Positions 1 through 64,000 of a DNA stretch of 64,000 nt are shown in pieces. Below the pieces are notes generated by a model. The model worked only from the letters and a program-made list of their open reading frames with translations. It searched no databases and was not told where the DNA came from. The DNA is from Bradyrhizobium oligotrophicum S58 (GTDB taxonomy: Bacteria; Pseudomonadota; Alphaproteobacteria; Rhizobiales; Xanthobacteraceae), in the NCBI RefSeq assembly GCF_000344805.1, contig NC_020453.1, forward strand, positions 3,939,001-4,003,000, in the 5' to 3' direction. Position 1 is the first letter of the stretch; each line of letters begins with the position of its first letter. A program made the position numbers and the translations under genes.

Positions 1-190
1 CGTCCGTCAGCGTCGGCACGCCGTCGCTGACCTCGACGAGGCCGCGCTCGGCGAGCAGCGAGAGATCGTCGTCGGCAACGGGGGAGAGCGTGAGCCGCTG
101 CGCCTTGATGTCTCGCAGCGTCCAGCGCAGGTGGATTGCCTTGTCGAGCGCGAGGTCGGCAAAGGGATCGTCATTGTCGTGGGCGTCCAT
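1..190 (-). CDS. Small hypothetical protein, cut by window edge
   Basis: An open minus-strand frame starts at the ATG whose first base is 190 and runs off the left edge without a stop, giving 63 residues. It begins MDAHDNDDPFADLALDKAI and continues as a short mixed helical sequence. No catalytic motif, signal peptide or membrane segment is visible. It diverges from comEC across a gap of about 140 bp. I recognise no family; the C-terminal end lies outside the window. The composition is codon-like and acidic-basic balanced, unlike the arginine-rich shadow frames opposite it. Confidence 0.6.
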   Translation of the reverse strand, partial: MDAHDNDDPFADLALDKAIHLRWTLRDIKAQRLTLSPVADDDLSLLAERGLVEVSDGVPTLTD

Positions 191-331
191 ACCCCGATAA
201 GCGCGTGCGGTGCGAAAAGTTCCAATGTCGTTCCTCACGCAACGCTGTTGGATTCTCGTTTTGTTCCGCTAGTCGTATTCCCCGCAGTTTCGATAGCCTT
301 CCTGCCCGTGAAGTAACGGGTGGTGTGGGCA

Positions 332-1579
332 ATGGCGGAGCCGGTCGGGCCGCCAGGATGGCGTCGCGGGATCGCGGGCGTGATGGCTGATGTCTGGCCG
401 CCGCGCGGCGCGCTCGCCGGTGGCTGGCCTGCGATCGGCTTCGACCTTTGGCCAGCCTTGGCCGCTCGGCTCAAGGGCTGGGCGCGGGAGGAGGCGGGCG
501 CGGGGCGCTTGTTGCCCTGGGTGCCCGTCGCGTTCGGCTCGGGCATCGCGCTGTACTTCTCCGCCGATCACGAGCCCGTGCTGTGGGTGAGCGCCGCAAC
601 GGCGGTGCTGCTCTGTGTCGTCGCCCTGCTGATGCGGCGGCATCCGCTGTTTCCGGCCGGGGTCATGATCGCAGCCGCAGCGTCCGGCTTTGCCGTGGCG
701 ACGGTGAAGACGGCGCATGTGGCGCATCCGGTGCTGGCGCGACCGCTTTATTCGGTTTCGCTGTCCGGCTTCGTCGAAGCGCGCGACATCCGCGAGCGCA
801 GCGACCGCATCGTGCTGCGCGTGACGGCGATGGAAAGCCAGCGCAACGCGATCACGCTGGCGCGCGTGAGGCTCGCGGTGCGCAAGGGCACCGCGCCTGA
901 CGTCGGCAGCTTCGTGCAGCTCAAGGCGCGGCTGTTGCCGCCGATGGCGCCGGTAAGGCCGGGCTCCTACGATTTTTCCCGCGACATGTTCTTCCAGGGC
1001 ATCGGCGCCTCCGGCTTCGTCATGGGCGCGATCACGACGGTGACGCCGCCGCAGGCGGCCGGCTTCGGGTTGCATTATGCGGCGGCGATGCAGGGGCTGC
1101 GTGATGCGATCGACGCCCGCATCCGCGCCAGTCTCGACGGCGACGAGCGTGCCATCGCCACCGCGCTGCTGACCGGGCGGCGCGACGCCATCACGCCCGA
1201 CGTCAACGACGCGATGTTCATCTCCGGCCTCGGCCATGTGCTGTCGATCTCGGGTTATCACATGGCGGTCGTCGCCGGCGTCGTGTTCTTTGCCGTGCGC
1301 GCGCTGCTCGCGCTTATTCCCGGCCTCACCGTGAGCCGTCCGATCAAGAAATGGGCCGCCGCGGCGGCGCTGGTGGCCGCCGCGTTCTATCTGCTGCTGT
1401 CGGGCGCGGAGGTCGCGACGCAGAGATCGTTTTTCATGACGGCGGTCGTGCTGATCGCCGTCATGGTCGACCGCCGCGCCGTCACCTTCCGCACGCTCGC
1501 GGTGGCGGCGATGATCGTGCTGATCGCGGCGCCCGAAGCGCTGGTGCATCCGAGCTTCCAGAACTTGAGCGCATCTTAG
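332..1579 (+). pseudogene. comEC: Truncated ComEC/Rec2 DNA-uptake channel
   Basis: ComEC forms the inner-membrane channel that takes up single-stranded DNA in transformation. This frame has the N-terminal hydrophobic region (about residues 50-110), the soluble N-terminal domain, and the start of the competence core including HVLSISGYHMAVVAG with its conserved His-rich pattern and following membrane helices. Homology stops at HPSFQ near base 1560; five unrelated residues and a TAG follow. The product is about 415 residues, against roughly 700-800 for the family, and lacks the remaining helices and the C-terminal metallo-beta-lactamase-like domain, so it is almost certainly non-functional. The start is the ATG at 332; an in-frame GTG at 320 is possible. 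The abrupt end marks a rearrangement junction. Confidence 0.85.
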
Positions 1580-1703
1580 ACCTAAGACCGACTTTCGCCG
1601 CGTATCCTATTGAAATAAATTGATTTTTTCCTCGCGCTGTTTCTCGCCCGGAGCACGAAAACCGAACAAAAACCCGTAAATTTCGGCATTTTCGGTCGAA
1701 AAG

Positions 1704-1730
1704 TCCCAGACTGAGTCCCAGACTCAGTTT
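1704..1730. repeat. Short direct and inverted repeat beside comEC break
   Basis: TCCCAGACT occurs at 1704-1712 and again at 1716-1724. The overlapping CTGAGTC (1711-1717) and GACTCAG (1721-1727) form a perfect 7-bp inverted repeat around CCA, followed by TTT. It lies about 140 bp past the point where comEC homology ends, in the otherwise geneless stretch 1580-1884. It could be a weak terminator or part of a recombination site; the sequence alone does not decide. Confidence 0.45.
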
Positions 1731-1884
1731 CGCGTTCTCGACAGGTTCTCAGTGCGATGGCCCCCGCCTGAGGGGGAGGGGCGGGTGTTGTCACGTCTCA
1801 GCTGCCCCGGCAGGGCGGTTGATCGAGCAATGTTTCGTACACACGGATCCGCCTGCGCAGCTCCCCGACGGCGAAGAATCGGCG

Positions 1885-2380
1885 CCGTCTGCTATGCGAC
1901 GACGATTGCCGAGATCGAGGTGCAGGCCGCGCAAGCGGGTTTTGCGCCATCCGCCATCGTCCACCGCACCGGCAGCGCCGGTACCCAGGCCGGCCTCGTC
2001 GCCGGCGCCGCGCTCGCATTGACGGACACTGCGATCGTTGGCATCGACATCGACGCCGAGCCTGCGCGGGTGCGCGCTGACATCGTGGCGCTGGCGCGCG
2101 CAGCGTCCGCGCTGCTCGATATTGCCTTTGACAAGACACAGGTGGAAGTCGTCGCCGGGCACGCGAGCCCGGCCTGCAGAATGCCGCACGAAGCCAGGTG
2201 ATCCGTCTTGCAAGCCAGCTCGAGGCGCTGCAGCTCGATCCGGTTTACTCCGGCAAGGGCCTTGCCGGCCAGATCGCGCTGATCCGCGGCGGACGCTGGG
2301 GCAGCGGCGACAACGTCATCTTCCTGCACACCGGCGGCGCCCCGGCGCTGTTCGCCTATCAGAGCCTGCTCGGGATTTGA
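1885..2380 (+). pseudogene. Remnant of D-cysteine desulfhydrase / ACC deaminase family gene
   Basis: Two pieces of a PLP-dependent beta-elimination enzyme are readable in different frames. The first (about 1885-2150) contains the family's IVHRTGSAGTQAGLVAG phosphate-binding loop region. The second (about 2190-2380) contains LDPVYSGKGLAGQIALI and the C-terminal FLHTGGAPALFAYQ. The N-terminal half with the PLP-lysine is absent, and a short segment between the pieces is missing with a frame change. The enzyme family breaks down D-cysteine to pyruvate, ammonia and sulfide, or ACC to 2-oxobutyrate; which of the two this was cannot be told. It is a dead 3' fragment next to truncated comEC, which supports a deletion or insertion junction here. 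Confidence 0.75.
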
Positions 2381-2453
2381 GTTATTCCTTGACGCACCGG
2401 CAAAGCGCAGCAGCGCGCTACGATGAGGTCAGGCTGGTCTGGATACGGCTGCG

Positions 2454-2951
2454 TCACTGACATGTGACGGTCGTGCCCGACTTCTTGCATTCGATGACGA
2501 TGCTGCGGTTGACGTCATGGGTGGAATCATAGTCCGGGCGCTCATTGTATACTTTCTCACCGCAGCACTTGAAGGCTCTTGGCGTGTTGTACTTGTAGTA
2601 GACGGAAATCGTGCCGTTCAGGAGTTTTGCTCGCGAAATGCGTTCGTTGTCCTCGTCCCATTCCACGTCCTGAAACGTGCCGCTGGCGTAATCCCGGATA
2701 TGGAAATTGGTCGGTGCGCGATCGACGCGGGCGAAGCAGGCGCCGTCCTTGTCCATGAGGGCAACCAGCTCGTCGGGATATCCAGTGTTGCGCATGGCGG
2801 CCTTTGCCTGGGCCAGGCGCGGGGCATAGCGGGGGTCTCCCTGGCAGAAGTCCGGTCCGCAGCCGCACGACTGACTGAAGGCGGCCTCCGGCCCGAGCCA
2901 GCAGACCGCCAGCGTCAGGATTGCGAGCATTGCGAAACGTGAACGCATCAT
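2454..2951 (-). CDS. Secreted cysteine-rich hypothetical protein
   Basis: A 165-residue protein with a clear Sec signal peptide: MMRSR, a hydrophobic core of about 15 residues, and likely cleavage near AFSQ. The mature part holds eight cysteines (CGC near its start, an internal CC pair, and two near the C-terminus), suggesting disulfides in the periplasm or outside the cell. I recognise no family. The start is chosen because GAGGTG lies just upstream of the ATG pair at 2946-2951 and the signal peptide begins there; the open frame extends further upstream without homology-like sequence. It follows the 216-residue membrane protein gene by about 110 bp on the same strand, so it may be the last gene of the giant-protein operon or have its own promoter. 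Confidence 0.75.
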   Translation of the reverse strand: MMRSRFAMLAILTLAVCWLGPEAAFSQSCGCGPDFCQGDPRYAPRLAQAKAAMRNTGYPDELVALMDKDGACFARVDRAPTNFHIRDYASGTFQDVEWDEDNERISRAKLLNGTISVYYKYNTPRAFKCCGEKVYNERPDYDSTHDVNRSIVIECKKSGTTVTCQ

Positions 2952-3060
2952 CGACACCTCTTCAATTTTCCCGAGTTGCAATTCGATTTGAAAAACAAGC
3001 GAGCGGCCGGCTTGCTCGGCCACATCCCCGGCGGCGCGTTGGCGCTGCGACCGCGGTTCA

Positions 3061-3711
3061 TCATTGAGCCGGCGCGGCCGATTCCGGGGGATGCGCCTGA
3101 CCTTGGATCCGGAGAACAAAGCCGTTTTCACCGACGCGTCCATACCGGGCGAACAGCTGAACCACCGAGTTGTACTGATAGGATCGAATGTAGCTCCAGA
3201 TCGCCTTGCGGGCCGCGTCCGAAAGATGGGCGACCTTGTCCTGCGGCTGGGGCTTTTCGCCGAGCAGGACGAGCCAGTACGAGAACAGGTCGCCAAAGCC
3301 TTCCTCGCTGACGATGTCGCTCTTGATCAGATACTCGATCCGCTCCAGCCAGATGAGAAAATCGTCGAAGGCAGTGCGGATCGCGACGTATTCGGGAGAA
3401 ATCGGCTCCTTTGTCTCGGTCGGAGCGTCTTTCCAGTGGATCTTGAGGGCTTCGGGAATCTGGTGCACGTCGAATGTCTGGTTCGGCCGCGTGGGACTGG
3501 GCACCGACCCGTAATCCAGGACCTTCATGACGAAGCGAACACCGTCGTCCGAGAAAAACTGTTTGGTCTGATCGGTGGCCATGACGGCGCGCTCGCGCCG
3601 CCGCGTCAGGCTGGCTTGCTCGCTGTTCTTCCGGTACTGGTACAGGCCGAACGCTAGGCCGGCCGCGGTGACCGTCACGCCAAGTATCGAGACGACAATC
3701 GAATCCGCCAT
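3061..3711 (-). CDS. Single-pass membrane protein of unknown function
   Basis: A 216-residue protein beginning MADSIVVSILGVTVTAAGLA: one N-terminal membrane helix (residues about 5-24), then a basic RRRER stretch and a soluble, mostly helical domain with conserved-looking aromatic residues. This layout, N-terminal anchor and cytoplasmic helical domain, resembles DUF4760-like accessory proteins, but I cannot assign it. A GAAGGGA ribosome-binding site lies 8 bases before the ATG. It begins only 18 bp after the stop of the 2701-residue gene, so it is very likely co-transcribed with the giant genes and may anchor or regulate their products. Confidence 0.75.
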   Translation of the reverse strand: MADSIVVSILGVTVTAAGLAFGLYQYRKNSEQASLTRRRERAVMATDQTKQFFSDDGVRFVMKVLDYGSVPSPTRPNQTFDVHQIPEALKIHWKDAPTETKEPISPEYVAIRTAFDDFLIWLERIEYLIKSDIVSEEGFGDLFSYWLVLLGEKPQPQDKVAHLSDAARKAIWSYIRSYQYNSVVQLFARYGRVGENGFVLRIQGQAHPPESAAPAQ

Positions 3712-3729
3712 GTCCGCGATCCCTTCAGT

Positions 3730-6700
3730 TCAACTCTCGGATTTCTGAAAGTCGGTCTTGGCCGCCGGCAGCTGGCCGCCGCCGGTTCGATCCATCTTGA
3801 CGAGAAATCCGAACGCGTGGTCGGGATCGGTGCCTGAGACGCCGTTGCTGACAAAGGGCCAGAGGAACAGTCCGCGCCGGCGCACATGGCCTGCGACGAG
3901 GTCACCCAGCAGGTCCGGAAACTCGATGGCCTGCGGCAGCGGCGCCGTTGCAAACAGCGCGGTGCCGACGGCCGCGTCCACGCGTTGCAGCGTCGCGAGC
4001 CCATAGGTGGACGCCGGCGGTGGCAACACAGGCTGGGCAATGATGCCGACATCGAGCGTCAGTTGTTGTTTGTCGTCGGCTACGTTGTTGACCGTCAGCC
4101 GAACGCGGTCGCCCGCCTTCAATTGCGCCGGCACGTCGGCGGCCGGGTTTTTCGGATCGGTGGGCTCCCGCAGCGCGGACAGCGGGATGGCGTAGGTTTC
4201 GTTTCCGTCCACGTTGTAGCGCGGGTCGCTACTGGCCGGTCTCGGGGCGGTTGCAGCGATTTGCAGTTGCCGCGGCGGCCCGCCATTGCCGGGGACGAGC
4301 TGGACGCTCAGCGCCCAGTTGCCTGCGGGCTTTTCAGGCTTGGTGCCGATCCCCTTCGCCCGCTTCCAGAACGCCAGAAAAATCGTCGACGCCGGATCAT
4401 ACTCGGCGCGATCGACCGCAAGCAGGTGAGGCACGTCGTCGATGCCGACACGGTTGTTGCGCGCAGGGCTGCCGAGCTCGCGATCATAGGCCGGATCGCC
4501 GAACGCCAGAGTGAACCTCTTGATCGGCAGCCAGCGTTGCCGGCTCGGGACATGAGGCAGGTCGAACACCAGAACAGGCGGCGGACCTGGGAGAAGCGAT
4601 TGCGTGTTTCCTGTTTCGAGCGGCGTGACGCCGGCTGCGTCGATCGCCGGATCGCCATCATCAGCATGGCTCGGCGGCGTGCCGCGGAACGTGATCTGCA
4701 CCGGCGTGTCCGCCGAGGAATCCCGCAGCGCCTGCGCCACTGCGACCTGCGCCGCGTCGCGCGCTGTGCCCTCGACGGTCAGGTCGATCAGCAAGCGCTT
4801 CGGAGTGGCACTGCTCGTTGGCTTCCCAGTGGCGTCGATCGTCTCGCCCCATGTCATCTGGGTGAACGCGACGACGACGTCGCCGACTCGCAGTTCGGCA
4901 CGCGGACGCCGCGCCTCGATCGGTGTAGGTATTGGACCTTTGGGCTTCGGAGGAAGCACACCGATCCGGGCCAGCGCGACGTGGGCGGCCGGATCGGGCG
5001 CGGCCAAATCTCCCGGCACGGTAGCGACCAAGCGGATTTTGCCGTCCCAGTCGGCGGAAAGACGGCCTTGATCCGGATCCTGCACGCGGATCGTCACCGC
5101 ATGCGGGCTGCGCGTGTCCGCCGTCAGGGTGCGATCGAAGCGGACGACTTGCGCGGGACCCTCGATAATCTTGAAGGTCTTGAGGTACTTCGCGCCATCG
5201 ACCTCGTCCATCGACAGGTAGGTCTTGCGCCGGATCGCGGGGTCTGAAATTTCGGGAAGCGCGGACGATCGCGGCGCCCGGACCTGGCGCAGGGTCAGCG
5301 GACCGCGCCAGGCCGGGCGGCCGAACCGGCTAAAATCCTTGTCGAAGGGCACCATGAAGGACGTCAGCAGAACGCCCTCGAACTGCGTCAGCAGCGCGCC
5401 GGGCCGTTGCCCGGTGACGGTGGCTTCGATCGCGCCGGGAAGCATCGGCGCGAGGCCAGCCCTGTCGGCCGGATGACTGTTGTCCGGTAGCGGATTGCGC
5501 GCCTGATCAAATGCCGTCGCCATCGCGTCGATGGCCGGCGCCCGCGCGCGCGGCGGTGCAAGCACCGAAAGCCGGTCGGCCGGCGCCCGCAGGTTCTTCG
5601 CGGCGCGGCGCCGGAATGCAGTCCGTTGCCCGGCGGTGATGAAGGCGCTGTCGCGCATTTCCGCGGCATCGTTTGGCGAATAGCTGCCCTCGACCGTTCC
5701 CAGTGCGTTCGTGGCGATCGCGGTATTGCGGTCCCATGCGACCGCGGGCCAGGCCATGCCGCGTGTGCGTCCGGCCCAGGCCTGCCGTTCGTTGCGACGC
5801 ACTTCTTCCTTGCCGAGGCTGGCATGCGCTTTCGCCGCATCTTCCGGGCGCGGGATCAGGGGCCAGCCCAGCGTCGGCGAGGCGTAGATGGTGTCCGAGA
5901 GTTTCCGCAGGACGTGTGGCCGCCGCTCCGCCATCAGCGCGAGCGCGGGCGGAGTAACCAGCCAGGAAACATGTGGCGGCGAGACCAGCGGCGATTGGGG
6001 ATCGCGAATGGTCAAATAGCTGCTGTCGACGCTGGCCAGGATCAGGGCACGCGGATCCGCGCTCAGCCCGAATGCGCGCATCGACGCATCGGCGCGCTGC
6101 TTCCCGTCCATGACGATCTCGTTGCTGGTGGTATCGACCAGCGTGGCGGCCAGCGCGGCGGGAAGGATGTCGCTGTGAACCGAGCTCTCGTCGGTCACGA
6201 TCAGCGTCACCGCCGGTGGAGCAGGGTCCAGCGGCGCCGCGTTCGCGGGCCATGCGGTCACGGCGAACCTGATCTCGCCCGCGGCGCGGATGCCGTCGAG
6301 CGGGACGGCGCGTGCCGTGACACAACTGATCCGCTGCGCAAAAGGCGCCGCCGCGGGACCGTCCAGGGTCTTGCCATACGCCTCCGCGACCGCGCCCAGC
6401 GCCAGCAGCGTGCGCGGAAACAGCGGCCGGTTGAGCGGCGGCGGGGCGGTGGGTTTCTGCACGAGCAGGACCTGATCGACAGCGACCATCGTGCGGGCCC
6501 TACCGCCGCCCACGATCGAGGACATCCGTGTCTCGAGCAGGCTCTGCGTTCCGTCCTGGGCCGCCAGCGAGCACGGTGGCGCGCCTTCCAGCGAGTGCGG
6601 CGTGCCGGCGGTCGCGTCATAGAGCGCAATGTTATAGACGAAATCGCTGCCGTCGCTCTGGGTTTGCGGACACGCTTTCAACGCGCCGAGCGCGGTCTCG

Positions 6701-9700
6701 CCATGCGGATCGCCCCCCGGCGCACTGCTCAGGGGCGCCCAGGGCAGGATCCATTGCGGGACCAGCACGACGCCCTTATTGGGTGTCTCCTGCGATGTCA
6801 CCACTTCGGTCAGGGTCGCTCCGGTGAGGATGAGCGAGTCCGGTGCGGTCGTCCCCTTCAGCGCCTGCATGATGTATTCGACAGGAAAACCCGCATCCGC
6901 GAGTGCGCGACGCACTACGCCGGCGATGAGGATATCGGGGTCCGGGGCGGTTTCCTTGTAGCGCGCGAGGAAGGCATAGCGGTCGCGCACCGGATCCGGC
7001 GCCAGGTTAGCCGCAGCGACCAGCCGATGCATGTCGAACATGATCACTTCGTCGACCGAGGTCCAGGTCAGCGCCTGCTTCGCCGATGCGGCCGGCGCGC
7101 CGGGCCAGCCTCCCTTGGCCGGCGTCAGCGTGTGATCGACGACGGCGCGGAACGACCACGAGCGGTCGAGCACGATGGCGCCGCTGTCGACGACGAGGTG
7201 GTCCGTCGGCAGTTCGTGGGAGCAAAGCCGCGGCCGTACGTCGTGCGTGAGCAGCAGCTTCTCCATCGGATCGGCGCTGCCGCGCATGGTCAGCGTAGCC
7301 GTCCAGTCCCCCGCCACGGAGGAGTCCGCGTCGAAGGTGACGCGGCTCGGCCTGGCGTAGCCGACCGGCCACGAAATCGAACTGGTGCTCAGGTTATCCG
7401 CCTGGAAAGCGGCATCCAGCAGCAGTTGCGAGGTCCAGGTTACCGGATCACTGCTGCCGGTATGACGATGACGGATCGCGGTGATCCGCTGCGGAGATTT
7501 CGTTGCATCCGCGTCAAATGCGAATTCGACGAATGCCGAGCCGAGCGGCGGCGTCGGCCACGCAGGCCATTTCTGGCCTTCGCGGGCGTATCGCTTCGGG
7601 AACACCACGACGACGGCTCCGCGCAACGTCCCGTCAGGCAACGTAAAGCCGCGGAACAGTGCCGGCGCATTCTGGCCATCGACGGGAACGCTGATCCGGT
7701 CGCTGACGTCGAGCGTGAACAGCCCGGTTTCGTGATCGATCGACTCCGGGCCATTGACTGGGCGCGCGCCCAGCCCAAGCCATTGCAGCGTCCGGTCGGC
7801 AAAGTTGCGCTTGAACGCGGGCGGACTGTCCACCGCTTCGCGCAGCGGGACCGTGATATCGCCGTCGACAAGGTAAAGTGTCGGGCCGCCGTTCGGAGGC
7901 CAGACCAGTTGCATCTTCCTGAGGTTCAGGATGCCGCCTGGCGGCGGCTGGGCCGTGAACGTGGCGGTCAGACCTTGCGGGCTAAAGCCGGCCGTCGTGG
8001 TAGCGAGATTGCAGTCCTGTCCGAACAGCCGCACGCGAAGGCTCGCGGACGCGATGTCCGGCGTGGTGCCCTGGACGTCGCGCGTGAAGAAGAAATTGAA
8101 GCTCAGCCTTGTCGTCGATTTCGGCGAGGTCGCGTCGGATCCGTGATAAACGTCGACATCCGATATCAGCGAAACCGGCCCTGGCTTTTGCTCGGGCTTC
8201 GGATCCGTCTTTGCCGGTGGAACGAACGGGTCGGAGGTCGCGGTCGGATCCGAGAGATCCTTGAGCTCGATACGAACCATTTTCGTCAGCGCAAGGCTGT
8301 TGTCCGCCGTCAGACCCGGTCCGAACGTCAGGCGGACCAGATTGCCGCTGGCGTAAATCTTCTCCGCCGCGAACGGGGCAACGTCGTTGGGGTCGGAAGG
8401 CGGTGACTTGTATTGCACAGAAACCAGCAATTCGAACCGCAGCACGCTGCCATCCGCCGCGACATCGGCGCTGAGCAGCCGTAGCGGACGTGCGGCAAGC
8501 GGACCGGCGAGATCGAACTCGAACCGGCCGCGATCTGGCTGTGTCGGCCTTGTTTCCGGCGGGCCGAAGAAGCTCCATTCGTACAGCGTGCGTGCAACCC
8601 GGTTGCGATTGATCGCGGTCGGGTCGGGCCCTAATCCGGTTTCGAGACCTCCTGACGTGTCGAAGGTCAGCCCGCCGGCGTCTGGCTTGAGCGGCAGGTC
8701 GCGGAACCAGAACGAGCACCGCATGCTGCCGATGGCGACCTCGACCGGCTTTCGCAGCGTCGCCAGCACCAGCGTCTGGTCATCGGGCGCCGCGCGCAGC
8801 GCAACGGTGCGGCTGGTCTGGTGGGCCGCCGTCAGATCCGGCAGGAGCGCGAGCGACAGGCCGCGGGCGTCCTGCAAGTGATTTGGTGGGGGCGACGCCG
8901 GCGGGACCGGCGGCGGGAACGCGACCTGAAAGGAAGAGGCCGCGAAGCCCTTCACCTCGATCTGGTTCGGACCGGGCGCACCCGCAACCGTCAGCACATT
9001 TCCGGTTGCCGTGAAATGAGTGTCGGGCAGGCCGGCCAAGGCGGCCGGGCCATACTGCGTGACGCCACCAAGGAGATAGGCGCCGAGGTTGATATCGTCA
9101 TGTGGCGCCGGGGGCAGGGCTTTGAAGCTGAACGGGACCTGCTGCCAGACATAAGGCTCCGCCAATCCGCGGACGACGCCGTCGGCGATGCCTGTGAGAG
9201 GATGCCAGAGTTCGACGACCTGTTTGTTGTCGGCGTTCTGAAATTCGCGGAACACGACGCGGTCGGCTTCGGTGCGCGCGCGCGCCAGCCTTCGCGCGTT
9301 CTCGAACCACACACCCGACAACCGTGCAAGATCGAGCGCTGTCGGTGGCGTATCGGTCCGGGGCGGGCTTGCCGGAATATCGGACGAGCCGCCCGGCGAA
9401 TTCGCCGCGGTGGATGCAGGCACCTTCGGCTCCGGCGCCCTGGAATTTGCAAAGAGTTCGTCGAGTATCGGCAGATCGTAGCGCAGCGATACCCGCATCT
9501 CGCTGGAGGCCACCGCCGTCGTCGCATCGGCAGCGGGCGTAAACTCGATTCCCGGCAAGGTCAGCGACGCCAGCGCCACGCCTGCGCTTTCCTCCGGAGA
9601 TGATGGAACAGGGTAGGGGCCGAAACCCGCGGCCCGCAACGGCGGCCAGGGCCAGCGCCAGCGGCCGTCGCCAAACGCGGTCGTCTGCATGGGCAGCGTT

Positions 9701-11835
9701 TCGATGATCGGAAGCCGCGCTTTGACGCTTGCTGTGTTGGCGACGAAGGTCAACGCCAGCGGCGCGGTCGGGCCGCCGATCACTTCGGTCGGGACCAGTT
9801 CGCGTGTCGCCGACGGACGCTTGGCGCTTTCGGCCGTGCGGGTCATCGATACCGACGAGACCAGGGCCAGGGTCGGGTGCGGCTGCCAGACCAGCAGGGG
9901 ATCGGACACCGGTAGCGGCAGCGAGAAGCTGATCAAGCCGGGACCGCCCTCGGTGAAACCGGTCACCTTGACCTGCCAGTTGGTCGGACCGCTGACCCCG
10001 AATGAAATCGGCACGCTTGTAAGAGCCGCCGGACCCGCATCCAGCGGCGGCAGGATTTCGGTCGGCGAAGGACTGCCTTCGCCGGCCCACAACACGCCCT
10101 CGAGCGTGCCGGCGGCGGCTTTCACCGTGGCGGCAATGCTGCGTGGAAGAGTAGTGTCGAGCGGTTTCTTCCAGACGACGGTGATGGCGACGCTTTGGGC
10201 TGCGACGATTTCGAGGCCCGGCAGAGTCGGATTGTCGGCGCGCGCCGCGGTGCCGTCGGCGCCGATCGCCAGTCGAAGGAAACCGCGAAACGCCGAACCG
10301 GCGGCGAGCAGCTTGACCGGTGGTGGATCGTCCGGCCCGGGAGCCGGCGGAAGCGGCATCTGGACCCAGCCGCGTTCGAGCGCGATGAACGCATAAGGCG
10401 GCCGTGTGCCGGCAGCGATGGCGCCGGATGCCGACCAGACTTCGCCGAGACGTGCCGCGAGCGGCGCGGCGTCGACGATTCCGGAAAACGTCTTGACCTC
10501 GATCTTGTCCGGATTGAGCGCCGGCGGCGCGGCCTCGCTCCAGGTCAGCAGCACGGTAGGAGATGCCGCCGCAATCGCTTCCAGCGTGGCGGGCTGCCCG
10601 GCCAGCGAGGTGATGGTCAGCACGACGGGATCGCTACCGCGACGCGCGGACAGCACGGCTCTGTGCCCGGCAAGCTCGGCGACGCCAGGCTCGCCGCCGC
10701 CATAGTCCTCGCGCGTCAATAGCCGCACCGCCACCGCATCTTCGAGAATGCGAACCGACGGAACGAGATCCGCGCCAGGGATGGCCGTCGGGTTGTCGCA
10801 CAGCCAAACCGGAGATACCGCGTCGCCCTTGATCTGGAGCGGCCAGGTCAGCCGCGGCACGGCGTCGGTGTTGACCTGCAGCGAAATACAGCCGCCTCGC
10901 TCGGCAAGATCGCGCGACATCCAGGTCAGGCCGGCTTTCAGTTTCGGCAGAGACGCCGAACCGGAAGGCGGCCGGCCTTCGTCGATCAGGTCAAGTTGCA
11001 AGCCACTCGTCCCGTCGCTGGTTTCGATCGGCACCAGCCGTACCCGCAACGGCAATCGATCGCTGGTGCCGGTCCCGGTCCCGGTCCCGAATGGATCGTG
11101 GACCAGCACCTCGAATTCAATGCCGTCAGGCGTCAGATCGAACGTAATGGCGTCGGAGGCTTTGGTGCCGACGATCGGCTTTGCGGTTTTCCGCCGCCGG
11201 ATCAAAAGCCCGCCGAAGATTCGAACATAGTCGCCCGGCGTCGCCCATTCGATCGACAACAGCCTGGTCAGCGGGTAGCGCGGGTCGCCGGAGCTGTTTT
11301 TCGGTTCGGCGTCCAGCGCACAGACGACAGGAATTCGCCCGCGGGTGGCGCGAAGCCGGGGGGCTGCGAGTTCGAACAGGTTGCCGATCTTGGTAAAGCC
11401 TTCGGGCCGCGGCGGCCACGCCAATTTCGGCGCCACCCGCAAGTCGGAATAACGCGAAGGCGGGGGCGGCGCGGCAACGGCGGCAGGTGCGGCCGGCAAC
11501 GGCGCCAGATCGGCGAGGGCAAACGGCGTGAACTGGGCCTTGCCGATTTTGACGAAGGGAGCCGAGGATGGATTTTTGCGGAAATCCACGGTGGTTGCCG
11601 CCAGCGCCAGCAACATCGGTTCCTGAAAGTTGACGCCGGCCTGGTCCTCGACGCCGACCTGATGGGCATGTGCGGACTGCAAGATCACGCGGATCGAATA
11701 GTTGCGCGGCGGCCGGTTGGCGCCGGCGTTGGGTTGCGCGCCGAGATCAAGCGAGGCCTGCCACACCGGATCGTTGGTGCCGTAATCCGGCCCGTCGATG
11801 TTGACCCGGCGAAACGCGGTCATGCGATCAGCCAT
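3730..11835 (-). CDS. Giant hypothetical protein B (2701 aa)
   Basis: One uninterrupted frame of 2701 residues starting MADRMTAFRRVNIDGPDYG. There is no signal peptide and no obvious membrane helix. The sequence is rich in Pro, Ala, Asp and Val and reads as a long series of short beta strands split by proline-rich linkers (for example around residues 790-830 and 1180-1220). No nucleotide-binding, protease or nuclease motif is visible. A (GT)n run comes from a CCGGTC-type tandem repeat near 11066-11090. The start follows the stop of giant protein A by 2 bp, so translation is probably coupled. That an intact reading frame survives for 8.1 kb argues for selection. I do not recognise the family; a scaffold, shell or surface-structure role is only a guess. 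Confidence 0.85.
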   Translation of the reverse strand: MADRMTAFRRVNIDGPDYGTNDPVWQASLDLGAQPNAGANRPPRNYSIRVILQSAHAHQVGVEDQAGVNFQEPMLLALAATTVDFRKNPSSAPFVKIGKAQFTPFALADLAPLPAAPAAVAAPPPPSRYSDLRVAPKLAWPPRPEGFTKIGNLFELAAPRLRATRGRIPVVCALDAEPKNSSGDPRYPLTRLLSIEWATPGDYVRIFGGLLIRRRKTAKPIVGTKASDAITFDLTPDGIEFEVLVHDPFGTGTGTGTSDRLPLRVRLVPIETSDGTSGLQLDLIDEGRPPSGSASLPKLKAGLTWMSRDLAERGGCISLQVNTDAVPRLTWPLQIKGDAVSPVWLCDNPTAIPGADLVPSVRILEDAVAVRLLTREDYGGGEPGVAELAGHRAVLSARRGSDPVVLTITSLAGQPATLEAIAAASPTVLLTWSEAAPPALNPDKIEVKTFSGIVDAAPLAARLGEVWSASGAIAAGTRPPYAFIALERGWVQMPLPPAPGPDDPPPVKLLAAGSAFRGFLRLAIGADGTAARADNPTLPGLEIVAAQSVAITVVWKKPLDTTLPRSIAATVKAAAGTLEGVLWAGEGSPSPTEILPPLDAGPAALTSVPISFGVSGPTNWQVKVTGFTEGGPGLISFSLPLPVSDPLLVWQPHPTLALVSSVSMTRTAESAKRPSATRELVPTEVIGGPTAPLALTFVANTASVKARLPIIETLPMQTTAFGDGRWRWPWPPLRAAGFGPYPVPSSPEESAGVALASLTLPGIEFTPAADATTAVASSEMRVSLRYDLPILDELFANSRAPEPKVPASTAANSPGGSSDIPASPPRTDTPPTALDLARLSGVWFENARRLARARTEADRVVFREFQNADNKQVVELWHPLTGIADGVVRGLAEPYVWQQVPFSFKALPPAPHDDINLGAYLLGGVTQYGPAALAGLPDTHFTATGNVLTVAGAPGPNQIEVKGFAASSFQVAFPPPVPPASPPPNHLQDARGLSLALLPDLTAAHQTSRTVALRAAPDDQTLVLATLRKPVEVAIGSMRCSFWFRDLPLKPDAGGLTFDTSGGLETGLGPDPTAINRNRVARTLYEWSFFGPPETRPTQPDRGRFEFDLAGPLAARPLRLLSADVAADGSVLRFELLVSVQYKSPPSDPNDVAPFAAEKIYASGNLVRLTFGPGLTADNSLALTKMVRIELKDLSDPTATSDPFVPPAKTDPKPEQKPGPVSLISDVDVYHGSDATSPKSTTRLSFNFFFTRDVQGTTPDIASASLRVRLFGQDCNLATTTAGFSPQGLTATFTAQPPPGGILNLRKMQLVWPPNGGPTLYLVDGDITVPLREAVDSPPAFKRNFADRTLQWLGLGARPVNGPESIDHETGLFTLDVSDRISVPVDGQNAPALFRGFTLPDGTLRGAVVVVFPKRYAREGQKWPAWPTPPLGSAFVEFAFDADATKSPQRITAIRHRHTGSSDPVTWTSQLLLDAAFQADNLSTSSISWPVGYARPSRVTFDADSSVAGDWTATLTMRGSADPMEKLLLTHDVRPRLCSHELPTDHLVVDSGAIVLDRSWSFRAVVDHTLTPAKGGWPGAPAASAKQALTWTSVDEVIMFDMHRLVAAANLAPDPVRDRYAFLARYKETAPDPDILIAGVVRRALADAGFPVEYIMQALKGTTAPDSLILTGATLTEVVTSQETPNKGVVLVPQWILPWAPLSSAPGGDPHGETALGALKACPQTQSDGSDFVYNIALYDATAGTPHSLEGAPPCSLAAQDGTQSLLETRMSSIVGGGRARTMVAVDQVLLVQKPTAPPPLNRPLFPRTLLALGAVAEAYGKTLDGPAAAPFAQRISCVTARAVPLDGIRAAGEIRFAVTAWPANAAPLDPAPPAVTLIVTDESSVHSDILPAALAATLVDTTSNEIVMDGKQRADASMRAFGLSADPRALILASVDSSYLTIRDPQSPLVSPPHVSWLVTPPALALMAERRPHVLRKLSDTIYASPTLGWPLIPRPEDAAKAHASLGKEEVRRNERQAWAGRTRGMAWPAVAWDRNTAIATNALGTVEGSYSPNDAAEMRDSAFITAGQRTAFRRRAAKNLRAPADRLSVLAPPRARAPAIDAMATAFDQARNPLPDNSHPADRAGLAPMLPGAIEATVTGQRPGALLTQFEGVLLTSFMVPFDKDFSRFGRPAWRGPLTLRQVRAPRSSALPEISDPAIRRKTYLSMDEVDGAKYLKTFKIIEGPAQVVRFDRTLTADTRSPHAVTIRVQDPDQGRLSADWDGKIRLVATVPGDLAAPDPAAHVALARIGVLPPKPKGPIPTPIEARRPRAELRVGDVVVAFTQMTWGETIDATGKPTSSATPKRLLIDLTVEGTARDAAQVAVAQALRDSSADTPVQITFRGTPPSHADDGDPAIDAAGVTPLETGNTQSLLPGPPPVLVFDLPHVPSRQRWLPIKRFTLAFGDPAYDRELGSPARNNRVGIDDVPHLLAVDRAEYDPASTIFLAFWKRAKGIGTKPEKPAGNWALSVQLVPGNGGPPRQLQIAATAPRPASSDPRYNVDGNETYAIPLSALREPTDPKNPAADVPAQLKAGDRVRLTVNNVADDKQQLTLDVGIIAQPVLPPPASTYGLATLQRVDAAVGTALFATAPLPQAIEFPDLLGDLVAGHVRRRGLFLWPFVSNGVSGTDPDHAFGFLVKMDRTGGGQLPAAKTDFQKSES

Positions 11836-11837
11836 CG

Positions 11838-14800
11838 CTATGCCCCTGCTCTCTGGATTGGATCAAGTTGCGGCACGCTGGTGCCACGGTAGACCTTGAT
11901 GCGCGGCGATCGCCCGCTGCCGAAAATCTGGTCGGCAAGGCTACGGTCCACGAATTTGACCAGACCGGCCTTGTCCTCCTGCGGGTCGGGCGCGAGTTGA
12001 CCGATCGCATCCATCATCTGCTTGCGCTCGCCATCGTCGGGCGGCTGGCGCAGCAACAGCGACCAGACCCGCAACCGTCCGAGCGCGCCGGCATCGACGT
12101 CCGCAAGCTTTGCGACGATGCTCGCGTCGGCCAGGGCATGACAGGGCAGGTGCATCTCCACCGCGTCGGCGACCTCGTCTTCGAGGGCGCCGAGATCGAA
12201 AATGGCGGTCGACGTGAAACGCAGAGCCTCGATTGCCGCGATGAGGTCGTTGATCTTGGTGGCGATGTTGGCCGCGGTGCGATCGACCGTGATCGGAATC
12301 GCGGCGACGACATCGAGGCACTCGGGCAGGGTCTTGGTGGTGGCGAGACGGTAGGCCGCCTTGGCGATGGAGCCGGATGGCGGCAGAACCGGCGGGTCGG
12401 CCGGCAACACCGTGTTGAGCGGCGCGTAGTTCGCGAACGGATTCTTCAATTCGTCGCACGCAGTCACGACGCGGCGCATTTCGGCGCAAATGGGCTCGCC
12501 GATCTTGGTCCTGAAATCCTTGGCGCTGTACCCCGTTTTCGGAACGATGGCGCGTACTCTTTGACGCTGCGCGACGCCACCGCCGGTGAGCGTCGGCCAG
12601 TTCCAGCCGCCGGACTCGCTCATGCTGACGTCGGGCGGCAGGGTCGATGGCGGCCATGGCAAGCCCGCGGCGAACTCGGCCGTGGTCAATTTCTTCGGCT
12701 GGGTTGCCGGCGGCGGCCATGAGGTGTTGGCCCAGAGATCGAGGAATTCCCAGATCGCCTTGGCTCCCGCAACGGCCCGGTAGTCCAGATAGACGGCGCG
12801 CCACGCAGCGACCGCGGCGACGAAAGCCGGCCATCCGGTGTTGACCGTGGGAACGTGAACTTCGAATGTCAGCGTGGTGGTTGGCGCGACCACCGGCCAG
12901 ATTCCGGCGGCGCCGAACTCTTCCGGTGCGAGCAGAAATCCCCGCAACGGGTCGGTGCCGCCGCTCGTCGGATCCTTTGCGGCAATCGAGGGCGCGAATT
13001 TGTCCGACGGCAAGGTGGCATTCGGCTTCACCAGTACCGACGGGCTGAGCTTCCACCATGTCCCGCTGCCGGATTGCCGCGCAGGCGAGAGCAGCACCGA
13101 CGACGACGGGCTGAATAACGGACCGACCAGGTTCATCCGATAACCCGAAGCCGTGACCGGCTTGCCCGGTTCCGGTCGTGTCACGGTTCGTTGCTGCCCG
13201 ATGATGTCGATCTCGGCCGATGCGGCCGACAGTCCGGCATCATCGGTTGCGACCACGCCGATCTCATGTCGCGCGACCGGATCGGGCAGCATGAAGACGT
13301 CCGGAATGTTTCCTTGCAACCAGATTTTCCGCGAATCCTGCGGCATCGAATCGAACAGGCGGGCCAGCGGAAGGTCGAAGGTGACCCAGATTTCGGGGTT
13401 CGGACCGCTGCAGTGCCGGGCCACAGACCAGACCGGCGGCGGCGTGCTGACGAAGATGTCGTCGGGTTTTGCCGTGGCGCCGGGCTTCCATGGCAGCGCG
13501 AGTTCGTAGTGGCCTTCCTCGATGGTGGCGATGACCGGTTCGGAGACGACCACGCCGGCCGAGGCGAACGCCGCGACATGGGTACGGAAGAAGTAGGGTA
13601 TGGCCTCGGTGCGCAGCGCGAGCGCGCCGCGCCAGCCGTCGGTGAAGCGGCCGGGGACGAGACCTGACTTGCCGTCCGGCGCCGGCACCTGCGCCAGGCC
13701 GCCGAACTCGTCGTCGCTCTCGATGAGCTGGAACGGGGCGGGGCGGCGGTCCCAGTCGCCGAACTTCTCGGTGGTGCTGCCCGATCCGAGGTCGTTGGCC
13801 CAGCACTGCATCGGAAATTCGCGCCAGAAGCCGTACGAGACGGTCTCGAACGACAGCGCGCCCTCGACGGTAACATTGGCCTCGGACAGCACTTCTTCCG
13901 GGTGCCGTGTGTACAGTAGCTCGAGAACCTTGCGCGGCGCGGGATCGGTCGCGGTGGCCGGCGGCAAAATCTCGACGCGCCGGGCTTCGATCAGCACCGG
14001 CGGCGCGAGCGGCTCGGTGCGCGGCAGCACCACGTCGAAGAAGCGCTGGCTCCAGTTCTCCTCGAACTTCCGTTGCACGTCGGCGCCGTCGGCCAGAATG
14101 TCGCTCCACGCGCCACCGAGGCGCGGGGGCTGCGGCGGAACATCGGGGTCGCTCGCATGCGTCAGCGCATCGGCGAACGCTTCATATCTTCCGAACGGCC
14201 GCACCGCATAGCGTTTCAGGCGCCGCTTGCGGTCGTCATGCGTGAACAGCACTTCCATCGTGCCGTCGCCCGCGACGCCGACGCGCCACGGATCCGGCCG
14301 GGTCACTTCGGCAATTGCGAAAAGCGGCATCGCTGAACGATCCGGCTGCGCGGCCGGTCCGTGGTTGAAGAAGCGCCTGGTCCATTCGGGGATCCGCGCC
14401 ACCAGCGTCGGAACGTCGGTTGCATTCGGCCAGCCATCCGGCAGGCGACGCACCGCATAGATGCGGAAGCGTTCGATCGCGTCAATCAGCGACTGATGTC
14501 CGCCGGCCGCGGCCAGCGCGCCGTAGCGGCGTGCCGTCATGTCCGGGAAGCGGCCGAACGGCTGCACCTCGGGACCATCCGGCGAGGAGATTTCCTCGAT
14601 CGTGGCGCCGGTGACCCACGTCGATCCGGCGGGCTGGCTGAATATCTGGGCGGCGTCGCCCGCGTTCACGGTGACGCGCACGATGGCGGCAACGGCTTTG
14701 GGTGCGAGCCGGCTGGCGTCGATGTCGAGCGTCTGCTGTTCGCCGACGCCGTCCAGCATCGCCGTGCGCAGCTCCGCGTTGCCGGTGCCGGCCTTGGAGA

Positions 14801-17800
14801 CGAGCGTGACGACCGGAGGTTTCGCTAGTCCGGACGAAAGGTCGATCACCTCGGCGATGGCCACCAGTCCCGGTGCGGGATTGAGGCCGTTGAGATCGAT
14901 GGTGATTTTCGGAGCGCCCGTGGGATCGGTCGGCTTGACGGCAAAGTAGGCGACGACCTTCTCGATCGGCTCGAAGCTGCCAGGCCTCTCATCGCCGTGA
15001 TCCGTCCAGACCCTGGCGAATCTGTCGACGGTCGGACGCATGGCAATCTGCACCAGCGACAGCGCCTTGTCGCTGCGCAACGCCTCTACCTCGTCGGCTG
15101 CGACGCCGCTCATGCTGCCGTCGAACGACGCAAGCGACATGGTGCCGCCGGCATGGGTGATGATGTCGACGAACGGCGCGCCGATCCCGGCGATCGGATA
15201 TCGCGGCAGGATCTCGGCGAACGCGCCTAGCAGGGTTTCCAGCGTCTCGGCCGGAGGCAGATAGTCGCGCGCTTCGGTGTCGTAGAGTTTGAGGCCTGCG
15301 GCGAGCCCGAGGCTGCGCAGGATGCTCCAGCCGTAGGGATCGCGCTGCACCGGCGTTTCATCGAACCAGCCCGCGATCTCCTTGGCGTTGATCTTGGGCG
15401 ACTGCTCCAGAACCGGCTCATAGCGCCGATAGCGCGGCCCCGGCCTTGTCTGTGCCGCGACCGTGAACGGTTGCGGCGTGGAGGCGGGCGCACCTGGTGC
15501 GGTGCCGAGTTTGACGACCAGATTTGCGGGCGACAGCGCGCCGATGGCGGCAACCTGCTTGCCGTCCAGCTGCAATGTCAGCCGCTGGATCGCGCCCATG
15601 ATCTGTTTGATAACATCGGTGCGGGAGACCGTGGTCTTTTCACGTGGCGGCTCGATCCGGAATTCGGCCGGCGACTCAACGGAAGCGAACCGGAAATCCC
15701 CGTCGAGTTGAAAGCCGAGTGCCGGCTTCGACACCGGCGCGGTCCAGTCGCGAAGATCGAACCAGACCGAAGCACCGATGGTATTCGCCGGATTCGACAA
15801 CCAAGTCTCGATGGCTTGCCTGGCGGCGGCGTCCAGCACCAGTTGCGGATAGCGCAGAATGCGGTCCGGCAATGTGGCGTATCGTGCGCGGTCGATGACG
15901 TCGGCGAGCACCGGGTGCATTGCCGGATCGAGATCGATCTGCCAGTCGGCGCTGCCGAGCACGACGTCTGGCGCGCCGGACTTGAGCGCGGAGACGGTCA
16001 GGCGGGCGTTGCGGAACGGCAGCGGCAACTTGTCGTAGCCTGCGCGAATTTCCGGCTTGTTCGAATTCCAGACCAGGCTCTGGAAAAGTTCGCGCAACGA
16101 TGCCGCGGTCCATCCGGCGGCATCGGCCGGCTTGAAGCCGTTTGAATTCTGGGTTTCTTCCGATCCGGTGCGGAGCACGCGGCGTATTTCACCATCCAGA
16201 TGATCGGCCTTGTCGAAAGCACCGGTGATCTTGAGCGCGACGGCAATGCGTTCAGGCCGGCCGTTGGAGAGCAGTTCGGTCAACACCGGCTCGTCGACAT
16301 TGAGCGCGAGCGAGCGGCGCAGGATGCGCTCCGGCCAGACTAGGAAGGATTCCGCCGGCGAATACCACGCGCCCTGCCTCGTGGCGGTCGACGCCAGGAG
16401 ACGGCTTGTCTCGCTCGGATAGTGCGCCTCGATCTTGGCGAAATCGATGATCTCGGCCGGGTCGAGCCGCGCCAGCGAGGCGGGCAGGGCCTGCACGCGC
16501 GCCAGGTGGCTTGCCGGTGGATCGCGGGTAAAGATCAGCGCCAACGCCTTGCCGTCGGCAAAGGGAGGCTTGCCGGGGACCGGCTCGACGACCAGCTTGC
16601 GGTAGCCGCGCGCCCGCACGCAGAGTTTCAGGTCGAACGTCAGCGCATTCGCCGGATTGTCGACCTGGATCACGCGGATCTGGCCTTTCGCGGCGTCGCC
16701 GGAATCATCCAGGCTGTCGAGGTTGGCCACCTGATCGCCGCCGACCAGGATGGCATCCATCATGCCGTCGGCGACATGCACCCGCAGCGCGTTGCCGGGA
16801 TTGGCGTCCACATTAGAACTGCTGAACAGGTAATGCATCGTCAGTGCAGTGGGTGCGCTGGTGGCGCCTTCGGCCTCGCCGGCAACGTCGAGTTCGAAGA
16901 GATCGTATCCGGCGAAGTACAACGCGTTGCGTTTGGCGCTGCGGTCCGTGGCCGGCGTCTCCGATGCGGCCGGCCTGGCGTTCCAGCGCACTTTCGTGCC
17001 GACGCGGCGCGCGGCATCGCGTAGCCGTACCACTGGTGGCGTGCCGGTCGAGCCGTCGCGCCAGCCGACCAGCTGCGCCAGTGTGGCATCCTTTTGCGGA
17101 TGCAGGATCGTCACCCGGCCGGCCTCGCCATCGAGGTCCTCGGCCAGCAACGGCGCCGAGTCGATCTTGACCGGGTGCTCGAACACTTCCACGGGCGCCG
17201 CGACCGCCGGCAGATTGTCCGCCGAATTGTCCGGTGTAACCACGTCCGTCAGCGCGATCAGGATCGTCGTGTCCATCGGACACCACGGCGGCTCGTCGCC
17301 GTTGACCGTGGGGTTGAGCTGCGGCTGGATCGCAAAGCGAACGCCGATCGGCCCGTTGTCTAGCCTGTCCTGTGGCGTTCGCCGGGCGCCGATCGCCGCT
17401 CTGAAGCCGTCGAGGTCGTTGATCATGTAACCCGGCGTTGCCGGCGATGTCGCGGCCACGACCGCCGACGGGTCGTCGAAACTCGGCTCCTGGACCTTTT
17501 CCGCCGGGGTGCCGGGCGCCGTGGGCAGCAGGCCGTCGGTCAGGGTGATGACGAAATCCCGATCGGTGGGGCGCTTGGTGGCGAAATCGGCAGCCGACGG
17601 CCTTGCACGGGCGTCGCTGACCGCATCCGAGCCATAATGGCCGATCGGGATCGCCAATTCCTTGCGAACGCGCACCACGTAGACGCGCGGCGACTTCAGG
17701 TCCTTGCGCTTCTTCGGGTCGGCGGCCGGCAAGTCGCCGCCGTCGTCGATGCCGAGCGTAAACGCCGGCATAAGGGACGTTGTCGTGGTAACGTCGGCGA

Positions 17801-20800
17801 CGACCTTTTCTTGGCTGCCGCGGTATTCAAAATGTAGCACCGCGCGGGCAACGCCCTTGCGCGCCGGTTCGGCCTTGGTGGTCTGCAGCACCAGCGGCGT
17901 CGGAGGTCCGTCGGTGCCGGCGGTGTCGACCGGCACCACGACGTAGCGCAGCATGCTCGGTGGCGGATCGGGAAGGTTCGCCGGCGGACCGGCGGGTGCA
18001 TTGGCGGGAATGTTCGAGGGCGGCAGCAGCAAGCGGCGCAACTCGGCGGGAAGGTCGGACAGGTCGTCGACGAACTGCGCGTTGGGCCGAACGAAACGCC
18101 AGACGAAATTGGCGGTGACGGGGTCGCGCACCAGGCGCATCGGCCCGGCGGCCTTGGTCGTGATGCGCAACGGCTTGTACCGGCTGTCGAGGCTGTTCGC
18201 CGTCGTAACGATGCGTTCGATCCGATAGTGCTTCAGGTTGAATTCGGGATCGTGCCATACGCCGGCCGACGGGCCGAAGGCGGGCTCGAGGTCCCAGTCG
18301 AGGCGGATGCCGTTGGGGGTCGCTTCGATCACTGGATCGGCAAGCCGCGGCCCGCGCTCGCTGAACATCCGTTCCGGCGGATTGAAGAGATGGACATTGC
18401 CGTCGAGCGGCGTAATCGTGCTGTCGACCGCCTGCAGCTTGAAGGTCGCCTTGCGCGGATTGTCGTCTTTCAGCGGAAACAGCGCATCGATCTCGGTGCG
18501 GTCGATCCTGAAGGCGACGCCGAACGACCTGGCGTCGATGCCCTCCGTGGCGGGCTGATTCCATGCGGCCGGCGACGCGGCGAGATTGGCCGCGGAGTCG
18601 CAAAGCGAAGCCACCGCCGCCGAGCGCCGTTCCTCGATGTCGTTGGCGGCGCGCTCCTCGAGCCCGAGCGCAAGCTGGTCGCGCCCGGCCTCGGTCAGCA
18701 CCTGCGCCGCGGCCTCGCGCGTGTCGGGAAGCCGCTCGGGGGCGGCGCTGATCCGTTTCGCCCAGGGTTCGCCAAGGCTCGTCGACTTCTGAGGTTTATC
18801 GCGCACGACGAAGCACTGGCTGAGGAAATTATCGAGCTTGATGCTGTCCTTCTTGTCCGCCGTGCGCGCGACGACGGCATCGAAATTGTATTGCAGCGGC
18901 AGCGGAGCAGTCGCGTTCACCGTTACGGTTTCGGTTCCGCCGGTCCATTTGAAGCGGTCGATCGAGAAGCCGGGCCCCGACTCCAGCGCGATCTGCAGCG
19001 CATTGGCGTTGGGGCCGTCGACGACGGCGCCGGTGGCGTCGGTTCGCTTGCCATACGGCGGCGGATAGAAACTGCCGAGCAACTGGCCATCGGTGCCGAC
19101 GGTCGGAAGGACGCTGTTGTCCAGCCCGGTTTCGGTGTGATCCCGCGGCACGAACACCATGACGAACTGATCGTGGTCGCCGGCGACCGGGAACAGCATC
19201 GCCCAATAGGCGGTCGGTTGCAGATCCCGTCCCTGCGCGATCGGAAGAGCGCCCGGCAGCGGCGCGGTCACGGCCTCATGCTTGTCGAGCGCATTGTCGA
19301 CGGCCTGATCGGCGTCGCCGGCCCGCGGTCCGCGCGGCAGTTCCGGCGCCGGCGGCGCGAGGCCCTTTTCGGCATCGGGCATGGCAACCGTAAGCCCGAG
19401 CTGCATGAAGCGTTCGACACGCGCGCGCGCCTCGTCGAGGCGGCCGGGATTAACCGCGAACGCGATGCCGAGCCGGATGTGACGGCCGAACGCCCCGACG
19501 CCGACCGAGGCCGAGCCGCGCGCGGCGATGCTGTTCGGCGTGGCGGCGGCCTCGAGCGCGATCGAAATCGTCAGCGAGACCGAGAAGCCGACCTCGAGAT
19601 GGATGTCGGTGAAGCCGACGCTGAATTCGAGCCAAATCCTGACCTGCAGCGACAGCGAGATGTCGAAGGCGATCGAGCCGTAGAACAGCGTATCGCTGAA
19701 TCGCTTGACCGAGATGTAGGCGATGAATTTCGCGGAGATCGAGAAGTCGGCGCGCGCCACCACGGAAGCGCCGAACGAGCGGCCGCCGACCTGACCGCCG
19801 AATTGCGCGTAACCGTTGGCGCGGAAGGCGATGCCGTACAGCATCGCGCCGTCCTCGATGCGGTTGATCAGCCCGCCCTGGCAGACGATCTGGAAGGCGC
19901 CGCCGCCCTGCTTTTCCTCGAAGGTGAAGCCGAGCTCGTAGGGCCAGCCGAATTCCTGGTGAAACAGCCCCGGACGGATATAGGTCGTCGCCGACCAGCG
20001 GATGCCCTTCATCGCCTTGACGAGCGGGGCGGGCAGTTTCGGATGGGTGCCGTCGACGTCGCCGGTTCCGTCGGCGATCAGGCGGCCGAGAAACTCCTTG
20101 CGCGGCACCGAAAGGTAGACATAGCCCCGCAGGGTCGGATTGTTGCGCCAGGAATCGTTGGCACTGGAATCATGCCAGTCGGCGTAGTTGCGCGCGATCC
20201 AGACCCGGGCGTTCAGGAAGAACGTGAAGTCGCTGCGCAGCGCGGCGACGATGTCGAACAGGATCGGGTTGGGCAGCTCCTTCTCGCCGTCGGCGTTGTA
20301 TTCGCTCTCGCCCGATGCGCTCTCGATCGTGATCAGGCCGCGCAACGCCAGCGTGACACGGTTGCCTTCCGCCTCCGGCTCCCACGATCTCACCGAGGCC
20401 AGATTGCCCTGGTATTTCGAGATGTCGTCCAGGACCTTGATCAGGTCCTTGACGTTGGTCACCTGGTCGGCGCGGTTGAAGGCGGCGAGCGTGAAACGGT
20501 AGCCGAAGCCGAAGCCGACCTCGCGCAAATAGATCGGCCCGACCGGGGTCGGGATTTCAATCGAGAGGTCGTCGGCTTCGCCATAGAGGAAGAAGGCCTG
20601 GCGCAGATCGCCGCCCGGCTTTCGCAGTTCGAGGAAGCCCATCGAGGCGGACATCGCGCCCCAGCCCTTGATAGTCAGCTTGCCGGAGGCGAGGAAGCCG
20701 TGGACGGTGACGTCCTTGGGAAGCGCGCCGGGCGAATACAGGCTCGGGAGCGTATCATCGACGGTCATCGCCGTGCCTTCGATGGAGGCCGCGCCGCCGA

Positions 20801-23800
20801 AGCGGATTCCGAGCGTCAATCCGTCGAAGCGGATCTGCGGAAGCGACTGACCGGCCTTCGGCGGCGCAATCCACAATTCGTGAAAATCGATCCGCGGGCT
20901 CACGACGTCGCCGGCTTCGACGAAGTTGACCTGTCCGGAAATCGACAGCGCCGGCTTGCCGCCGAAGGCGGGCGAGGCCGGATGGAAGCCGATGCCGCGC
21001 AGTTCGAAATTGAACAGGTTGAAGAAGTTGAAGCGCTTGGCCGGCACCACGGCGACCTGGAAGCTGATCGCGCGCAGCAGCATCGACGCATCGCGGGCAA
21101 GCGGCGCCTTGTCGAGCGTGATGGTGATGCTGCCGAGGTACTTCAGCAGCCCGTCGGCAAACTCGCCCTCGCGCGGCTGGAATACCGCGGTCCCGGTCAG
21201 CGTGAAGTAGAAGTGGTAGCCGGCGCCTTCGCCGGTGAAATTCTGGAATTCGAGGCCGAGCGCCGTGATCGTCAGCACGAACCGCGTCGCGTGGCAGACG
21301 ATCGGATCGTTGGCCTTGTCGAGCTTGGCCTCGGCGCTCTGCACGATCAGCGACCCGTCGCTGCCGCGCCCCATCGAGATCGAGATGGTGGCATTGGCTT
21401 CGCCCACCAGTTCAGGCGGCAGTTGCCCGGAGCCCTTGATCGAGAACGCCTGGATTTCGCTGTTCTTGATCGACAGGCCGCCGCCGTCGAAGCGGAACGG
21501 CATGTCGACGCCGGCGAGTTGGACCGGGGTGTCGCGGTCGACCTTGGCCGAAAGGTCGAGCCCGCTGCGCGACATTCCGAGTTCGTCGACGTGAAACACG
21601 ATGCCGCGGCCGCCGCTCGCGACCTGGCCGTAGCTTAGGTCCAGCCGGACTTCGGGCGCCAGCGACAGCCGGACATCTCCATGCGAGAAATCCAGCCCGA
21701 AGAACGGAAACTTTCCGGTCGGCCAATGGATATCTCGGGGCGCAATGAGGACGATTTTGCCCGTGAGCCCCAGCAGATCGAAGCGCGTTTTGTCTTCTGT
21801 GTCTCCGCCGAAGATCCGGACCTTGTCACCGCCGGACAGGCGGACGCTGAAATTCGTCACGTCGACATTGACGTTGAGATCGAAATCGGCGCTGGTGTCC
21901 TTGAGCTTCAGCGTTACGCTGAGCGGCAGTTCGAACTGGCCGTTGCCTTTGTCGGTCGGTGCGGTCGGTGTCTTGTCGTTGATCTGGATATACTGGCCGA
22001 GCGTATCGAAAAATCTCGGCGTGCTCTGGTTGGTTGACTGCAGAAACGGCAACAGCCTCTTGGTCTGGGCCTCGATCGTTGCGGTGACAGTGTTCGTCCA
22101 ATCGAGCGGCCCGTAGGTGAGCGCGCCGGAGATGCGCGTGACCTGCAGGCCGGCGGGCAGGCTGGTCCCCGCCGGCAGCGTGACCGGCGTCTGCTGGATC
22201 GCCGCCTTGCAGGCCTGCATGAATTGGACCTTGCCGCCGCTGAGGCGAATGAGCGCGATCGCCGTCTTGTCGGTCTTCAGATGGGCGGTGATCTGGATCA
22301 GCCTCTTGTCGACGAGCCGGTTGCCGTCGCCATCGGTATCCCTGACGGCTTCCACGCCGGCGTCGCGCGAGAGCCAGAGGTCGGTCCCCAGGATCGCGGG
22401 CGAATTCATCGGCGGCGCGGCCAGCAGCGCCACGTTCGGCGTACCGTCGAGATCGATGACGAGCATCGGTTGCCAATCCAGGGGAATGTCGAGGCTGAGC
22501 CCGAGTTCCTGGCCGGTGAAATGCTGGCCGGGCGGGCTGACCCATGCCGGTGAGATCACGATCTGGCGCAGCGCATAGGTGCGCGCGTCGAGCCGTACCT
22601 CCACGACCAGCGCGATCCCGGGGCCACTGCTGCCCAGAGACTTGATCGCATCGCACAGCATCCGCGTCAGTTTCGCCAGCACTTCGCCGACGGCTTCGGC
22701 AACGCCGAGCAGCGCGTGAGCGGCGGCGCCTACCTGCTGCGCCAGCCAGCGCACGGCCGCCGCCATCATGTCGGCGACACGGTCGAGCACCTTGAAGACA
22801 TTGGACAGGTCCGGCACGTCCGGACCCTGGACGTGAAGCGCCGACAAGAAGCGGATCAGCGCCTGGGCAAGATCGGCTGCCTCCTGCGCCGCCAGCGCGA
22901 CCAGCTTGACCGGGTAGGGCTCGACGATCTCCAGTACTGTCAATTGTCCCGACGTCGCACCGGTCGGGGTGTCGAAGGTCTGGGCATATTCGGCGTGGAA
23001 GGCGATCAGCAGCGCAGGATCGTTCTTGGCGCGGATCAGCACGCGCGGCAGTTTGAGGGTTGCGGTGACGCCGACCGCCGTCGGATGTTCGAGGTCGACC
23101 GGCGGAATCTGGATGTCCAGCCGGGACGCCGCCAGTTCGATCTTGAACGGCAGCGCATCAGGCTTTTCGATCACCGTCGCGGGCAGGTCGATGCCCGGGG
23201 ACCCGGCGGGAGCGATGGTTCCCGCCAGCGTCAGTTTGCCAGCCGCGTCGAGCGTGATGCCGAAACCGTTGATGCTGGCAATGTCGGTCGGGTGGCCCCC
23301 GGCGGGGTCGATTTCGCACACCAGCGTCCCGTCGCCGCGTTCCGCGGCAGCGGTCGTGATCTCCAGCTGCTTCGTCGCGTTGATCGCCAGCTTCAGTTTG
23401 GGCGCCGTGGTCCACCTGACCCATATTGGCGATTTGCCGAGATTGATCTTCGGGATCGGCAGGTCGAACCGGAACAGGTTGAGCAGTTCGCTCAGATCCA
23501 GCGACGGCCAGTCCAGATGCGGCCACGGAATCTTCGGCCAGCGCAAATGAAGCGCGGGAAAGCGGGGCAGCGGATGCAGCGAAATCGAGGGCAGCAGATT
23601 GACCAGTTCATCGCGCGTCAGCGTGACCTCGAAGCCGAATTCGGCGTCCGCATTCGCGCCGCCCGCCAAGGTCGACACCGTTATCTGTCCGCTTCCAGCA
23701 AACGTCGCCGTCAGCAGCGCGGTGTCGTCGTGGCCGGGATTGAAAGCGGTGAGGTCGATCTTGAGGTGGGCCTCGAATTTTCCGCCACCCGCGACCGGCA

Positions 23801-24215
23801 GTCCGCTGATGCCGAAGAAGCCGGCCGCCGCAAGGTCGATCGAGACGTTGGCGAGCGCGCTCCGCAACGCGTCGCGCTCCGCCTCGGCGACCGCGGCCAA
23901 CGCGAATGCGGCATCGTCTCTCAGCTTCTTGATATCTTGCTGGATCCCGCTCCAGGATTTGAGATTCCATGGATTGAGTGTGACGTCGGCATCCGCGATC
24001 AGAATCGATTCCCGCGGATGGTTGGCCGCCGTCGACGCATGGGACGGAATGACGACCGGATTGATCTTGATTCTGCCGCTGCCTTGCGGCGTGGTGACGA
24101 GAATCTCCTCGACCGTGAATGGATCGTTTGGAGTGAGACCCGCAATGGTCAGGGCGTTTGTTGCGCCCGCAAATAGAATAATGCTCGCCGCCATCCACGC
24201 CCCCGGTGTCGGCAT
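11838..24215 (-). CDS. Giant beta-rich hypothetical protein A (4125 aa)
   Basis: A single open frame of 4125 residues. The N-terminus (MPTPGAWMAASIILFAGATNALTIAG by halves) is mildly hydrophobic and could be a weak signal, though it may simply be a first beta strand; an ATG at 24194 is an alternative start. Residues about 60-420 and 600-1570 are glycine-rich alternating beta strands, with a helical insert at about 430-540. The part around 1050-1570 (GIGF-, FFLYG- and GFGYRF-type strands) resembles the character of DUF6603 giant proteins; this is an impression, not a search result. Around residues 1990-2110 there is a fibronectin-III-like stretch (RLDWD, HYRIERI, LRYVVVPVD). The last 2000 residues are unassigned. 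It heads the operon with giant protein B. Confidence 0.85.
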   Translation of the reverse strand: MPTPGAWMAASIILFAGATNALTIAGLTPNDPFTVEEILVTTPQGSGRIKINPVVIPSHASTAANHPRESILIADADVTLNPWNLKSWSGIQQDIKKLRDDAAFALAAVAEAERDALRSALANVSIDLAAAGFFGISGLPVAGGGKFEAHLKIDLTAFNPGHDDTALLTATFAGSGQITVSTLAGGANADAEFGFEVTLTRDELVNLLPSISLHPLPRFPALHLRWPKIPWPHLDWPSLDLSELLNLFRFDLPIPKINLGKSPIWVRWTTAPKLKLAINATKQLEITTAAAERGDGTLVCEIDPAGGHPTDIASINGFGITLDAAGKLTLAGTIAPAGSPGIDLPATVIEKPDALPFKIELAASRLDIQIPPVDLEHPTAVGVTATLKLPRVLIRAKNDPALLIAFHAEYAQTFDTPTGATSGQLTVLEIVEPYPVKLVALAAQEAADLAQALIRFLSALHVQGPDVPDLSNVFKVLDRVADMMAAAVRWLAQQVGAAAHALLGVAEAVGEVLAKLTRMLCDAIKSLGSSGPGIALVVEVRLDARTYALRQIVISPAWVSPPGQHFTGQELGLSLDIPLDWQPMLVIDLDGTPNVALLAAPPMNSPAILGTDLWLSRDAGVEAVRDTDGDGNRLVDKRLIQITAHLKTDKTAIALIRLSGGKVQFMQACKAAIQQTPVTLPAGTSLPAGLQVTRISGALTYGPLDWTNTVTATIEAQTKRLLPFLQSTNQSTPRFFDTLGQYIQINDKTPTAPTDKGNGQFELPLSVTLKLKDTSADFDLNVNVDVTNFSVRLSGGDKVRIFGGDTEDKTRFDLLGLTGKIVLIAPRDIHWPTGKFPFFGLDFSHGDVRLSLAPEVRLDLSYGQVASGGRGIVFHVDELGMSRSGLDLSAKVDRDTPVQLAGVDMPFRFDGGGLSIKNSEIQAFSIKGSGQLPPELVGEANATISISMGRGSDGSLIVQSAEAKLDKANDPIVCHATRFVLTITALGLEFQNFTGEGAGYHFYFTLTGTAVFQPREGEFADGLLKYLGSITITLDKAPLARDASMLLRAISFQVAVVPAKRFNFFNLFNFELRGIGFHPASPAFGGKPALSISGQVNFVEAGDVVSPRIDFHELWIAPPKAGQSLPQIRFDGLTLGIRFGGAASIEGTAMTVDDTLPSLYSPGALPKDVTVHGFLASGKLTIKGWGAMSASMGFLELRKPGGDLRQAFFLYGEADDLSIEIPTPVGPIYLREVGFGFGYRFTLAAFNRADQVTNVKDLIKVLDDISKYQGNLASVRSWEPEAEGNRVTLALRGLITIESASGESEYNADGEKELPNPILFDIVAALRSDFTFFLNARVWIARNYADWHDSSANDSWRNNPTLRGYVYLSVPRKEFLGRLIADGTGDVDGTHPKLPAPLVKAMKGIRWSATTYIRPGLFHQEFGWPYELGFTFEEKQGGGAFQIVCQGGLINRIEDGAMLYGIAFRANGYAQFGGQVGGRSFGASVVARADFSISAKFIAYISVKRFSDTLFYGSIAFDISLSLQVRIWLEFSVGFTDIHLEVGFSVSLTISIALEAAATPNSIAARGSASVGVGAFGRHIRLGIAFAVNPGRLDEARARVERFMQLGLTVAMPDAEKGLAPPAPELPRGPRAGDADQAVDNALDKHEAVTAPLPGALPIAQGRDLQPTAYWAMLFPVAGDHDQFVMVFVPRDHTETGLDNSVLPTVGTDGQLLGSFYPPPYGKRTDATGAVVDGPNANALQIALESGPGFSIDRFKWTGGTETVTVNATAPLPLQYNFDAVVARTADKKDSIKLDNFLSQCFVVRDKPQKSTSLGEPWAKRISAAPERLPDTREAAAQVLTEAGRDQLALGLEERAANDIEERRSAAVASLCDSAANLAASPAAWNQPATEGIDARSFGVAFRIDRTEIDALFPLKDDNPRKATFKLQAVDSTITPLDGNVHLFNPPERMFSERGPRLADPVIEATPNGIRLDWDLEPAFGPSAGVWHDPEFNLKHYRIERIVTTANSLDSRYKPLRITTKAAGPMRLVRDPVTANFVWRFVRPNAQFVDDLSDLPAELRRLLLPPSNIPANAPAGPPANLPDPPPSMLRYVVVPVDTAGTDGPPTPLVLQTTKAEPARKGVARAVLHFEYRGSQEKVVADVTTTTSLMPAFTLGIDDGGDLPAADPKKRKDLKSPRVYVVRVRKELAIPIGHYGSDAVSDARARPSAADFATKRPTDRDFVITLTDGLLPTAPGTPAEKVQEPSFDDPSAVVAATSPATPGYMINDLDGFRAAIGARRTPQDRLDNGPIGVRFAIQPQLNPTVNGDEPPWCPMDTTILIALTDVVTPDNSADNLPAVAAPVEVFEHPVKIDSAPLLAEDLDGEAGRVTILHPQKDATLAQLVGWRDGSTGTPPVVRLRDAARRVGTKVRWNARPAASETPATDRSAKRNALYFAGYDLFELDVAGEAEGATSAPTALTMHYLFSSSNVDANPGNALRVHVADGMMDAILVGGDQVANLDSLDDSGDAAKGQIRVIQVDNPANALTFDLKLCVRARGYRKLVVEPVPGKPPFADGKALALIFTRDPPASHLARVQALPASLARLDPAEIIDFAKIEAHYPSETSRLLASTATRQGAWYSPAESFLVWPERILRRSLALNVDEPVLTELLSNGRPERIAVALKITGAFDKADHLDGEIRRVLRTGSEETQNSNGFKPADAAGWTAASLRELFQSLVWNSNKPEIRAGYDKLPLPFRNARLTVSALKSGAPDVVLGSADWQIDLDPAMHPVLADVIDRARYATLPDRILRYPQLVLDAAARQAIETWLSNPANTIGASVWFDLRDWTAPVSKPALGFQLDGDFRFASVESPAEFRIEPPREKTTVSRTDVIKQIMGAIQRLTLQLDGKQVAAIGALSPANLVVKLGTAPGAPASTPQPFTVAAQTRPGPRYRRYEPVLEQSPKINAKEIAGWFDETPVQRDPYGWSILRSLGLAAGLKLYDTEARDYLPPAETLETLLGAFAEILPRYPIAGIGAPFVDIITHAGGTMSLASFDGSMSGVAADEVEALRSDKALSLVQIAMRPTVDRFARVWTDHGDERPGSFEPIEKVVAYFAVKPTDPTGAPKITIDLNGLNPAPGLVAIAEVIDLSSGLAKPPVVTLVSKAGTGNAELRTAMLDGVGEQQTLDIDASRLAPKAVAAIVRVTVNAGDAAQIFSQPAGSTWVTGATIEEISSPDGPEVQPFGRFPDMTARRYGALAAAGGHQSLIDAIERFRIYAVRRLPDGWPNATDVPTLVARIPEWTRRFFNHGPAAQPDRSAMPLFAIAEVTRPDPWRVGVAGDGTMEVLFTHDDRKRRLKRYAVRPFGRYEAFADALTHASDPDVPPQPPRLGGAWSDILADGADVQRKFEENWSQRFFDVVLPRTEPLAPPVLIEARRVEILPPATATDPAPRKVLELLYTRHPEEVLSEANVTVEGALSFETVSYGFWREFPMQCWANDLGSGSTTEKFGDWDRRPAPFQLIESDDEFGGLAQVPAPDGKSGLVPGRFTDGWRGALALRTEAIPYFFRTHVAAFASAGVVVSEPVIATIEEGHYELALPWKPGATAKPDDIFVSTPPPVWSVARHCSGPNPEIWVTFDLPLARLFDSMPQDSRKIWLQGNIPDVFMLPDPVARHEIGVVATDDAGLSAASAEIDIIGQQRTVTRPEPGKPVTASGYRMNLVGPLFSPSSSVLLSPARQSGSGTWWKLSPSVLVKPNATLPSDKFAPSIAAKDPTSGGTDPLRGFLLAPEEFGAAGIWPVVAPTTTLTFEVHVPTVNTGWPAFVAAVAAWRAVYLDYRAVAGAKAIWEFLDLWANTSWPPPATQPKKLTTAEFAAGLPWPPSTLPPDVSMSESGGWNWPTLTGGGVAQRQRVRAIVPKTGYSAKDFRTKIGEPICAEMRRVVTACDELKNPFANYAPLNTVLPADPPVLPPSGSIAKAAYRLATTKTLPECLDVVAAIPITVDRTAANIATKINDLIAAIEALRFTSTAIFDLGALEDEVADAVEMHLPCHALADASIVAKLADVDAGALGRLRVWSLLLRQPPDDGERKQMMDAIGQLAPDPQEDKAGLVKFVDRSLADQIFGSGRSPRIKVYRGTSVPQLDPIQRAGA

Positions 24216-24334
24216 TTGAGTTGGCGTGAATATGAGCCAACAATTTTAAGTTGTTTATTTTTATTCAATCATAAATGATGGCGCATTGCCAAGCTCGCCT
24301 TGAGGTTTTTTTCAGCTGCGCCGGGGGACGCATC
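24216..24334. promoter_or_regulatory. AT-rich divergent promoter region
   Basis: The 119 bp between giant protein A and the divergent membrane-protein gene contain an AT-rich core at about 24239-24280, in sharp contrast to the GC-rich coding sequence on both sides. It is the only place from which the 21-kb giant-protein operon and the divergent gene could both be driven. TTGAAT and AAAATT on the minus strand, and TTGTTT on the plus strand, are possible promoter elements, but none is convincing alone. No clear operator palindrome is seen. Confidence 0.45.
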
Positions 24335-26167
24335 ATGGCCGATCAGGATTTGCTCTCGATCGTGTGGGGAGAAACATCGGGACTCGCCGCCAAGGATCGC
24401 AGTGATCAGACGCTCACGCGATTGCACGCCGTGGTCGCCAAGCTTGCCGCCGCGGCCAAGCGTCGCGGTCTGGACGGTGACCTCAAGCGGCAATTGGCGC
24501 CGCGCGCCGACGCCGCCGCCGCGATGGTCACTTACAACATGATGGTGTCGACCGTGAACGCGGTCGATACCAACGCCTTTATGCCTCCGGCCGAGTTGCC
24601 GGAGCGCGCGGTACTCTGGGAAATCAACGAGAGCGGCGTGCCGCCGCGCGACAATCTACCGCCGAAGTCGCTCGCCTGGATTTCCGACCCGGATGTAAAG
24701 CCCGGCGGCGACTTTGTTGCAGGCATCGGCGCGCAGGCGCGAACCTATCGGCTGTTCGAATCTGCAAAAGTCCCCACCGATTACGAATTGCCCTTTGCTT
24801 CCAGCTATACCGGTTCCGGCGTCGTCCCGTCGTCGGACGGACAACGCTGGTATCGAAAGCCGAGCTGGTGGATCGGCCTCTCCGGCGGAGTGCTGTTTTT
24901 TCTCGCGGCGTTCAGCCTACTGTGGACCGCGAGCAGTTTCAGCCAGGCCTATGATCTCCTGACCAACCGGCAGATCGAAAAGGGCCAGAAATTCTCAAGC
25001 TCGCTGCCTTTGCCGCCATGTCCCCCCGAAGGGGCCGCTGACCAGAAAACCTGCGAGACCCCGGGCGATGTCCTGAAAGACAAGAAGGGCAAGGCGCTGG
25101 ATGACGCAAGGCAGCAGCGGGACAAGAAGCTGTACGACCTGTTTTCCGATCGGGGGCCCGCATGCGTTGACCAACTGACCAAATGGGCCGAGGCGACCAG
25201 ACCGCCGGCCGATCCGAGGGGCGTTTCGGCGACCGACCGGCAGAAAAATCTCGACTGCCTCGCCATGCTCGGCGAAGCCGTCAAGTTTGCCGCGCAAAAC
25301 CTCGTCATCAAGGCCGACACTTGGCCAGGGCACGTGGCCCAGTTCGTCGGGTGGTGGCTGTTCGGCTGGCACGTGCCGGTGGGCGGAACCCACGGCGTGT
25401 CGCTGGCCATGCCGGCAACGCTGATGATGCTCGGCGTCATTCTGGTGCTGGTCGGGCTCGGCAAGGGCGTCAACGGAACGCCGCTCGGCGCGCTGATCAG
25501 TCCGAACGGCCGGTACTCGCTGGCGCTGGCCCAGGTGACGTTCTGGACTGTTCTCGTCCTGACCAGCGTGATGGCGATTGCGATCTTCAACGGAGGTCTC
25601 GTCTCCGAAATGGCGCGCAATTTCCCCAAGGCGGTGGCCGATTTGCCTAACGCGGTCAAAAACGGATTCTTTCCAGAGATTCCGACGGGAATCTGGGGTG
25701 TACTGGGGATTTCGTTCGGCTCGACCGTGTTGTCCGCCTTGATCAAGTCGATCAAGGGCTCCGACGACTCCCTGGCGATCTCGGCCGACAATACGCGGCA
25801 GGTCGGCAGCGTCGGCATGTTCAAGGACAAGGTCACGGGATACGATCCGCGGCACCGTGCCTCGATTGCCGACTGGTTTCTCGGCGAAGACACCGACAAC
25901 AAGGACAAGATCGACATCTCGCGCGTGCAGATGGTGCTGATCACGTCGGGCCTGCTGGTGACCTACGGAAACGCCATCTTCTCGGCGATCAACGATCTCA
26001 CGCAGCAGGAAATCCTGCTCGCGATCCAGAGGGTCGATATCCTGATTGCCGCATTGCCGCCGGTCGGAACGTCGATGGCCGCCATGATGGCGGTTAGTCA
26101 CGCCACTTATCTGGTGGCGAAAGCCGCATCCACGACGCCGAGCACGACACCGGAGAAACCAAAGTAG
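24335..26167 (+). CDS. Multi-pass membrane protein divergent to giant genes
   Basis: A 610-residue protein. The ATG at 24335 is chosen because GGGGGA lies 7 bases upstream; an upstream in-frame ATG lacks a site. About 175 cytoplasmic-looking residues precede membrane helix 1 (about 178-200). A soluble loop of about 150 residues with a few cysteines follows, then about five helices (roughly 352-378, 397-422, 448-472, 531-555, 568-598). Two helices begin with a similar motif: GRYSLALAQVTFWT and DISRVQMVLIT, suggesting an internal duplication of an (S)xxQxxxW-type helix start. It has no recognisable transporter or channel signature. Its divergent position suggests it works with the giant proteins, perhaps as their membrane anchor or export partner (inference). 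Confidence 0.8.
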   Translation: MADQDLLSIVWGETSGLAAKDRSDQTLTRLHAVVAKLAAAAKRRGLDGDLKRQLAPRADAAAAMVTYNMMVSTVNAVDTNAFMPPAELPERAVLWEINESGVPPRDNLPPKSLAWISDPDVKPGGDFVAGIGAQARTYRLFESAKVPTDYELPFASSYTGSGVVPSSDGQRWYRKPSWWIGLSGGVLFFLAAFSLLWTASSFSQAYDLLTNRQIEKGQKFSSSLPLPPCPPEGAADQKTCETPGDVLKDKKGKALDDARQQRDKKLYDLFSDRGPACVDQLTKWAEATRPPADPRGVSATDRQKNLDCLAMLGEAVKFAAQNLVIKADTWPGHVAQFVGWWLFGWHVPVGGTHGVSLAMPATLMMLGVILVLVGLGKGVNGTPLGALISPNGRYSLALAQVTFWTVLVLTSVMAIAIFNGGLVSEMARNFPKAVADLPNAVKNGFFPEIPTGIWGVLGISFGSTVLSALIKSIKGSDDSLAISADNTRQVGSVGMFKDKVTGYDPRHRASIADWFLGEDTDNKDKIDISRVQMVLITSGLLVTYGNAIFSAINDLTQQEILLAIQRVDILIAALPPVGTSMAAMMAVSHATYLVAKAASTTPSTTPEKPK

Positions 26168-26393
26168 CCGCGCGCGCGGTCGCTTGAAGGAGGGCCAGTC
26201 TGATCCGCGACGGAGAGCACCCCACCTTGAGCGCTTTTCCTCACCGTGCACTACAGCGCCCAACGGAGGGAGGAAGCTGCTCAACCTAGGCTAGATTTCG
26301 ATCATTGAGGTGCATATCCGCGCCGAGCGAAACAATCACCGTCTACGCCGCGCGGGGCTGAAGCTCAACTGAAAGCCTCTCGGCGTACGCCTC

Positions 26394-28283
26394 CTACTTC
26401 GCTCCCTCGGACCGCAGAATGCGGCGCTCCAGATTGCGCCGCCGGCGCTTCTGTTCAGCGGACACGGCCGCGGCCTGCTTCAAATAAGCCGCCTTTTCTT
26501 TTCCCTTCAATTTCTTCGCAAATTCCAGGATAGTATAATACCAGCTGTGATGCGCGGCTGTATCCGTCGGCTCAATCTCTGCAGCCCGGCGGTATTTCTC
26601 AAATGCCGCCTTATAGCTTTTGGGGGCGCCGGTGCTACGGGCGAGATCGGCAAGTGCGTGGCCCCAGCTCAAATAGACGCTGAAATAGTTTGGATTAGCC
26701 GCTCCCGCAGCTTGGAAATGCACCATCGACTTCTTAAACAGCACGAGGTCGTCCGTGATCCGCGCCAAATCATGTAATGCCTTGGCAAAATTATTGTGAA
26801 CGATGTCGGGCGTCTGGGTGTGTCGGAGCGCCGCTTCGTAATGATAAAATGCTTCTCTCAGTATCCCATTGTCGCTGCGAGGATACTCTGCGCGCGCCAG
26901 ATCCGCCAACGCATTCGCCAAATTGTTGTGGGCGTCTGAAAATTGAGGATCTATTGCCAGTGCAGCCCGATATTTGGCGACGGCGCGGTTGAGCAGCGCT
27001 TCCGCCGCCCTAGTCATCACTTCCATTGCGCCATCCCGGACTGCCATGGACAGGTCGAATAGGACATTGCCCCAATTGTAGAGGGCATCAGCTTCGGTGG
27101 CCTGAATTTTCGTAGCGATGGCGAAATGCTCAGCGGCTTTCCGATAAGCGTCACGATCATCGTCGATTTTCGCCGTTGAGTGCGCGCGATCGCCCAAAAT
27201 CATTTGGGACCAGCCGTAAATCTCCCGTTCCCGCTCGGTTAGCCTCTTCAGCGACCGGCCCCTGAACAACGCGGCAACACGCTCATGCTCGCCTGCGAGG
27301 AAATAGTATTCGGCAGATAGGACCTGCTCTTGGCCGGCGATCAGGGCGTCGAGCTGGGGCCGAATGACGGCGGCGACGTCAAACCGGCTTTCGCGGAGCC
27401 CAGGCTCGTCGTCCAGATTGTTTCTCGGGGCTTTGTAGTCCTTCAGCATCTGAAACATAGATTTTAGATGCGAAAACGGCTGCGTTACGAAACGCGGGGG
27501 AAAGCATCCGAGCCTTTGAGCGAGCGTAACGAAGAAATCATCGGCATCCCAATCACCCAAGAAGTGCGTGCCGTGTCGGGGGGTGAGGAGCCGTTTGGAG
27601 ACATGGGCGGGTGGCGTCTTTCCATGGCCTACCCAATAGAGCCCATACTCAAACGTCCGGACATTGGCCAGAAGATCAAAAACAGGATCGTTATCGCCAC
27701 TATAACCGACCACAATCCAGATCCGGCCTTTGTGCGCATCCTCGAAAACAGGTTTCACATAGCGTCGATGTTTGTTCATCTCCTCACGTGTGTTGAGAAG
27801 CACAAAGCCATCACGCTGGCCATGGAGATGGAATATCGATTTTTCACTCACCTGATCAGGATTGAAAAGATGCGATGCGGCGAAGTCATAAACTGCCGGG
27901 AATGAGTTTATAAGTGAGCAGGCCCTGGAAACGAGAGGATCAAAATTGGTGGTAAGTACCCGATCGATAAAGTCGTGATCAATAAGTTGAGCGAGCGCGA
28001 GGTGGGCCCAATTGATTTTCGCATTATCGATGTATCCGCCAATAAGGTCGCGGCGGAGCCCCCGGTCGAGACTGGCCATGCAGCCAGGATAGTCTTTCGG
28101 GGTCGCACGCGCGTAGGCGGCAGGATATGTTGTCCTAATATGCTCGATCACGGCACTTGCCGACGGTATCCCCGCGCTGATCGAACAGCCGGCACCGAGT
28201 AGCACGGTGCATTCTCGCGTTGTGCCCGGTTTCGGCCGCAGCGCCTCAACAATGTCTTCTAACGTACGAGGAGGCGTTGGCAT
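26394..28283 (-). CDS. SIR2-like NADase domain protein with TPR repeats
   Basis: A 629-residue protein likely to act in abortive antiphage defence by NAD+ consumption. The N-terminal SIR2-like domain shows GAGCSISAGIP (residues 30-40, NAD-binding loop), TTNFD (111-115), FHLHG with candidate catalytic His154, and VVGYSGDND (191-199). From about residue 320 to the end there are TPR-type helical pairs (for example the DAHNNLANALADLA and NYFSVYLSWGHALADLA repeats) that would sense a trigger or oligomerise. SIR2-plus-helical-repeat proteins are a known defence architecture (DSR, Thoeris ThsA and Avs5 use SIR2 effectors). There is no HerA helicase beside it. The start is ATG 28283, with a TTG one codon upstream. 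The gene is less GC-rich than the giant locus, as expected for transferred DNA. Confidence 0.85.
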   Translation of the reverse strand: MPTPPRTLEDIVEALRPKPGTTRECTVLLGAGCSISAGIPSASAVIEHIRTTYPAAYARATPKDYPGCMASLDRGLRRDLIGGYIDNAKINWAHLALAQLIDHDFIDRVLTTNFDPLVSRACSLINSFPAVYDFAASHLFNPDQVSEKSIFHLHGQRDGFVLLNTREEMNKHRRYVKPVFEDAHKGRIWIVVGYSGDNDPVFDLLANVRTFEYGLYWVGHGKTPPAHVSKRLLTPRHGTHFLGDWDADDFFVTLAQRLGCFPPRFVTQPFSHLKSMFQMLKDYKAPRNNLDDEPGLRESRFDVAAVIRPQLDALIAGQEQVLSAEYYFLAGEHERVAALFRGRSLKRLTEREREIYGWSQMILGDRAHSTAKIDDDRDAYRKAAEHFAIATKIQATEADALYNWGNVLFDLSMAVRDGAMEVMTRAAEALLNRAVAKYRAALAIDPQFSDAHNNLANALADLARAEYPRSDNGILREAFYHYEAALRHTQTPDIVHNNFAKALHDLARITDDLVLFKKSMVHFQAAGAANPNYFSVYLSWGHALADLARSTGAPKSYKAAFEKYRRAAEIEPTDTAAHHSWYYTILEFAKKLKGKEKAAYLKQAAAVSAEQKRRRRNLERRILRSEGAK

Positions 28284-29494
28284 CAAACTATTCTCATGTT
28301 GGGATTGTGTGTACCACGACTCACGATCACCAGCGCTTCAAAAGGTTCGCCGACAACCCATCGCGCCGATAGAATGCAGGCCTCGACCCAGCAACCAGAC
28401 CGTTATGAGCGGGCCGGCTTTCTCGAAGGTTTCGGATAACATTGACGTTTTTCGTGGCATTGCCTAACGATCTTCCACGTTCGTTCACGCTGTAGCGGTG
28501 GTCAATCGGTGGTTCGAACATGAAGAAAGGTGCTTATCGTTCTTTGGTCGATCAGGGTCCCAAACCGTCCTTTTGACCATCCAGGCGGGCTGGCCCGCAG
28601 TTCCCAGTGAGCTGATATCGGCGGAGACCGCCGATCCGTCGGCTTGGCGTTAAAAGCGCCCTGCGGCTATCCGAGGATTGTTCTTGAACCTTGAGACCGG
28701 ACATCCCCGGCGCCGACCGGAAGGTCCGGGATTAGCCAATGCTCGCGCGGTGGGACAGTTAGGCTGCTGTGCGCCGCTGACTTGATGGCCCTTCGGGTTA
28801 GGTGTTCTGCGGAGCGTCGCTCTATCGAGAGACATCGGGTGAGGCTACCCTTCAGACCAATCAGATCTCAGAGCTTCCGCCGCGTCGGCCGCTGCTCGTC
28901 GCGGAGAGGTGGTGCCCAGCGCTCTCCCTGAGCGGTCCTGCGGCCTTCCGGCTCCGGTGGTGGACAGCCAGACCAAGCGGGTCTCGAAGAACCTGAGTCC
29001 CCAGGATCGCGTCCTGACCTAGGTCCGCCGAGCAGGGCCGAAAGGCATCACGGTCTCGGATATCTGCTTCGACCTCGGGAACCGGCTGAAGCGCCCGGTG
29101 GTGGACGACAGCGCGGCGACCATAGAGAGCGTCGCACTGGTGATCGTGGTCGAGTGTCGCACGGCATCGCGCGGTCGCATGGGCGTTCGGCTGTTCGATC
29201 CGCACTCGGTGAGCCCGCGGTGCTGCCGAATGGTCGGTTGGTCTGCAGGTGACACGAATCAGACACTACTCTCGCCGGGGTAATGTCAAGCAGCCAAATC
29301 ACAATTTCCGACTTATCCAACGTGCATCTTGGAACCGCAGCGATTCGTTTTTGCGTACCGTCGCAAGTATCATGGTTTGAAGAGAGATTCGTCGAACGCG
29401 ACAACTGCTGACCGCACTTCTGCATCTCGATCACGACTAAGAAACACAGCGCGCGCTCAGCCGAGCGCAAGTCCCAGCGAGGGAAATAATCAAC
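28284..29494. other. 1.2-kb stretch with decayed coding remnants, no intact gene
   Basis: No intact gene is visible between the SIR2-TPR gene and the HEPN/LprI-like gene. From about 28957 to 29280 on the plus strand one frame reads like a winged-helix tail (SPQDRVLT, then an in-frame TAG, then GITVSDICFDLGNRL and LVIVVECR), consistent with a decayed gene fragment of unknown origin. The remainder shows no motif. It presumably also contains the promoters of the two flanking divergent genes. Confidence 0.4.
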
Positions 29495-30457
29495 GTGCCG
29501 AAGGTGGATTTTGGCGGGCAACTGGCTTCCCACGGCGACCTTAATGAAGGTCCTCAAATCTGCATCATGAGGCTTCGGCAGCTTAAGCTCATCGTGCAAG
29601 ACTACGACAAAGGCGAACTTTGGCCGCTTGCGCTGGTAAACGTTGCAACCTGCTTGGAATGGTTTGCACGGTCGCTAGTAAAGCACTTGATCGACTATTC
29701 TGCGGAACGCATAAATCCGAACGCTCGGCTACTGAAAGACCTCAAGATCAACTACGGCCTAATTCTCCAGGCGCACGTCAATCATTTCTCGATTGGTGAT
29801 ATCGTCGCGATGAGCAGAAATTTTTCCTCCTTCGACGAAATCGAAGATACGTTGAACGACCTTACCAAAGAAGCTGCGCCATCAATACTAGCACGTGTCC
29901 AAAAATCCTGGACCGAACTGATGACGGATGCGTTCCGCAGGGGAGCGCTGTCGCGACGCACGATTGAAAAGCAGCTAAACGCGCTGTTCAAGAAGCGGAA
30001 CGAACTGGTCCATGGTTCGCCGCGGCACTTGGCTTACGATGATCAACTCAATGCTCTGGTTTCGGAACGAGAATTGGTGCTGTTTATTCTCTGCTCAATT
30101 GAATACATGAGGCATGTGGTTTCTACGCTTGCGCGTTTCATTCCCGAACTAAGCGCCCGGACAACGCGCGACAATAACGTCAATCAACGTAGTCGGCTCC
30201 AAAATAGCGAAGAAGCGATCAAGAAACTGGAGCAAGCAATTGAGGCCCGTCTTGCAACAGATCCCACCTACCTAACTCACTTTCGAAGAGCGCAACACGC
30301 TTGGCGCACATGGCGAAACCGAGAAGCTGATTTTCAAACGACCGTCGTATGGGGGCCGGCCGGGAGTGGCCGCCCTGCAATATTCATGGGCTTCGAAACG
30401 AGCATGAGTATGGATAGGTTGCGAAGCTTGGAGGGCTATCTTCGTGAACTGGGCTAG
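29495..30457 (+). CDS. HEPN-like protein with C-terminal LprI-like domain
   Basis: A 320-residue protein from a GTG start with a GAGGGA site about 10 bases upstream. The N-terminal two thirds are all-helical and contain KKRNELVHG at about 166-174, an R-x4-H arrangement (Arg168, His173) typical of HEPN RNases. The C-terminal 80 residues (THFRRAQHAWRTWRNREADF, then a GSGRPA loop, then MDRLRSLEGYL) match the layout of the DUF1311/LprI lysozyme-inhibitor-like domain, though its usual cysteines are missing and there is no signal peptide. A cytoplasmic HEPN-LprI-like fusion is unusual. The position between SIR2-TPR and an Avs-like gene suggests defence, with cleavage of host or phage RNA as the possible action (inference). 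Confidence 0.65.
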   Translation: MPKVDFGGQLASHGDLNEGPQICIMRLRQLKLIVQDYDKGELWPLALVNVATCLEWFARSLVKHLIDYSAERINPNARLLKDLKINYGLILQAHVNHFSIGDIVAMSRNFSSFDEIEDTLNDLTKEAAPSILARVQKSWTELMTDAFRRGALSRRTIEKQLNALFKKRNELVHGSPRHLAYDDQLNALVSERELVLFILCSIEYMRHVVSTLARFIPELSARTTRDNNVNQRSRLQNSEEAIKKLEQAIEARLATDPTYLTHFRRAQHAWRTWRNREADFQTTVVWGPAGSGRPAIFMGFETSMSMDRLRSLEGYLRELG

Positions 30458-30785
30458 CCTCGCCGCCATCGAGAGCCCGAGCTGGGAAAAGGCGGACGCC
30501 GCCACAAGCCATGCGGAAGAATCGTTGCCAGATTGTGAAGGAGTGTAACGGCGGCTGTTGGGGGCATCATGTATCCTACGTCAAGATTGCCGCTGGGGTG
30601 CCATGGCGCCGTCCCGATCACCGTTAGTGAGCCCGCGGTTCCGCCGAACTCGCAGGGCCAGATTATGAGAAATACTGGAGGGCATGCGGCTATGCTGGAA
30701 TAAGTTGAGGCCCGCGGCTTTATGGAACTACCGCAGGCCAAAATCTGTATCTTGCCACTCAACGAAGAGATTACCTGAGAGCATC

Positions 30786-33700
30786 TTGCCAAAATCCGCA
30801 AAAAAGAAACCTACGCAGAAGAAGCCCGCCAAAAAGCAGCCGGCACGCTCGAAGCGAGTTGGCATTGATGCCATTGGCGCGTCAAAGGACGGTCATCAAT
30901 TTCATGAAGCGTGGCTAGCAAGACGGTCCCTTGAACTCATTTTTTCGCGCGATGGGCTCTGCGGCATCACAGTTGAGGGCCTGTCGAAGGACATTGAAGA
31001 TGGCGCACCGACCGAAGCGATAGAGATCGCCGACGCCACATTCTTCTATGGCGAGCAGCCCACATTCGCAAAAGCGACCCGCATCGATGTTACCCAATTC
31101 AAGTATTCGGTCGCGCGCGACCAGGCCCCTATGCGGTTTTCAGACGCGAAGAAGACCATAAAGAAGTTTGCAACCGCTGACGCAGGCTTCACGAGGAAGC
31201 ACGGCGCCGCGCCTACACGCGCGAAGTTCCTCTATACGCTCTTCACCAACCGCCCAATCTCGGATGACCTTGCCGACGCGCTCGCAGCGGCCCGGTCCGG
31301 CAGCAAACCTCGGAGTAAGGGCGCGAAGGAACAGCACAAGCAGCTTTGTGGCGCGATCCCCTTCAAGGGCAAGTCACTGAGCGAGTTTCTGAAACGCCTT
31401 GAACTAGTGGGTGGCTCAGTCAATCTAGCCACGGTTGAAGGTGGCACAGCTAAGATCATCGCGGATTGGTCTGCGTCTACCGATCTCATGGCCCGAGCCC
31501 GCATCGGTGACCTGCGCAAACTTGTGCGCGACAAGAACGGTGCTGAAGGTCAGAGGAACAAGCTCATTGTAAAGGTCGATGTCCTCGCCGCGTTACTGCT
31601 CGATCACGAGGATGATCTCCTACCCACACCCGACGCATTTCCGGCGGTGGGCGAGGTCGTTGAACGCGTTCAGCTCACGGGCTTCCTTGCCGCAGTGGGA
31701 TCACACGGACGGTGGCTCGTTCATGCAGAAGGCGGTATTGGAAAAACCGTATTTGTCCAGAGCTTAGCCGCGCAACTCGGATTAACCGACGAAGTCGTAC
31801 TGTTTGATTGCTTCGGCGGCGGCGCTTATCGATCCACCATCGACGAACGCCACAGACCCGAGCGCGGCTTGATGCACATTGTAAACGAGTTGGCATGCCG
31901 CGGCTTGTGCGACCCAATCCTGCCTCGGTCGTCAGAGCCGAGCGAAGTGATCCGTCGCGCGATCACACGGTTTACTCAAGCCTTGGCGGCCTTGCGCAGG
32001 ACTAGGCCAGCCGCACGTCTCATCATCATTATGGATGCCGCCGACAATGCTGCTGACGAAGCGAAGAAGCGAAGCCAACCCTCGTTCCCGAAAGAATTAC
32101 TGGAAAGCCTGACACATCATCCCCCTATCGATGGGCTTATTGTAATCGCAACGGCGCGGCCCGAGCGGCGGGAACTGGCAATAGGGACAGCCGAATGCAC
32201 TCCTTTTGCGATAGAGCCATTTACCTCCGAAGAGACCACCACCTTCGTTTTAGCACGGCGCCCCAAGGCAACGCCCGCCCAGATTTCCGCGCTTCGCAGC
32301 CGCTCTGACGGTAATCCGCGGGTTCTCGCTAGCTTGATCGAACCGGATCGTCCGTTAGCCGGTGAAAACGAGTCCACAGAGAAGGTGCTTCTCGATTCTC
32401 TGATCGAGGATAGGATCGAGCGCGCGATCAAGCTTGCCGATACCAAAGGGGCTAAATCAGGTGCAATCGACAGCTTCCTTTGCGCACTGGCGGTTCTCCC
32501 GCCCCCCGTTCCCGTTGACGAAATGGCCCTGGCATTCGGGCTTCTGAAGGAGGAGGCGTCGAGCCTCGCCGCCGACTTGGCACCGCTGCTTGAGCGTACC
32601 AAGCACGGCTTGATCTTTCGTGACGAACCGACCGAGACACTAGTCAAAAGCAAGTACGCATCTAAGCTCAACCTGATGGAGACCGTGGTCTCTCGATTGA
32701 CCGATGCGCAAGACACATCGGTCTACGCGGCACGCGCTCTTCCAATGCTGCTCTCAGCGATGGATCGCGTCGATGATTTGCGAAAGCTGGCGTTCGATAC
32801 ACGCTTTCCGCCAGAACTCGATAGTGAGGTGCCGAAACGCGCGATCCGCCTGGTGCGCGTTAAAATGGCGCTTGGAGCGGCCGCCAAGGTAAGAGATTTC
32901 GACGCAACAACAGATCTCTTGGTCGAATTATCGGCACTGGCGCTCGTCAACCAGCGCGGCGATCGGTACCTTGCAAATAATCCTGATCTCGTTGTTGGGC
33001 TCGCCGATCCTGAATCCCTTCGTCGCCTGTTCGAGATGAAGCTCGGTTGGGTTGGTGAGCGTCACTCGCGGCTTGCGATTGCATACACGCTGGATCGCGA
33101 TCTTGGCGCCGCCTACGGTCATGCGGTACGCGCTGAAGAGTGGATACGATGGTCCTACAATCAAGACGACGGAACGATGCGCACGCATCGGGCGGATGAG
33201 AGCGAGCATGTCGCGATCCCCTTCTATTTGACCGTCGATGGTCGACAGGAAGTGGCCGCACGGTATGTCGGGCAGTTCGACACCGATTTCGGCTACAAGC
33301 TGGCTGGCAGGTTGTTCTCGCTTCTCGGCATGGCCGATACCCTTGGTAAATATCCTGAATGGCCCGCCACCCTCGAACGCTTTGTCCGAAGTAAAGAGGC
33401 GCCACCAGCGCTACTTTCAGCCGTCCTCAGTTACGTTGGCAGTGATGCCGAAGCCACGCTCGTGTTGCGGCAACTTGCGGCACGGCAAGAGAAGCCGACC
33501 GATCCCCAGGCTTATGTTCCTCGCGAAGATGATTCGTTTCGCGCATCCTTATTGCGTTGCGCCCTGCGCGCCTGTGCTCTCGGCTTAGGTCCAGAAGCAA
33601 AGGCAATTCTCGAGCAGGCGTCGCCACGGCGCTACGATTTTTGGGGATTGTCGGACCCATGGCCGACGAATTACGTCTTGCCATGGACTCTTGCCGCTGC

Positions 33701-36700
33701 CGTTCAGGCGACGTTAGATGAACGCGACCTCACGCTATTTGATTGCCTACCCGCACAGCTCTGGCGCGTCGTTGAGGACCTTGATGTTCCGAAGGACGTT
33801 GAGGCCCAAGATAAGCTTCTTTTCGAGGCTCTGAAAGTCGATCCGCCCTACGAAGGCCGTGAACCCAAGCGCGAAGGTGCTGCGCCAAGCAAATCGCAGC
33901 TATCGTCATCAGACAGGCATCGTGTTTCTGACAGGGTTAAAGACCGTGTGCTGCCGGTGTTGCGTCTTGGTCACCGCGTCGTCTGCTTGCTGAAGGCAAG
34001 AACGCCTGTCGACAAGAAGGCCGCGACAATTGCTTTCTTTGCATCCTGGCGAGAGGCACAGGACGCCGTGAAAGCGAGTGCTTGGTCCCGACAGGAGCAA
34101 CAGCGTTTTCTTGACGAACTCCATAGTACCTGCGCGCTGCACCTTCTCCCGTCTATCGCCGTGCTCGATCAGTCGACGGCCGCGTTGCTAGAGCAATGCG
34201 TGGAGCAAGCTGGATCTATATACGCGCACGTGCGGATCCGCTTTGTCGAACTACTATCCGCCAATCCGGAATGTCACGCATTCGCTGGACGCGCAGCGAC
34301 CGCTGCGCTGAAGGTCATTGGCCTCGAAGATGAAGTGCAGCAGCGCGCTGGCTTGTTCGCGCGCCTCGCCCGGGCGCTCTTACCGGCGAACAAGGTCGAG
34401 GCGGGCTTTCTATTCAAGCGTGGCTTAACGCAACTTGATGCTATCGGGTCCGGCGACCATGACTTTATGAACGAGCTTCTTGGTTTCGCTGCGTCTGTAC
34501 AGGATGGGCCAATTAATCCAGCGGCAGCTTTGCGTCTCGCTAAGATTTGCGAGTTGAACAACTACGATTCACACAAATTTCCGTGGCCTCTTGCCGGTAA
34601 GGCCTTCTCACGCATCTGGGGCACAAAATACCTTGCTCAGATCGCACGCTGGCATGATCGCGACAAGGTCGATCTTGAACTTACGTTGCCAGCAGCGCTC
34701 TCGTTTCTCCTGCGCGATCGAGTGCTTCCGCCTGCAGATTGCGTCCTGTTGTTAGGCCTGACTGAGCCTGTCGGGATGTGGGATTGGGGCTGGCGTGACC
34801 TGTTCGATTCGCTACTCACGACCACGACGGACGTTGCACTCTTTAACGAGGTGCTCAACCAACTGGAGCACGCCTTTCCAACCGGCTCCTATGGCCGCTA
34901 TTTGAGGGAAATCCGCGAGGTCCTGCAAAAGCATCCGGAGGTGTCTTCAGCGCTTAGTCCTCGCCTCAATATGCTCGAAGCTGAGGAAAAGGCGCGGCGA
35001 CAGGTAGATCGAACCTCGCGTTCGACCCCACTCGACGCCGAACACGTGGCTGAATCAGTTCGCCGCCAGCAGAAGGGCCAAGCCGAGATCGAGGCGGCAA
35101 TCGCCGCGACCGACCCCCTCGACGTGGCAGCGCTTGAAGCACTGGTCGAGACGCTTGAAAAGCAGGAACGTGCGCTCGATGCGAAAGTCGTTGCATTCAA
35201 GGCACTTTGGCCGCGTATTGCCTATGCTGACCGCGAGAAGCACATCGAGGCAATCGCGCTAGCACGAAATCTCGAACTGTTTTCGAAGAATGAGCTATTG
35301 AAGGTTACAAAAGAGGCGTGGCAAGCGGATTCTCCGAGCGCTCTTGCCTCAATCGATAGCCTCGCCAAACGCCTCGTAAGCGCCCACGCGGAACAACTGA
35401 TGTCCGCCGATTGGGGATTTAACTGGGAATTGAGCAAGCTCGCGGAACTTACCCGAGCCAGCCGAACCGATCTTGCAATCGATCTCGTCACCGAGGCCAT
35501 CACGCGCGACCTTGAAGCCGCAGCGACGACGTGGCTGAATCTAGCTAGTCTTACTGCCGCTGCGGCTGATCCAGCGGTTCCAAAAGCGGCACTTGAACGA
35601 CTGCTCGATGACGCAGCGGGACGTCTCGCCGACGAAGTCGGCGATGGGGTCTGGCGAAACGAGCTTGATCCCGGTGATGATCAGGAGGAGGTTGTCGCGG
35701 GGCTGATCTGGTTTTGCCTCGGGTCTCCTGAAGCGCTGTCACGATGGCGAGCGGCTCACGTCGTTCGCGCTTGCGCCCGCAACGGTCGCTGGCCGCTTAT
35801 CGCGAAACTCTTTAGCAAACTGGGCACCGCCGGCGCGGGTGCATTTCAAGATCAGGAAATACCGTTCATGGCGCTGCACGCCAAGTTCTGGTTCCTACTG
35901 GCGATCGCCCGTATCGCGCTCGATTCTCCGAAAGATGTCGCAGTGTTTGTGGATCCGCTCGAAGCGATTGCGCTGAATGACTCATTCCCGCATGTGGGTC
36001 TTCGCCAGGTCGCGGCAACGATTTTGAAAACGTGTCTTGGAAATAGCGCAGACAGCGAAGCCAAAGCGATCTTGAAGCGGATTGCGTCGGTCCATGTATC
36101 CAAATACCCCAAACCGGAAAAGACGCAGCACGTACCGGGCAAACTCTGGCATCGCCCTGAAGATATGTCCAAGCCCGAGCCGCATTTTCATTTTGACTAC
36201 GACTTCGAGAAATACAAAGTGGCGGGCTTAGGGCGCCTATTCGGGCTGCCTCAGTGGCAAACGGGAGACCGCTGCATAAGCTGGATTAGGAGGTTATCCC
36301 CGACGGCAACGTCCATGTACGACTACGCAGGCAGGCGGAAGCCGCACGATGATTATCGCGAGGGGACGAAGGACCAGTTCCATAGCTACGGTATGTATCT
36401 CGCGTGGCATGCTTTAGCGCTCACTGCTGGTGAACTGTTTCTTGAGCGGCCAGTTGCTCGAGTCGAGAGCTATGAAGATTCGTGGGACGATTTCCTTTCC
36501 AACTACCGTGTTACGCGACGCGATGGACTATGGCTTTCTGACGGTACCGATCGCTACCCAGCACGGGCGAGAGACGAACTTATTTTGGCGGCGGATAAAG
36601 AGAGGAGCCCGACCGACGATGAAGATATGCTCCTGAAACTTGCCGGAATTTACGACGAACGTAGGCTCCGCGCTGATTTCATCGCTTCTGGAAGCTGGAG

Positions 36701-37418
36701 TTCTCCAGACCACATTCGCGTTGAAATATCGACTGCGCTTGTTCCCGCCGATAAGGCCGATCGTGCCGCTGTGGCAGTCGGCACTTCTCCTGAATTTCAC
36801 ATGTACCTGCCGACGGCCCAGGCCTACGAAAATGAAGACGGGGACGAAGATGATAACTGTCGTCATCGTGATAGTGCCCCCTGCATTGAATGGATCAGTA
36901 GGCGCGAGGCTTATGCCAAGTTGGACGAGTACGACCTCTTTGGATCGCGCGCGTCTATTCAGCGCGACCGCCTCACTATGGCGTTCAATAAGGAATATGG
37001 CTTGGTGAGTAATGATCCCTGGTGGGCCACTTGGCGCGATCCGGGCGATGAGATTGTGTACACAGCCGAAGCGTGGGGCGTGCATCGAGGCGAAGGAAAG
37101 GGCGCTAGAGCCGAAGAAGGTGACGCGGTTACTTGCCGCACGGGATTCCTGCTGGAGGTACTCAAGAGAACCGGCTGCGATCTCCTTATGCTGATCAAGC
37201 TCGAATTGTTCATCGAGAGAAGCCGCTATTCGGAGGACGAAGGAGAGAGCAAGTTCGTCCACAGTTGGGTGACCGCAATTATCGACCAGAAAGGCATGGT
37301 AACGCTTATCAAGCCAACAGATTCCGATCGGGAAATCGTGGACAGTCTTCCTCACGAAGCTAAATATTCGCTCAGCAAGCGTTTCGCTGCGCTAGCTAAG
37401 CGCACGGATCATTGGTGA
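30786..37418 (+). CDS. Avs-like STAND ATPase with N-terminal nuclease-like domain
   Basis: A 2210-residue protein of the antiviral STAND (Avs/AVAST) type. In this family a C-terminal helical-repeat sensor binds a conserved phage protein, the ATPase oligomerises, and an N-terminal effector kills the infection. After a Lys-rich leader, residues about 25-130 resemble a Cap4/DUF4297-type PD-(D/E)xK nuclease, with D101, Q104 and K106 in DVTQFK. The STAND core has Walker A AEGGIGKT (314-321), a DCFGGGAYR motif just after it, and Walker B LIIIMDAADN with Asp417. Residues about 550-2210 are long helical repeats. Size and effector type are closest to Avs3-like proteins; I cannot separate subtypes. The start is a TTG at 30786 just before the Lys-rich segment; the frame opens upstream at 30684. 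Confidence 0.8.
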   Translation: MPKSAKKKPTQKKPAKKQPARSKRVGIDAIGASKDGHQFHEAWLARRSLELIFSRDGLCGITVEGLSKDIEDGAPTEAIEIADATFFYGEQPTFAKATRIDVTQFKYSVARDQAPMRFSDAKKTIKKFATADAGFTRKHGAAPTRAKFLYTLFTNRPISDDLADALAAARSGSKPRSKGAKEQHKQLCGAIPFKGKSLSEFLKRLELVGGSVNLATVEGGTAKIIADWSASTDLMARARIGDLRKLVRDKNGAEGQRNKLIVKVDVLAALLLDHEDDLLPTPDAFPAVGEVVERVQLTGFLAAVGSHGRWLVHAEGGIGKTVFVQSLAAQLGLTDEVVLFDCFGGGAYRSTIDERHRPERGLMHIVNELACRGLCDPILPRSSEPSEVIRRAITRFTQALAALRRTRPAARLIIIMDAADNAADEAKKRSQPSFPKELLESLTHHPPIDGLIVIATARPERRELAIGTAECTPFAIEPFTSEETTTFVLARRPKATPAQISALRSRSDGNPRVLASLIEPDRPLAGENESTEKVLLDSLIEDRIERAIKLADTKGAKSGAIDSFLCALAVLPPPVPVDEMALAFGLLKEEASSLAADLAPLLERTKHGLIFRDEPTETLVKSKYASKLNLMETVVSRLTDAQDTSVYAARALPMLLSAMDRVDDLRKLAFDTRFPPELDSEVPKRAIRLVRVKMALGAAAKVRDFDATTDLLVELSALALVNQRGDRYLANNPDLVVGLADPESLRRLFEMKLGWVGERHSRLAIAYTLDRDLGAAYGHAVRAEEWIRWSYNQDDGTMRTHRADESEHVAIPFYLTVDGRQEVAARYVGQFDTDFGYKLAGRLFSLLGMADTLGKYPEWPATLERFVRSKEAPPALLSAVLSYVGSDAEATLVLRQLAARQEKPTDPQAYVPREDDSFRASLLRCALRACALGLGPEAKAILEQASPRRYDFWGLSDPWPTNYVLPWTLAAAVQATLDERDLTLFDCLPAQLWRVVEDLDVPKDVEAQDKLLFEALKVDPPYEGREPKREGAAPSKSQLSSSDRHRVSDRVKDRVLPVLRLGHRVVCLLKARTPVDKKAATIAFFASWREAQDAVKASAWSRQEQQRFLDELHSTCALHLLPSIAVLDQSTAALLEQCVEQAGSIYAHVRIRFVELLSANPECHAFAGRAATAALKVIGLEDEVQQRAGLFARLARALLPANKVEAGFLFKRGLTQLDAIGSGDHDFMNELLGFAASVQDGPINPAAALRLAKICELNNYDSHKFPWPLAGKAFSRIWGTKYLAQIARWHDRDKVDLELTLPAALSFLLRDRVLPPADCVLLLGLTEPVGMWDWGWRDLFDSLLTTTTDVALFNEVLNQLEHAFPTGSYGRYLREIREVLQKHPEVSSALSPRLNMLEAEEKARRQVDRTSRSTPLDAEHVAESVRRQQKGQAEIEAAIAATDPLDVAALEALVETLEKQERALDAKVVAFKALWPRIAYADREKHIEAIALARNLELFSKNELLKVTKEAWQADSPSALASIDSLAKRLVSAHAEQLMSADWGFNWELSKLAELTRASRTDLAIDLVTEAITRDLEAAATTWLNLASLTAAAADPAVPKAALERLLDDAAGRLADEVGDGVWRNELDPGDDQEEVVAGLIWFCLGSPEALSRWRAAHVVRACARNGRWPLIAKLFSKLGTAGAGAFQDQEIPFMALHAKFWFLLAIARIALDSPKDVAVFVDPLEAIALNDSFPHVGLRQVAATILKTCLGNSADSEAKAILKRIASVHVSKYPKPEKTQHVPGKLWHRPEDMSKPEPHFHFDYDFEKYKVAGLGRLFGLPQWQTGDRCISWIRRLSPTATSMYDYAGRRKPHDDYREGTKDQFHSYGMYLAWHALALTAGELFLERPVARVESYEDSWDDFLSNYRVTRRDGLWLSDGTDRYPARARDELILAADKERSPTDDEDMLLKLAGIYDERRLRADFIASGSWSSPDHIRVEISTALVPADKADRAAVAVGTSPEFHMYLPTAQAYENEDGDEDDNCRHRDSAPCIEWISRREAYAKLDEYDLFGSRASIQRDRLTMAFNKEYGLVSNDPWWATWRDPGDEIVYTAEAWGVHRGEGKGARAEEGDAVTCRTGFLLEVLKRTGCDLLMLIKLELFIERSRYSEDEGESKFVHSWVTAIIDQKGMVTLIKPTDSDREIVDSLPHEAKYSLSKRFAALAKRTDHW

Positions 37419-37977
37419 TTGAACAATGTATCGCTCACCGGAGGCACGTGCAAAGGGCTCGCCTTCGAGCATTCGGACGATACGATCACTGCGGGCAAGA
37501 TTGGCGAGTGAAGGTCAAAACCGCTTTCCCTCTTTGTGGCCTATAACTGCTTTGTGGAACGGTGTGGCGAGTCGAATGTCGGCCCGAGCGACGAAGCTGT
37601 TGACGCGGTAGCGAATATAGGAATTGCCACTCACATCAGTGCCGCCTCCCCGGGAGCCAAACAAGTGCGACGCGACCAACACGCAGTGGCGGCTACACAT
37701 TCCGCCACCGCTTGGCCCAGAAGATCGGACGCCTTCCGCTCCACATCTACCTGATCCATCATGCCGTATGGGTGTCGTCCAAAGGAGAGCGCGTGGACGT
37801 GACGTATACACGCCGTAGATGTCCGGGACGGCCGATGGGCGAGCGGCTGCCCATCCGGGTTGCTTTTGAGGCGAACGGCGTCGGTCGCAGAAGCCACGAC
37901 CTCGACATCCTAGTGACTCGAAGTCGACGGAGTCGAGCTGGTGGACGCCGGAACCGGCTGGTCAATCCCTCACAGCA

Positions 37978-38364
37978 CAGGTCGCGGTGCTGAAGGGAGC
38001 CGGCTGCACCGAGAGCTTCCAAGAGAAGGTCTCCGGCGCGAAGTTCGATCGGAAGCGGGTGGCCCGTGTCATTGGCCGTCTCGGAGACGTTTGGTGACAC
38101 GGTTTGATCGGTTGCTCTATCGACCCGCGATCTGCTCAATAGGCTCGGTGCGCTTGTCGACAAGAAAGCCCACTTTAAGTCGCTGCATGACCTATATGGG
38201 CGGACACCGCGATGACGGCATGGCCCGACTGATGTTGGTCGTGTCCGGCGGCGTCGCGGAGTTTGAACGGGAATTGATAAGCGGCCGCAGCCGCACCAGC
38301 GCCATCGCAGGCTTCCGCTGTCACCAACGTACGCCGCGGCCGAACGTGCCGAGACAGGCGTTGT
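37978..38364 (+). pseudogene. Decayed serine recombinase (resolvase/invertase family)
   Basis: Fragments of a small serine recombinase appear in two frames. LKGAGCTESFQEKVSGAKFD and then RLGDVW precede a stop near 38097; the match continues in another frame as VTRFDRLL, then GMARLMLVVSGGVAEFERELI, the conserved core of the family. The N-terminal catalytic-serine segment is not recognisable and the DNA-binding end is lost, so this is a dead gene. Such enzymes resolve Tn3-type transposons or invert DNA. The rest of 37419-38572 holds no other gene that I can support. It marks past transposon activity downstream of the Avs-like gene. Confidence 0.75.
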
Positions 38365-38572
38365 GAAGTGGCTCGTAAGTCCGGCGATCTCGCCGAACTG
38401 CAGCGCAGCATTGCTGAGCTGACATTGCCGGATCGAGCGATCTACGCGTTTGGCGGGGCTGATAACGCGAGATTGCCGCCATCCAATGGGCACCAAACAT
38501 GGGTTGCGACAGATTTGGGTTGCCTCGTCTTTTAGGTTGAGTTTTGATAAACCGTCAACTTGGAAAAATGGT

Positions 38573-39190
38573 ATGCCCCTAATGTCTCAAGACGATCACG
38601 TGAGCGACAAACGACCAGAACTAGATCCAGAGTTCTTTGACATAATACTGCAGGCGCTTTCGGTGCTTTCTAGCGTCGCGACGGTCGCTTCGACGTGGAT
38701 CATGCTCCGCGACCAGCGAACGGGCATCCCTCCGGCTGTGGGCCAAGTCGATTTTGTTAGGCAGCAGCTTAGACAAATGCGCCGAAACATAGAAGACACG
38801 TTCGACTCCGCAGAGTCGGTAATCCGAATACTTGAGGCAGCTCGCGCAAGATCTGTCCCGGGCACGTCCCTCTTGAATGAACAACCCCGTTTCGGTGCGG
38901 GGCTTAGACTGACAGTCGAAGAGATGGGCCAAGCTAATAACCTTCTGAATCAACTGGAAAGCGCGGCAATGCAGGTGCGTAATGCAGCGCGCAATATTAC
39001 AGTAACGGTGGGATCGCAGCATATCTCGGACGCATCAGCTCGTTTTGACTCCGATGAGTTTAATCAACAACTCAACTCGATACTTTTCGAAAGCCGCACA
39101 TTGGGAGAGGCCATGACCAAGCTCAGATTAGCCCAACAGCAGGCCGAAGATTTCGTTAGGGATCTCGAGCGTTCGCTCCGGACCAATTAA
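38573..39190 (+). CDS. Hypothetical helical protein
   Basis: About 205 residues, MPLMSQDDHVSDKRPELDP onward. One modestly hydrophobic segment (FDIILQALSVLSSVATVAST, about residues 19-38) could be a membrane helix or an amphipathic helix. The rest is predicted helical with coiled-coil-like heptads near the C-terminus (TKLRLAQQQAEDFVRDLE). I recognise no family. A GGA-rich site lies about 8 bases before the ATG at 38573; the ATG at 38582 is also possible. It sits in the defence island, less GC-rich than the flanking regions, with the next gene 112 bp downstream on the same strand. No regulatory element is obvious. Confidence 0.65.
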   Translation: MPLMSQDDHVSDKRPELDPEFFDIILQALSVLSSVATVASTWIMLRDQRTGIPPAVGQVDFVRQQLRQMRRNIEDTFDSAESVIRILEAARARSVPGTSLLNEQPRFGAGLRLTVEEMGQANNLLNQLESAAMQVRNAARNITVTVGSQHISDASARFDSDEFNQQLNSILFESRTLGEAMTKLRLAQQQAEDFVRDLERSLRTN

Positions 39191-39302
39191 TGAGGCTCTT
39201 CTAAGTTGAGAAGGGTCAACGGCTCGCCAAAGCTATCTTTCCCTTGACGCTCATCCCCGAGTCGCGTTTTTCATTGACCATTTTACCAGAGGGGACGGGC
39301 GG

Positions 39303-40313
39303 TTGACTGAGGGTAGAATAGCTATCGGAGCACTGATTTTATTTGCAGGTTGGCTTCTCATCGGACTCCCTTGGCTCGTAAATCCAGCGGAACGGGTACA
39401 GTTCTGGGAATTGAAGCCAACTAGTCAGGCCCGCTCTGAAACACCGCCGAGAGGCACTGCCGAGTCTCCATTTTTCGTTCAGGTGACACCCGCCCCAAAA
39501 AGTGCTGATGAGCAAAATCAAGAGGCCGCTGATCGAGAAGAAAAGAGAAGCTCTGACGTTTGGCTTGTGCGATGGACGGGCCTTCTTTTTGCAGCAACCG
39601 TCGGTCTGATCGCCGCCACCTGCGTGCTCGGGTGGTATGCCTATCGTCAGTCGAAGGATACGCAAGAATCGATTGCTTTGTCTCGGGACTCCGCCAGAGC
39701 CGCAAACCAATCCGCGATGGCCGCGGAAAAGGCTATAATTGCATCCAATCGCGCATGGATACGGATCGATGCGATCGGAGTTGGCGGTCAGCCCCTGCAG
39801 TTTTATGGAACGGGCCATCCTACCGGCGCTAGTATGAGCATCTCCTTCAAGTTCACAAACATAGGAAATGCTCCAGCTCTCTCGATAACACCCCACGCAT
39901 GGCTCATTGCGGTGAAGGGTGGCGGTCCATTTCCGGCTGATGTGCTTGAAAGTAGATGCGCAGAAATCCGTCGACAACCCATTGGTCCTGGCTTTGCCAC
40001 CCTGTTTCCCAATGAAAAGTTTCCAGAGGTTCTCGGGCTGGCACAGTGGGACCTCAATGTTAGTGTTAGCGCGGAAGACCTTGCCGAGGGTCTGGAGATC
40101 AGCAGCAGTAAGAATGCTGTCAAGTTGATCGTGATAGGATGCATTGATTACACATTCGCATCTGATTCCAGCACGCATCGCATGACTAGCTTCATGTTTG
40201 ACGTCGTCCGCGGCGGACTGCCGACTCCCATCGACCCGTCCCTCGGATCTATTCCATCTGGTGACCTCCAGCTGTTCCTGTCCTCTATGGGCGGCCGCTC
40301 GATCGTCGAGTAA
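39303..40313 (+). CDS. Two-helix membrane protein of unknown function
   Basis: A 336-residue protein from a TTG start preceded by a purine-rich GGGGACGGGCGG. Helix 1 is at the N-terminus (IGALILFAGWLLIGLPWLV, about 7-25) and helix 2 at about 90-112 (LLFAATVGLIAATCVLGWYAY). Between them lies a short proline- and charge-rich loop. After helix 2 comes a coiled-coil-like linker (SRDSARAANQSAMAAEKA) and then a beta-rich domain opening NRAWIRIDAIGV with FTNIGNAPA. This layout is common among uncharacterised accessory proteins of alphaproteobacteria, and the NRAW..v..iGNtPA pattern recurs in them. Function is unknown; a membrane-linked accessory to the neighbouring defence genes is possible. Confidence 0.7.
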   Translation: MTEGRIAIGALILFAGWLLIGLPWLVNPAERVQFWELKPTSQARSETPPRGTAESPFFVQVTPAPKSADEQNQEAADREEKRSSDVWLVRWTGLLFAATVGLIAATCVLGWYAYRQSKDTQESIALSRDSARAANQSAMAAEKAIIASNRAWIRIDAIGVGGQPLQFYGTGHPTGASMSISFKFTNIGNAPALSITPHAWLIAVKGGGPFPADVLESRCAEIRRQPIGPGFATLFPNEKFPEVLGLAQWDLNVSVSAEDLAEGLEISSSKNAVKLIVIGCIDYTFASDSSTHRMTSFMFDVVRGGLPTPIDPSLGSIPSGDLQLFLSSMGGRSIVE

Positions 40314-40695
40314 TGGTCCAAGGCTACACTTCTTGCTGTTTGAGTCGCAGAATCTCACAATGTGTTGCCGGGTTGGAAAAGAAGCGGCTAGTGAAGAAGT
40401 CAAGGGGAGCGCGCGAGCGAAAGCAGCTCCACAGGCAAGTGCGCCAGCTGCAAGAGCTACAACGAACCGGATACCGAGATAAGCGGCTTAAGCCAAAACC
40501 CGGACGGCTGTGCGAAATAGTGCCTCGCGCACGGGGCACAAAATTGTAAATGCTTTGAGCACTCGGATGGGGCTGGCTGATTTTGAATACGTCACCTAGT
40601 GGACTTCAATGAGGCGCGCCGCTAGCACGCCAATGGACCAACAGGAGAAGTCGCGGCCTGCACCGAGATCGATAGTCCCGCGGGGGGATTGAACC
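40314..40695. other. 382-bp intergenic stretch
   Basis: This lies between the two-helix membrane protein and the convergent HEPN-like gene. A basic 78-codon frame (40313-40549) lacks a ribosome-binding site and resembles nothing known. I see no terminator hairpin with a T-run, RNA gene or repeat here. Confidence 0.4.
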
Positions 40696-41760
40696 TCAAC
40701 CTTTGATCCGATCCAGATGCAACGAAATGTACTTAAAGAGCAGGTGATGGACTGCTTCAGTTGGAAGATGCGCTGTGGGCTGGCCATGCAATAGATTGTC
40801 GCGTACTTTTTTTAGAGTGCCGAACTCGCGAGCGTCGGCTTCCGCCGCGCCTGTATTGAGCAGGGATGCGATCAGCAAGAACTTGTCAGTCAGCCGGTAC
40901 TTGTCGCTCATTACTTCATTGATGCGCCGAAAGATTGGTCTTGCCGCATCCGGCGCGCCAGTTTGCATTGCGTCGTGCCATAGGGAGTTGTATCTCTCCT
41001 TGAAAGTTACGTTGACAAAAATTTCAAGTGCAGACCATGCGGCCAGGAAACCTTGAAGTGAGTCTGTCGTCCGATCTATCGAAGTGACAGCTAAGCTGAT
41101 TGGTCGCGCCAGATTCTCATAGTCGACAAGTCTTGGGATCCACTTCGTCGCGTTCGATAGAGCGGCAGCGCTCAGAGGAGAGCTGAGCGAAAGCCGCGCG
41201 GAGCCCATTTGCAAGCTGAAGGAATAAATGGGCTTCTTGCCATCTGCGCCGACCAAGTAAATGACCTCGCCGATGGGCTCGATCTGGTGGTCGGCGTCCG
41301 AGGGAATACTTAGCGTGATCGCCGTTAGGACAGCTTGAATCGATGGACGGAATATTTCTTTAATCGCTGACTTGTCGATCGCGTCGAAACATACAGCGAG
41401 CGTTTCAGTATCCTTGCGTATCTCAAAATTTGGCTCGGCAACATTCGTTTCGCCTTTAACAATCAGAAACATACCGCTGCCGATTTGATTTGCTCGATTG
41501 GTCCTCACGTTTTTGAGCTCGATAGCTAATCTCTCTTCAATTGTGTCCTGCTGAGCTAGGCTGGATAAAAGCCCATTTAAGACTTGGCTAGCAATTACCC
41601 TCGCTTGATCTATGTGTAGGAAAAACGGCTCGGGGTCAGTAGCTAAAGTTGCTACGATCTTTGGATCGTTCAGGCGTGCGAGCTCAAGGTTTGTAGCGCC
41701 GGACGCAAGCGTATTTATCCCATACAATTTCCATACGGCGAGATAGTGCGTGTTCATCAT
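40696..41760 (-). CDS. HEPN-like domain hypothetical protein
   Basis: A 354-residue protein. The N-terminal 200 residues are mixed alpha/beta without a recognisable motif. The C-terminal third is helical and contains LAAWSALEIFVN and, near residue 325, KKVRDNLLHGQ, an R-x4-H arrangement like that of HEPN RNases. The same layout, a variable sensor region then a C-terminal HEPN, is seen in known antiphage RNases such as ApeA, but no specific relation is shown. Start codons ATG-ATG at 41755-41760 lack a strong ribosome-binding site. It is transcribed towards the convergent 336-residue gene. With the HEPN/LprI-like protein this gives two HEPN-like genes in 12 kb. Confidence 0.65.
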   Translation of the reverse strand: MMNTHYLAVWKLYGINTLASGATNLELARLNDPKIVATLATDPEPFFLHIDQARVIASQVLNGLLSSLAQQDTIEERLAIELKNVRTNRANQIGSGMFLIVKGETNVAEPNFEIRKDTETLAVCFDAIDKSAIKEIFRPSIQAVLTAITLSIPSDADHQIEPIGEVIYLVGADGKKPIYSFSLQMGSARLSLSSPLSAAALSNATKWIPRLVDYENLARPISLAVTSIDRTTDSLQGFLAAWSALEIFVNVTFKERYNSLWHDAMQTGAPDAARPIFRRINEVMSDKYRLTDKFLLIASLLNTGAAEADAREFGTLKKVRDNLLHGQPTAHLPTEAVHHLLFKYISLHLDRIKG

Positions 41761-42200
41761 TTTGCTTTAAAAACACTAGAGCTGAGACTGCGCGCGATCA
41801 CTAGCCGTCAAGATGCGGCGCGCTGAAAATCGCCAAACCGCGCTGGAGGGAAGCTATCACGGGCGGTCCGGCATGCAAGATTGAATGGAGACCGAGTGGG
41901 ACCTCGTGACCCGAAATGGTCCTTGCCGCCTACGGGTCAAACTCGCAAAACTCAGGGTGAGCATAATGCATCCGCCTTCGGGTATATCGCGGCAACCCTG
42001 TCTCACGGACTCATTGATGCCGACTGGCGGGTCATGCTTCAAATCCCTATCCGCAGGGGGCCGAACCATACGCTACGAACTCTAACGAGGAATGGACTGC
42101 CACTAGGCCTATGTCCTAGGATTCTCTTGAACCGCCGCAAGAGCGTGGTGGCCGTGCCGCATCGATTCTTTGCAACAGCTGATCATGTCCTCCGGGTGAG
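41761..42200. other. 440-bp intergenic stretch without a supported gene
   Basis: This lies upstream of the HEPN-like gene and downstream of the terminator of the lysine-rich peptide gene. It probably contains the HEPN-like gene's promoter. A 66-codon plus-strand frame at 41885 has no ribosome-binding site and no similarity I can name. Nothing else is visible. Confidence 0.35.
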
Positions 42201-42249
42201 AAACGAAAAACCGGACCTTTATGCAGCGGTTACCTGCACAAAGGCCCGG
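42201..42249 (-). terminator. Strong intrinsic terminator of lysine-rich peptide gene
   Basis: Read on the minus strand, bases 42249-42234 and 42226-42211 pair over 16 bp with two G-U pairs around a 7-base loop, followed at once by TTTTTCGTTT (42210-42201). This is a textbook rho-independent terminator. It lies about 110 bp past the stop of the 28-residue gene at 42361-42447 and would end its transcript before the next minus-strand gene. Confidence 0.8.
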
Positions 42250-42360
42250 CCTCATCGTGCCATGTAGTTGAAACCGCATGGCCGTAAGGACCGTTTAGAT
42301 CCTAAGGGAGAGGTTCGCTTTCCGTCCGGCGGCTCAAATTCTCAATTGTGGGAGCGGCTA

Positions 42361-42447
42361 CTACTTCTTCTTCTTTGAAGTCTTTTTTGCCGCCTTCTTG
42401 GTGGCGGCCTTCGCGGTCTTCTTTGCCTTCTTCGCTTTCTTAGCCAT
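42361..42447 (-). CDS. 28-residue lysine/alanine-rich basic peptide
   Basis: A very short gene encoding 28 residues, more than half of them lysine: it begins MAKKAKKAKKTAKAATKKAA and ends in KKKK. The composition is that of histone H1-like C-terminal tails or nucleoid-binding peptides, so binding to DNA or RNA is likely (inference). Support for it being real: AGAGGA sits 5 bases before the ATG, and a strong intrinsic terminator lies downstream at 42201-42249, so it forms a complete transcription unit of about 250 bases. It diverges from the leader of the ParB-like gene. Short lysine-rich proteins of this kind are often missed because of length. Confidence 0.7.
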   Translation of the reverse strand: MAKKAKKAKKTAKAATKKAAKKTSKKKK

Positions 42448-42698
42448 GTGGTCCTCTGTAGAAACTAACTCAGTGAACATGCACACGCCGCGCATCGACG
42501 TGCACAACACCAACACGATATCACAGAAGCAAAATTGATACCAACGGGTCGTGAAGTCGCGCTCGATTCGCTCGCCGGGGGCAGTCGGTCCCGCGTCCCG
42601 CCTTCGGCGGCGCTATGCTGACGCTCCTTCGGCTGCCCTCTTAACCGGTCTCGCGACCCGCGAATGGTCTCCGCTGGCGCTCCGCCCATACGCTGTTG

Positions 42699-42992
42699 TT
42701 TCTCTGTTGAAGAGCTATGGGGCGCTGCCCCTCGCGCGCACCAGGGTAGAGCGCCGGCCAATGCCGGCGCCGACCCGAGCGGTCTCCCCGGTCTTCCGCG
42801 CTTTCTCACGTCCTGAATCTTCGCGGCCAGTCATGTGCTTGTGCAGACCCGCTCTTCGAGCGGCCCTTCAGGCGGGCGATCCCCCTCCACTCGGGTCGCC
42901 CTGGCACTTGCTACCCCGGGTCTCGCCGACTGGCAGGGGCGCAGGCGCGGAGTGTGCGCTGCGCCCATCAAGCGAGAGAAGGGAGATTGATC
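42699..42992 (+). ncRNA. Structured leader A upstream of ParB-like gene
   Basis: This 5' leader aligns along its length with 46111-46391 upstream of the DUF932 gene. Shared blocks are TTGAAGAG, CCCTCGCGCG, GGTCTCCCCGGTCTTCCGCG (42781-42800), TCAGGCGGGCGAT (42868-42880) and GGTCTCGCCGAC. Between them are hairpins: GCGCCGGC/GCCGGCGC (42751-42770), CCGCTC/GAGCGG (42849-42863) and GGGCGCAG/CTGCGCCC (42937-42966). In the other copy the hairpins sit at the same places but with different stem sequences, so the pairing rather than the sequence is kept. The last hairpin ends about 15 bases before the ribosome-binding site GGGAGA, so control of translation or transcription of the ParB-like gene is likely. 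I cannot match it to a named RNA family. Confidence 0.65.
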
Positions 42993-45008
42993 ATGTCGGC
43001 CAATCACGTCGAAACCATTGTGGAGAGCGGGACGGAGGTTTTCATCCCACTCAACAAGCTCAAGAAGTCACCGAAGAACGCCCGCAAGACGCCGCACAGC
43101 GATGCGGCGATCGAGGCCCTGGCGGCAAGCATTGCCGCGAAGGGGATTCTACAAAATCTGGTTGTCGAGCCGGAGTTGGATCGAGAGGGGGCTGCGACGG
43201 GGTTCTATTTGGTGACCGTCGGCGAGGGCAGGCGGCTGGCCCAGCTCCTGCGCGTAAAGCGAAAGGAGATCAAGAAGACCGAGCCGATCCGCTGCATGAT
43301 AGATACCGCAAACGATGCCCACGAAATCAGCCTGGACGAGAACGTCACCCGGGAGAACATGCATCCGGCCGACCAGTTCGCGGCGTTCAAGAGGCTCGCC
43401 GACGAACGGGGGTTTGGCGCGGAGGAGATCGCGGCCCGCTTTGGCGTGACCGCTCAAGTGGTGCGGCAGCGGCTGCGGTTGGGCGCAGTGTCCCCGAAGC
43501 TGATGCAGGTCTATCGCGATGGCGAATTGACCCTGGACCAGCTGATGGCCTTTGCGCTGACCGAGGACCACGCCCGGCAGGAGGCAGTATTCGAGCAGCT
43601 GTCCTACAGCCGCGATGCCAGCACTGTCCGCCGCATGCTCACCGAGACCCACGTGGCGGCAACCGACCGGCGAGCACGGTTTGTCGGGATCGAGGCCTAT
43701 ACGGAGGCGGGCGGCACGGTCCTGCGCGACCTTTTCACGGAGGATCGCGGCGGCTATCTCGAAGATGTGGCGCTGCTCGATCTACTGGTGACCGCAAAAC
43801 TCGGCCGCGAGGCTGATACGGTGCGTGAGGCCGAGGGCTGGAAATGGACGGAAGCCCACTTCGATTTTCCGCATGCACATGGCATGCGGCGCGTCTACCC
43901 TCATGAGGTCGAGCTGTCGGCGGAGGATCAGGCAGCGTTGGAGGCGGCGCGGCACGAGGTTGACCAACTGTCCGAATGGCATCAGACGGTGGACGAAATC
44001 CCCGACCATGTGGATGTCCGCTTCTGCGAGCTGGAAGCCGAGATCGATCGGCTTGAGGCCAAACGGCAGGCCTACGATCCCGACGATGTCGCGCGGGGCG
44101 GCGCCTTCGTGATCCTTAATCACGATGGCAGCCTTCGGATCGAGCGCGGGTTTGTTCGCCCCGGCGACGAGAAGCCCAGGGCTGAGGCCGAGCCGGGGAG
44201 CGACGCGCAGGCGCCGGATGGAGATGGAGGCGCGGAGGGCGAAGCGGCGCCGGATGGCGACGGCGAGGAGGGTGATGCACCCGAGGAGGAGGATGACGAC
44301 CGACCATTGTCCGATCTTCTCGTTCGCGACCTCACCGCACATCAGACCTTGGGGCTGCGCCTCAATTTGAGCGAACAGCCGGAGGCGGCGATCGTGGCTG
44401 TCACCCATGCGCTTGCGGCGCAAATCTTCTATCTCGGGGCAAATGCGCATGTCGTCGGCATCCAGCCGGTCAGAACAGATTTGGCCGCACATGCGGATGG
44501 GATCGAGGATACGCCGGCAGGAAAGGCCTGGGCGGATCGGCACGCCAATTGGGCCAGGCAGATGCCGCGGGACGTTGCGGCCCTCTGGAGCGTCGTGGTC
44601 GAACTCGACCACGATAGCCGCATGGCGCTGTTTGCGCATTGCGTCGCCTGGACCGTTAACGCCGTCAAATTGCCGTGGGAGCGGCGGCCCCGCGCGTTGG
44701 CGACGGCCAACCACCTTGCCGAAGCCGTCTCGCTGCACATGACCGGCTACTGGCGGCCGACGGTGCGCAGCTATCTCGGTCGCGTCACCAAGGCGCGCAT
44801 TTTGGAGGCGGTTTGCGAAGGCGTGAGCAGCGAGGCCGCCGAGCGGATGGCGGGTATGAAGAAGGCCGAGATGGCGGAAGCCGCCGAACAGTTGCTGGCG
44901 CCGACCGACTGGTTGCCCTCCCTGCTGAGGACGGCCAAGCCGCAGGGAAGGGGCGAGACGCCGATTGAGGTGACAAGTCAGCAGATCTGTTCTCAGGCCG
45001 CCGAGTAA
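42993..45008 (+). CDS. ParB/RepB/Spo0J-like protein of mobile-element type
   Basis: A 671-residue protein of the ParB N-terminal-domain family found on rhizobial plasmids and integrative elements. The ParB domain covers about residues 15-165: IPLNKLKKSPKNARKT, the GEGRR box (77-81), DENVTRENMHPADQF, and a helix-turn-helix GFGAEEIAARFGVTAQVVRQR. The C-terminal 500 residues hold a charged coiled-coil region (about 310-365) and an acidic linker (about 394-440) before a helical end. No parA partner is next to it, so it may act as a DNA-binding regulator or CTP-dependent clamp of the element rather than in classical partition. The ATG at 42993 has GGGAGA 8 bases upstream. It is followed by DUF736 and DUF932 genes in the usual order. 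Confidence 0.85.
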   Translation: MSANHVETIVESGTEVFIPLNKLKKSPKNARKTPHSDAAIEALAASIAAKGILQNLVVEPELDREGAATGFYLVTVGEGRRLAQLLRVKRKEIKKTEPIRCMIDTANDAHEISLDENVTRENMHPADQFAAFKRLADERGFGAEEIAARFGVTAQVVRQRLRLGAVSPKLMQVYRDGELTLDQLMAFALTEDHARQEAVFEQLSYSRDASTVRRMLTETHVAATDRRARFVGIEAYTEAGGTVLRDLFTEDRGGYLEDVALLDLLVTAKLGREADTVREAEGWKWTEAHFDFPHAHGMRRVYPHEVELSAEDQAALEAARHEVDQLSEWHQTVDEIPDHVDVRFCELEAEIDRLEAKRQAYDPDDVARGGAFVILNHDGSLRIERGFVRPGDEKPRAEAEPGSDAQAPDGDGGAEGEAAPDGDGEEGDAPEEEDDDRPLSDLLVRDLTAHQTLGLRLNLSEQPEAAIVAVTHALAAQIFYLGANAHVVGIQPVRTDLAAHADGIEDTPAGKAWADRHANWARQMPRDVAALWSVVVELDHDSRMALFAHCVAWTVNAVKLPWERRPRALATANHLAEAVSLHMTGYWRPTVRSYLGRVTKARILEAVCEGVSSEAAERMAGMKKAEMAEAAEQLLAPTDWLPSLLRTAKPQGRGETPIEVTSQQICSQAAE

Positions 45009-45059
45009 TACCAGAACCGCGGCCGTTCGAACGGCGCGGTGCACATGCAACAAAACTTC

Positions 45060-45086
45060 GGCCGCGCGCCTGACCGGCGCGCGGCC
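45060..45086 (+). terminator. Hairpin downstream of ParB-like gene
   Basis: GGCCGCGCGCC (45060-45070) and GGCGCGCGGCC (45076-45086) form a perfect 11-bp stem around a 5-base loop, 52 bp past the stop codon. Only a weak pyrimidine stretch follows (CGCTTCACTTC), so it may be a terminator or an RNA-stabilising 3' end. The remaining 45087-45713 holds no gene I can support; several GC-rich hairpins precede the DUF736 start, and the 9-base word GCTATGCTG at 45611 is shared with 42612 in front of leader A. Confidence 0.5.
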
Positions 45087-45713
45087 GCTTCACTTCAAGC
45101 ACAGCGGCAAAGGCCCATCAAAGCCCCACCATCACCGCAGACCTCGATCCATTCGAAAGACGCCGCCCGCTGTACGAGAGGCGACCGCGTCGAAGTCTTC
45201 GTTCTTCGACAACCAGCAAACGACCGCGCCAGCCGCTACGATCGTCCGGCGCTCGGAGGTTTCTAGATGGCGCCGAGTTGATCCTTCCAGCCGCATTTTC
45301 ACCGCGGCGCCGCGAACGCGAAAGCAGCGGTCCAGCTTGTCGCTGGGATGCGCAGTTCTTGCCGTTGATGGTCTCAGTAGCGTACGACCGAGCGGGCCGT
45401 GTCCGTATGCTGTGTCGGTGGCGGTCGCCAGTGTTCTCTCCGTCAGCATGGTCATGACGCGTCCGACGCGGACCTCGAGTGGCTGATCAGGCCCGAGGGG
45501 CGGAAGGTCCTCGATCGCCTTCCCGCAACGGCTCGGCCAGCTTTTTTCCCCTGCCGCGAAGGGCGGCATTCCTCGCGGAAGTCAAAAAAGCCGGCCTTTC
45601 GCCGTCCTTCGCTATGCTGCGGGCCTCCGGGCTGCGGGCCGATCGCCCCCGGGCACAAGAGGCGCCATCGAGGCCGCGATGGGCGCGGCCCGACCAAACA
45701 GACGGAGATCGCC

Positions 45714-46025
45714 ATGTCGACCATCGGCACTTTCACCGCATCGGACAACGGCTACACCGGTTCGATCAAGACGCTGACGCTGAACGTCAAGGCCAAGTTT
45801 GTCGCATCCGAGAAGGACCACGAGAAGGCGCCCGACTACCGCATCTTTGCCGGGAGCACCGAGTTCGGTGCGGCCTGGAAGAAGACCTCGCGCGACAGCG
45901 ATCGCGAATATCTCTCGGTTAAGCTCGACGATCCAAGCTTCCCGGCGCCGCTCTACGCATCACTGGTGAAGATCGACGGCGATGACGGCTTCACGCTGAT
46001 CTGGTCGCGCCGCGCCGGCGACTGA
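45714..46025 (+). CDS. DUF736 family protein
   Basis: A 103-residue protein matching the DUF736 family: [21 protein letters not shown] at the N-terminus, a central [18 protein letters not shown], and the C-terminal [17 protein letters not shown]. The fold is a small beta-rich domain. Its role is unknown, but the family is a marker of conjugative and integrative elements in Rhizobiales, nearly always next to ParB-like and DUF932 genes as here. GGAG lies 6 bases before the ATG. A terminator follows at 46043. Length is normal for the family. Confidence 0.92.
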
Positions 46026-46042
46026 CCAGCGCTGGATCATCG

Positions 46043-46080
46043 GCCCTGCCTTTTCGGAGGCGGGGCTTCTTTTGCGCTTC
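46043..46080 (+). terminator. Intrinsic terminator after DUF736
   Basis: GCCCTGCC (46043-46050) pairs with GGCGGGGC (46059-46066) over 8 bp with one G-U pair, followed by TTCTTTTGCGCTTCTTTC. It lies 17 bp after the DUF736 stop and separates it from leader B. Confidence 0.65.
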
Positions 46081-46110
46081 TTTCGCCGCTGTCCAGAAAC
46101 GGAAAGAGCA

Positions 46111-46391
46111 TTTCCTTTTGAAGAGATTGCTAATGGCTCCGCCCTCGCGCGGGCAAGGGTGAAGCACGAGACGTGCCGGCCGGCACGGTCTCCCCGGTCT
46201 TCCGCGCCTCTCATCTGATCTCAGCACTTTTGCATTGAAACGGCGCGTGCAGACGCGCGCGAACATCGCGCGCCCTTGTCAGGCGGGCGATACCCCTCCG
46301 CTCCCGGCCGCCCTTGCCCTTGCTACCCCAGGTCTCGCCGACGGGCAGGGTTGCAGCGCAGCGCTGCGCTTCAACCTGAAAGGAGATGACG
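46111..46391 (+). ncRNA. Structured leader B upstream of DUF932 gene
   Basis: This is the second copy of the leader found at 42699-42992. The GGTCTCCCCGGTCTTCCGCG block is at 46187-46206, TCAGGCGGGCGAT at 46279-46291 and GGTCTCGCCGAC at 46331-46342. Its hairpins sit at matching positions but differ in sequence: GTGCC/GGCAC (46173-46186), GCGCGCGA/TCGCGCGC (46255-46273), and a terminal stem joining GGTTG to CAACC with AGCGCA/TGCGCT inside (46349-46376). The last hairpin directly abuts the AAGGAG ribosome-binding site. Placement before a different gene shows it is a mobile or duplicated cis-element, probably a shared regulatory RNA of this plasmid-type module. Confidence 0.65.
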
Positions 46392-47588
46392 ATGAACGTG
46401 ACAGTTTCTCAGCATGGCGGGCAAAAGGTTTCGGGCGGATTCCGGGTGGACATCTCGCGCGGCCAGCGCATTGGCCGGGTGTCGTCCGAGTGGTTTGCGC
46501 GCCCCGATGACGAGCGATATCTGAACCTGCCGGACCTCTATGACGCCGTGTGCAGCCGGGCAGAGTGCGTGCAGGCACGTACCGTCGAGAGCCGATCCAT
46601 TCGCGTTGAGGCTGCCCGAGACAACGCCGAGCGGCTGGCCTTGATCGTTCCCGGTCGTGACGAACCGGTGGCGCCGACGCATTGGAGTTTTGGGCAATTG
46701 TGCACGCTGGTCGGTGCGCCCGCCGCTTATCTTCGGCAACTGCCAGCTTCCTTGTCGGCGATCAACCTGCAATATGGGCTCCTGTCGCACCGTGCCGAGC
46801 TGGTCAAGACGCTGGAAGCGGACAGCGGTCGGATCGAGCTTCGTGCCGTTACCGGACCGGACTACGGCCGCATCTGGGATCACGAGCTGGTGGCGGCCGT
46901 GATGCAGATTGCTGGCAACGGCACCGGCGACACGCGGTGGAAGGTGCCGGGCGTGCTCGACTGGTCGAGCATGACCCATAATCCCTTCGTTGACGTGACC
47001 AAGGACACCACTACGCTCTATGCCAGTGATCGCGACGTGTTCCTGTTTCTGGTCGATGATACCAACCCGATCGAAGCGGGACGGCTGCCGGACGGCTCGC
47101 CGGATGTCTATTTCCGGGGCTTCTATTGCTGGAACTCCGAGGTCGGCAGCAAGACCCTTGGCATTGCGAGCTTCTATCTGCGGGCCGTCTGCATGAACCG
47201 CAATCTCTGGGGCGTGGAGAATTTCGAGCAGATCACGATCCGGCATTCGAAGTTCGCTGCGCAGCGCTTTGCCCACGAGGCGGCACCAGCATTGACCAAC
47301 TTCGCCAACTCCTCACCTGCGCCATTCGTTGCCGGTATCGCAGCCGCGCGGCAGCGGATTGTTGCTCGCACCGACGAGGACCGAGACAGCTTTCTGCGCA
47401 AGAATGGCTTTTCCAAAGCCGAGACATCGAAGGTCATCGAAGCAGTTCTTGGCGAGGAGAACCGCAAGCCGGAGAGCATCTTCGATTTCGTGCAGGGCAT
47501 CACGGCTGTGGCGCGCAGCAAGGTGCATCAGGACGCAAGGCTTGAGCTCGAAGGCAAGGCCAAACGTTTGATGGAACGCGCGGTCTGA
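46392..47588 (+). CDS. DUF932 (phage/plasmid-like) family protein
   Basis: A 398-residue protein of the DUF932 family, length typical. It shows RVSSEWFARPDDERYLNL near the N-terminus, a middle part with VTGPDYGRIWDHELV, and a C-terminal half with FLVDDTNPIE, FRGFYCWNSEVGSKTLGI and ICRN-like CMNRNLWGVE, all usual for the family. The function is unknown; the family is carried by phages, plasmids and integrative elements and has been linked to control of foreign-DNA establishment only by association. ATG 46392 is preferred over 46386 because AAGGAG lies 6 bases upstream. The gene has its own structured leader, so it is likely transcribed apart from DUF736. Confidence 0.92.
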   Translation: MNVTVSQHGGQKVSGGFRVDISRGQRIGRVSSEWFARPDDERYLNLPDLYDAVCSRAECVQARTVESRSIRVEAARDNAERLALIVPGRDEPVAPTHWSFGQLCTLVGAPAAYLRQLPASLSAINLQYGLLSHRAELVKTLEADSGRIELRAVTGPDYGRIWDHELVAAVMQIAGNGTGDTRWKVPGVLDWSSMTHNPFVDVTKDTTTLYASDRDVFLFLVDDTNPIEAGRLPDGSPDVYFRGFYCWNSEVGSKTLGIASFYLRAVCMNRNLWGVENFEQITIRHSKFAAQRFAHEAAPALTNFANSSPAPFVAGIAAARQRIVARTDEDRDSFLRKNGFSKAETSKVIEAVLGEENRKPESIFDFVQGITAVARSKVHQDARLELEGKAKRLMERAV

Positions 47589-48554
47589 ACGCGAGCTGCG
47601 CAGCCGTCTGCGCTTCCGATGTGCCGCGCCGCCGCTCCGGTCAACCGCAGCTGCGGCGCGGCCGCATGCACGCGGCCGGAGCTCGCCGGGCTCAGGCCCG
47701 GCTCGCGACAGCACAGAAATCCAACAATCGATCACAGGCACGACGTCCAAGCGGGCGGACGAGTTCGTCCGACCTCTTTGAATTGCGCTGGTCGCGCGAT
47801 CTCGCAAGATCGTTAGAGGCCTGCGCCTTCAGCGCGGCAAGACATGGTCTACTACGTCGAGCTGCACAGTGCCGCTAAGCGCAGTCAGTCTGCAGCGGGA
47901 CTGCCGATAGATCCTCATTGACGTGCGACCAAGGAAGGGGAATTCGGTGCCGTTCTTCTGCAAAGAAACGGCAGGGATTTTGCAGTTGGACCGCAGCTCA
48001 TTGGCACCGCCGCGGTGGCCCGATTGACACTCACATCGCAAACTTGTGCGAATTGGCGGCTCAGGTGGGGCTGGTTCACAAGGCGCAAAGGGAAACAAGA
48101 AGCCAAGCCAAGGCTCAGAGAAGAGAAGGAAGAGATTTTTCACACCCTATGCACCTCCGGTGCTGACGCTTCGTGGGCCGTGTGCGGCTATCTCATTGGG
48201 GTGGAATTAAAAATTCGTGTTGATCGGGTGTTTACACAAGCGGGTCCGAGTGAATACTGAGGTCTTCCCGAACGATCGACAAATGATGGCTCGTCAATAG
48301 CTTGCCAGCGTTTGGGCGCGTATACGAACGAAATTTCCGGCCTCACTCTCGGTTCGCGATAAGTTTGCTTCGGTTTGGGATCGCGCAACACTGTCGGCTT
48401 TGCGATCTGATTTGAAGCCCGCAGGTCGTTTCCTGAGGGCTGCAGATCGATTGCTACCCGCGCAGCGCCTTTGTCAGCCGGCAATCCCGTTGCGCGATCT
48501 AGCGGTCGCTGCAGGTCGGGGAAGCATCGTCCAATTTGTCTTCCCGGCTCTCTG
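47589..48554. other. 966-bp stretch without a gene between DUF932 and relaxase
   Basis: No coding frame here has a ribosome-binding site or recognisable similarity. Just after DUF932 there is a GC-rich hairpin pair: GCCGCGCC (47623-47630) with GGCGCGGC (47655-47662), and GCCGGGC/GCCCGGC around TCAG (47685-47702). Neither has a T-run; they may stabilise or end the DUF932 transcript. The rest (47710-48554) shows nothing recognisable and could be where a longer relaxase C-terminus was lost. Confidence 0.4.
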
Positions 48555-49679
48555 TCATTCCCGCTCGTACTCGCGGTAGCGGAGCTTGATCCTCACGCCA
48601 GACATGCCAGCCGGCTGATCCAGCGCGCGGAGGACCTGGCCGAGACGAGAGCCGAGTTGGGCGGCGCTGCGGTGCCGGGTTGGCTGACCTGCTGCCAAAG
48701 CTGCCGGCGGTGATGGTTGAGCGACCGGTGAGCGGCCTTGGCCTCTCCCTCCCGAGAGCTCCGCGTGAGAACGGCCGCTGGTCGTGACGTGCATGTGATC
48801 ACGGCTCCTGCCGAGATCACAGCCCAGCGCCTTGGCCTCGGCTTGCCAATGGCTGGTGAGCTCGCTGAGCTTAGCATCTCGCTTGGGGCGGCGCGTGCGC
48901 AGGGTCGCCAGCTCCATGCCCTTGGGCGTACTGTAGCCATGGGCCTTCGCGGCTTCCTCAATGGCCTGGCGCCGCTTGGAGAAGGCGCGCTCAATATGGC
49001 GCGGGATGGCCGCCACTCGAAACGTGTCCTTCTGCCGCTCCAGTCGGAGGCCTTGTCGTTCGAGCTCGGAAGCAAGGGTTCGGCGGTAAGCGGCCCCGGC
49101 CTGCTTCTGCGCCTTGTAGAGCTCGCGGCTGACGATCGCGCCCCAGCTGCCGTCGCGCCGTGGGGCGAGGTTGAAGACGAAGGTGTGGGTGTGCAGCTGC
49201 GGGTCGGACTCGCGGCTGGTGTGATGATCGAATTGGGCCATCAGCAGCCCCGCGGTTTGCTCTCGGGTGGCGCCGGCCCGGCCTCGCCTGGCCCAGCCGG
49301 CGGTCGCTTCCAATTGAGTGGAAGCCGCCAGCACGGCCGACCGATGGGCCTGGGCGATCATCTGGCGCTCGGGAGCCTCGGAGAGCGCCCAGAGCACCGA
49401 GACCGATTTCGGCGCGCTGAAGGTCATGTCCCAGCCAGCCGCGTGCTCGCGGCCGCCGAGCTGCGCCAGCCGCTCGCCGGTCTTGGGATCGATTCCGCGT
49501 AGCGCAGCGTCGAACTCGGTTTGCGTCACCAGCCCGTCGAGGCTGAGCCGCTCGGCCCCTTTGCCGGCCCAGCGGCCGGGCGGCTCGCCGTCCCGGCTGT
49601 AGTAGTCGTCGCGCTGCAGGTGGCTGTAGTAGCGCGCAGCGGAAGCCGCGTTCCCGCGGGCTGAGATGGACGCCACCAT
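48555..49679 (-). CDS. MobF (TrwC/TraA-type) relaxase, relaxase domain only
   Basis: A 374-residue relaxase that would nick the element at oriT and bind covalently to the 5' end for transfer. The N-terminus has two tyrosine pairs, Tyr17-Tyr18 and Tyr26-Tyr27 (ARYYSHLQRDDYYS), as in MobF enzymes. GWDMTFSAPKSVS follows, and the metal-binding histidines lie in HHTSRESDPQLHTH (about 152-165). The relaxase domain ends near residue 300 and a short Arg/Gly-rich tail follows. Family members such as TrwC or TraI carry a long helicase domain after this, which is absent here. It starts 3 bp after the coupling-protein stop, so the three mobilisation genes form one operon. Unwinding may depend on another helicase. 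Confidence 0.9.
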   Translation of the reverse strand: MVASISARGNAASAARYYSHLQRDDYYSRDGEPPGRWAGKGAERLSLDGLVTQTEFDAALRGIDPKTGERLAQLGGREHAAGWDMTFSAPKSVSVLWALSEAPERQMIAQAHRSAVLAASTQLEATAGWARRGRAGATREQTAGLLMAQFDHHTSRESDPQLHTHTFVFNLAPRRDGSWGAIVSRELYKAQKQAGAAYRRTLASELERQGLRLERQKDTFRVAAIPRHIERAFSKRRQAIEEAAKAHGYSTPKGMELATLRTRRPKRDAKLSELTSHWQAEAKALGCDLGRSRDHMHVTTSGRSHAELSGGRGQGRSPVAQPSPPAALAAGQPTRHRSAAQLGSRLGQVLRALDQPAGMSGVRIKLRYREYERE

Positions 49680-49682
49680 GGC

Positions 49683-51494
49683 TCACTCCCGCCGCTTGAG
49701 GATTTGTGCCGCCAAGTCCTTCGTTAGGCGAGCTGATGGTGGCGTTGGAGTTGGACCGGCCTCTCCGCCGTCTTGTCGCGAGAGCCTCTTGTCAGAAAAG
49801 GGCCGGGTCCAATCCGCCGGCATGATAGGCTCCCGAAGTTGCCGCAGCTTGAGATAGGGCAGCTCCAGCTCGTAGACGTCCTCGCCAAGGCCGACGAGCA
49901 GGACTCGTACGCCGTCCTTGGTCGGGCCAAGACGGGAGCCGAGTTCTGATGCCGTGATCACCCGGCGCATCTCGCGTTGGGTGCTCTCGGTGACGCTGGT
50001 CTTGCCCCCGGTATGAGTTGAGCTCTTCGTTCTCCGCTCGACCTCCTGCTCGCCGATGAGGCGGCTGATGTCCTCAGCCGCTTCGCTGGCGTTGATGCGG
50101 GTGATGATCTTGGTGCCGGTCATGCCGAACCAAGACTTGGCCTGGTCCTGACCATAGACGGCGCGGATCTGGGCCGTGTCCTGAGCTCCGATCACGACCG
50201 CAACGCCCTTGGAGCGGCCAAGCTCGAGGAAGGTCGGAAACTGCTTGATTGGCGGCAGCTGCGGGAATTCGTCGAGGAACAGCCAGACTCGCCGCTCGCG
50301 GCTTTCGGCGAGGGTCGGGCTTCCCACCGCCGAGGCGAGCAGGCCGAGCATGCTGCCGATCCAGATCCGCGACAGCTCGGGATAGCCCGGGTCGTGCTGC
50401 AGGATCAGGGGGCGATACCGCGTTGGGTGATGCAGCCAGCTGCGAATCGAGAAGCGGCGGGCTGATGGATCAGACCAGGCCTCCGCCAGGACGGAGACGA
50501 TGCGCATGTGGGTCTGGAAGGTGGTCAGGATGCTGAGAGTGGTCTTGCTGTCGGGCTGGTCGAGCAGTCGCAGCGCATTCGGGTTGTGAACCTTGGCGAA
50601 GCCGGCAAGCTTATCGACATCGGCGGTCACGACCCGTTCCAGATCACTCCAACTCCAATCCTTACCCCTGGTCGCCTGTAGATGGACAAGACAGGCGACG
50701 AAGACCTCCTGTGCCGCCTGCGACCACATCGGGTCGGAACTTGGTGGAATGAACCGGGCGGCAAGCTCGCGGGCGTCCTGCTTGATGCTGCAGTCGGCTG
50801 CTACGTCCCAGACCAGCGATCTCCGATCGTGGGGCGCGACGAGGAGCGGGTCCCCATCGGCTGGAAGCCCGCCCATCATGTCGCCTTTGGTGTCGAGCAC
50901 CAGAAGGCCATCTCCGCGGGAGAATGCCTCGTTGATCAGGTGAAGCATGGTCTGAGTCTTGCCTCCGCCAACGCTGCCGACGATCAGGAAATGCCGCGCC
51001 TCCCGCTCACGGCCGAACGGCACAGACGGCATCAACTCAACACCCTTCCCATGTACTTGGCACTCCGCGGCGGCCGCGCGGGCGAACGCCTTCAATCCTT
51101 GGCGGCCGGTTTGCAGCCGTGCTCCGCGAAGAACCTTGAGCGAAACCGAATCCAGTCGAAGACTCAGCGCAAACCCGAACAGCGCCAATAAGCCCGCAAG
51201 ACTGGCGCCGATGACGCTCCAGAAACGAAGCTCGAAGCCGGTTAGAGCTTGATATCGCGTGAACCACTCTCGGCAAGCCTGCCAAGAGACCTCGCCGGAG
51301 CGGTCTCCCAGCCAAGCCAAGCCACGCCCTCTGATGCAGACTTGGATGTCCGCCGGCTTGATTTCAGCGCTCCGGCCGTCTGCCAACGTAGCGCTCAGGG
51401 GCCAGACCTCGAATCCGAGATACGAGATGCTCGCCGCAACCGCGAAGCAGCCCATGGCAGCGAGAAAGCAAATGATCCGCAAACGCCGGGTCAT
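49683..51494 (-). CDS. Type IV coupling protein (TraD/TrwB family)
   Basis: A 603-residue ATPase that brings the relaxase-DNA complex to a type IV secretion channel. Two N-terminal membrane helices (about 5-27 and 90-115) flank a small periplasmic loop. The motor domain has Walker A GSVGGGKTQ (about 172-181) and Walker B WLFLDEFPQLP (about 402-412), as well as IGAQDTAQIRAVYG, a typical later motif. Size and order agree with TrwB/TraD proteins. Its ATG overlaps the end of the ribbon-helix-helix gene by 4 bases (ATGA), giving coupled translation. No mating-pair genes are in the window, so the channel must come from elsewhere. Confidence 0.93.
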   Translation of the reverse strand: MTRRLRIICFLAAMGCFAVAASISYLGFEVWPLSATLADGRSAEIKPADIQVCIRGRGLAWLGDRSGEVSWQACREWFTRYQALTGFELRFWSVIGASLAGLLALFGFALSLRLDSVSLKVLRGARLQTGRQGLKAFARAAAAECQVHGKGVELMPSVPFGREREARHFLIVGSVGGGKTQTMLHLINEAFSRGDGLLVLDTKGDMMGGLPADGDPLLVAPHDRRSLVWDVAADCSIKQDARELAARFIPPSSDPMWSQAAQEVFVACLVHLQATRGKDWSWSDLERVVTADVDKLAGFAKVHNPNALRLLDQPDSKTTLSILTTFQTHMRIVSVLAEAWSDPSARRFSIRSWLHHPTRYRPLILQHDPGYPELSRIWIGSMLGLLASAVGSPTLAESRERRVWLFLDEFPQLPPIKQFPTFLELGRSKGVAVVIGAQDTAQIRAVYGQDQAKSWFGMTGTKIITRINASEAAEDISRLIGEQEVERRTKSSTHTGGKTSVTESTQREMRRVITASELGSRLGPTKDGVRVLLVGLGEDVYELELPYLKLRQLREPIMPADWTRPFSDKRLSRQDGGEAGPTPTPPSARLTKDLAAQILKRRE

Positions 51495-51811
51495 GCTGCC
51501 CTCCCGGAGCCTTCGCCGGTCAGGGCCTTCAACAGCGCCTCGAACATCGCAAGCAGATCACGCGCTGCCTTGTCGGTCGATTCAACCCGCGCGTACGTTT
51601 CCTGGCTTTGCTGTTCAAGCGCGGCGATCCGACGCTCGATCCGCATCAACCGATCGGCGAGAGCCTTGTTGTCCCCGCCGGCAAGCCCGGTGCGGATCAG
51701 GTCGCGGGCGACGCCGGTGATGTTTGCCGAAAGCCTGTGAGCCCGCGCGCGGATTTGCTCGATCTCGCTCGCGGCGAGACGAATCGAGATTGGTCTTGTC
51801 TTACTTGTCAT
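51491..51811 (-). CDS. Ribbon-helix-helix relaxosome accessory protein
   Basis: A 106-residue protein with the N-terminal pattern of a ribbon-helix-helix DNA-binding domain: a beta strand TRPISIRLAASEIEQIRARA, then a second helix in the GVARDLIRTGL segment. The C-terminal half is a coiled coil (ADRLMRIERRIAALEQQSQE). This is the layout of MobC/TraJ-type relaxosome proteins, which bind oriT, help the relaxase nick and repress the operon. It is the first gene of the mobilisation operon, overlapping the coupling protein gene, with the likely oriT just upstream. Confidence 0.8.
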   Translation of the reverse strand: MTSKTRPISIRLAASEIEQIRARAHRLSANITGVARDLIRTGLAGGDNKALADRLMRIERRIAALEQQSQETYARVESTDKAARDLLAMFEALLKALTGEGSGRAA

Positions 51812-51990
51812 GAGATGGCGTCAACAGAGTTGCCGAGGCGATCGTTCATGAGTGCGGATAGGCCCGCTGCCCTACTAGTGCGTCCAGGAGACTTCAAGGC
51901 TAACGCTCACCCGAATGTCGGCAAACGCTAGAAGGGAGCGGAGCCCATCGGTGCACCCAATTGTCGCCCCTTAGCCAATCTCGCTCAAAA

Positions 51991-52115
51991 GTTGAAACGT
52001 ACTTCAACCAATGAAAAGGCACATCGAACAATAGGATACAAAAGGGAGGTTCCTGGAAAAATCTCTACTCCGACGATCGTCGACCAGTAGTGGTCACTGT
52101 GCTTGAGAGTGACCA
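51991..52115. other. Inverted-repeat cluster, candidate oriT
   Basis: Three repeats are packed in 125 bp upstream of the mobilisation operon: GTTGAA/TTCAAC (51991-52008, 6-base gap), the perfect palindrome CGACGATCGTCG (52071-52082) and TGGTCACT/AGTGACCA (52091-52115, 9-base gap). The region is non-coding and less GC-rich than its neighbours. Relaxase recognition sites are usually inverted repeats next to the RHH-relaxase operon, so this is the best oriT candidate in the window, probably combined with the operon promoter. The nick site cannot be named from sequence alone. Confidence 0.5.
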
Positions 52116-52262
52116 TCACAGGTGTCGCACGATCTTTGCGCCGATCATTTTGGTAGGCTAGCTCACTATCAGAGGGGAGCGGTGACCGAAAGCGCCTCGT
52201 GGATACGCGACGCGCGTGATAGATTCAGTTTCTCATTTTCGGGAAGTTCAGCGACCGAACCA

Positions 52263-52442
52263 TCAATTCTGTTCATCGAGATAGGGCTCGGACCGACTCC
52301 AGCTGCTCTTGATCTCGAATTCAACCGTACGGTCGATCATGCTTTGAACGATCGCCTTACAATCAACTTGGGCTAATCCAAGAACGCCGTATGCTACCAA
52401 TTCATCTTCCAATATTGCGGCCATAATCGATACAACACTCAT
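52263..52442 (-). CDS. Small hypothetical protein (59 aa)
   Basis: A 59-residue acidic protein, MSVVSIMAAILEDELVAYGV and onward to a TGA at 52263. A GGAG site lies about 8 bases before the ATG. The sequence is balanced and helical (ILEDELVAYGVLGL, then CKAIVQSMIDRTVEFE), unlike a random frame. It follows the 159-residue gene by 51 bp on the same strand, so the two probably form an operon. No family is recognised. Genes of this size next to relaxosome genes are often regulators or entry-exclusion proteins, but nothing here points to either. Confidence 0.55.
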   Translation of the reverse strand: MSVVSIMAAILEDELVAYGVLGLAQVDCKAIVQSMIDRTVEFEIKSSWSRSEPYLDEQN

Positions 52443-52493
52443 TCGCTTCGCTCCATCGTGTGTGGGCTATAGAAGCGCGACACGAATATGCAC

Positions 52494-52973
52494 TCACTCG
52501 TCGATGTCTGAATCATGAAACGGCAATGCCACACCTGCTACCTCGCAGACTGCTTCTATCAGGGAGCGAACCGCTTTTGCTTCCCAATCGATTTGGTCAA
52601 GGTCTTCTTCCCAATACTGGGATAGAACATGGGCGGCGTGCCGCGCCTTTACGCCCAATCCCACGATCGTCGATGCTGGCGTTTGTATGATCTCCTGCTC
52701 GATCGGATAGAGACGCAGAAGAATCGTTTCCATTCGGCCTGTCGCGGCTTCATCAGGGGGGCGTTGCCCAAAAGAGAACTCCCCGTCGCGCTGTTCAGGT
52801 ACCTCGCCAGCAGCCTGAATTCGATTGCGATGCAACGAATCGAGCGCCTCTAGCTCTGCGCATAACTCGGTGAATTGCTGTTCAAGCGCGAGGAGAGGAG
52901 CGTCTTCCGGCTGAGGTGCCAGAGGGTGAGCCGACAATTCGTCAGCGCTAGTCTTCCAGGAGTGGTTGATCAT
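52494..52973 (-). CDS. Conserved hypothetical protein of rhizobial mobile elements
   Basis: A 159-residue soluble helical protein. The C-terminal half contains ETILLRLYPIEQEIIQTPAS, TIVGLGVKARHAAHVLSQYW and an end rich in Trp, Asp and Glu. I recall very similar C-terminal halves in uncharacterised Bradyrhizobium proteins near phage or integrative-element genes; this is memory, not a search. No catalytic motif is seen. It lies between the oriT candidate and a divergent XRE regulator gene, so the regulator may control it. The N-terminal third is variable and charged. Confidence 0.7.
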   Translation of the reverse strand: MINHSWKTSADELSAHPLAPQPEDAPLLALEQQFTELCAELEALDSLHRNRIQAAGEVPEQRDGEFSFGQRPPDEAATGRMETILLRLYPIEQEIIQTPASTIVGLGVKARHAAHVLSQYWEEDLDQIDWEAKAVRSLIEAVCEVAGVALPFHDSDIDE

Positions 52974-53143
52974 TGGCCACTCCGCACGCGCTTGGTCGCA
53001 CGACCACTTGTCAGGATTGTGAACCGCATGGCGGCATGCTTCCGGGCGACGCGGATATCTGTGGGAGAGGCGCGCGCCAAGGTTTGCCCGCAGGGGGCTC
53101 GATGTTACGCTACTAGAGTAATCCAGAGTCCCTGACGTGTCAA

Positions 53144-53154
53144 CACCTCAGGTG
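53144..53154. promoter_or_regulatory. Possible operator upstream of XRE regulator
   Basis: CACCTCAGGTG is an 11-base perfect palindrome 24 bp before the XRE start codon, within an AT-richer stretch. A looser repeat, TTAC...GTAA, lies at about 53105-53121. Autoregulation by the XRE protein at one of these is plausible, since the site lies in the divergent promoter region. Confidence 0.35.
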
Positions 53155-53177
53155 CAAAATTTTACCCTCGAGGCGTA

Positions 53178-53435
53178 ATGTTGACCAGCGAACAAATCCG
53201 GGCAGCTCGCGCAATGCTGCGGATTGAACAGCGCGACCTAGCAGAGAAATCCGGCGTCTCGCTGGAAACGATCAAACGGATTGAACGAACTCCGGGCCCA
53301 ATATCGGCGTACACCGGCACCGTAGACAAGCTGCGGCGGGCCTTGGAGCTAGCAGGAATAGAGTTCAGTAACGGCGGTCAGCCTGGCGTGCGCTTGACTT
53401 CGGCAGCAGCAAAGCAGGTCAATCGATCGGACTGA
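53178..53435 (+). CDS. XRE-family HTH regulator
   Basis: An 85-residue protein made almost wholly of an XRE/Cro-type helix-turn-helix: EQIRAARAMLRIEQRDLAEKSGVSLETIKRIER, then a helix DKLRRALELAGIEF and a short tail. Such one-domain regulators of rhizobial elements repress neighbouring transfer or toxin genes. GAGG lies 6 bases before the ATG. It is divergent from the 159-residue gene, with a palindrome in between. Its target is probably that promoter or its own. Confidence 0.88.
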   Translation: MLTSEQIRAARAMLRIEQRDLAEKSGVSLETIKRIERTPGPISAYTGTVDKLRRALELAGIEFSNGGQPGVRLTSAAAKQVNRSD

Positions 53436-53571
53436 GAAACTGCGCCCATCTGTGCCTCGTAGCGCGGTTCAGCTGGTGGAGCACCAAGTTCACCGGCGCA
53501 CGCCGGGAAGGTCAGCCTTTGATTGCGTGCACAAGCACCACATAACCTCGGTCAGCCATAATCCGCGACCG

Positions 53572-54703
53572 ATGCTCGTGCCTTCCTGCCTTTTCTGCAA
53601 TCGGCCGCCCGGGCCGGACACCAAGCCCGAACACATCCTGCTCGACGCGCTTGGTGGTCAGATGACGACCGGGCGGGTGTGACCTTGCCCCCAAGTTTTA
53701 TCCAGATCTGAGTTCGTTCGGGCGGTTGGATGTGCCCATCCGGGCGGTGGTAGCGACGGGAGCTGGCGCGGAGCTCTCGACATGGCGCAGCGCCAGATCC
53801 CGACGCGGATTGCAGGTGGCGGCGAACTCGGATGGCGTCTTCCATCCGAGCTGGGAGTGCGGTCGAGCGTCGTTATAGTCGGCCTGCCAGCATCGGAGCG
53901 GAACGCGGATAGCTCGGTAAGCATCGGATTGACGCGCGTTCGGTCGATCACATCGACAAGCTTTCTCTCGCACATCGCCGCCTCGATCGGGATGCCGGAA
54001 GAGAAGCTGCGCGCGCAGATGGCGTCTGCCGCCAGCTCGATACCGAACAGCAGCCCAACACCATCCACTTTCCGTATTATTCGGCGACGTCGATCCCTTT
54101 CGGTCGGCGGTGAAGTCAGGCCTCGTCCTTTGGGCGACCAGCGTCGGAATCGACGAGGTGCAAGGCGAGCCGTACCATGCCCCCTGGCATTTTGTGACCA
54201 GCGGCGGCGAGGTCTTCTATCGGTCGAACACGAAACTCGATACGCGGCCCCTGGCGGTTCTGGGCGGGATCGTCCCGACCTACGGCCCGGTGTGCAATCT
54301 GATGCATGTGGAGAGTAACGCGGCTGGGTGCCTGGTCGGGCATCTCACGCTCTTCGATCTGGTCGCCTTTCAGGCCGTGCTCGCCGACGCAGGCGGCACG
54401 CCCGACCGCAAGATGACGCTGGTGTCGAATGCCGAAAAGCCAGAGATTTGGTCAACAACCGTCGGCGCCGATCTCCCGTCTGAATGGCTGGCTGCCCCGG
54501 AATACCGGCTCAACGACGCACGGGCACGCCTCACTGGTTTGATGTCGCACTGCACCAAGTCAGGAAAGTTTGCGGAGTTCGAGCGCATCATCTGGAGTGT
54601 GCTCGAGAGGAGCGGTCTGCGCGAAGGCGATCCGATTCCAGTCGAGTTGACCGACAAGATCAGCGACGAAATCGCGTATTCCTCTTGCCTTTGGCGGAAA
54701 TAG
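53572..54703 (+). pseudogene. HNH-endonuclease-like gene broken by IS3 fragment
   Basis: The 5' piece (53572-53680) encodes MLVPSCLFCNRPPGPDTKPEHILLDALGG, with a CxxC and EH pattern typical of HNH/zinc-ribbon endonuclease starts. It is cut at 53681 by an IS end. The 3' piece resumes after about 53895; from about 54050 one frame reads LSVLFGDVDPFRSAVKSGLVLWA and runs intact to TAG at 54703. Between them at least one frame change seems present (a part reading GMPEEKLRAQ is in a different frame). No intact product is possible. The family's intact members cut DNA and are carried by mobile elements; this one is dead, apart from an unlikely restart at the GTG at 54110. Confidence 0.7.
53681..53895 (-). 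mobile_element. IS3-family fragment (3' end of transposase and terminal repeat)
   Basis: The minus strand encodes the C-terminus of an IS3-family transposase: WQADYNDARPHSQLGW, then TPSEFAATCNPRRDLALRH and a basic tail ending at 53698. The plus-strand sequence from 53681, TGACCTTGCCCCCAAGTTTT, looks like the terminal inverted repeat, starting with TG as in this family. Only about 70 codons remain; the DDE core and the other end are missing. The inner boundary (about 53885-53900) is approximate. It interrupts the HNH-like gene. Confidence 0.75.
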
Positions 54704-54912
54704 CCAAGGAGCGCATCAGCGTCACAGCAACATCCCGATCCCGGCTCGCGGCCTACCGGTGTCCCACGATAGATGACGCTCCGCGCGCGTGATGACGCGG
54801 GTCGCCGCGGCATCTACGTAAAAATTAAGTCCTCAAACCAGAACGCCGGCAGTCAGGAGCGGCGCAAGCTAGCGAGCGCTGCGCACATGATTCTCGCCAA
54901 CGAAAAGCGAGT

Positions 54913-55566
54913 CTATAGCCAATACCATGGCCAGCCGATTACCGCGATCAGGTGCGAAGTTCCGATGCCCGTGTTGCAGAAGATCGAGATGATCGTTTTG
55001 GTGGTGGTGACGCAGGTTACGCGGCTGATGAAGAGCGAAAAGACGATCGAGTGGAGCACGCCGATCATGAGATAGATTGTGAAGATGCCATAGGCGGCGA
55101 TACCAAGGAGATCTGTGAACCGTAACCGCAAACGTGCAACAACTTCCGGCGCCGGCGGCCTAGCCGTTGGCCTTTGAGGCGAGGCATCGTCCGCGTGCTG
55201 CGGTTGGGGCTGCCGCTGCGGTTGTGGATTGACAGGTGGCGATGGGCGTGGCCGCGGCGCGGGAGCAACGGGCGGCTCCTTCGGACGCGGGCGCGGCGGC
55301 GGCGATGGGCGCACGATCGGCTCGGCCTTTGGCGGCACAGGGCGCGCGGGTTCGGCGACATCCTCCGGAATCTCGATGTCAGGAAAATCAGGCGGATCGA
55401 TTGGAGCGGGTCGCGGCGGTGCGGGCCGAGGGGGCGGTGGCGCGGGAACGGCCTCGCACTTATGCGGCTCATTGTTTTCGAACGGCACCCACTGTCCGTG
55501 GGGCATCTGCCGCATGTTGATCCAGCGGCTGCAGCTTCGGCAGCGGCGGCTGTAAGAGCTAGCCAT
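54913..55566 (-). CDS. Zinc-ribbon, proline-rich membrane protein
   Basis: A 217-residue protein in three parts. The N-terminus has a treble-clef-like pattern Cys9-x2-Cys12 ... His35-x-Cys37 (CRSC, EPHKC), likely a zinc site. Residues about 40-135 are a proline-rich stretch with repeated PPRPAP and PRPRPSPP units, probably unstructured. The C-terminus has two membrane helices (about 150-178 and 190-214). Its ATG overlaps the end of the UvrD-type helicase gene by 8 bases, so the pair is translated together and probably acts together. The layout, a zinc head on a flexible stalk in the membrane, is suggestive of a sensor or effector, but I know no family. Confidence 0.75.
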   Translation of the reverse strand: MASSYSRRCRSCSRWINMRQMPHGQWVPFENNEPHKCEAVPAPPPPRPAPPRPAPIDPPDFPDIEIPEDVAEPARPVPPKAEPIVRPSPPPRPRPKEPPVAPAPRPRPSPPVNPQPQRQPQPQHADDASPQRPTARPPAPEVVARLRLRFTDLLGIAAYGIFTIYLMIGVLHSIVFSLFISRVTCVTTTKTIISIFCNTGIGTSHLIAVIGWPWYWL

Positions 55567-57658
55567 GCAGACCGGCCTGCGTGAGGAATGTACTGGCCGC
55601 CACGCGGGTTTTACAGGACGTCTTCAGATAACTGACGACCAGGTTCGAAGAGGCTCTCGTCAACGCAACATAGAAAAGGCGCCGTTCATCCTCGACGGGC
55701 GCGCGTTTGTGGGGAATGAGCCCTTCGTTGCAGCTGGTCAGGATTACGGTGTGCCATTGCAGCCCCTTGGCCTTGAAGTAGGTCGCCAGCGCGACGCCAT
55801 CTTGCTCTTCGCCCGTCTTGGCCTCTTTTGCGCGCTTGAGGGCGTTGTCCACGGTGTCGACGAAAGCATCGACGCGGCCGCGGAAGCTAGCGGCCAATTC
55901 GTAGACTTCACCAAGGGGGACTTCGTTATCGATCACGTCCTCGAGGCTGCCGACCATGCCGCGAAGCCCCCGGAAATCCTTGGCAAGAATATCCAGCGTC
56001 TTGAAGAGTGTGGGCGCCTTCGCGACGTCCTGCATGACGGAGGCAAAACGGCTTTCCCGGAGCTTCGGCAGGAGGGTTAACACAGATCGACCTGCTAGTG
56101 CGTCAAAGAAAGAAGGCACGGCCTCGAAGGCCCTTTCGAGCCTCGCCAGGATCCGTTCATCAACGTACTGAAAATATGACCTTAGGCTCAGGACCGCGTC
56201 AGCCGGGTCCGGCTGCTGGTTCTTGCTGAGGGCCAGCTTTGCACGCAACACACCAAGCAGTTTCTCCAACTCATTGTTGTGCAGAATGTTGTCCTGTTCA
56301 CGAACGTTGTAGGGAATGTCGCGGAGGATGAACTGCAACTGGATCGGCAGGCTCTGGGCGTTGGTGCGGTAGAGCACGGCGAAGTCAGAGAATTTGAGCT
56401 CCTTGTTGCGCCGGCGTACCCGTTCGATGGTCGTGGCGATCATCTTGGCTTCGGCAGTGGCCGTCGTTGACTCGATCACCTTGATGGAGGCATCGTCTAA
56501 ACGGTGCGCGATAGGATTCTTCTCGACGCGCCATTGGTTATGGCGGATCAGTCGCGTAGCGTGGTCGACGATATTGCGGGGGCAGCGGTAGTTGCGTTTG
56601 AGCTCGAAGCTTTCGACCTGACGTCCGAGGTGTTTTTCGAGTTCGATGATGTAACGCGGCGTACAGCCCCGGAAGCCATAGATGGCCTGATCATCGTCCC
56701 CGGTGATGACCAGCCGCGCCCGCTGAGCGATCAGGGACACAAAATCGAAATCCAGCTCGTTGATATCCTGGAATTCGTCGACGATGATTTCGTCAAACTG
56801 GTGTTGGGCGAGTGAAAGGACGTTGGGGGACGAGTCCAGGCATTTGACGGCGCGGAGCTTCTGGTCATCAAAGTCCATGCGCCGCTCGCGCTGGAGCAGG
56901 CGTTCGTATTCCTTGAACATCCAGTAAACGGCCTGAATGACGAGTTTCTTTTCGTCGGAGGTTGATCCGGATTGGAAAAAGACCTCACCGGCTTTGCTGG
57001 TGAGCATGAAATCCGCGAATTTCTGCGGAACAGTCGCGCGCGGGTCGAAGAGGGCATTTTTCAAGAGGCCAAAAAATTCACTGTAGAAGCGGAATCGAAG
57101 AGAGGCTGGCAGGGCGTCGTGCCGCTTACGGCCCTCGTCTGTCGAGGCGAGGGTGTCCTTCAGCTCTTTGATCAATCGCCAGACACGAGGCGCTTCGATG
57201 ATCTGCTTGTGCTCGGCGTGAAAATGGTCGCGCAAAATCTTGTAGCCGAACGCGTTCAACGTACTTATCTGGAAGTTCTGGTGCGGCGCGGAGAGGCCGG
57301 AAAGCTGCTCCGTGACCTTCTCCCGTAGGGCCCTGACGGCGGAGTTATCGAATGTCAGACAGAGGATGCGCTCGGGACGGGTACCCATTTTGGCGAGATG
57401 CAGCACCCTGTTGATGATGGTCTGGGTTTTTCCTGAGCCGGCCGGCGCGATCAGCCGAATGGTGTGATGGGGTGCATGGATGAGCGAGAGTTGGTCGGCA
57501 TCCGCGGCAGGCTGGAAAGCTTTCAGTGCGGGCCCAGCATCAAGTTCGACCTCGCGCAGCCGTTGCTCGAGCTGACGTTCGAGCTCTTCGCGGACATCGA
57601 AGTCGGCGAACTCGTCGTCCAGCGACAGCGTGGGCCTGATGCGGGTTACCGTCCCCAT
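55559..57658 (-). CDS. UvrD/Rep-type superfamily 1 helicase
   Basis: A 699-residue 3'-5' DNA helicase. Motifs in order: Walker A APAGSGKTQTI (about 72-82), CLTFDNSAV, DEFQDIN (about 295-301), GDDDQAIYGFRG, RNYRCPRNI, GVALATYFKAKGLQWHTVIL, and the final RRLFYVALTRAS. The ATG at 57658 is chosen because CAGGAG lies 9 bases upstream; the frame is open further but without helicase-like sequence. Compared with housekeeping UvrD (about 720 residues) the size is normal, but the N-terminal about 60 residues are an extra charged segment. Overlap with the zinc-ribbon membrane protein gene points to a two-gene unit, possibly defensive, since UvrD-like partners occur in systems such as Gabija. No GajA-like gene is present. 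Confidence 0.88.
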   Translation of the reverse strand: MGTVTRIRPTLSLDDEFADFDVREELERQLEQRLREVELDAGPALKAFQPAADADQLSLIHAPHHTIRLIAPAGSGKTQTIINRVLHLAKMGTRPERILCLTFDNSAVRALREKVTEQLSGLSAPHQNFQISTLNAFGYKILRDHFHAEHKQIIEAPRVWRLIKELKDTLASTDEGRKRHDALPASLRFRFYSEFFGLLKNALFDPRATVPQKFADFMLTSKAGEVFFQSGSTSDEKKLVIQAVYWMFKEYERLLQRERRMDFDDQKLRAVKCLDSSPNVLSLAQHQFDEIIVDEFQDINELDFDFVSLIAQRARLVITGDDDQAIYGFRGCTPRYIIELEKHLGRQVESFELKRNYRCPRNIVDHATRLIRHNQWRVEKNPIAHRLDDASIKVIESTTATAEAKMIATTIERVRRRNKELKFSDFAVLYRTNAQSLPIQLQFILRDIPYNVREQDNILHNNELEKLLGVLRAKLALSKNQQPDPADAVLSLRSYFQYVDERILARLERAFEAVPSFFDALAGRSVLTLLPKLRESRFASVMQDVAKAPTLFKTLDILAKDFRGLRGMVGSLEDVIDNEVPLGEVYELAASFRGRVDAFVDTVDNALKRAKEAKTGEEQDGVALATYFKAKGLQWHTVILTSCNEGLIPHKRAPVEDERRLFYVALTRASSNLVVSYLKTSCKTRVAASTFLTQAGLHG

Positions 57659-57985
57659 GTGTCGGCTCCTGCAAGAACCAAAGTATCGATAGGCTTGGAA
57701 AAATAATAATTTAGAGCAACCCTGTGTTGTTTTTGCAAGGCAATCTGACAAGCGAAAGGATGCGGCAATGTCCGGAGGAAAATCGTTCCGGATGGTCGAA
57801 GCCCGTGGAGAGCTGATGATCCGCAAGGTGCAGAACAAGACCCCACATCTGAACCTGTGTGGGGCTCTCCTGTCGACGGCGGTATTGAAATGCTAGACCC
57901 GCTCACGTATTGAAGGACGCCCGCGACATCCCGCCGATTGCTTTAGCCCAAACACGCGTCCTCTCGAAAACGGAAATAAGCAAGT

Positions 57986-58009
57986 GAAGAGCGGGAAGGC
58001 GTGGACAAA
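57986..58009. promoter_or_regulatory. Hairpin in the 420-bp region before the micropeptide
   Basis: GAAGGCGTG (57986-57994) and CACGCCTTC (58001-58009) form a perfect 9-bp stem with a 6-base loop, 70 bp upstream of the micropeptide start. A second hairpin CCCCACA/TGTGGGG lies at 57841-57864. The stretch 57659-58079 otherwise holds no gene and must contain the helicase promoter. The first hairpin may be a leader structure of the micropeptide transcript or a terminator; no T-run follows it. Confidence 0.4.
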
Positions 58010-58079
58010 CACGCCTTCATCCGCAGATTGCATTCCTTGAAATTGTGTGTCATTATGGCGTTTTTGGAGGAATGGTCCC

Positions 58080-58202
58080 ATGCGTGTCAAAGTCGCGCTT
58101 ATCTGGATCGTTTTGGCGATCTCACTGGGTATCTTAGCTACCGTTTCATCACCCGTTTTTGTTGCTGACACCGCCCTGGCGGGGTGCGGGCAGCGGTGCT
58201 GA
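58080..58202 (+). CDS. Secreted 40-residue micropeptide
   Basis: A short gene starting MRVKVALIWIVLAISLGILA: a two-charge N-terminus and a hydrophobic core make a clear signal peptide or membrane helix. It ends TALAGCGQRC. LAGC fits a lipobox, which would leave only five residues after cleavage; alternatively the whole is a small membrane peptide with a two-cysteine tail. GGAGGA lies 8 bases before the ATG, the strongest ribosome-binding site in this part of the window. It converges on the nSTAND-like gene, ending 28 bp before that gene's stop. Entericidin-like lipoproteins or type I toxin peptides are possible comparisons; neither is shown. Confidence 0.55.
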   Translation: MRVKVALIWIVLAISLGILATVSSPVFVADTALAGCGQRC

Positions 58203-58230
58203 TCGTCCCCCGAAGCTGCAGCATCTATGG

Positions 58231-60228
58231 TCAATCGTTCTCCATCGCGAGTTTCTTTTGCAGGGCCTCCTTAAAATCGTCGGTCATGATCCCAGCAAGC
58301 AGATAGAGTTCGTGGCTGGGGACGTAATTCAGTTCTCTAATCGCGCGATCCAGGTCTGCCATCGCCTGGCTGGTCAGAAGGCTCTTTTCTGGATCCGGCC
58401 GCCCCAGTGCATACACCGTCCGCGCGACAGCATATTTGAATAGAGAGGCGCCATAGGTTTCCAACCGGCGGTTCGACAGTTTTTCCAACGCGGCCTTCGC
58501 TTCGTCGATCTTGCCCTGTTGTAGGAAAATATAGGCGCGGGTGTCCAAGAGATTGTTGTAAGGGTCGACCGACAAGCTTTGAGCGGCGGTCGGCTCGCTG
58601 CGCAAGCTCTCATAGATCGCCGCCGCCTCTTCGCCGACCTTGGCCGCGGAGTCGAGGTCGATGCCGTAGATCGCATAGGTCCACGCCAGATCATTCAATC
58701 GAACTGCACGATCGATCGGCTTTTCGTCCGGCGGAGCCGTCAGGCTGCGGGCGACGTCGTCCTGGTAGGTTCTGGCCTGCCTCAGGGCCTCGCGCGGATA
58801 GTCTTTGGCTAACTGCTCGATCGTCTTGCGAGACCAGCCGAACGCGAGCCACCATGCGGTGCCGGTGAAATTCGGGGATCTTCCCATCAGTTTCACGTGC
58901 CAGAACGATGTCGAACGCAGGTCGGTATCCGAGAAATCGGCCTCGCTGAGGCGGGCTCTGTCGAATAGCGACCGATAGAGTTTGGCGTTGGCGAACGAGC
59001 TCGAGGTGATCACAGCGCCGTCAAAGCGCGCAAAGGATAGATCCGAGGCGACGAAGTTCACTCCGTTCAGCGTGGCCTGGCTGAAGGCCGAGTTCGATAG
59101 CACCGCGCGATCGAACACGACCCTATGCAGGGTGGAGTTGACGAAATCGCCGACAGCGAGCGGACGGCGCTGACTGTAGAGACCTGCGAGGTCGAGATCC
59201 CTCACCTCCCGGTTCTGCAGCGAGATCGGCAGGTTTTGGTCCGCCAGATCGTTGAGGTGGGCTTGTAGCGCGCCGTTGGGTGTGCGCGGCAGCGACAGCG
59301 CGATCTGTTCGTTCTGTAGATGCTGCAATCTGTCGGACCGCCACCAAGCCATGGCAAGCACGACACACGCAAGCAGCCCCGCGGTCAGAGCCATTCTCGC
59401 CCAGCGGTCGCGACGCCCTCGACCCAGACTTGCGGCGACATAGTCACTTTCCACGGCGTCGAGATCGCCGTAGTCAGCCAGCGCTCTCTTGGCGAGCAGC
59501 TCGGGCGCTAAATCTTTCGCCCGCCGGCCGTTGCTCTGCCAGAAATTCGCTCGCGCGGCGAATTTCTGTCGCTGGGCGATCCAATCCTGCAGGACCGGCC
59601 ATTCCCGGGTCAAGGTATCGAAGCGCAAGGTAAGCCGTGAGGAGCCGCCGTAGTCGACCTGCGTGACTAGTCCGGTTTGGATCAGCACGTCGAGCACGGC
59701 TGCCACCCGATCGGGCGCGTCAAGCGTCGCCAGAGCTTTGCGCTCCACCACTGCCAAGGTGACGCCGCCGTCCTCCGGCCCCCGTTTCACCAAGCGCAGC
59801 AAAATTCGACGGGCGATCTCCCGTTCCGGCGCGCTGAAGCTGGCCAGAGTGATTTCCGCGTCGTGCACTGCCTGCTTGATGAGCGCTGAATCGAAGCCGC
59901 GAAGCGAGTTGCGACCGCCGACCCGACGCCGCGATGGCGACGTCCCCGACAGCGCATAGTATTTGGAGCTCCAGAAATCAATCAGCGCCTGTGCGCTCTT
60001 ACGCTCGGCGGGGCTGTCCAGCACCGCGCCGGTTTCGGTCGCGCGAGCAATGAACTGGGCGATGTGTTCGATCTGCGACATCGCATTGTCCGGCAGTGCC
60101 TCGGCATCGGGCAAGCTGTCAATCAGCACGTCGCTCTCGTGCTGCAGTTGCTGCAACGAGACGAACGGCTCCTGCTGCGGCGTTTGAGGCGATCCCGAGA
60201 CGTTCTCATCGTGCGCTGTCGACTGCAT
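58231..60228 (-). CDS. nSTAND-type winged helix / pentapeptide / TPR-like membrane protein
   Basis: A 665-residue protein from ATG 60228, whose A overlaps the preceding gene's TGA, so translation is coupled. After a variable N-terminus, residues about 120-260 match the winged-helix part that follows the ATPase in nSTAND1 proteins (RRILLRLVKRG, AVLDVLIQTGLVTQV, LTREWPVLQDWI). The P-loop ATPase that normally precedes it is missing. A membrane helix follows at about 277-300 (MALTAGLLACVVLAMAWW), then pentapeptide-type repeats (about 340-430: FDRAVLSNSAFSQATLNGV), then TPR-like helices (about 480-650). It reads as the membrane-bound scaffold or target of the protease encoded just upstream. Confidence 0.75.
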   Translation of the reverse strand: MQSTAHDENVSGSPQTPQQEPFVSLQQLQHESDVLIDSLPDAEALPDNAMSQIEHIAQFIARATETGAVLDSPAERKSAQALIDFWSSKYYALSGTSPSRRRVGGRNSLRGFDSALIKQAVHDAEITLASFSAPEREIARRILLRLVKRGPEDGGVTLAVVERKALATLDAPDRVAAVLDVLIQTGLVTQVDYGGSSRLTLRFDTLTREWPVLQDWIAQRQKFAARANFWQSNGRRAKDLAPELLAKRALADYGDLDAVESDYVAASLGRGRRDRWARMALTAGLLACVVLAMAWWRSDRLQHLQNEQIALSLPRTPNGALQAHLNDLADQNLPISLQNREVRDLDLAGLYSQRRPLAVGDFVNSTLHRVVFDRAVLSNSAFSQATLNGVNFVASDLSFARFDGAVITSSSFANAKLYRSLFDRARLSEADFSDTDLRSTSFWHVKLMGRSPNFTGTAWWLAFGWSRKTIEQLAKDYPREALRQARTYQDDVARSLTAPPDEKPIDRAVRLNDLAWTYAIYGIDLDSAAKVGEEAAAIYESLRSEPTAAQSLSVDPYNNLLDTRAYIFLQQGKIDEAKAALEKLSNRRLETYGASLFKYAVARTVYALGRPDPEKSLLTSQAMADLDRAIRELNYVPSHELYLLAGIMTDDFKEALQKKLAMEND

Positions 60229-62252
60229 CAGCCTTGTCCTGCTGCTTGCGTGGGTTGCTGCCGAAGCTTGGTCAGAACGGTCAATGGCAGGCCGAACGGC
60301 ACGATCCGGCGACACAGCCGGTTTAGCTCGTCATCGACGTCGATGAAGCGGTCGACGCAGGTCTTGTAGAAATCCACGAACTGATTATCGAGCTTCTCGG
60401 CGCTGGTGGCCAGCCTCGGCTCCGGCGGCGGCGTGTCGGCCATCCAGGGTTTCATCATCGCCGTGAGATCGGCCGCCCAAAGCTCGCTCGGGAAGGTTCC
60501 GCAGAGCCCGACAAGCTGATTCCTGAATAGCTTCCACGAGGTGAACTTGGCTTGCGGTTGATGTTTGGTGCGCTCGTTCCTGGCGGCCTCGAGCGCCGTA
60601 TTTAGCTCCTGCCATTCGTCGTGTTCGGCGACCAGCCCCGACAGCCGCGCGCGCAGCCGTCCGACCGCGACATAGCCGTCCTTCAACCGTTGCAGCGCAT
60701 CCGGCTGTAGGACGTCTCCAAGCTGTTGCTCGACCAGACGCATGGTGTCGCCGAGATTGTCCAGGCGGACGAACTTTGCGGTTTCTACCAGGTCACGGTT
60801 CAGCTCAGTTGCCGCAGACAGTGTCTGTTCCAGCCGATCGGGCACTCCGAACAGCTTGGAGTCGTCGACGGGGTCTTCGGCCTGGGGAAAGATCACGCTT
60901 TTCAAAATCGCGGCGCAATCATCCAGCTCCTGGATCCAGACCCGCTCGCGGTCGGCGGTCGGAAGCCCGGCGAGCTGTGACGTCGCGGTAGTAACCGCGG
61001 CATGCAGGAACCGGACGTGGTCGCGCACATAGCTGTTGACCGCTTCGCCGTCTTTCATGCGATTGACGGTTTCGCTGATCTGCTCAAATTTTTCCTGCAC
61101 GTCATGCAGGCAGCTGTGCAGCTCCTTGTATTTCGCCAGGATGCTGATTTGCTGCCGGGTGCGCTCGAAATCCGCGCGATAGCTGCGGATAATCGATTGG
61201 AATTCCGCTCGGTCGCGCAGCACCGTGAGCTCGGTCAAAGCGATTCCGATGGTGTCGGCGAGGCAATCGTCGTGAGTGTCTTGGACCTGAGTATGGTCGT
61301 CGACGGGCTCCAAAGCATAGGGTGAGATATCGCTGGCGAACGCTTTGAGTTCGTTGGTCGGCCGCGCCGCCAACACGCCGCGCAGCAGCACGCCAATGGT
61401 GCCCGGTCCCTGCTGCTGCAGAATTTCCAGCAAGCCCGTTGCGTATTCGGTCAAGGATCGTGCCGCAGGCAGGCTGCGTTCAGCCTCGGCTCCGAGCGAG
61501 AACCGCACGACACGGCGCAGGCTGGTAAGATCGCTGGCGAATGCGACATCGAGCAGCGGCAGCAGCTTTTCGATCTGCGCGGGGGTGATGATGACGGTCT
61601 GCGCTGGTCCCGGCCGCAGACTCAAAATCGTTGGCGCCAGCGCAACGATGTCGGCGGCGCTGCAGGCGTAGAGCGTGCCGGCCGCGGAGGTGCCAGCCCG
61701 CATCAGTGCAAAGCGCATCAGTCCGACTACCGCTGCCCCGACGATCACCGGCGCGCCCGAGAGACCTTGTGGCGCAGCACCGGGCGCGGCAGCTTCCTGG
61801 CTGAACAACTGCAGCACCGGGCGATAGGGCACTTGTCCCTTGGGAAAGAAATTGGTGAGCTGGGCATTGGGATCGCGGATCTTGCCGCTCCAGACCATGC
61901 CGTCGACGAACTGAGTGTCCGGGTAGCCGAACGATGTGAACACGTCCCCGGGATAGGACAACTCGCGCAGGACAAGGGTGGGGCGGGTTGCCAGCGGCTT
62001 GGCGTCGACACAGCGAAGCAGCGCGCAATCAGCGTCCCGGTTGACGGCCTGCACCACGGCCTTGATCGGAGGATCGATGCCCGGAAAGTGCAGCTGGATC
62101 GCGCCCGGCGGGAAGCTTGGCGGGTCGTCATCGCGGTTGGCAACGACGTGAAGCGCCGTGGCCACGAGGTCGGGGGCGACGAGAAAGCCGGTGCCACGCA
62201 CCTCGGCGCCGTCGATGGTGATCCGGGCGATGGAGTCGCGAAATTCATCCAT
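60228..62252 (-). CDS. Trypsin-like serine protease with EAD1-like adaptor domain
   Basis: A 674-residue protein. The N-terminal 215 residues are a trypsin-like protease with the full triad: His35 in TALHVVAN, Asp75 in DADCALLR, and Ser at about 166 in GLSGAPVI; there is no signal peptide, so it acts in the cytoplasm. Residues about 225-305 (LLPLLDVAFASDLTSLRRVVRFSL ... LLRGVLAARP, split here) match effector-associated domain 1, a death-like adaptor used in bacterial conflict systems to bring protease effectors to NTPase sensors. The rest is helical with coiled coils. It lies between the metallophosphoesterase and nSTAND-like genes in one operon. Likely action: cleaving a host or phage protein when triggered (inference from the family). 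Confidence 0.85.
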   Translation of the reverse strand: MDEFRDSIARITIDGAEVRGTGFLVAPDLVATALHVVANRDDDPPSFPPGAIQLHFPGIDPPIKAVVQAVNRDADCALLRCVDAKPLATRPTLVLRELSYPGDVFTSFGYPDTQFVDGMVWSGKIRDPNAQLTNFFPKGQVPYRPVLQLFSQEAAAPGAAPQGLSGAPVIVGAAVVGLMRFALMRAGTSAAGTLYACSAADIVALAPTILSLRPGPAQTVIITPAQIEKLLPLLDVAFASDLTSLRRVVRFSLGAEAERSLPAARSLTEYATGLLEILQQQGPGTIGVLLRGVLAARPTNELKAFASDISPYALEPVDDHTQVQDTHDDCLADTIGIALTELTVLRDRAEFQSIIRSYRADFERTRQQISILAKYKELHSCLHDVQEKFEQISETVNRMKDGEAVNSYVRDHVRFLHAAVTTATSQLAGLPTADRERVWIQELDDCAAILKSVIFPQAEDPVDDSKLFGVPDRLEQTLSAATELNRDLVETAKFVRLDNLGDTMRLVEQQLGDVLQPDALQRLKDGYVAVGRLRARLSGLVAEHDEWQELNTALEAARNERTKHQPQAKFTSWKLFRNQLVGLCGTFPSELWAADLTAMMKPWMADTPPPEPRLATSAEKLDNQFVDFYKTCVDRFIDVDDELNRLCRRIVPFGLPLTVLTKLRQQPTQAAGQG

Positions 62253-62306
62253 GCGCTCACCCCGATACTCCGCGGACCGGTCTCCCTGCGCCCACCACGG
62301 GCGGGC

Positions 62307-63869
62307 TCACTGCGCACTCCGCGCAGTAAATGGCAGCAACTCCGCCGACGCCACCTTGCCGTCCGTTCCCACTTGCAAATGCACATAGGTCGGCGTGAAA
62401 ACCGTGTAGGGCGAAAAATCGCCGGACTTCATGTGGTCGACGAAGGTTTCGAGGGCCGTCAGCGCCTCGCTCTCGGACCGGAATGTCTCGGCCGGAAATC
62501 GCAACACGTCGGCCCAGGTGCCGGAATTGAGATAAAGCCCGCCATTGGCGAGCGGCACCCGCTTGGCCAGGTGCGTGTGGCCAAACACGACGTAGCGGAA
62601 GCCGCCCTTCGCTGCGAGGTCCGTTGCGGCGTTGAGATATTCGGTGGCGGTTTCCTTGTCCTGATCGAACGCCTGGGTATTCTGCAAGGCTCGAATCGCC
62701 TCGAGCAGGGCCGGCAGTCGCGTAGTGTAGGGTTTCGAAGATCGCCCGAACAGCAAGGCGGCGAAGCCGAACACGCGACGCACCGTTTCCCCCGCGGAAA
62801 TGTCGGTGCTGATCGCCGCCAGTGGATCGATGGCAGCGACCTGCGAGTCGATGTCGCGCAGAAAGGCGGCGGCATTCTCGCTTCCGAGTGCCGCGCTCAG
62901 GGTCAGCTTCAGCGCCTGCTCGGCATCCGCGCGCGGTGGCTGCTCTGCAGGACCGCCTGTGGCGATGTCGCCGCCAAGCCCTCCGCGATATGCCCCCGCG
63001 GCGAGATTGTCGCCCTCCAGCGCGCGCAACGGGCTATTGGCGCTGATATCGGATCCGAGCCGAGGCGTCACCGCATCGCGCAATCCGTGGCGGCGCGAGC
63101 GTGCGAGCAGCATCGCTACCTTGCCGATCTGAGCACGAAAGCCGGGCTCGAGCGCCAGCAGCATCGGCACTACCGCTTCGGTCTCGGGCTTCAACAGATC
63201 GATGAACGGATAGTCCACCTTGATAGGGTTTATCACAGTTGTGACCATATCGCTGCCGGGCGGCGGGCCGAACGCATAGTCCTCGGGGATCGGGAGCCGT
63301 CGCGACTGAAACGATCGCACGTGACGCAGCGCGTCGTAGTCGACTTGGTTCCAGGCGTCGTAGCGGTTTCCGTGCTCGATCAGCGCGTCTCCGACGATAT
63401 ACGCCTCGCCGTCGAACAAGAACTCGAAATCATGGTGCGCCTTCACCCCAAGGGCCGTCCGCAACGCATCACGGATCGCCGGCAAGCTCAGCTCAATGTC
63501 GTGATTGCCGAGTAGCACCGTCAACCGCCCACCGGCGTCGAGATACGCCGACAGAGCTTCAAATACCTGGCGGTCCCGCCGCACAATAGACTTGAACTTC
63601 TCGGCCGCGGCCTGCGGGTCCGCGGTAAACGAAGACCACGTAGCGGCGGCGGGCGGCGGTCGATCGCACTCCGCCAGAAAATCCACGGTATCACCGTTCA
63701 GCACGATTTCGCTGGGGCCGCTATCAGCGATGGCCGCGGTTCGCTCTGCTACGAACTGTGCAATCGCGTCGGCGCGCGTGCAGAGGCGGAATCCGCGCGC
63801 TCCCGCAGTCGGCGGATCCGGATAAGCTCCTCCCAGATGCAGGTCGGAAATGATGAAGACAGAGCGCAA
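62307..63869 (-). CDS. Calcineurin-like metallophosphoesterase
   Basis: A 520-residue protein with all five metal-site motifs: SDLHLGG (Asp9, His11), NGDTVD (Asp60), GNHD (about 121-124), an IEHGNRYD histidine near 165, and VFGHTHL near residue 430. The core is interrupted by an insert of about 200 residues (about 200-400), much longer than in housekeeping enzymes. No ATG fits; a TTG at 63869 has GAGGA 8 bases before it and starts just before the first strand, as is usual for the family, while a TTG at 63908 lacks a site. It is first in an operon with the trypsin-EAD1 gene 54 bp downstream. The substrate could be a nucleotide, a nucleic acid or a phosphoprotein. Confidence 0.85.
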   Translation of the reverse strand: MRSVFIISDLHLGGAYPDPPTAGARGFRLCTRADAIAQFVAERTAAIADSGPSEIVLNGDTVDFLAECDRPPPAAATWSSFTADPQAAAEKFKSIVRRDRQVFEALSAYLDAGGRLTVLLGNHDIELSLPAIRDALRTALGVKAHHDFEFLFDGEAYIVGDALIEHGNRYDAWNQVDYDALRHVRSFQSRRLPIPEDYAFGPPPGSDMVTTVINPIKVDYPFIDLLKPETEAVVPMLLALEPGFRAQIGKVAMLLARSRRHGLRDAVTPRLGSDISANSPLRALEGDNLAAGAYRGGLGGDIATGGPAEQPPRADAEQALKLTLSAALGSENAAAFLRDIDSQVAAIDPLAAISTDISAGETVRRVFGFAALLFGRSSKPYTTRLPALLEAIRALQNTQAFDQDKETATEYLNAATDLAAKGGFRYVVFGHTHLAKRVPLANGGLYLNSGTWADVLRFPAETFRSESEALTALETFVDHMKSGDFSPYTVFTPTYVHLQVGTDGKVASAELLPFTARSAQ

Positions 63870-64000
63870 GCGACGCGTCCTCAGTGCCAAATTACTGAGC
63901 GGTAACAATCAACTGAGTCTGCAATCCGGGGTGGTAAAGGTCAAGTGATAAACTGGTGGGAGGATACGATCGAGCCGACTCCTACCGATGAACCTTTTGC

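Follow-up and report, generated by a model that had tools for sequence, protein, structure and literature searches.

Two giant proteins encoded side by side in Bradyrhizobium oligotrophicum S58 as a possible undescribed delivery particle

Two giant genes and their small neighbours

The window analysed here is the whole 64,000-nucleotide stretch of Bradyrhizobium oligotrophicum S58 DNA at positions 3,939,001 to 4,003,000 of contig NC_020453.1. It carries two giant genes, A and B, and three smaller ones:

2454..2951, minus strand: P0005, about 165 residues, cysteine-rich, with a hydrophobic N-terminus resembling a signal peptide
3061..3711, minus strand: P0004, 216 residues, single-pass, with one N-terminal transmembrane (TM) segment
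3730..11835, minus strand: giant B (P0001), an open reading frame (ORF) of 2701 residues
11838..24215, minus strand: giant A (P0002), an ORF of 4125 residues
24275..26167, plus strand: P0003, multi-pass, 630 residues, likely 610 from 24335

ORF coordinates bear out a preliminary description of this DNA, which had placed giants of 4125 and 2701 residues 2 bp apart, the single-pass protein of 216 residues 18 bp beyond B and the multi-pass protein divergent from A. The database entry of A has 4118 residues and starts 7 codons downstream of the window ORF. The start of P0003 is probably also later, as its relatives begin at MADQ (around 24335) and its database entry has 610 residues. For P0005, a start near 2951 is more likely than the TTG at 3296, which overlaps the P0004 gene; it is the possible cysteine-rich secreted protein of the preliminary description.

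A, B and P0003 are real genes, judging by their database matches (98 for A, 40 for P0003 and 38 for B, the window's own entries counted in and scoring limited to the candidates with the most shared words). A and B are further supported by the codon-position bias of their differences from a close relative, L009, which at positions 1, 2 and 3 amount to 0.156, 0.106 and 0.371 in A and to 0.175, 0.115 and 0.390 in B. Scans of the window for tRNAs and for Rfam families (gathering score) gave no match, and a search of positions 1-26500 for direct repeats of at least 25 nt returned weak, short matches only, among the matches listed.

Sequence character of the giants

Neither A nor B matches a family in Pfam, NCBIfam or PHROGs (E≤1 for A; Pfam and PHROGs at E≤1 for both), and neither has a credible match among PDB sequences. 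The view of the system as undescribed, taken in the preliminary description, stands for the libraries searched. The Pfam scan also finds no NTPase or nuclease family in either giant. The DUF6603-like character and fibronectin-III-like stretch once read into A find no support, with no Pfam match at E≤1; DUF6603 (PF20248, curated cut-off 27 bits) is likewise without a match in B at E≤1, and in P0104 and P0095 at E≤0.1. A DUF6603 search of the own genome gave 0 matches, and such genome searches are uninformative because their controls also gave none.

A phage origin was rejected, as A and B have no PHROGs family at E≤1 and no phage record. The lone IMG/VR match (L062) was discounted, being identical in length, range and frames to a Jannaschia contig (L028). 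A eukaryotic protein of 6766 residues, P0091, looks like A and B together with a TM-amidase and a metallopeptidase; it probably represents several bacterial genes of a contaminant fused by a eukaryotic gene finder, and was set aside and not used.

Conservation in A is highest at residues ~850-1620. Stretches of at least 9 residues with strict hydrophobic alternation number 7 in this protein, against a mean of 1.4 (maximum 6) in 200 shuffled sequences, and 4 of these lie within residues 1501-1750; B shows no excess (1 vs 0.5 expected). Such a pattern, weak as it is, speaks for the lipid-bridging scaffold named among the options in the preliminary description, in which an amphipathic, beta-rich core of A would span the envelope while hydrolases open room in the wall. 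A bridge of this kind is nevertheless highly improbable. No Pfam family of the AsmA/TamB lipid-bridge type or of any other kind is matched by either giant at E≤1. The pair is also sparse (found in 3 of 299 genomes of the phylum and in 9 of 265 of the genus, own genome counted), lies on plasmids and islands unlike housekeeping envelope genes, and has a membrane partner common to toxin particles.

At KD≥2.0, a hydrophobic N-terminus is present in 1 of 98 A entries and 1 of 38 B entries; relaxing the threshold to KD≥1.6 raises the number of As to 8 of 98, and the A of the window then qualifies with 1.69. TM-like stretches, one or more per protein, occur in 23 of the 98 As.

Constant pairing in mobile locations

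A relative of B directly follows A in all 52 loci whose contig is long enough (58 were examined, of which 6 run off the contig), in agreement with the earlier proposal that the two giants work together. Nine B queries behind this count were drawn from the tested loci, and a separate search with other queries also found B there. The locus search was built on two peptide patterns, which makes the number of loci a lower bound. These loci are distributed over six phyla: Pseudomonadota, Actinomycetota, Myxococcota, Chloroflexota, Planctomycetota and Bacteroidota. In one metagenome protein, P0178, the later part of A is joined to B in a single chain. The pair is mobile in its location, being carried on plasmids and islands.

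Exchangeable enzymes beside the pair

The preliminary description saw no enzyme motif, which holds for A and B themselves; in other genomes, recognisable enzymes are recurring neighbours of the pair, forming a changing set that is mostly envelope-directed. Pfam identifies a Phage_lysozyme protein (L033, 916 residues) and an M23 peptidase (L053, 610 residues), both with long extra parts, Tae4 amidases adjoining A-B (L060, L030), YkuD L,D-transpeptidases (L036, L027), PLD (L045), PhoD (L041), Amidase_6 behind B in L009, glutaminase (L022) and a C70 papain-like protease (L088). Further M23 proteins have 650 residues with long extra parts (L057) or merely 225 (L034). Phospholipase D is found in 13 of 13 actinomycete loci. 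Assignments in L013, L020, L024, L037, L085 and L130 were made by eye, without Pfam. No enzyme is recognisable in the stretches read of several loci, for example L014, L026, L029 and L046, and no enzyme partner was recognised in the window.

Among 108 neighbour ORFs, the Pfam models matched at least twice are Tae4 (4) and PLDc_2, PLDc, M23, Amidase_6, YkuD and SLOG LDcluster4 (2 each). This tally covers 43 of 53 loci, leaving out 10 actinomycete loci (near copies, or antisense ORFs disturbing the choice of ORF) as well as plasmid loci, and 2 of the 4 Tae4 members were identified individually. In a control of 82 ORFs (of 83 chosen) ending at least 5 kb upstream, only permease, transposase, NOV_C and ParB_N recur. 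Since these figures rest on the best 25 of 61 families and the best 25 of 119, respectively, each may hide single envelope enzymes. SLOG, the trypsin of L023 and PhoD fit poorly into a picture of envelope attack.

The enzyme partners are swapped between loci. In a tree of 48 loci and the window, in which some partners were labelled by eye, sister As have different partners: Tae4 in L030 vs P0003 and P0004 in L032, and M23 in L034 vs Tae4 in L060. Pfam and the tree thus place variable enzymes beside a conserved A-B, the variable effector expected of a polymorphic toxin, and the neighbour enzymes may act as effectors of A-B. Of 15 enzymes or enzyme-like neighbours, 14 are without a strongly hydrophobic N-terminus (KD<1.2), the exception being the trypsin of L023; the M15-like protein entered this comparison from the end of its TM part onward and PLD minus its initial 20 residues, and the C70 protease was left out.

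Holin and endolysin release the Yersinia Tc toxin. On that model, the enzymes and TM-hydrolases beside A-B would be a lysis cassette that releases the giants, A-B itself being the toxin or the body that binds the receptor, with the enzymes not its cargo. Membrane segments share one chain with a YkuD hydrolase end in L027 (Pfam), and membrane and hydrolase-like ends were seen together by eye in L020, L024, L085 and L018/L130. By-eye reading also found no convincing immunity gene beside the Tae4 copies, in keeping with lysis. Yet phospholipase D, PhoD, glutaminase and the C70 protease do not belong to the lysins, and the long extra parts of the lysozyme and of the M23 proteins in L053 and L057, though not the short M23 of L034, also count against a cassette, making it unlikely.

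P0003 and other small partners

P0003 has a soluble N-terminus, a TM segment near residue 200, a cysteine-containing insert and a multi-TM C-terminal half, the last of which is found in an unrelated context too (G280). Its family is present in 18 of 265 genus genomes, own included, where coordinates or reading fixed the position of 20 loci: 6 next to A, 4 with eCIS_core and CIS_TMP, 3 with TcA, 2 with an unrelated giant pair and 5 without assignment. P0003 is thus a membrane protein common to A-B, eCIS and Tc loci. In the own genome, a paralogue lies directly behind the eCIS_core gene of an eCIS locus ~0.9 Mb distant, and in three genus genomes relatives lie within 1 kb of TcA domains. G459 is ambiguous: eCIS_core is 20 kb away, CIS_TMP is absent, and the nearby ORFs are unlike the own eCIS stretches except for P0003. 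The second giant pair (G551, G498) has no relatedness to A-B detectable by hmmsearch or hhalign, and a PDB sequence search with one of its proteins gave no match; in L114, Tae4 lies behind it.

A clear P0003 relative is found in 7 of 58 A-B loci, so the membrane partners do not form the fixed part of the set that had been supposed. The preliminary description named two outcomes that would speak against it: giants mostly without the membrane partners, or a match to a described family. With the membrane partners not a fixed part, the loci go halfway towards such a refutation; no described family is matched.

P0004 is weakly DUF4760-like (E=0.008, below cut-off), and its relatives lie near those of P0003 in L032, L021, L115 and L079. 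A PADLOC scan of P0003 and P0004 gave no match at E≤0.01. In L021 a relative of P0005 lies downstream of B, and in L085 one adjoins a TM protein whose end resembles an amidase; cysteine-rich secreted proteins accompany this TM protein in L085 and follow the amidase of L009. P0005 is a possible immunity-like partner.

Comparison with known systems

A-B resembles Tc toxins in that few giant proteins are encoded together, with P0003 relatives near TcA. It differs in that no Pfam domain, TcA_TcB_BD (PF18276) and ABC_toxin_N included, is matched by A or B at E≤1, whereas the TcA of L076 is recognised with this library at E=1.7e-98. The partner enzymes of A-B are, moreover, separate genes, mostly envelope-directed and swapped between loci. 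Polymorphic toxins likewise have a conserved large carrier with a variable effector next door, but the putative effectors of A-B are not C-terminal tips. Another parallel is the T6SS, whose Tae4-family amidases adjoin both A-B and the second giant pair; however, reading without a targeted search noticed no T6SS genes beside the Tae4 loci, and no Tai4-type immunity gene was recognised by eye.

Swappable effectors and a membrane partner are shared with eCIS and Streptomyces CIS, but no sheath, tube, baseplate, tape-measure, CIS_TMP or eCIS_core was found by Pfam among the 24 window ORFs scanned. PMC12237407 describes CisA as a membrane protein required for CIS firing, and cytoplasmic Streptomyces CIS with CisA as causing death of their own cell under stress. 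CisA is a one-TM protein and differs in layout from P0003.

The Streptomyces precedent also lends itself to an intracellular defence system in which A-B senses infection and a neighbouring enzyme or membrane protein kills its own cell. Consistent with this are the window neighbours, an Avs3-like NACHT protein (E=6e-197), SIR2 and a UvrD/GajB-like helicase, the AbiEii, CHAT/C25 and Avs1c genes near plasmid relatives of A-B, and the general absence of signal peptides. Such islands gather unrelated genes, however, and peptidoglycan hydrolases are poor cytoplasmic effectors. With no NTPase or nuclease family in A or B, and with P0003's association with Tc and eCIS pointing outward, defence by cell death appears quite unlikely.

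A proposed delivery particle

The constant pairing, the envelope-enzyme neighbours and the membrane protein of toxin-injection loci make A-B a possible undescribed delivery particle. We consider the chances about even that A-B assembles in the cytoplasm into a large particle which delivers exchangeable enzymes of envelope attack and is docked or released by P0003. A and B would be its two structural subunits, and the particle, of very large size, would lack a classical export signal. It would carry or cooperate with exchangeable envelope enzymes (peptidoglycan amidases, peptidases, lysozyme, L,D-transpeptidase and, in actinomycetes, phospholipase D) and bring them to a target cell. Membrane proteins of the P0003 type would be a docking, firing or release factor common to eCIS and Tc toxin loci, a role that TM proteins with a peptidoglycan-hydrolase-like tail may fill in other loci. 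Counting against this reading are the absence of P0003 from most A-B loci and the unrelated setting of its C-terminal half in G280, the loci (the window included) in which no enzyme is recognisable, the hydrophobic N-termini of some As at the softer threshold and the TM-like stretches of others, the lack of a convincing immunity gene beside Tae4, the poorly fitting neighbours and the enzyme assignments made by eye. Of the structures first suggested, an injection structure best fits the partners found. The pairing, the swapping of enzymes, the shared membrane protein and the mobile location are observed; that a particle forms, that it delivers, what it targets and what each partner does are inferred.

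More tentatively, and with somewhat less than even confidence, A-B may join the contractile (phage-tail) and Tc machines as a third class of protein-delivery particle, formed by two giants that show no visible descent from phages, disseminated on plasmids and islands over at least six phyla and working with swappable envelope enzymes, and the P0003 family may serve several unrelated particle types, the second giant pair among them, as their shared docking or release factor. Should the fold of A-B prove known, the finding would reduce to a new variant. If the proposal is true, a two-giant-protein delivery machine is missing from the catalogues used here, and one membrane protein family ties A-B to eCIS and Tc particles, which would offer a handle on how large cytoplasmic particles reach and cross the producer's membrane.

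Gene content and selection

All five genes of the preliminary description, namely the giants A and B, the divergent membrane protein P0003, the 216-aa single-pass protein P0004 and the Cys-rich secreted protein P0005, were found at the positions and spacings claimed for them, with starts better placed near 24335 (P0003) and 2951 (P0005). The genome is a single contig of 8.26 Mb, in which the window occupies C1:3939001-4003000; the nearest relatives that carry a name point to Bradyrhizobium. Against L009 (L-numbers denote loci, G-numbers genomes), A and B differ at 0.371 and 0.390 of third codon positions and at 0.106-0.175 of the first two; because the former exceed the latter, the coding sequences indicate purifying selection on both at the protein level. 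The most conserved block of A spans residues 850-1620. Beyond P0005, a ComEC/competence gene (320-1579, +) ends early at 419 codons, and by eye frameshifted remnants resembling D-cysteine desulfhydrase lie 3′ of it (1752-2460); together they are perhaps the edge of an island.

Neither A nor B matches Pfam, NCBIfam or PHROGs at E<=1. Searches of PDB sequences yielded nothing for a profile of the A core (E<=10), B or a P0003 profile (both E<=1). As a single sequence, A gave two 53-residue PDB matches (E 0.53 and 0.67), which were taken as chance. A protein set of 5.8 billion contains 98 matches to A, 40 to P0003 and 38 to B, own entries counted, in searches scoring only candidates that shared most words. 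DUF6603, a likeness once noted for A, found no mention in the literature searched, and among the matches listed for giant proteins, toxin delivery, toxin complex and contractile injection there is no description of an A-B pair.

Pairing and distribution

A pattern-based scan of genome contigs, a lower bound, recovered 53 loci with an A relative, from Pseudomonadota, Actinomycetota, Myxococcota, Chloroflexota, Planctomycetota and Bacteroidota, plus single MAGs of Leptolyngbya and Binatia. With five of 11 plasmid records these form a pairing sample of 58. All testable loci (52/52) have a B relative downstream of A in the same orientation; in the other six the contig stops within A. The gap is mostly -41 to +79 bp, the first long frame starting late in L031 (289 bp), L035 (849 bp) and L056 (258 bp), and the frames behind A fall short of a whole B in L035, L048, L056 and L086, where the contig continues. 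A separate search with independent queries also placed B at the nine loci that had supplied B queries, and one protein, P0178, fuses the later part of A with B in a single chain.

Occurrence is sparse: 3/299 genomes of a phylum sample and 9/265 of the genus carry A, own genome counted. It is present on 11 of 72,556 plasmid records, eight typed conjugative, and has no match in phage records at E<=1e-5. ParB, DUF736, TrwC relaxase and TraG-type genes share the window's 64 kb with the giants, and the locus is probably mobile DNA.

Enzyme partners of the pair

Enzymes adjoining A-B, by Pfam match:
phage lysozyme: L033
M23: L053
Tae4 (T6SS amidase family): L060, L030
YkuD: L036, L027
PLD: L045
PhoD: L041
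PG_binding_1, below its cut-off: L043
Amidase_6: L009
Gln_deamidase_2: L022
C70 papain-like protease: L088
trypsin, hydrophobic N-terminus: L023

Identified by eye only, a Pfam enzyme match being absent or not sought:
M15-like: L020
NlpC/P60-like: L024, L085, L130
amidase-like: L013
transpeptidase-like: L037

The partners in L034 and L057, the latter with no Pfam match, are related to the L053 M23 protein (phmmer). PLD lies directly upstream of A in 13/13 actinomycete loci. The amidase-like gene of Azospirillum (L013) is 3′ of B, and a 53% relative stands 5′ of A on a Cupriavidus plasmid (L087); a Sinorhizobium plasmid (L084) has a relative of the 223-residue gene of L019 near A. Some loci, e.g. 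L014, L026, L029 and L046, have no recognised partner. Partner types cluster on a tree of A cores, changing 12 times where shuffling gave 20.4 on average, yet sister As with unlike partners occur (L030/L032, L034/L060). An SLOG (LDcluster4) gene lies directly 3′ of B at L016:27786-28793 and L018:27587-28594, with a relative in L032.

P0003 beside A-B, eCIS, Tc and a second giant pair

Clear P0003 relatives adjoin A-B in 7/58 loci (L009, L010, L011, L019, L032 and, split, L021 and L084), a count omitting weak matches in L025 and L129 (L129 continues L017); the window and G010 are further such loci. The family occurs in 18/265 genus genomes, own counted, with 20 loci placed.

Settings of P0003 in the genus:
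beside A: window, G409, G058, G430 (by coordinates only), G447, G010
eCIS_core domain some 2.2 kb away, CIS_TMP within 10 kb: second copy in the own genome (G000), G449, G393:C56, G559
TcA domain no more than 1 kb away: G421, G465, G054
beside a second giant pair: G498, G551
unassigned or weak: G459, G393:C2, G530, G039, G011

The second copy in the own genome begins 84 bp 3′ of the eCIS_core gene. A genome of 7-10 Mb holds one or two such machines; judged from that density, chance is an unlikely reason for P0003 lying so repeatedly only a few kb from them. Six of 388 phylum genomes, own counted, match P0003, three weakly; the others include a Tardiphaga A-B genome and G280, a clear partial match with no A-B, eCIS or Tc-like context readable.

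The second giant pair has no detectable kinship to A-B and measures 2405 or more and 2316 aa in G498, and 2370 and 2231 aa in G551. Behind it, P0003 is accompanied by P0004 or Tae4; the gene directly 3′ of the P0003 relative in G498 is a Tae4 (E=4.5e-16).

The second pair with P0003 behind, in two genus genomes:
first genome: L126:12564-19676, L115:1673-8368, L115:8438-10962
second genome: L127:12784-19998, L114:2270-11933

A candidate delivery particle

A strongly hydrophobic N-terminus is absent from most A and B entries and from 14/15 of the partner enzymes examined for one (that of the window's own A is borderline, 1.69, at a softer threshold), and the complex is therefore likely to be made in the cytoplasm, judging from these sequences. 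Enzymes acting on wall or membrane must cross a membrane to act, as do the cargoes of eCIS, T6SS and Tc. For this reason the best reading of A-B is a delivery particle, which would be built in the cytoplasm and would take such enzymes across the membrane. The nearest rivals are that the partner enzymes form a lysis cassette for release, for which YenTc offers a precedent (PMC10847046), and that the locus is a self-killing system, for which CisA offers one (PMC12237407). The secreted, Cys-rich P0005 could, as a guess, be an immunity protein, since in L085 one of its relatives lies next to an amidase-like TM protein.

The giants adjoin a defence-type cluster:
26394-28286 (-): SIR2-TPR protein
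29495-30457 (+): HEPN/LprI-like protein
30684-37418 (+): NACHT protein, 2244 aa, with a PADLOC Avs3a match (E=6e-197) covering residues 65-861

At 55559-63908 (-), consecutive genes look like another conflict-type operon: they encode a UvrD-like helicase (GajB likeness), followed by nSTAND/pentapeptide and trypsin-like proteins and a calcineurin-like phosphoesterase. Outside the window the genome carries an eCIS locus (L140, L074; C1:4862000-4892000), in which eCIS_core domains occur twice, and, apart from it, a TcA-type gene at C1:7325127. This one soil bacterium may thus encode as many as three large-particle classes.
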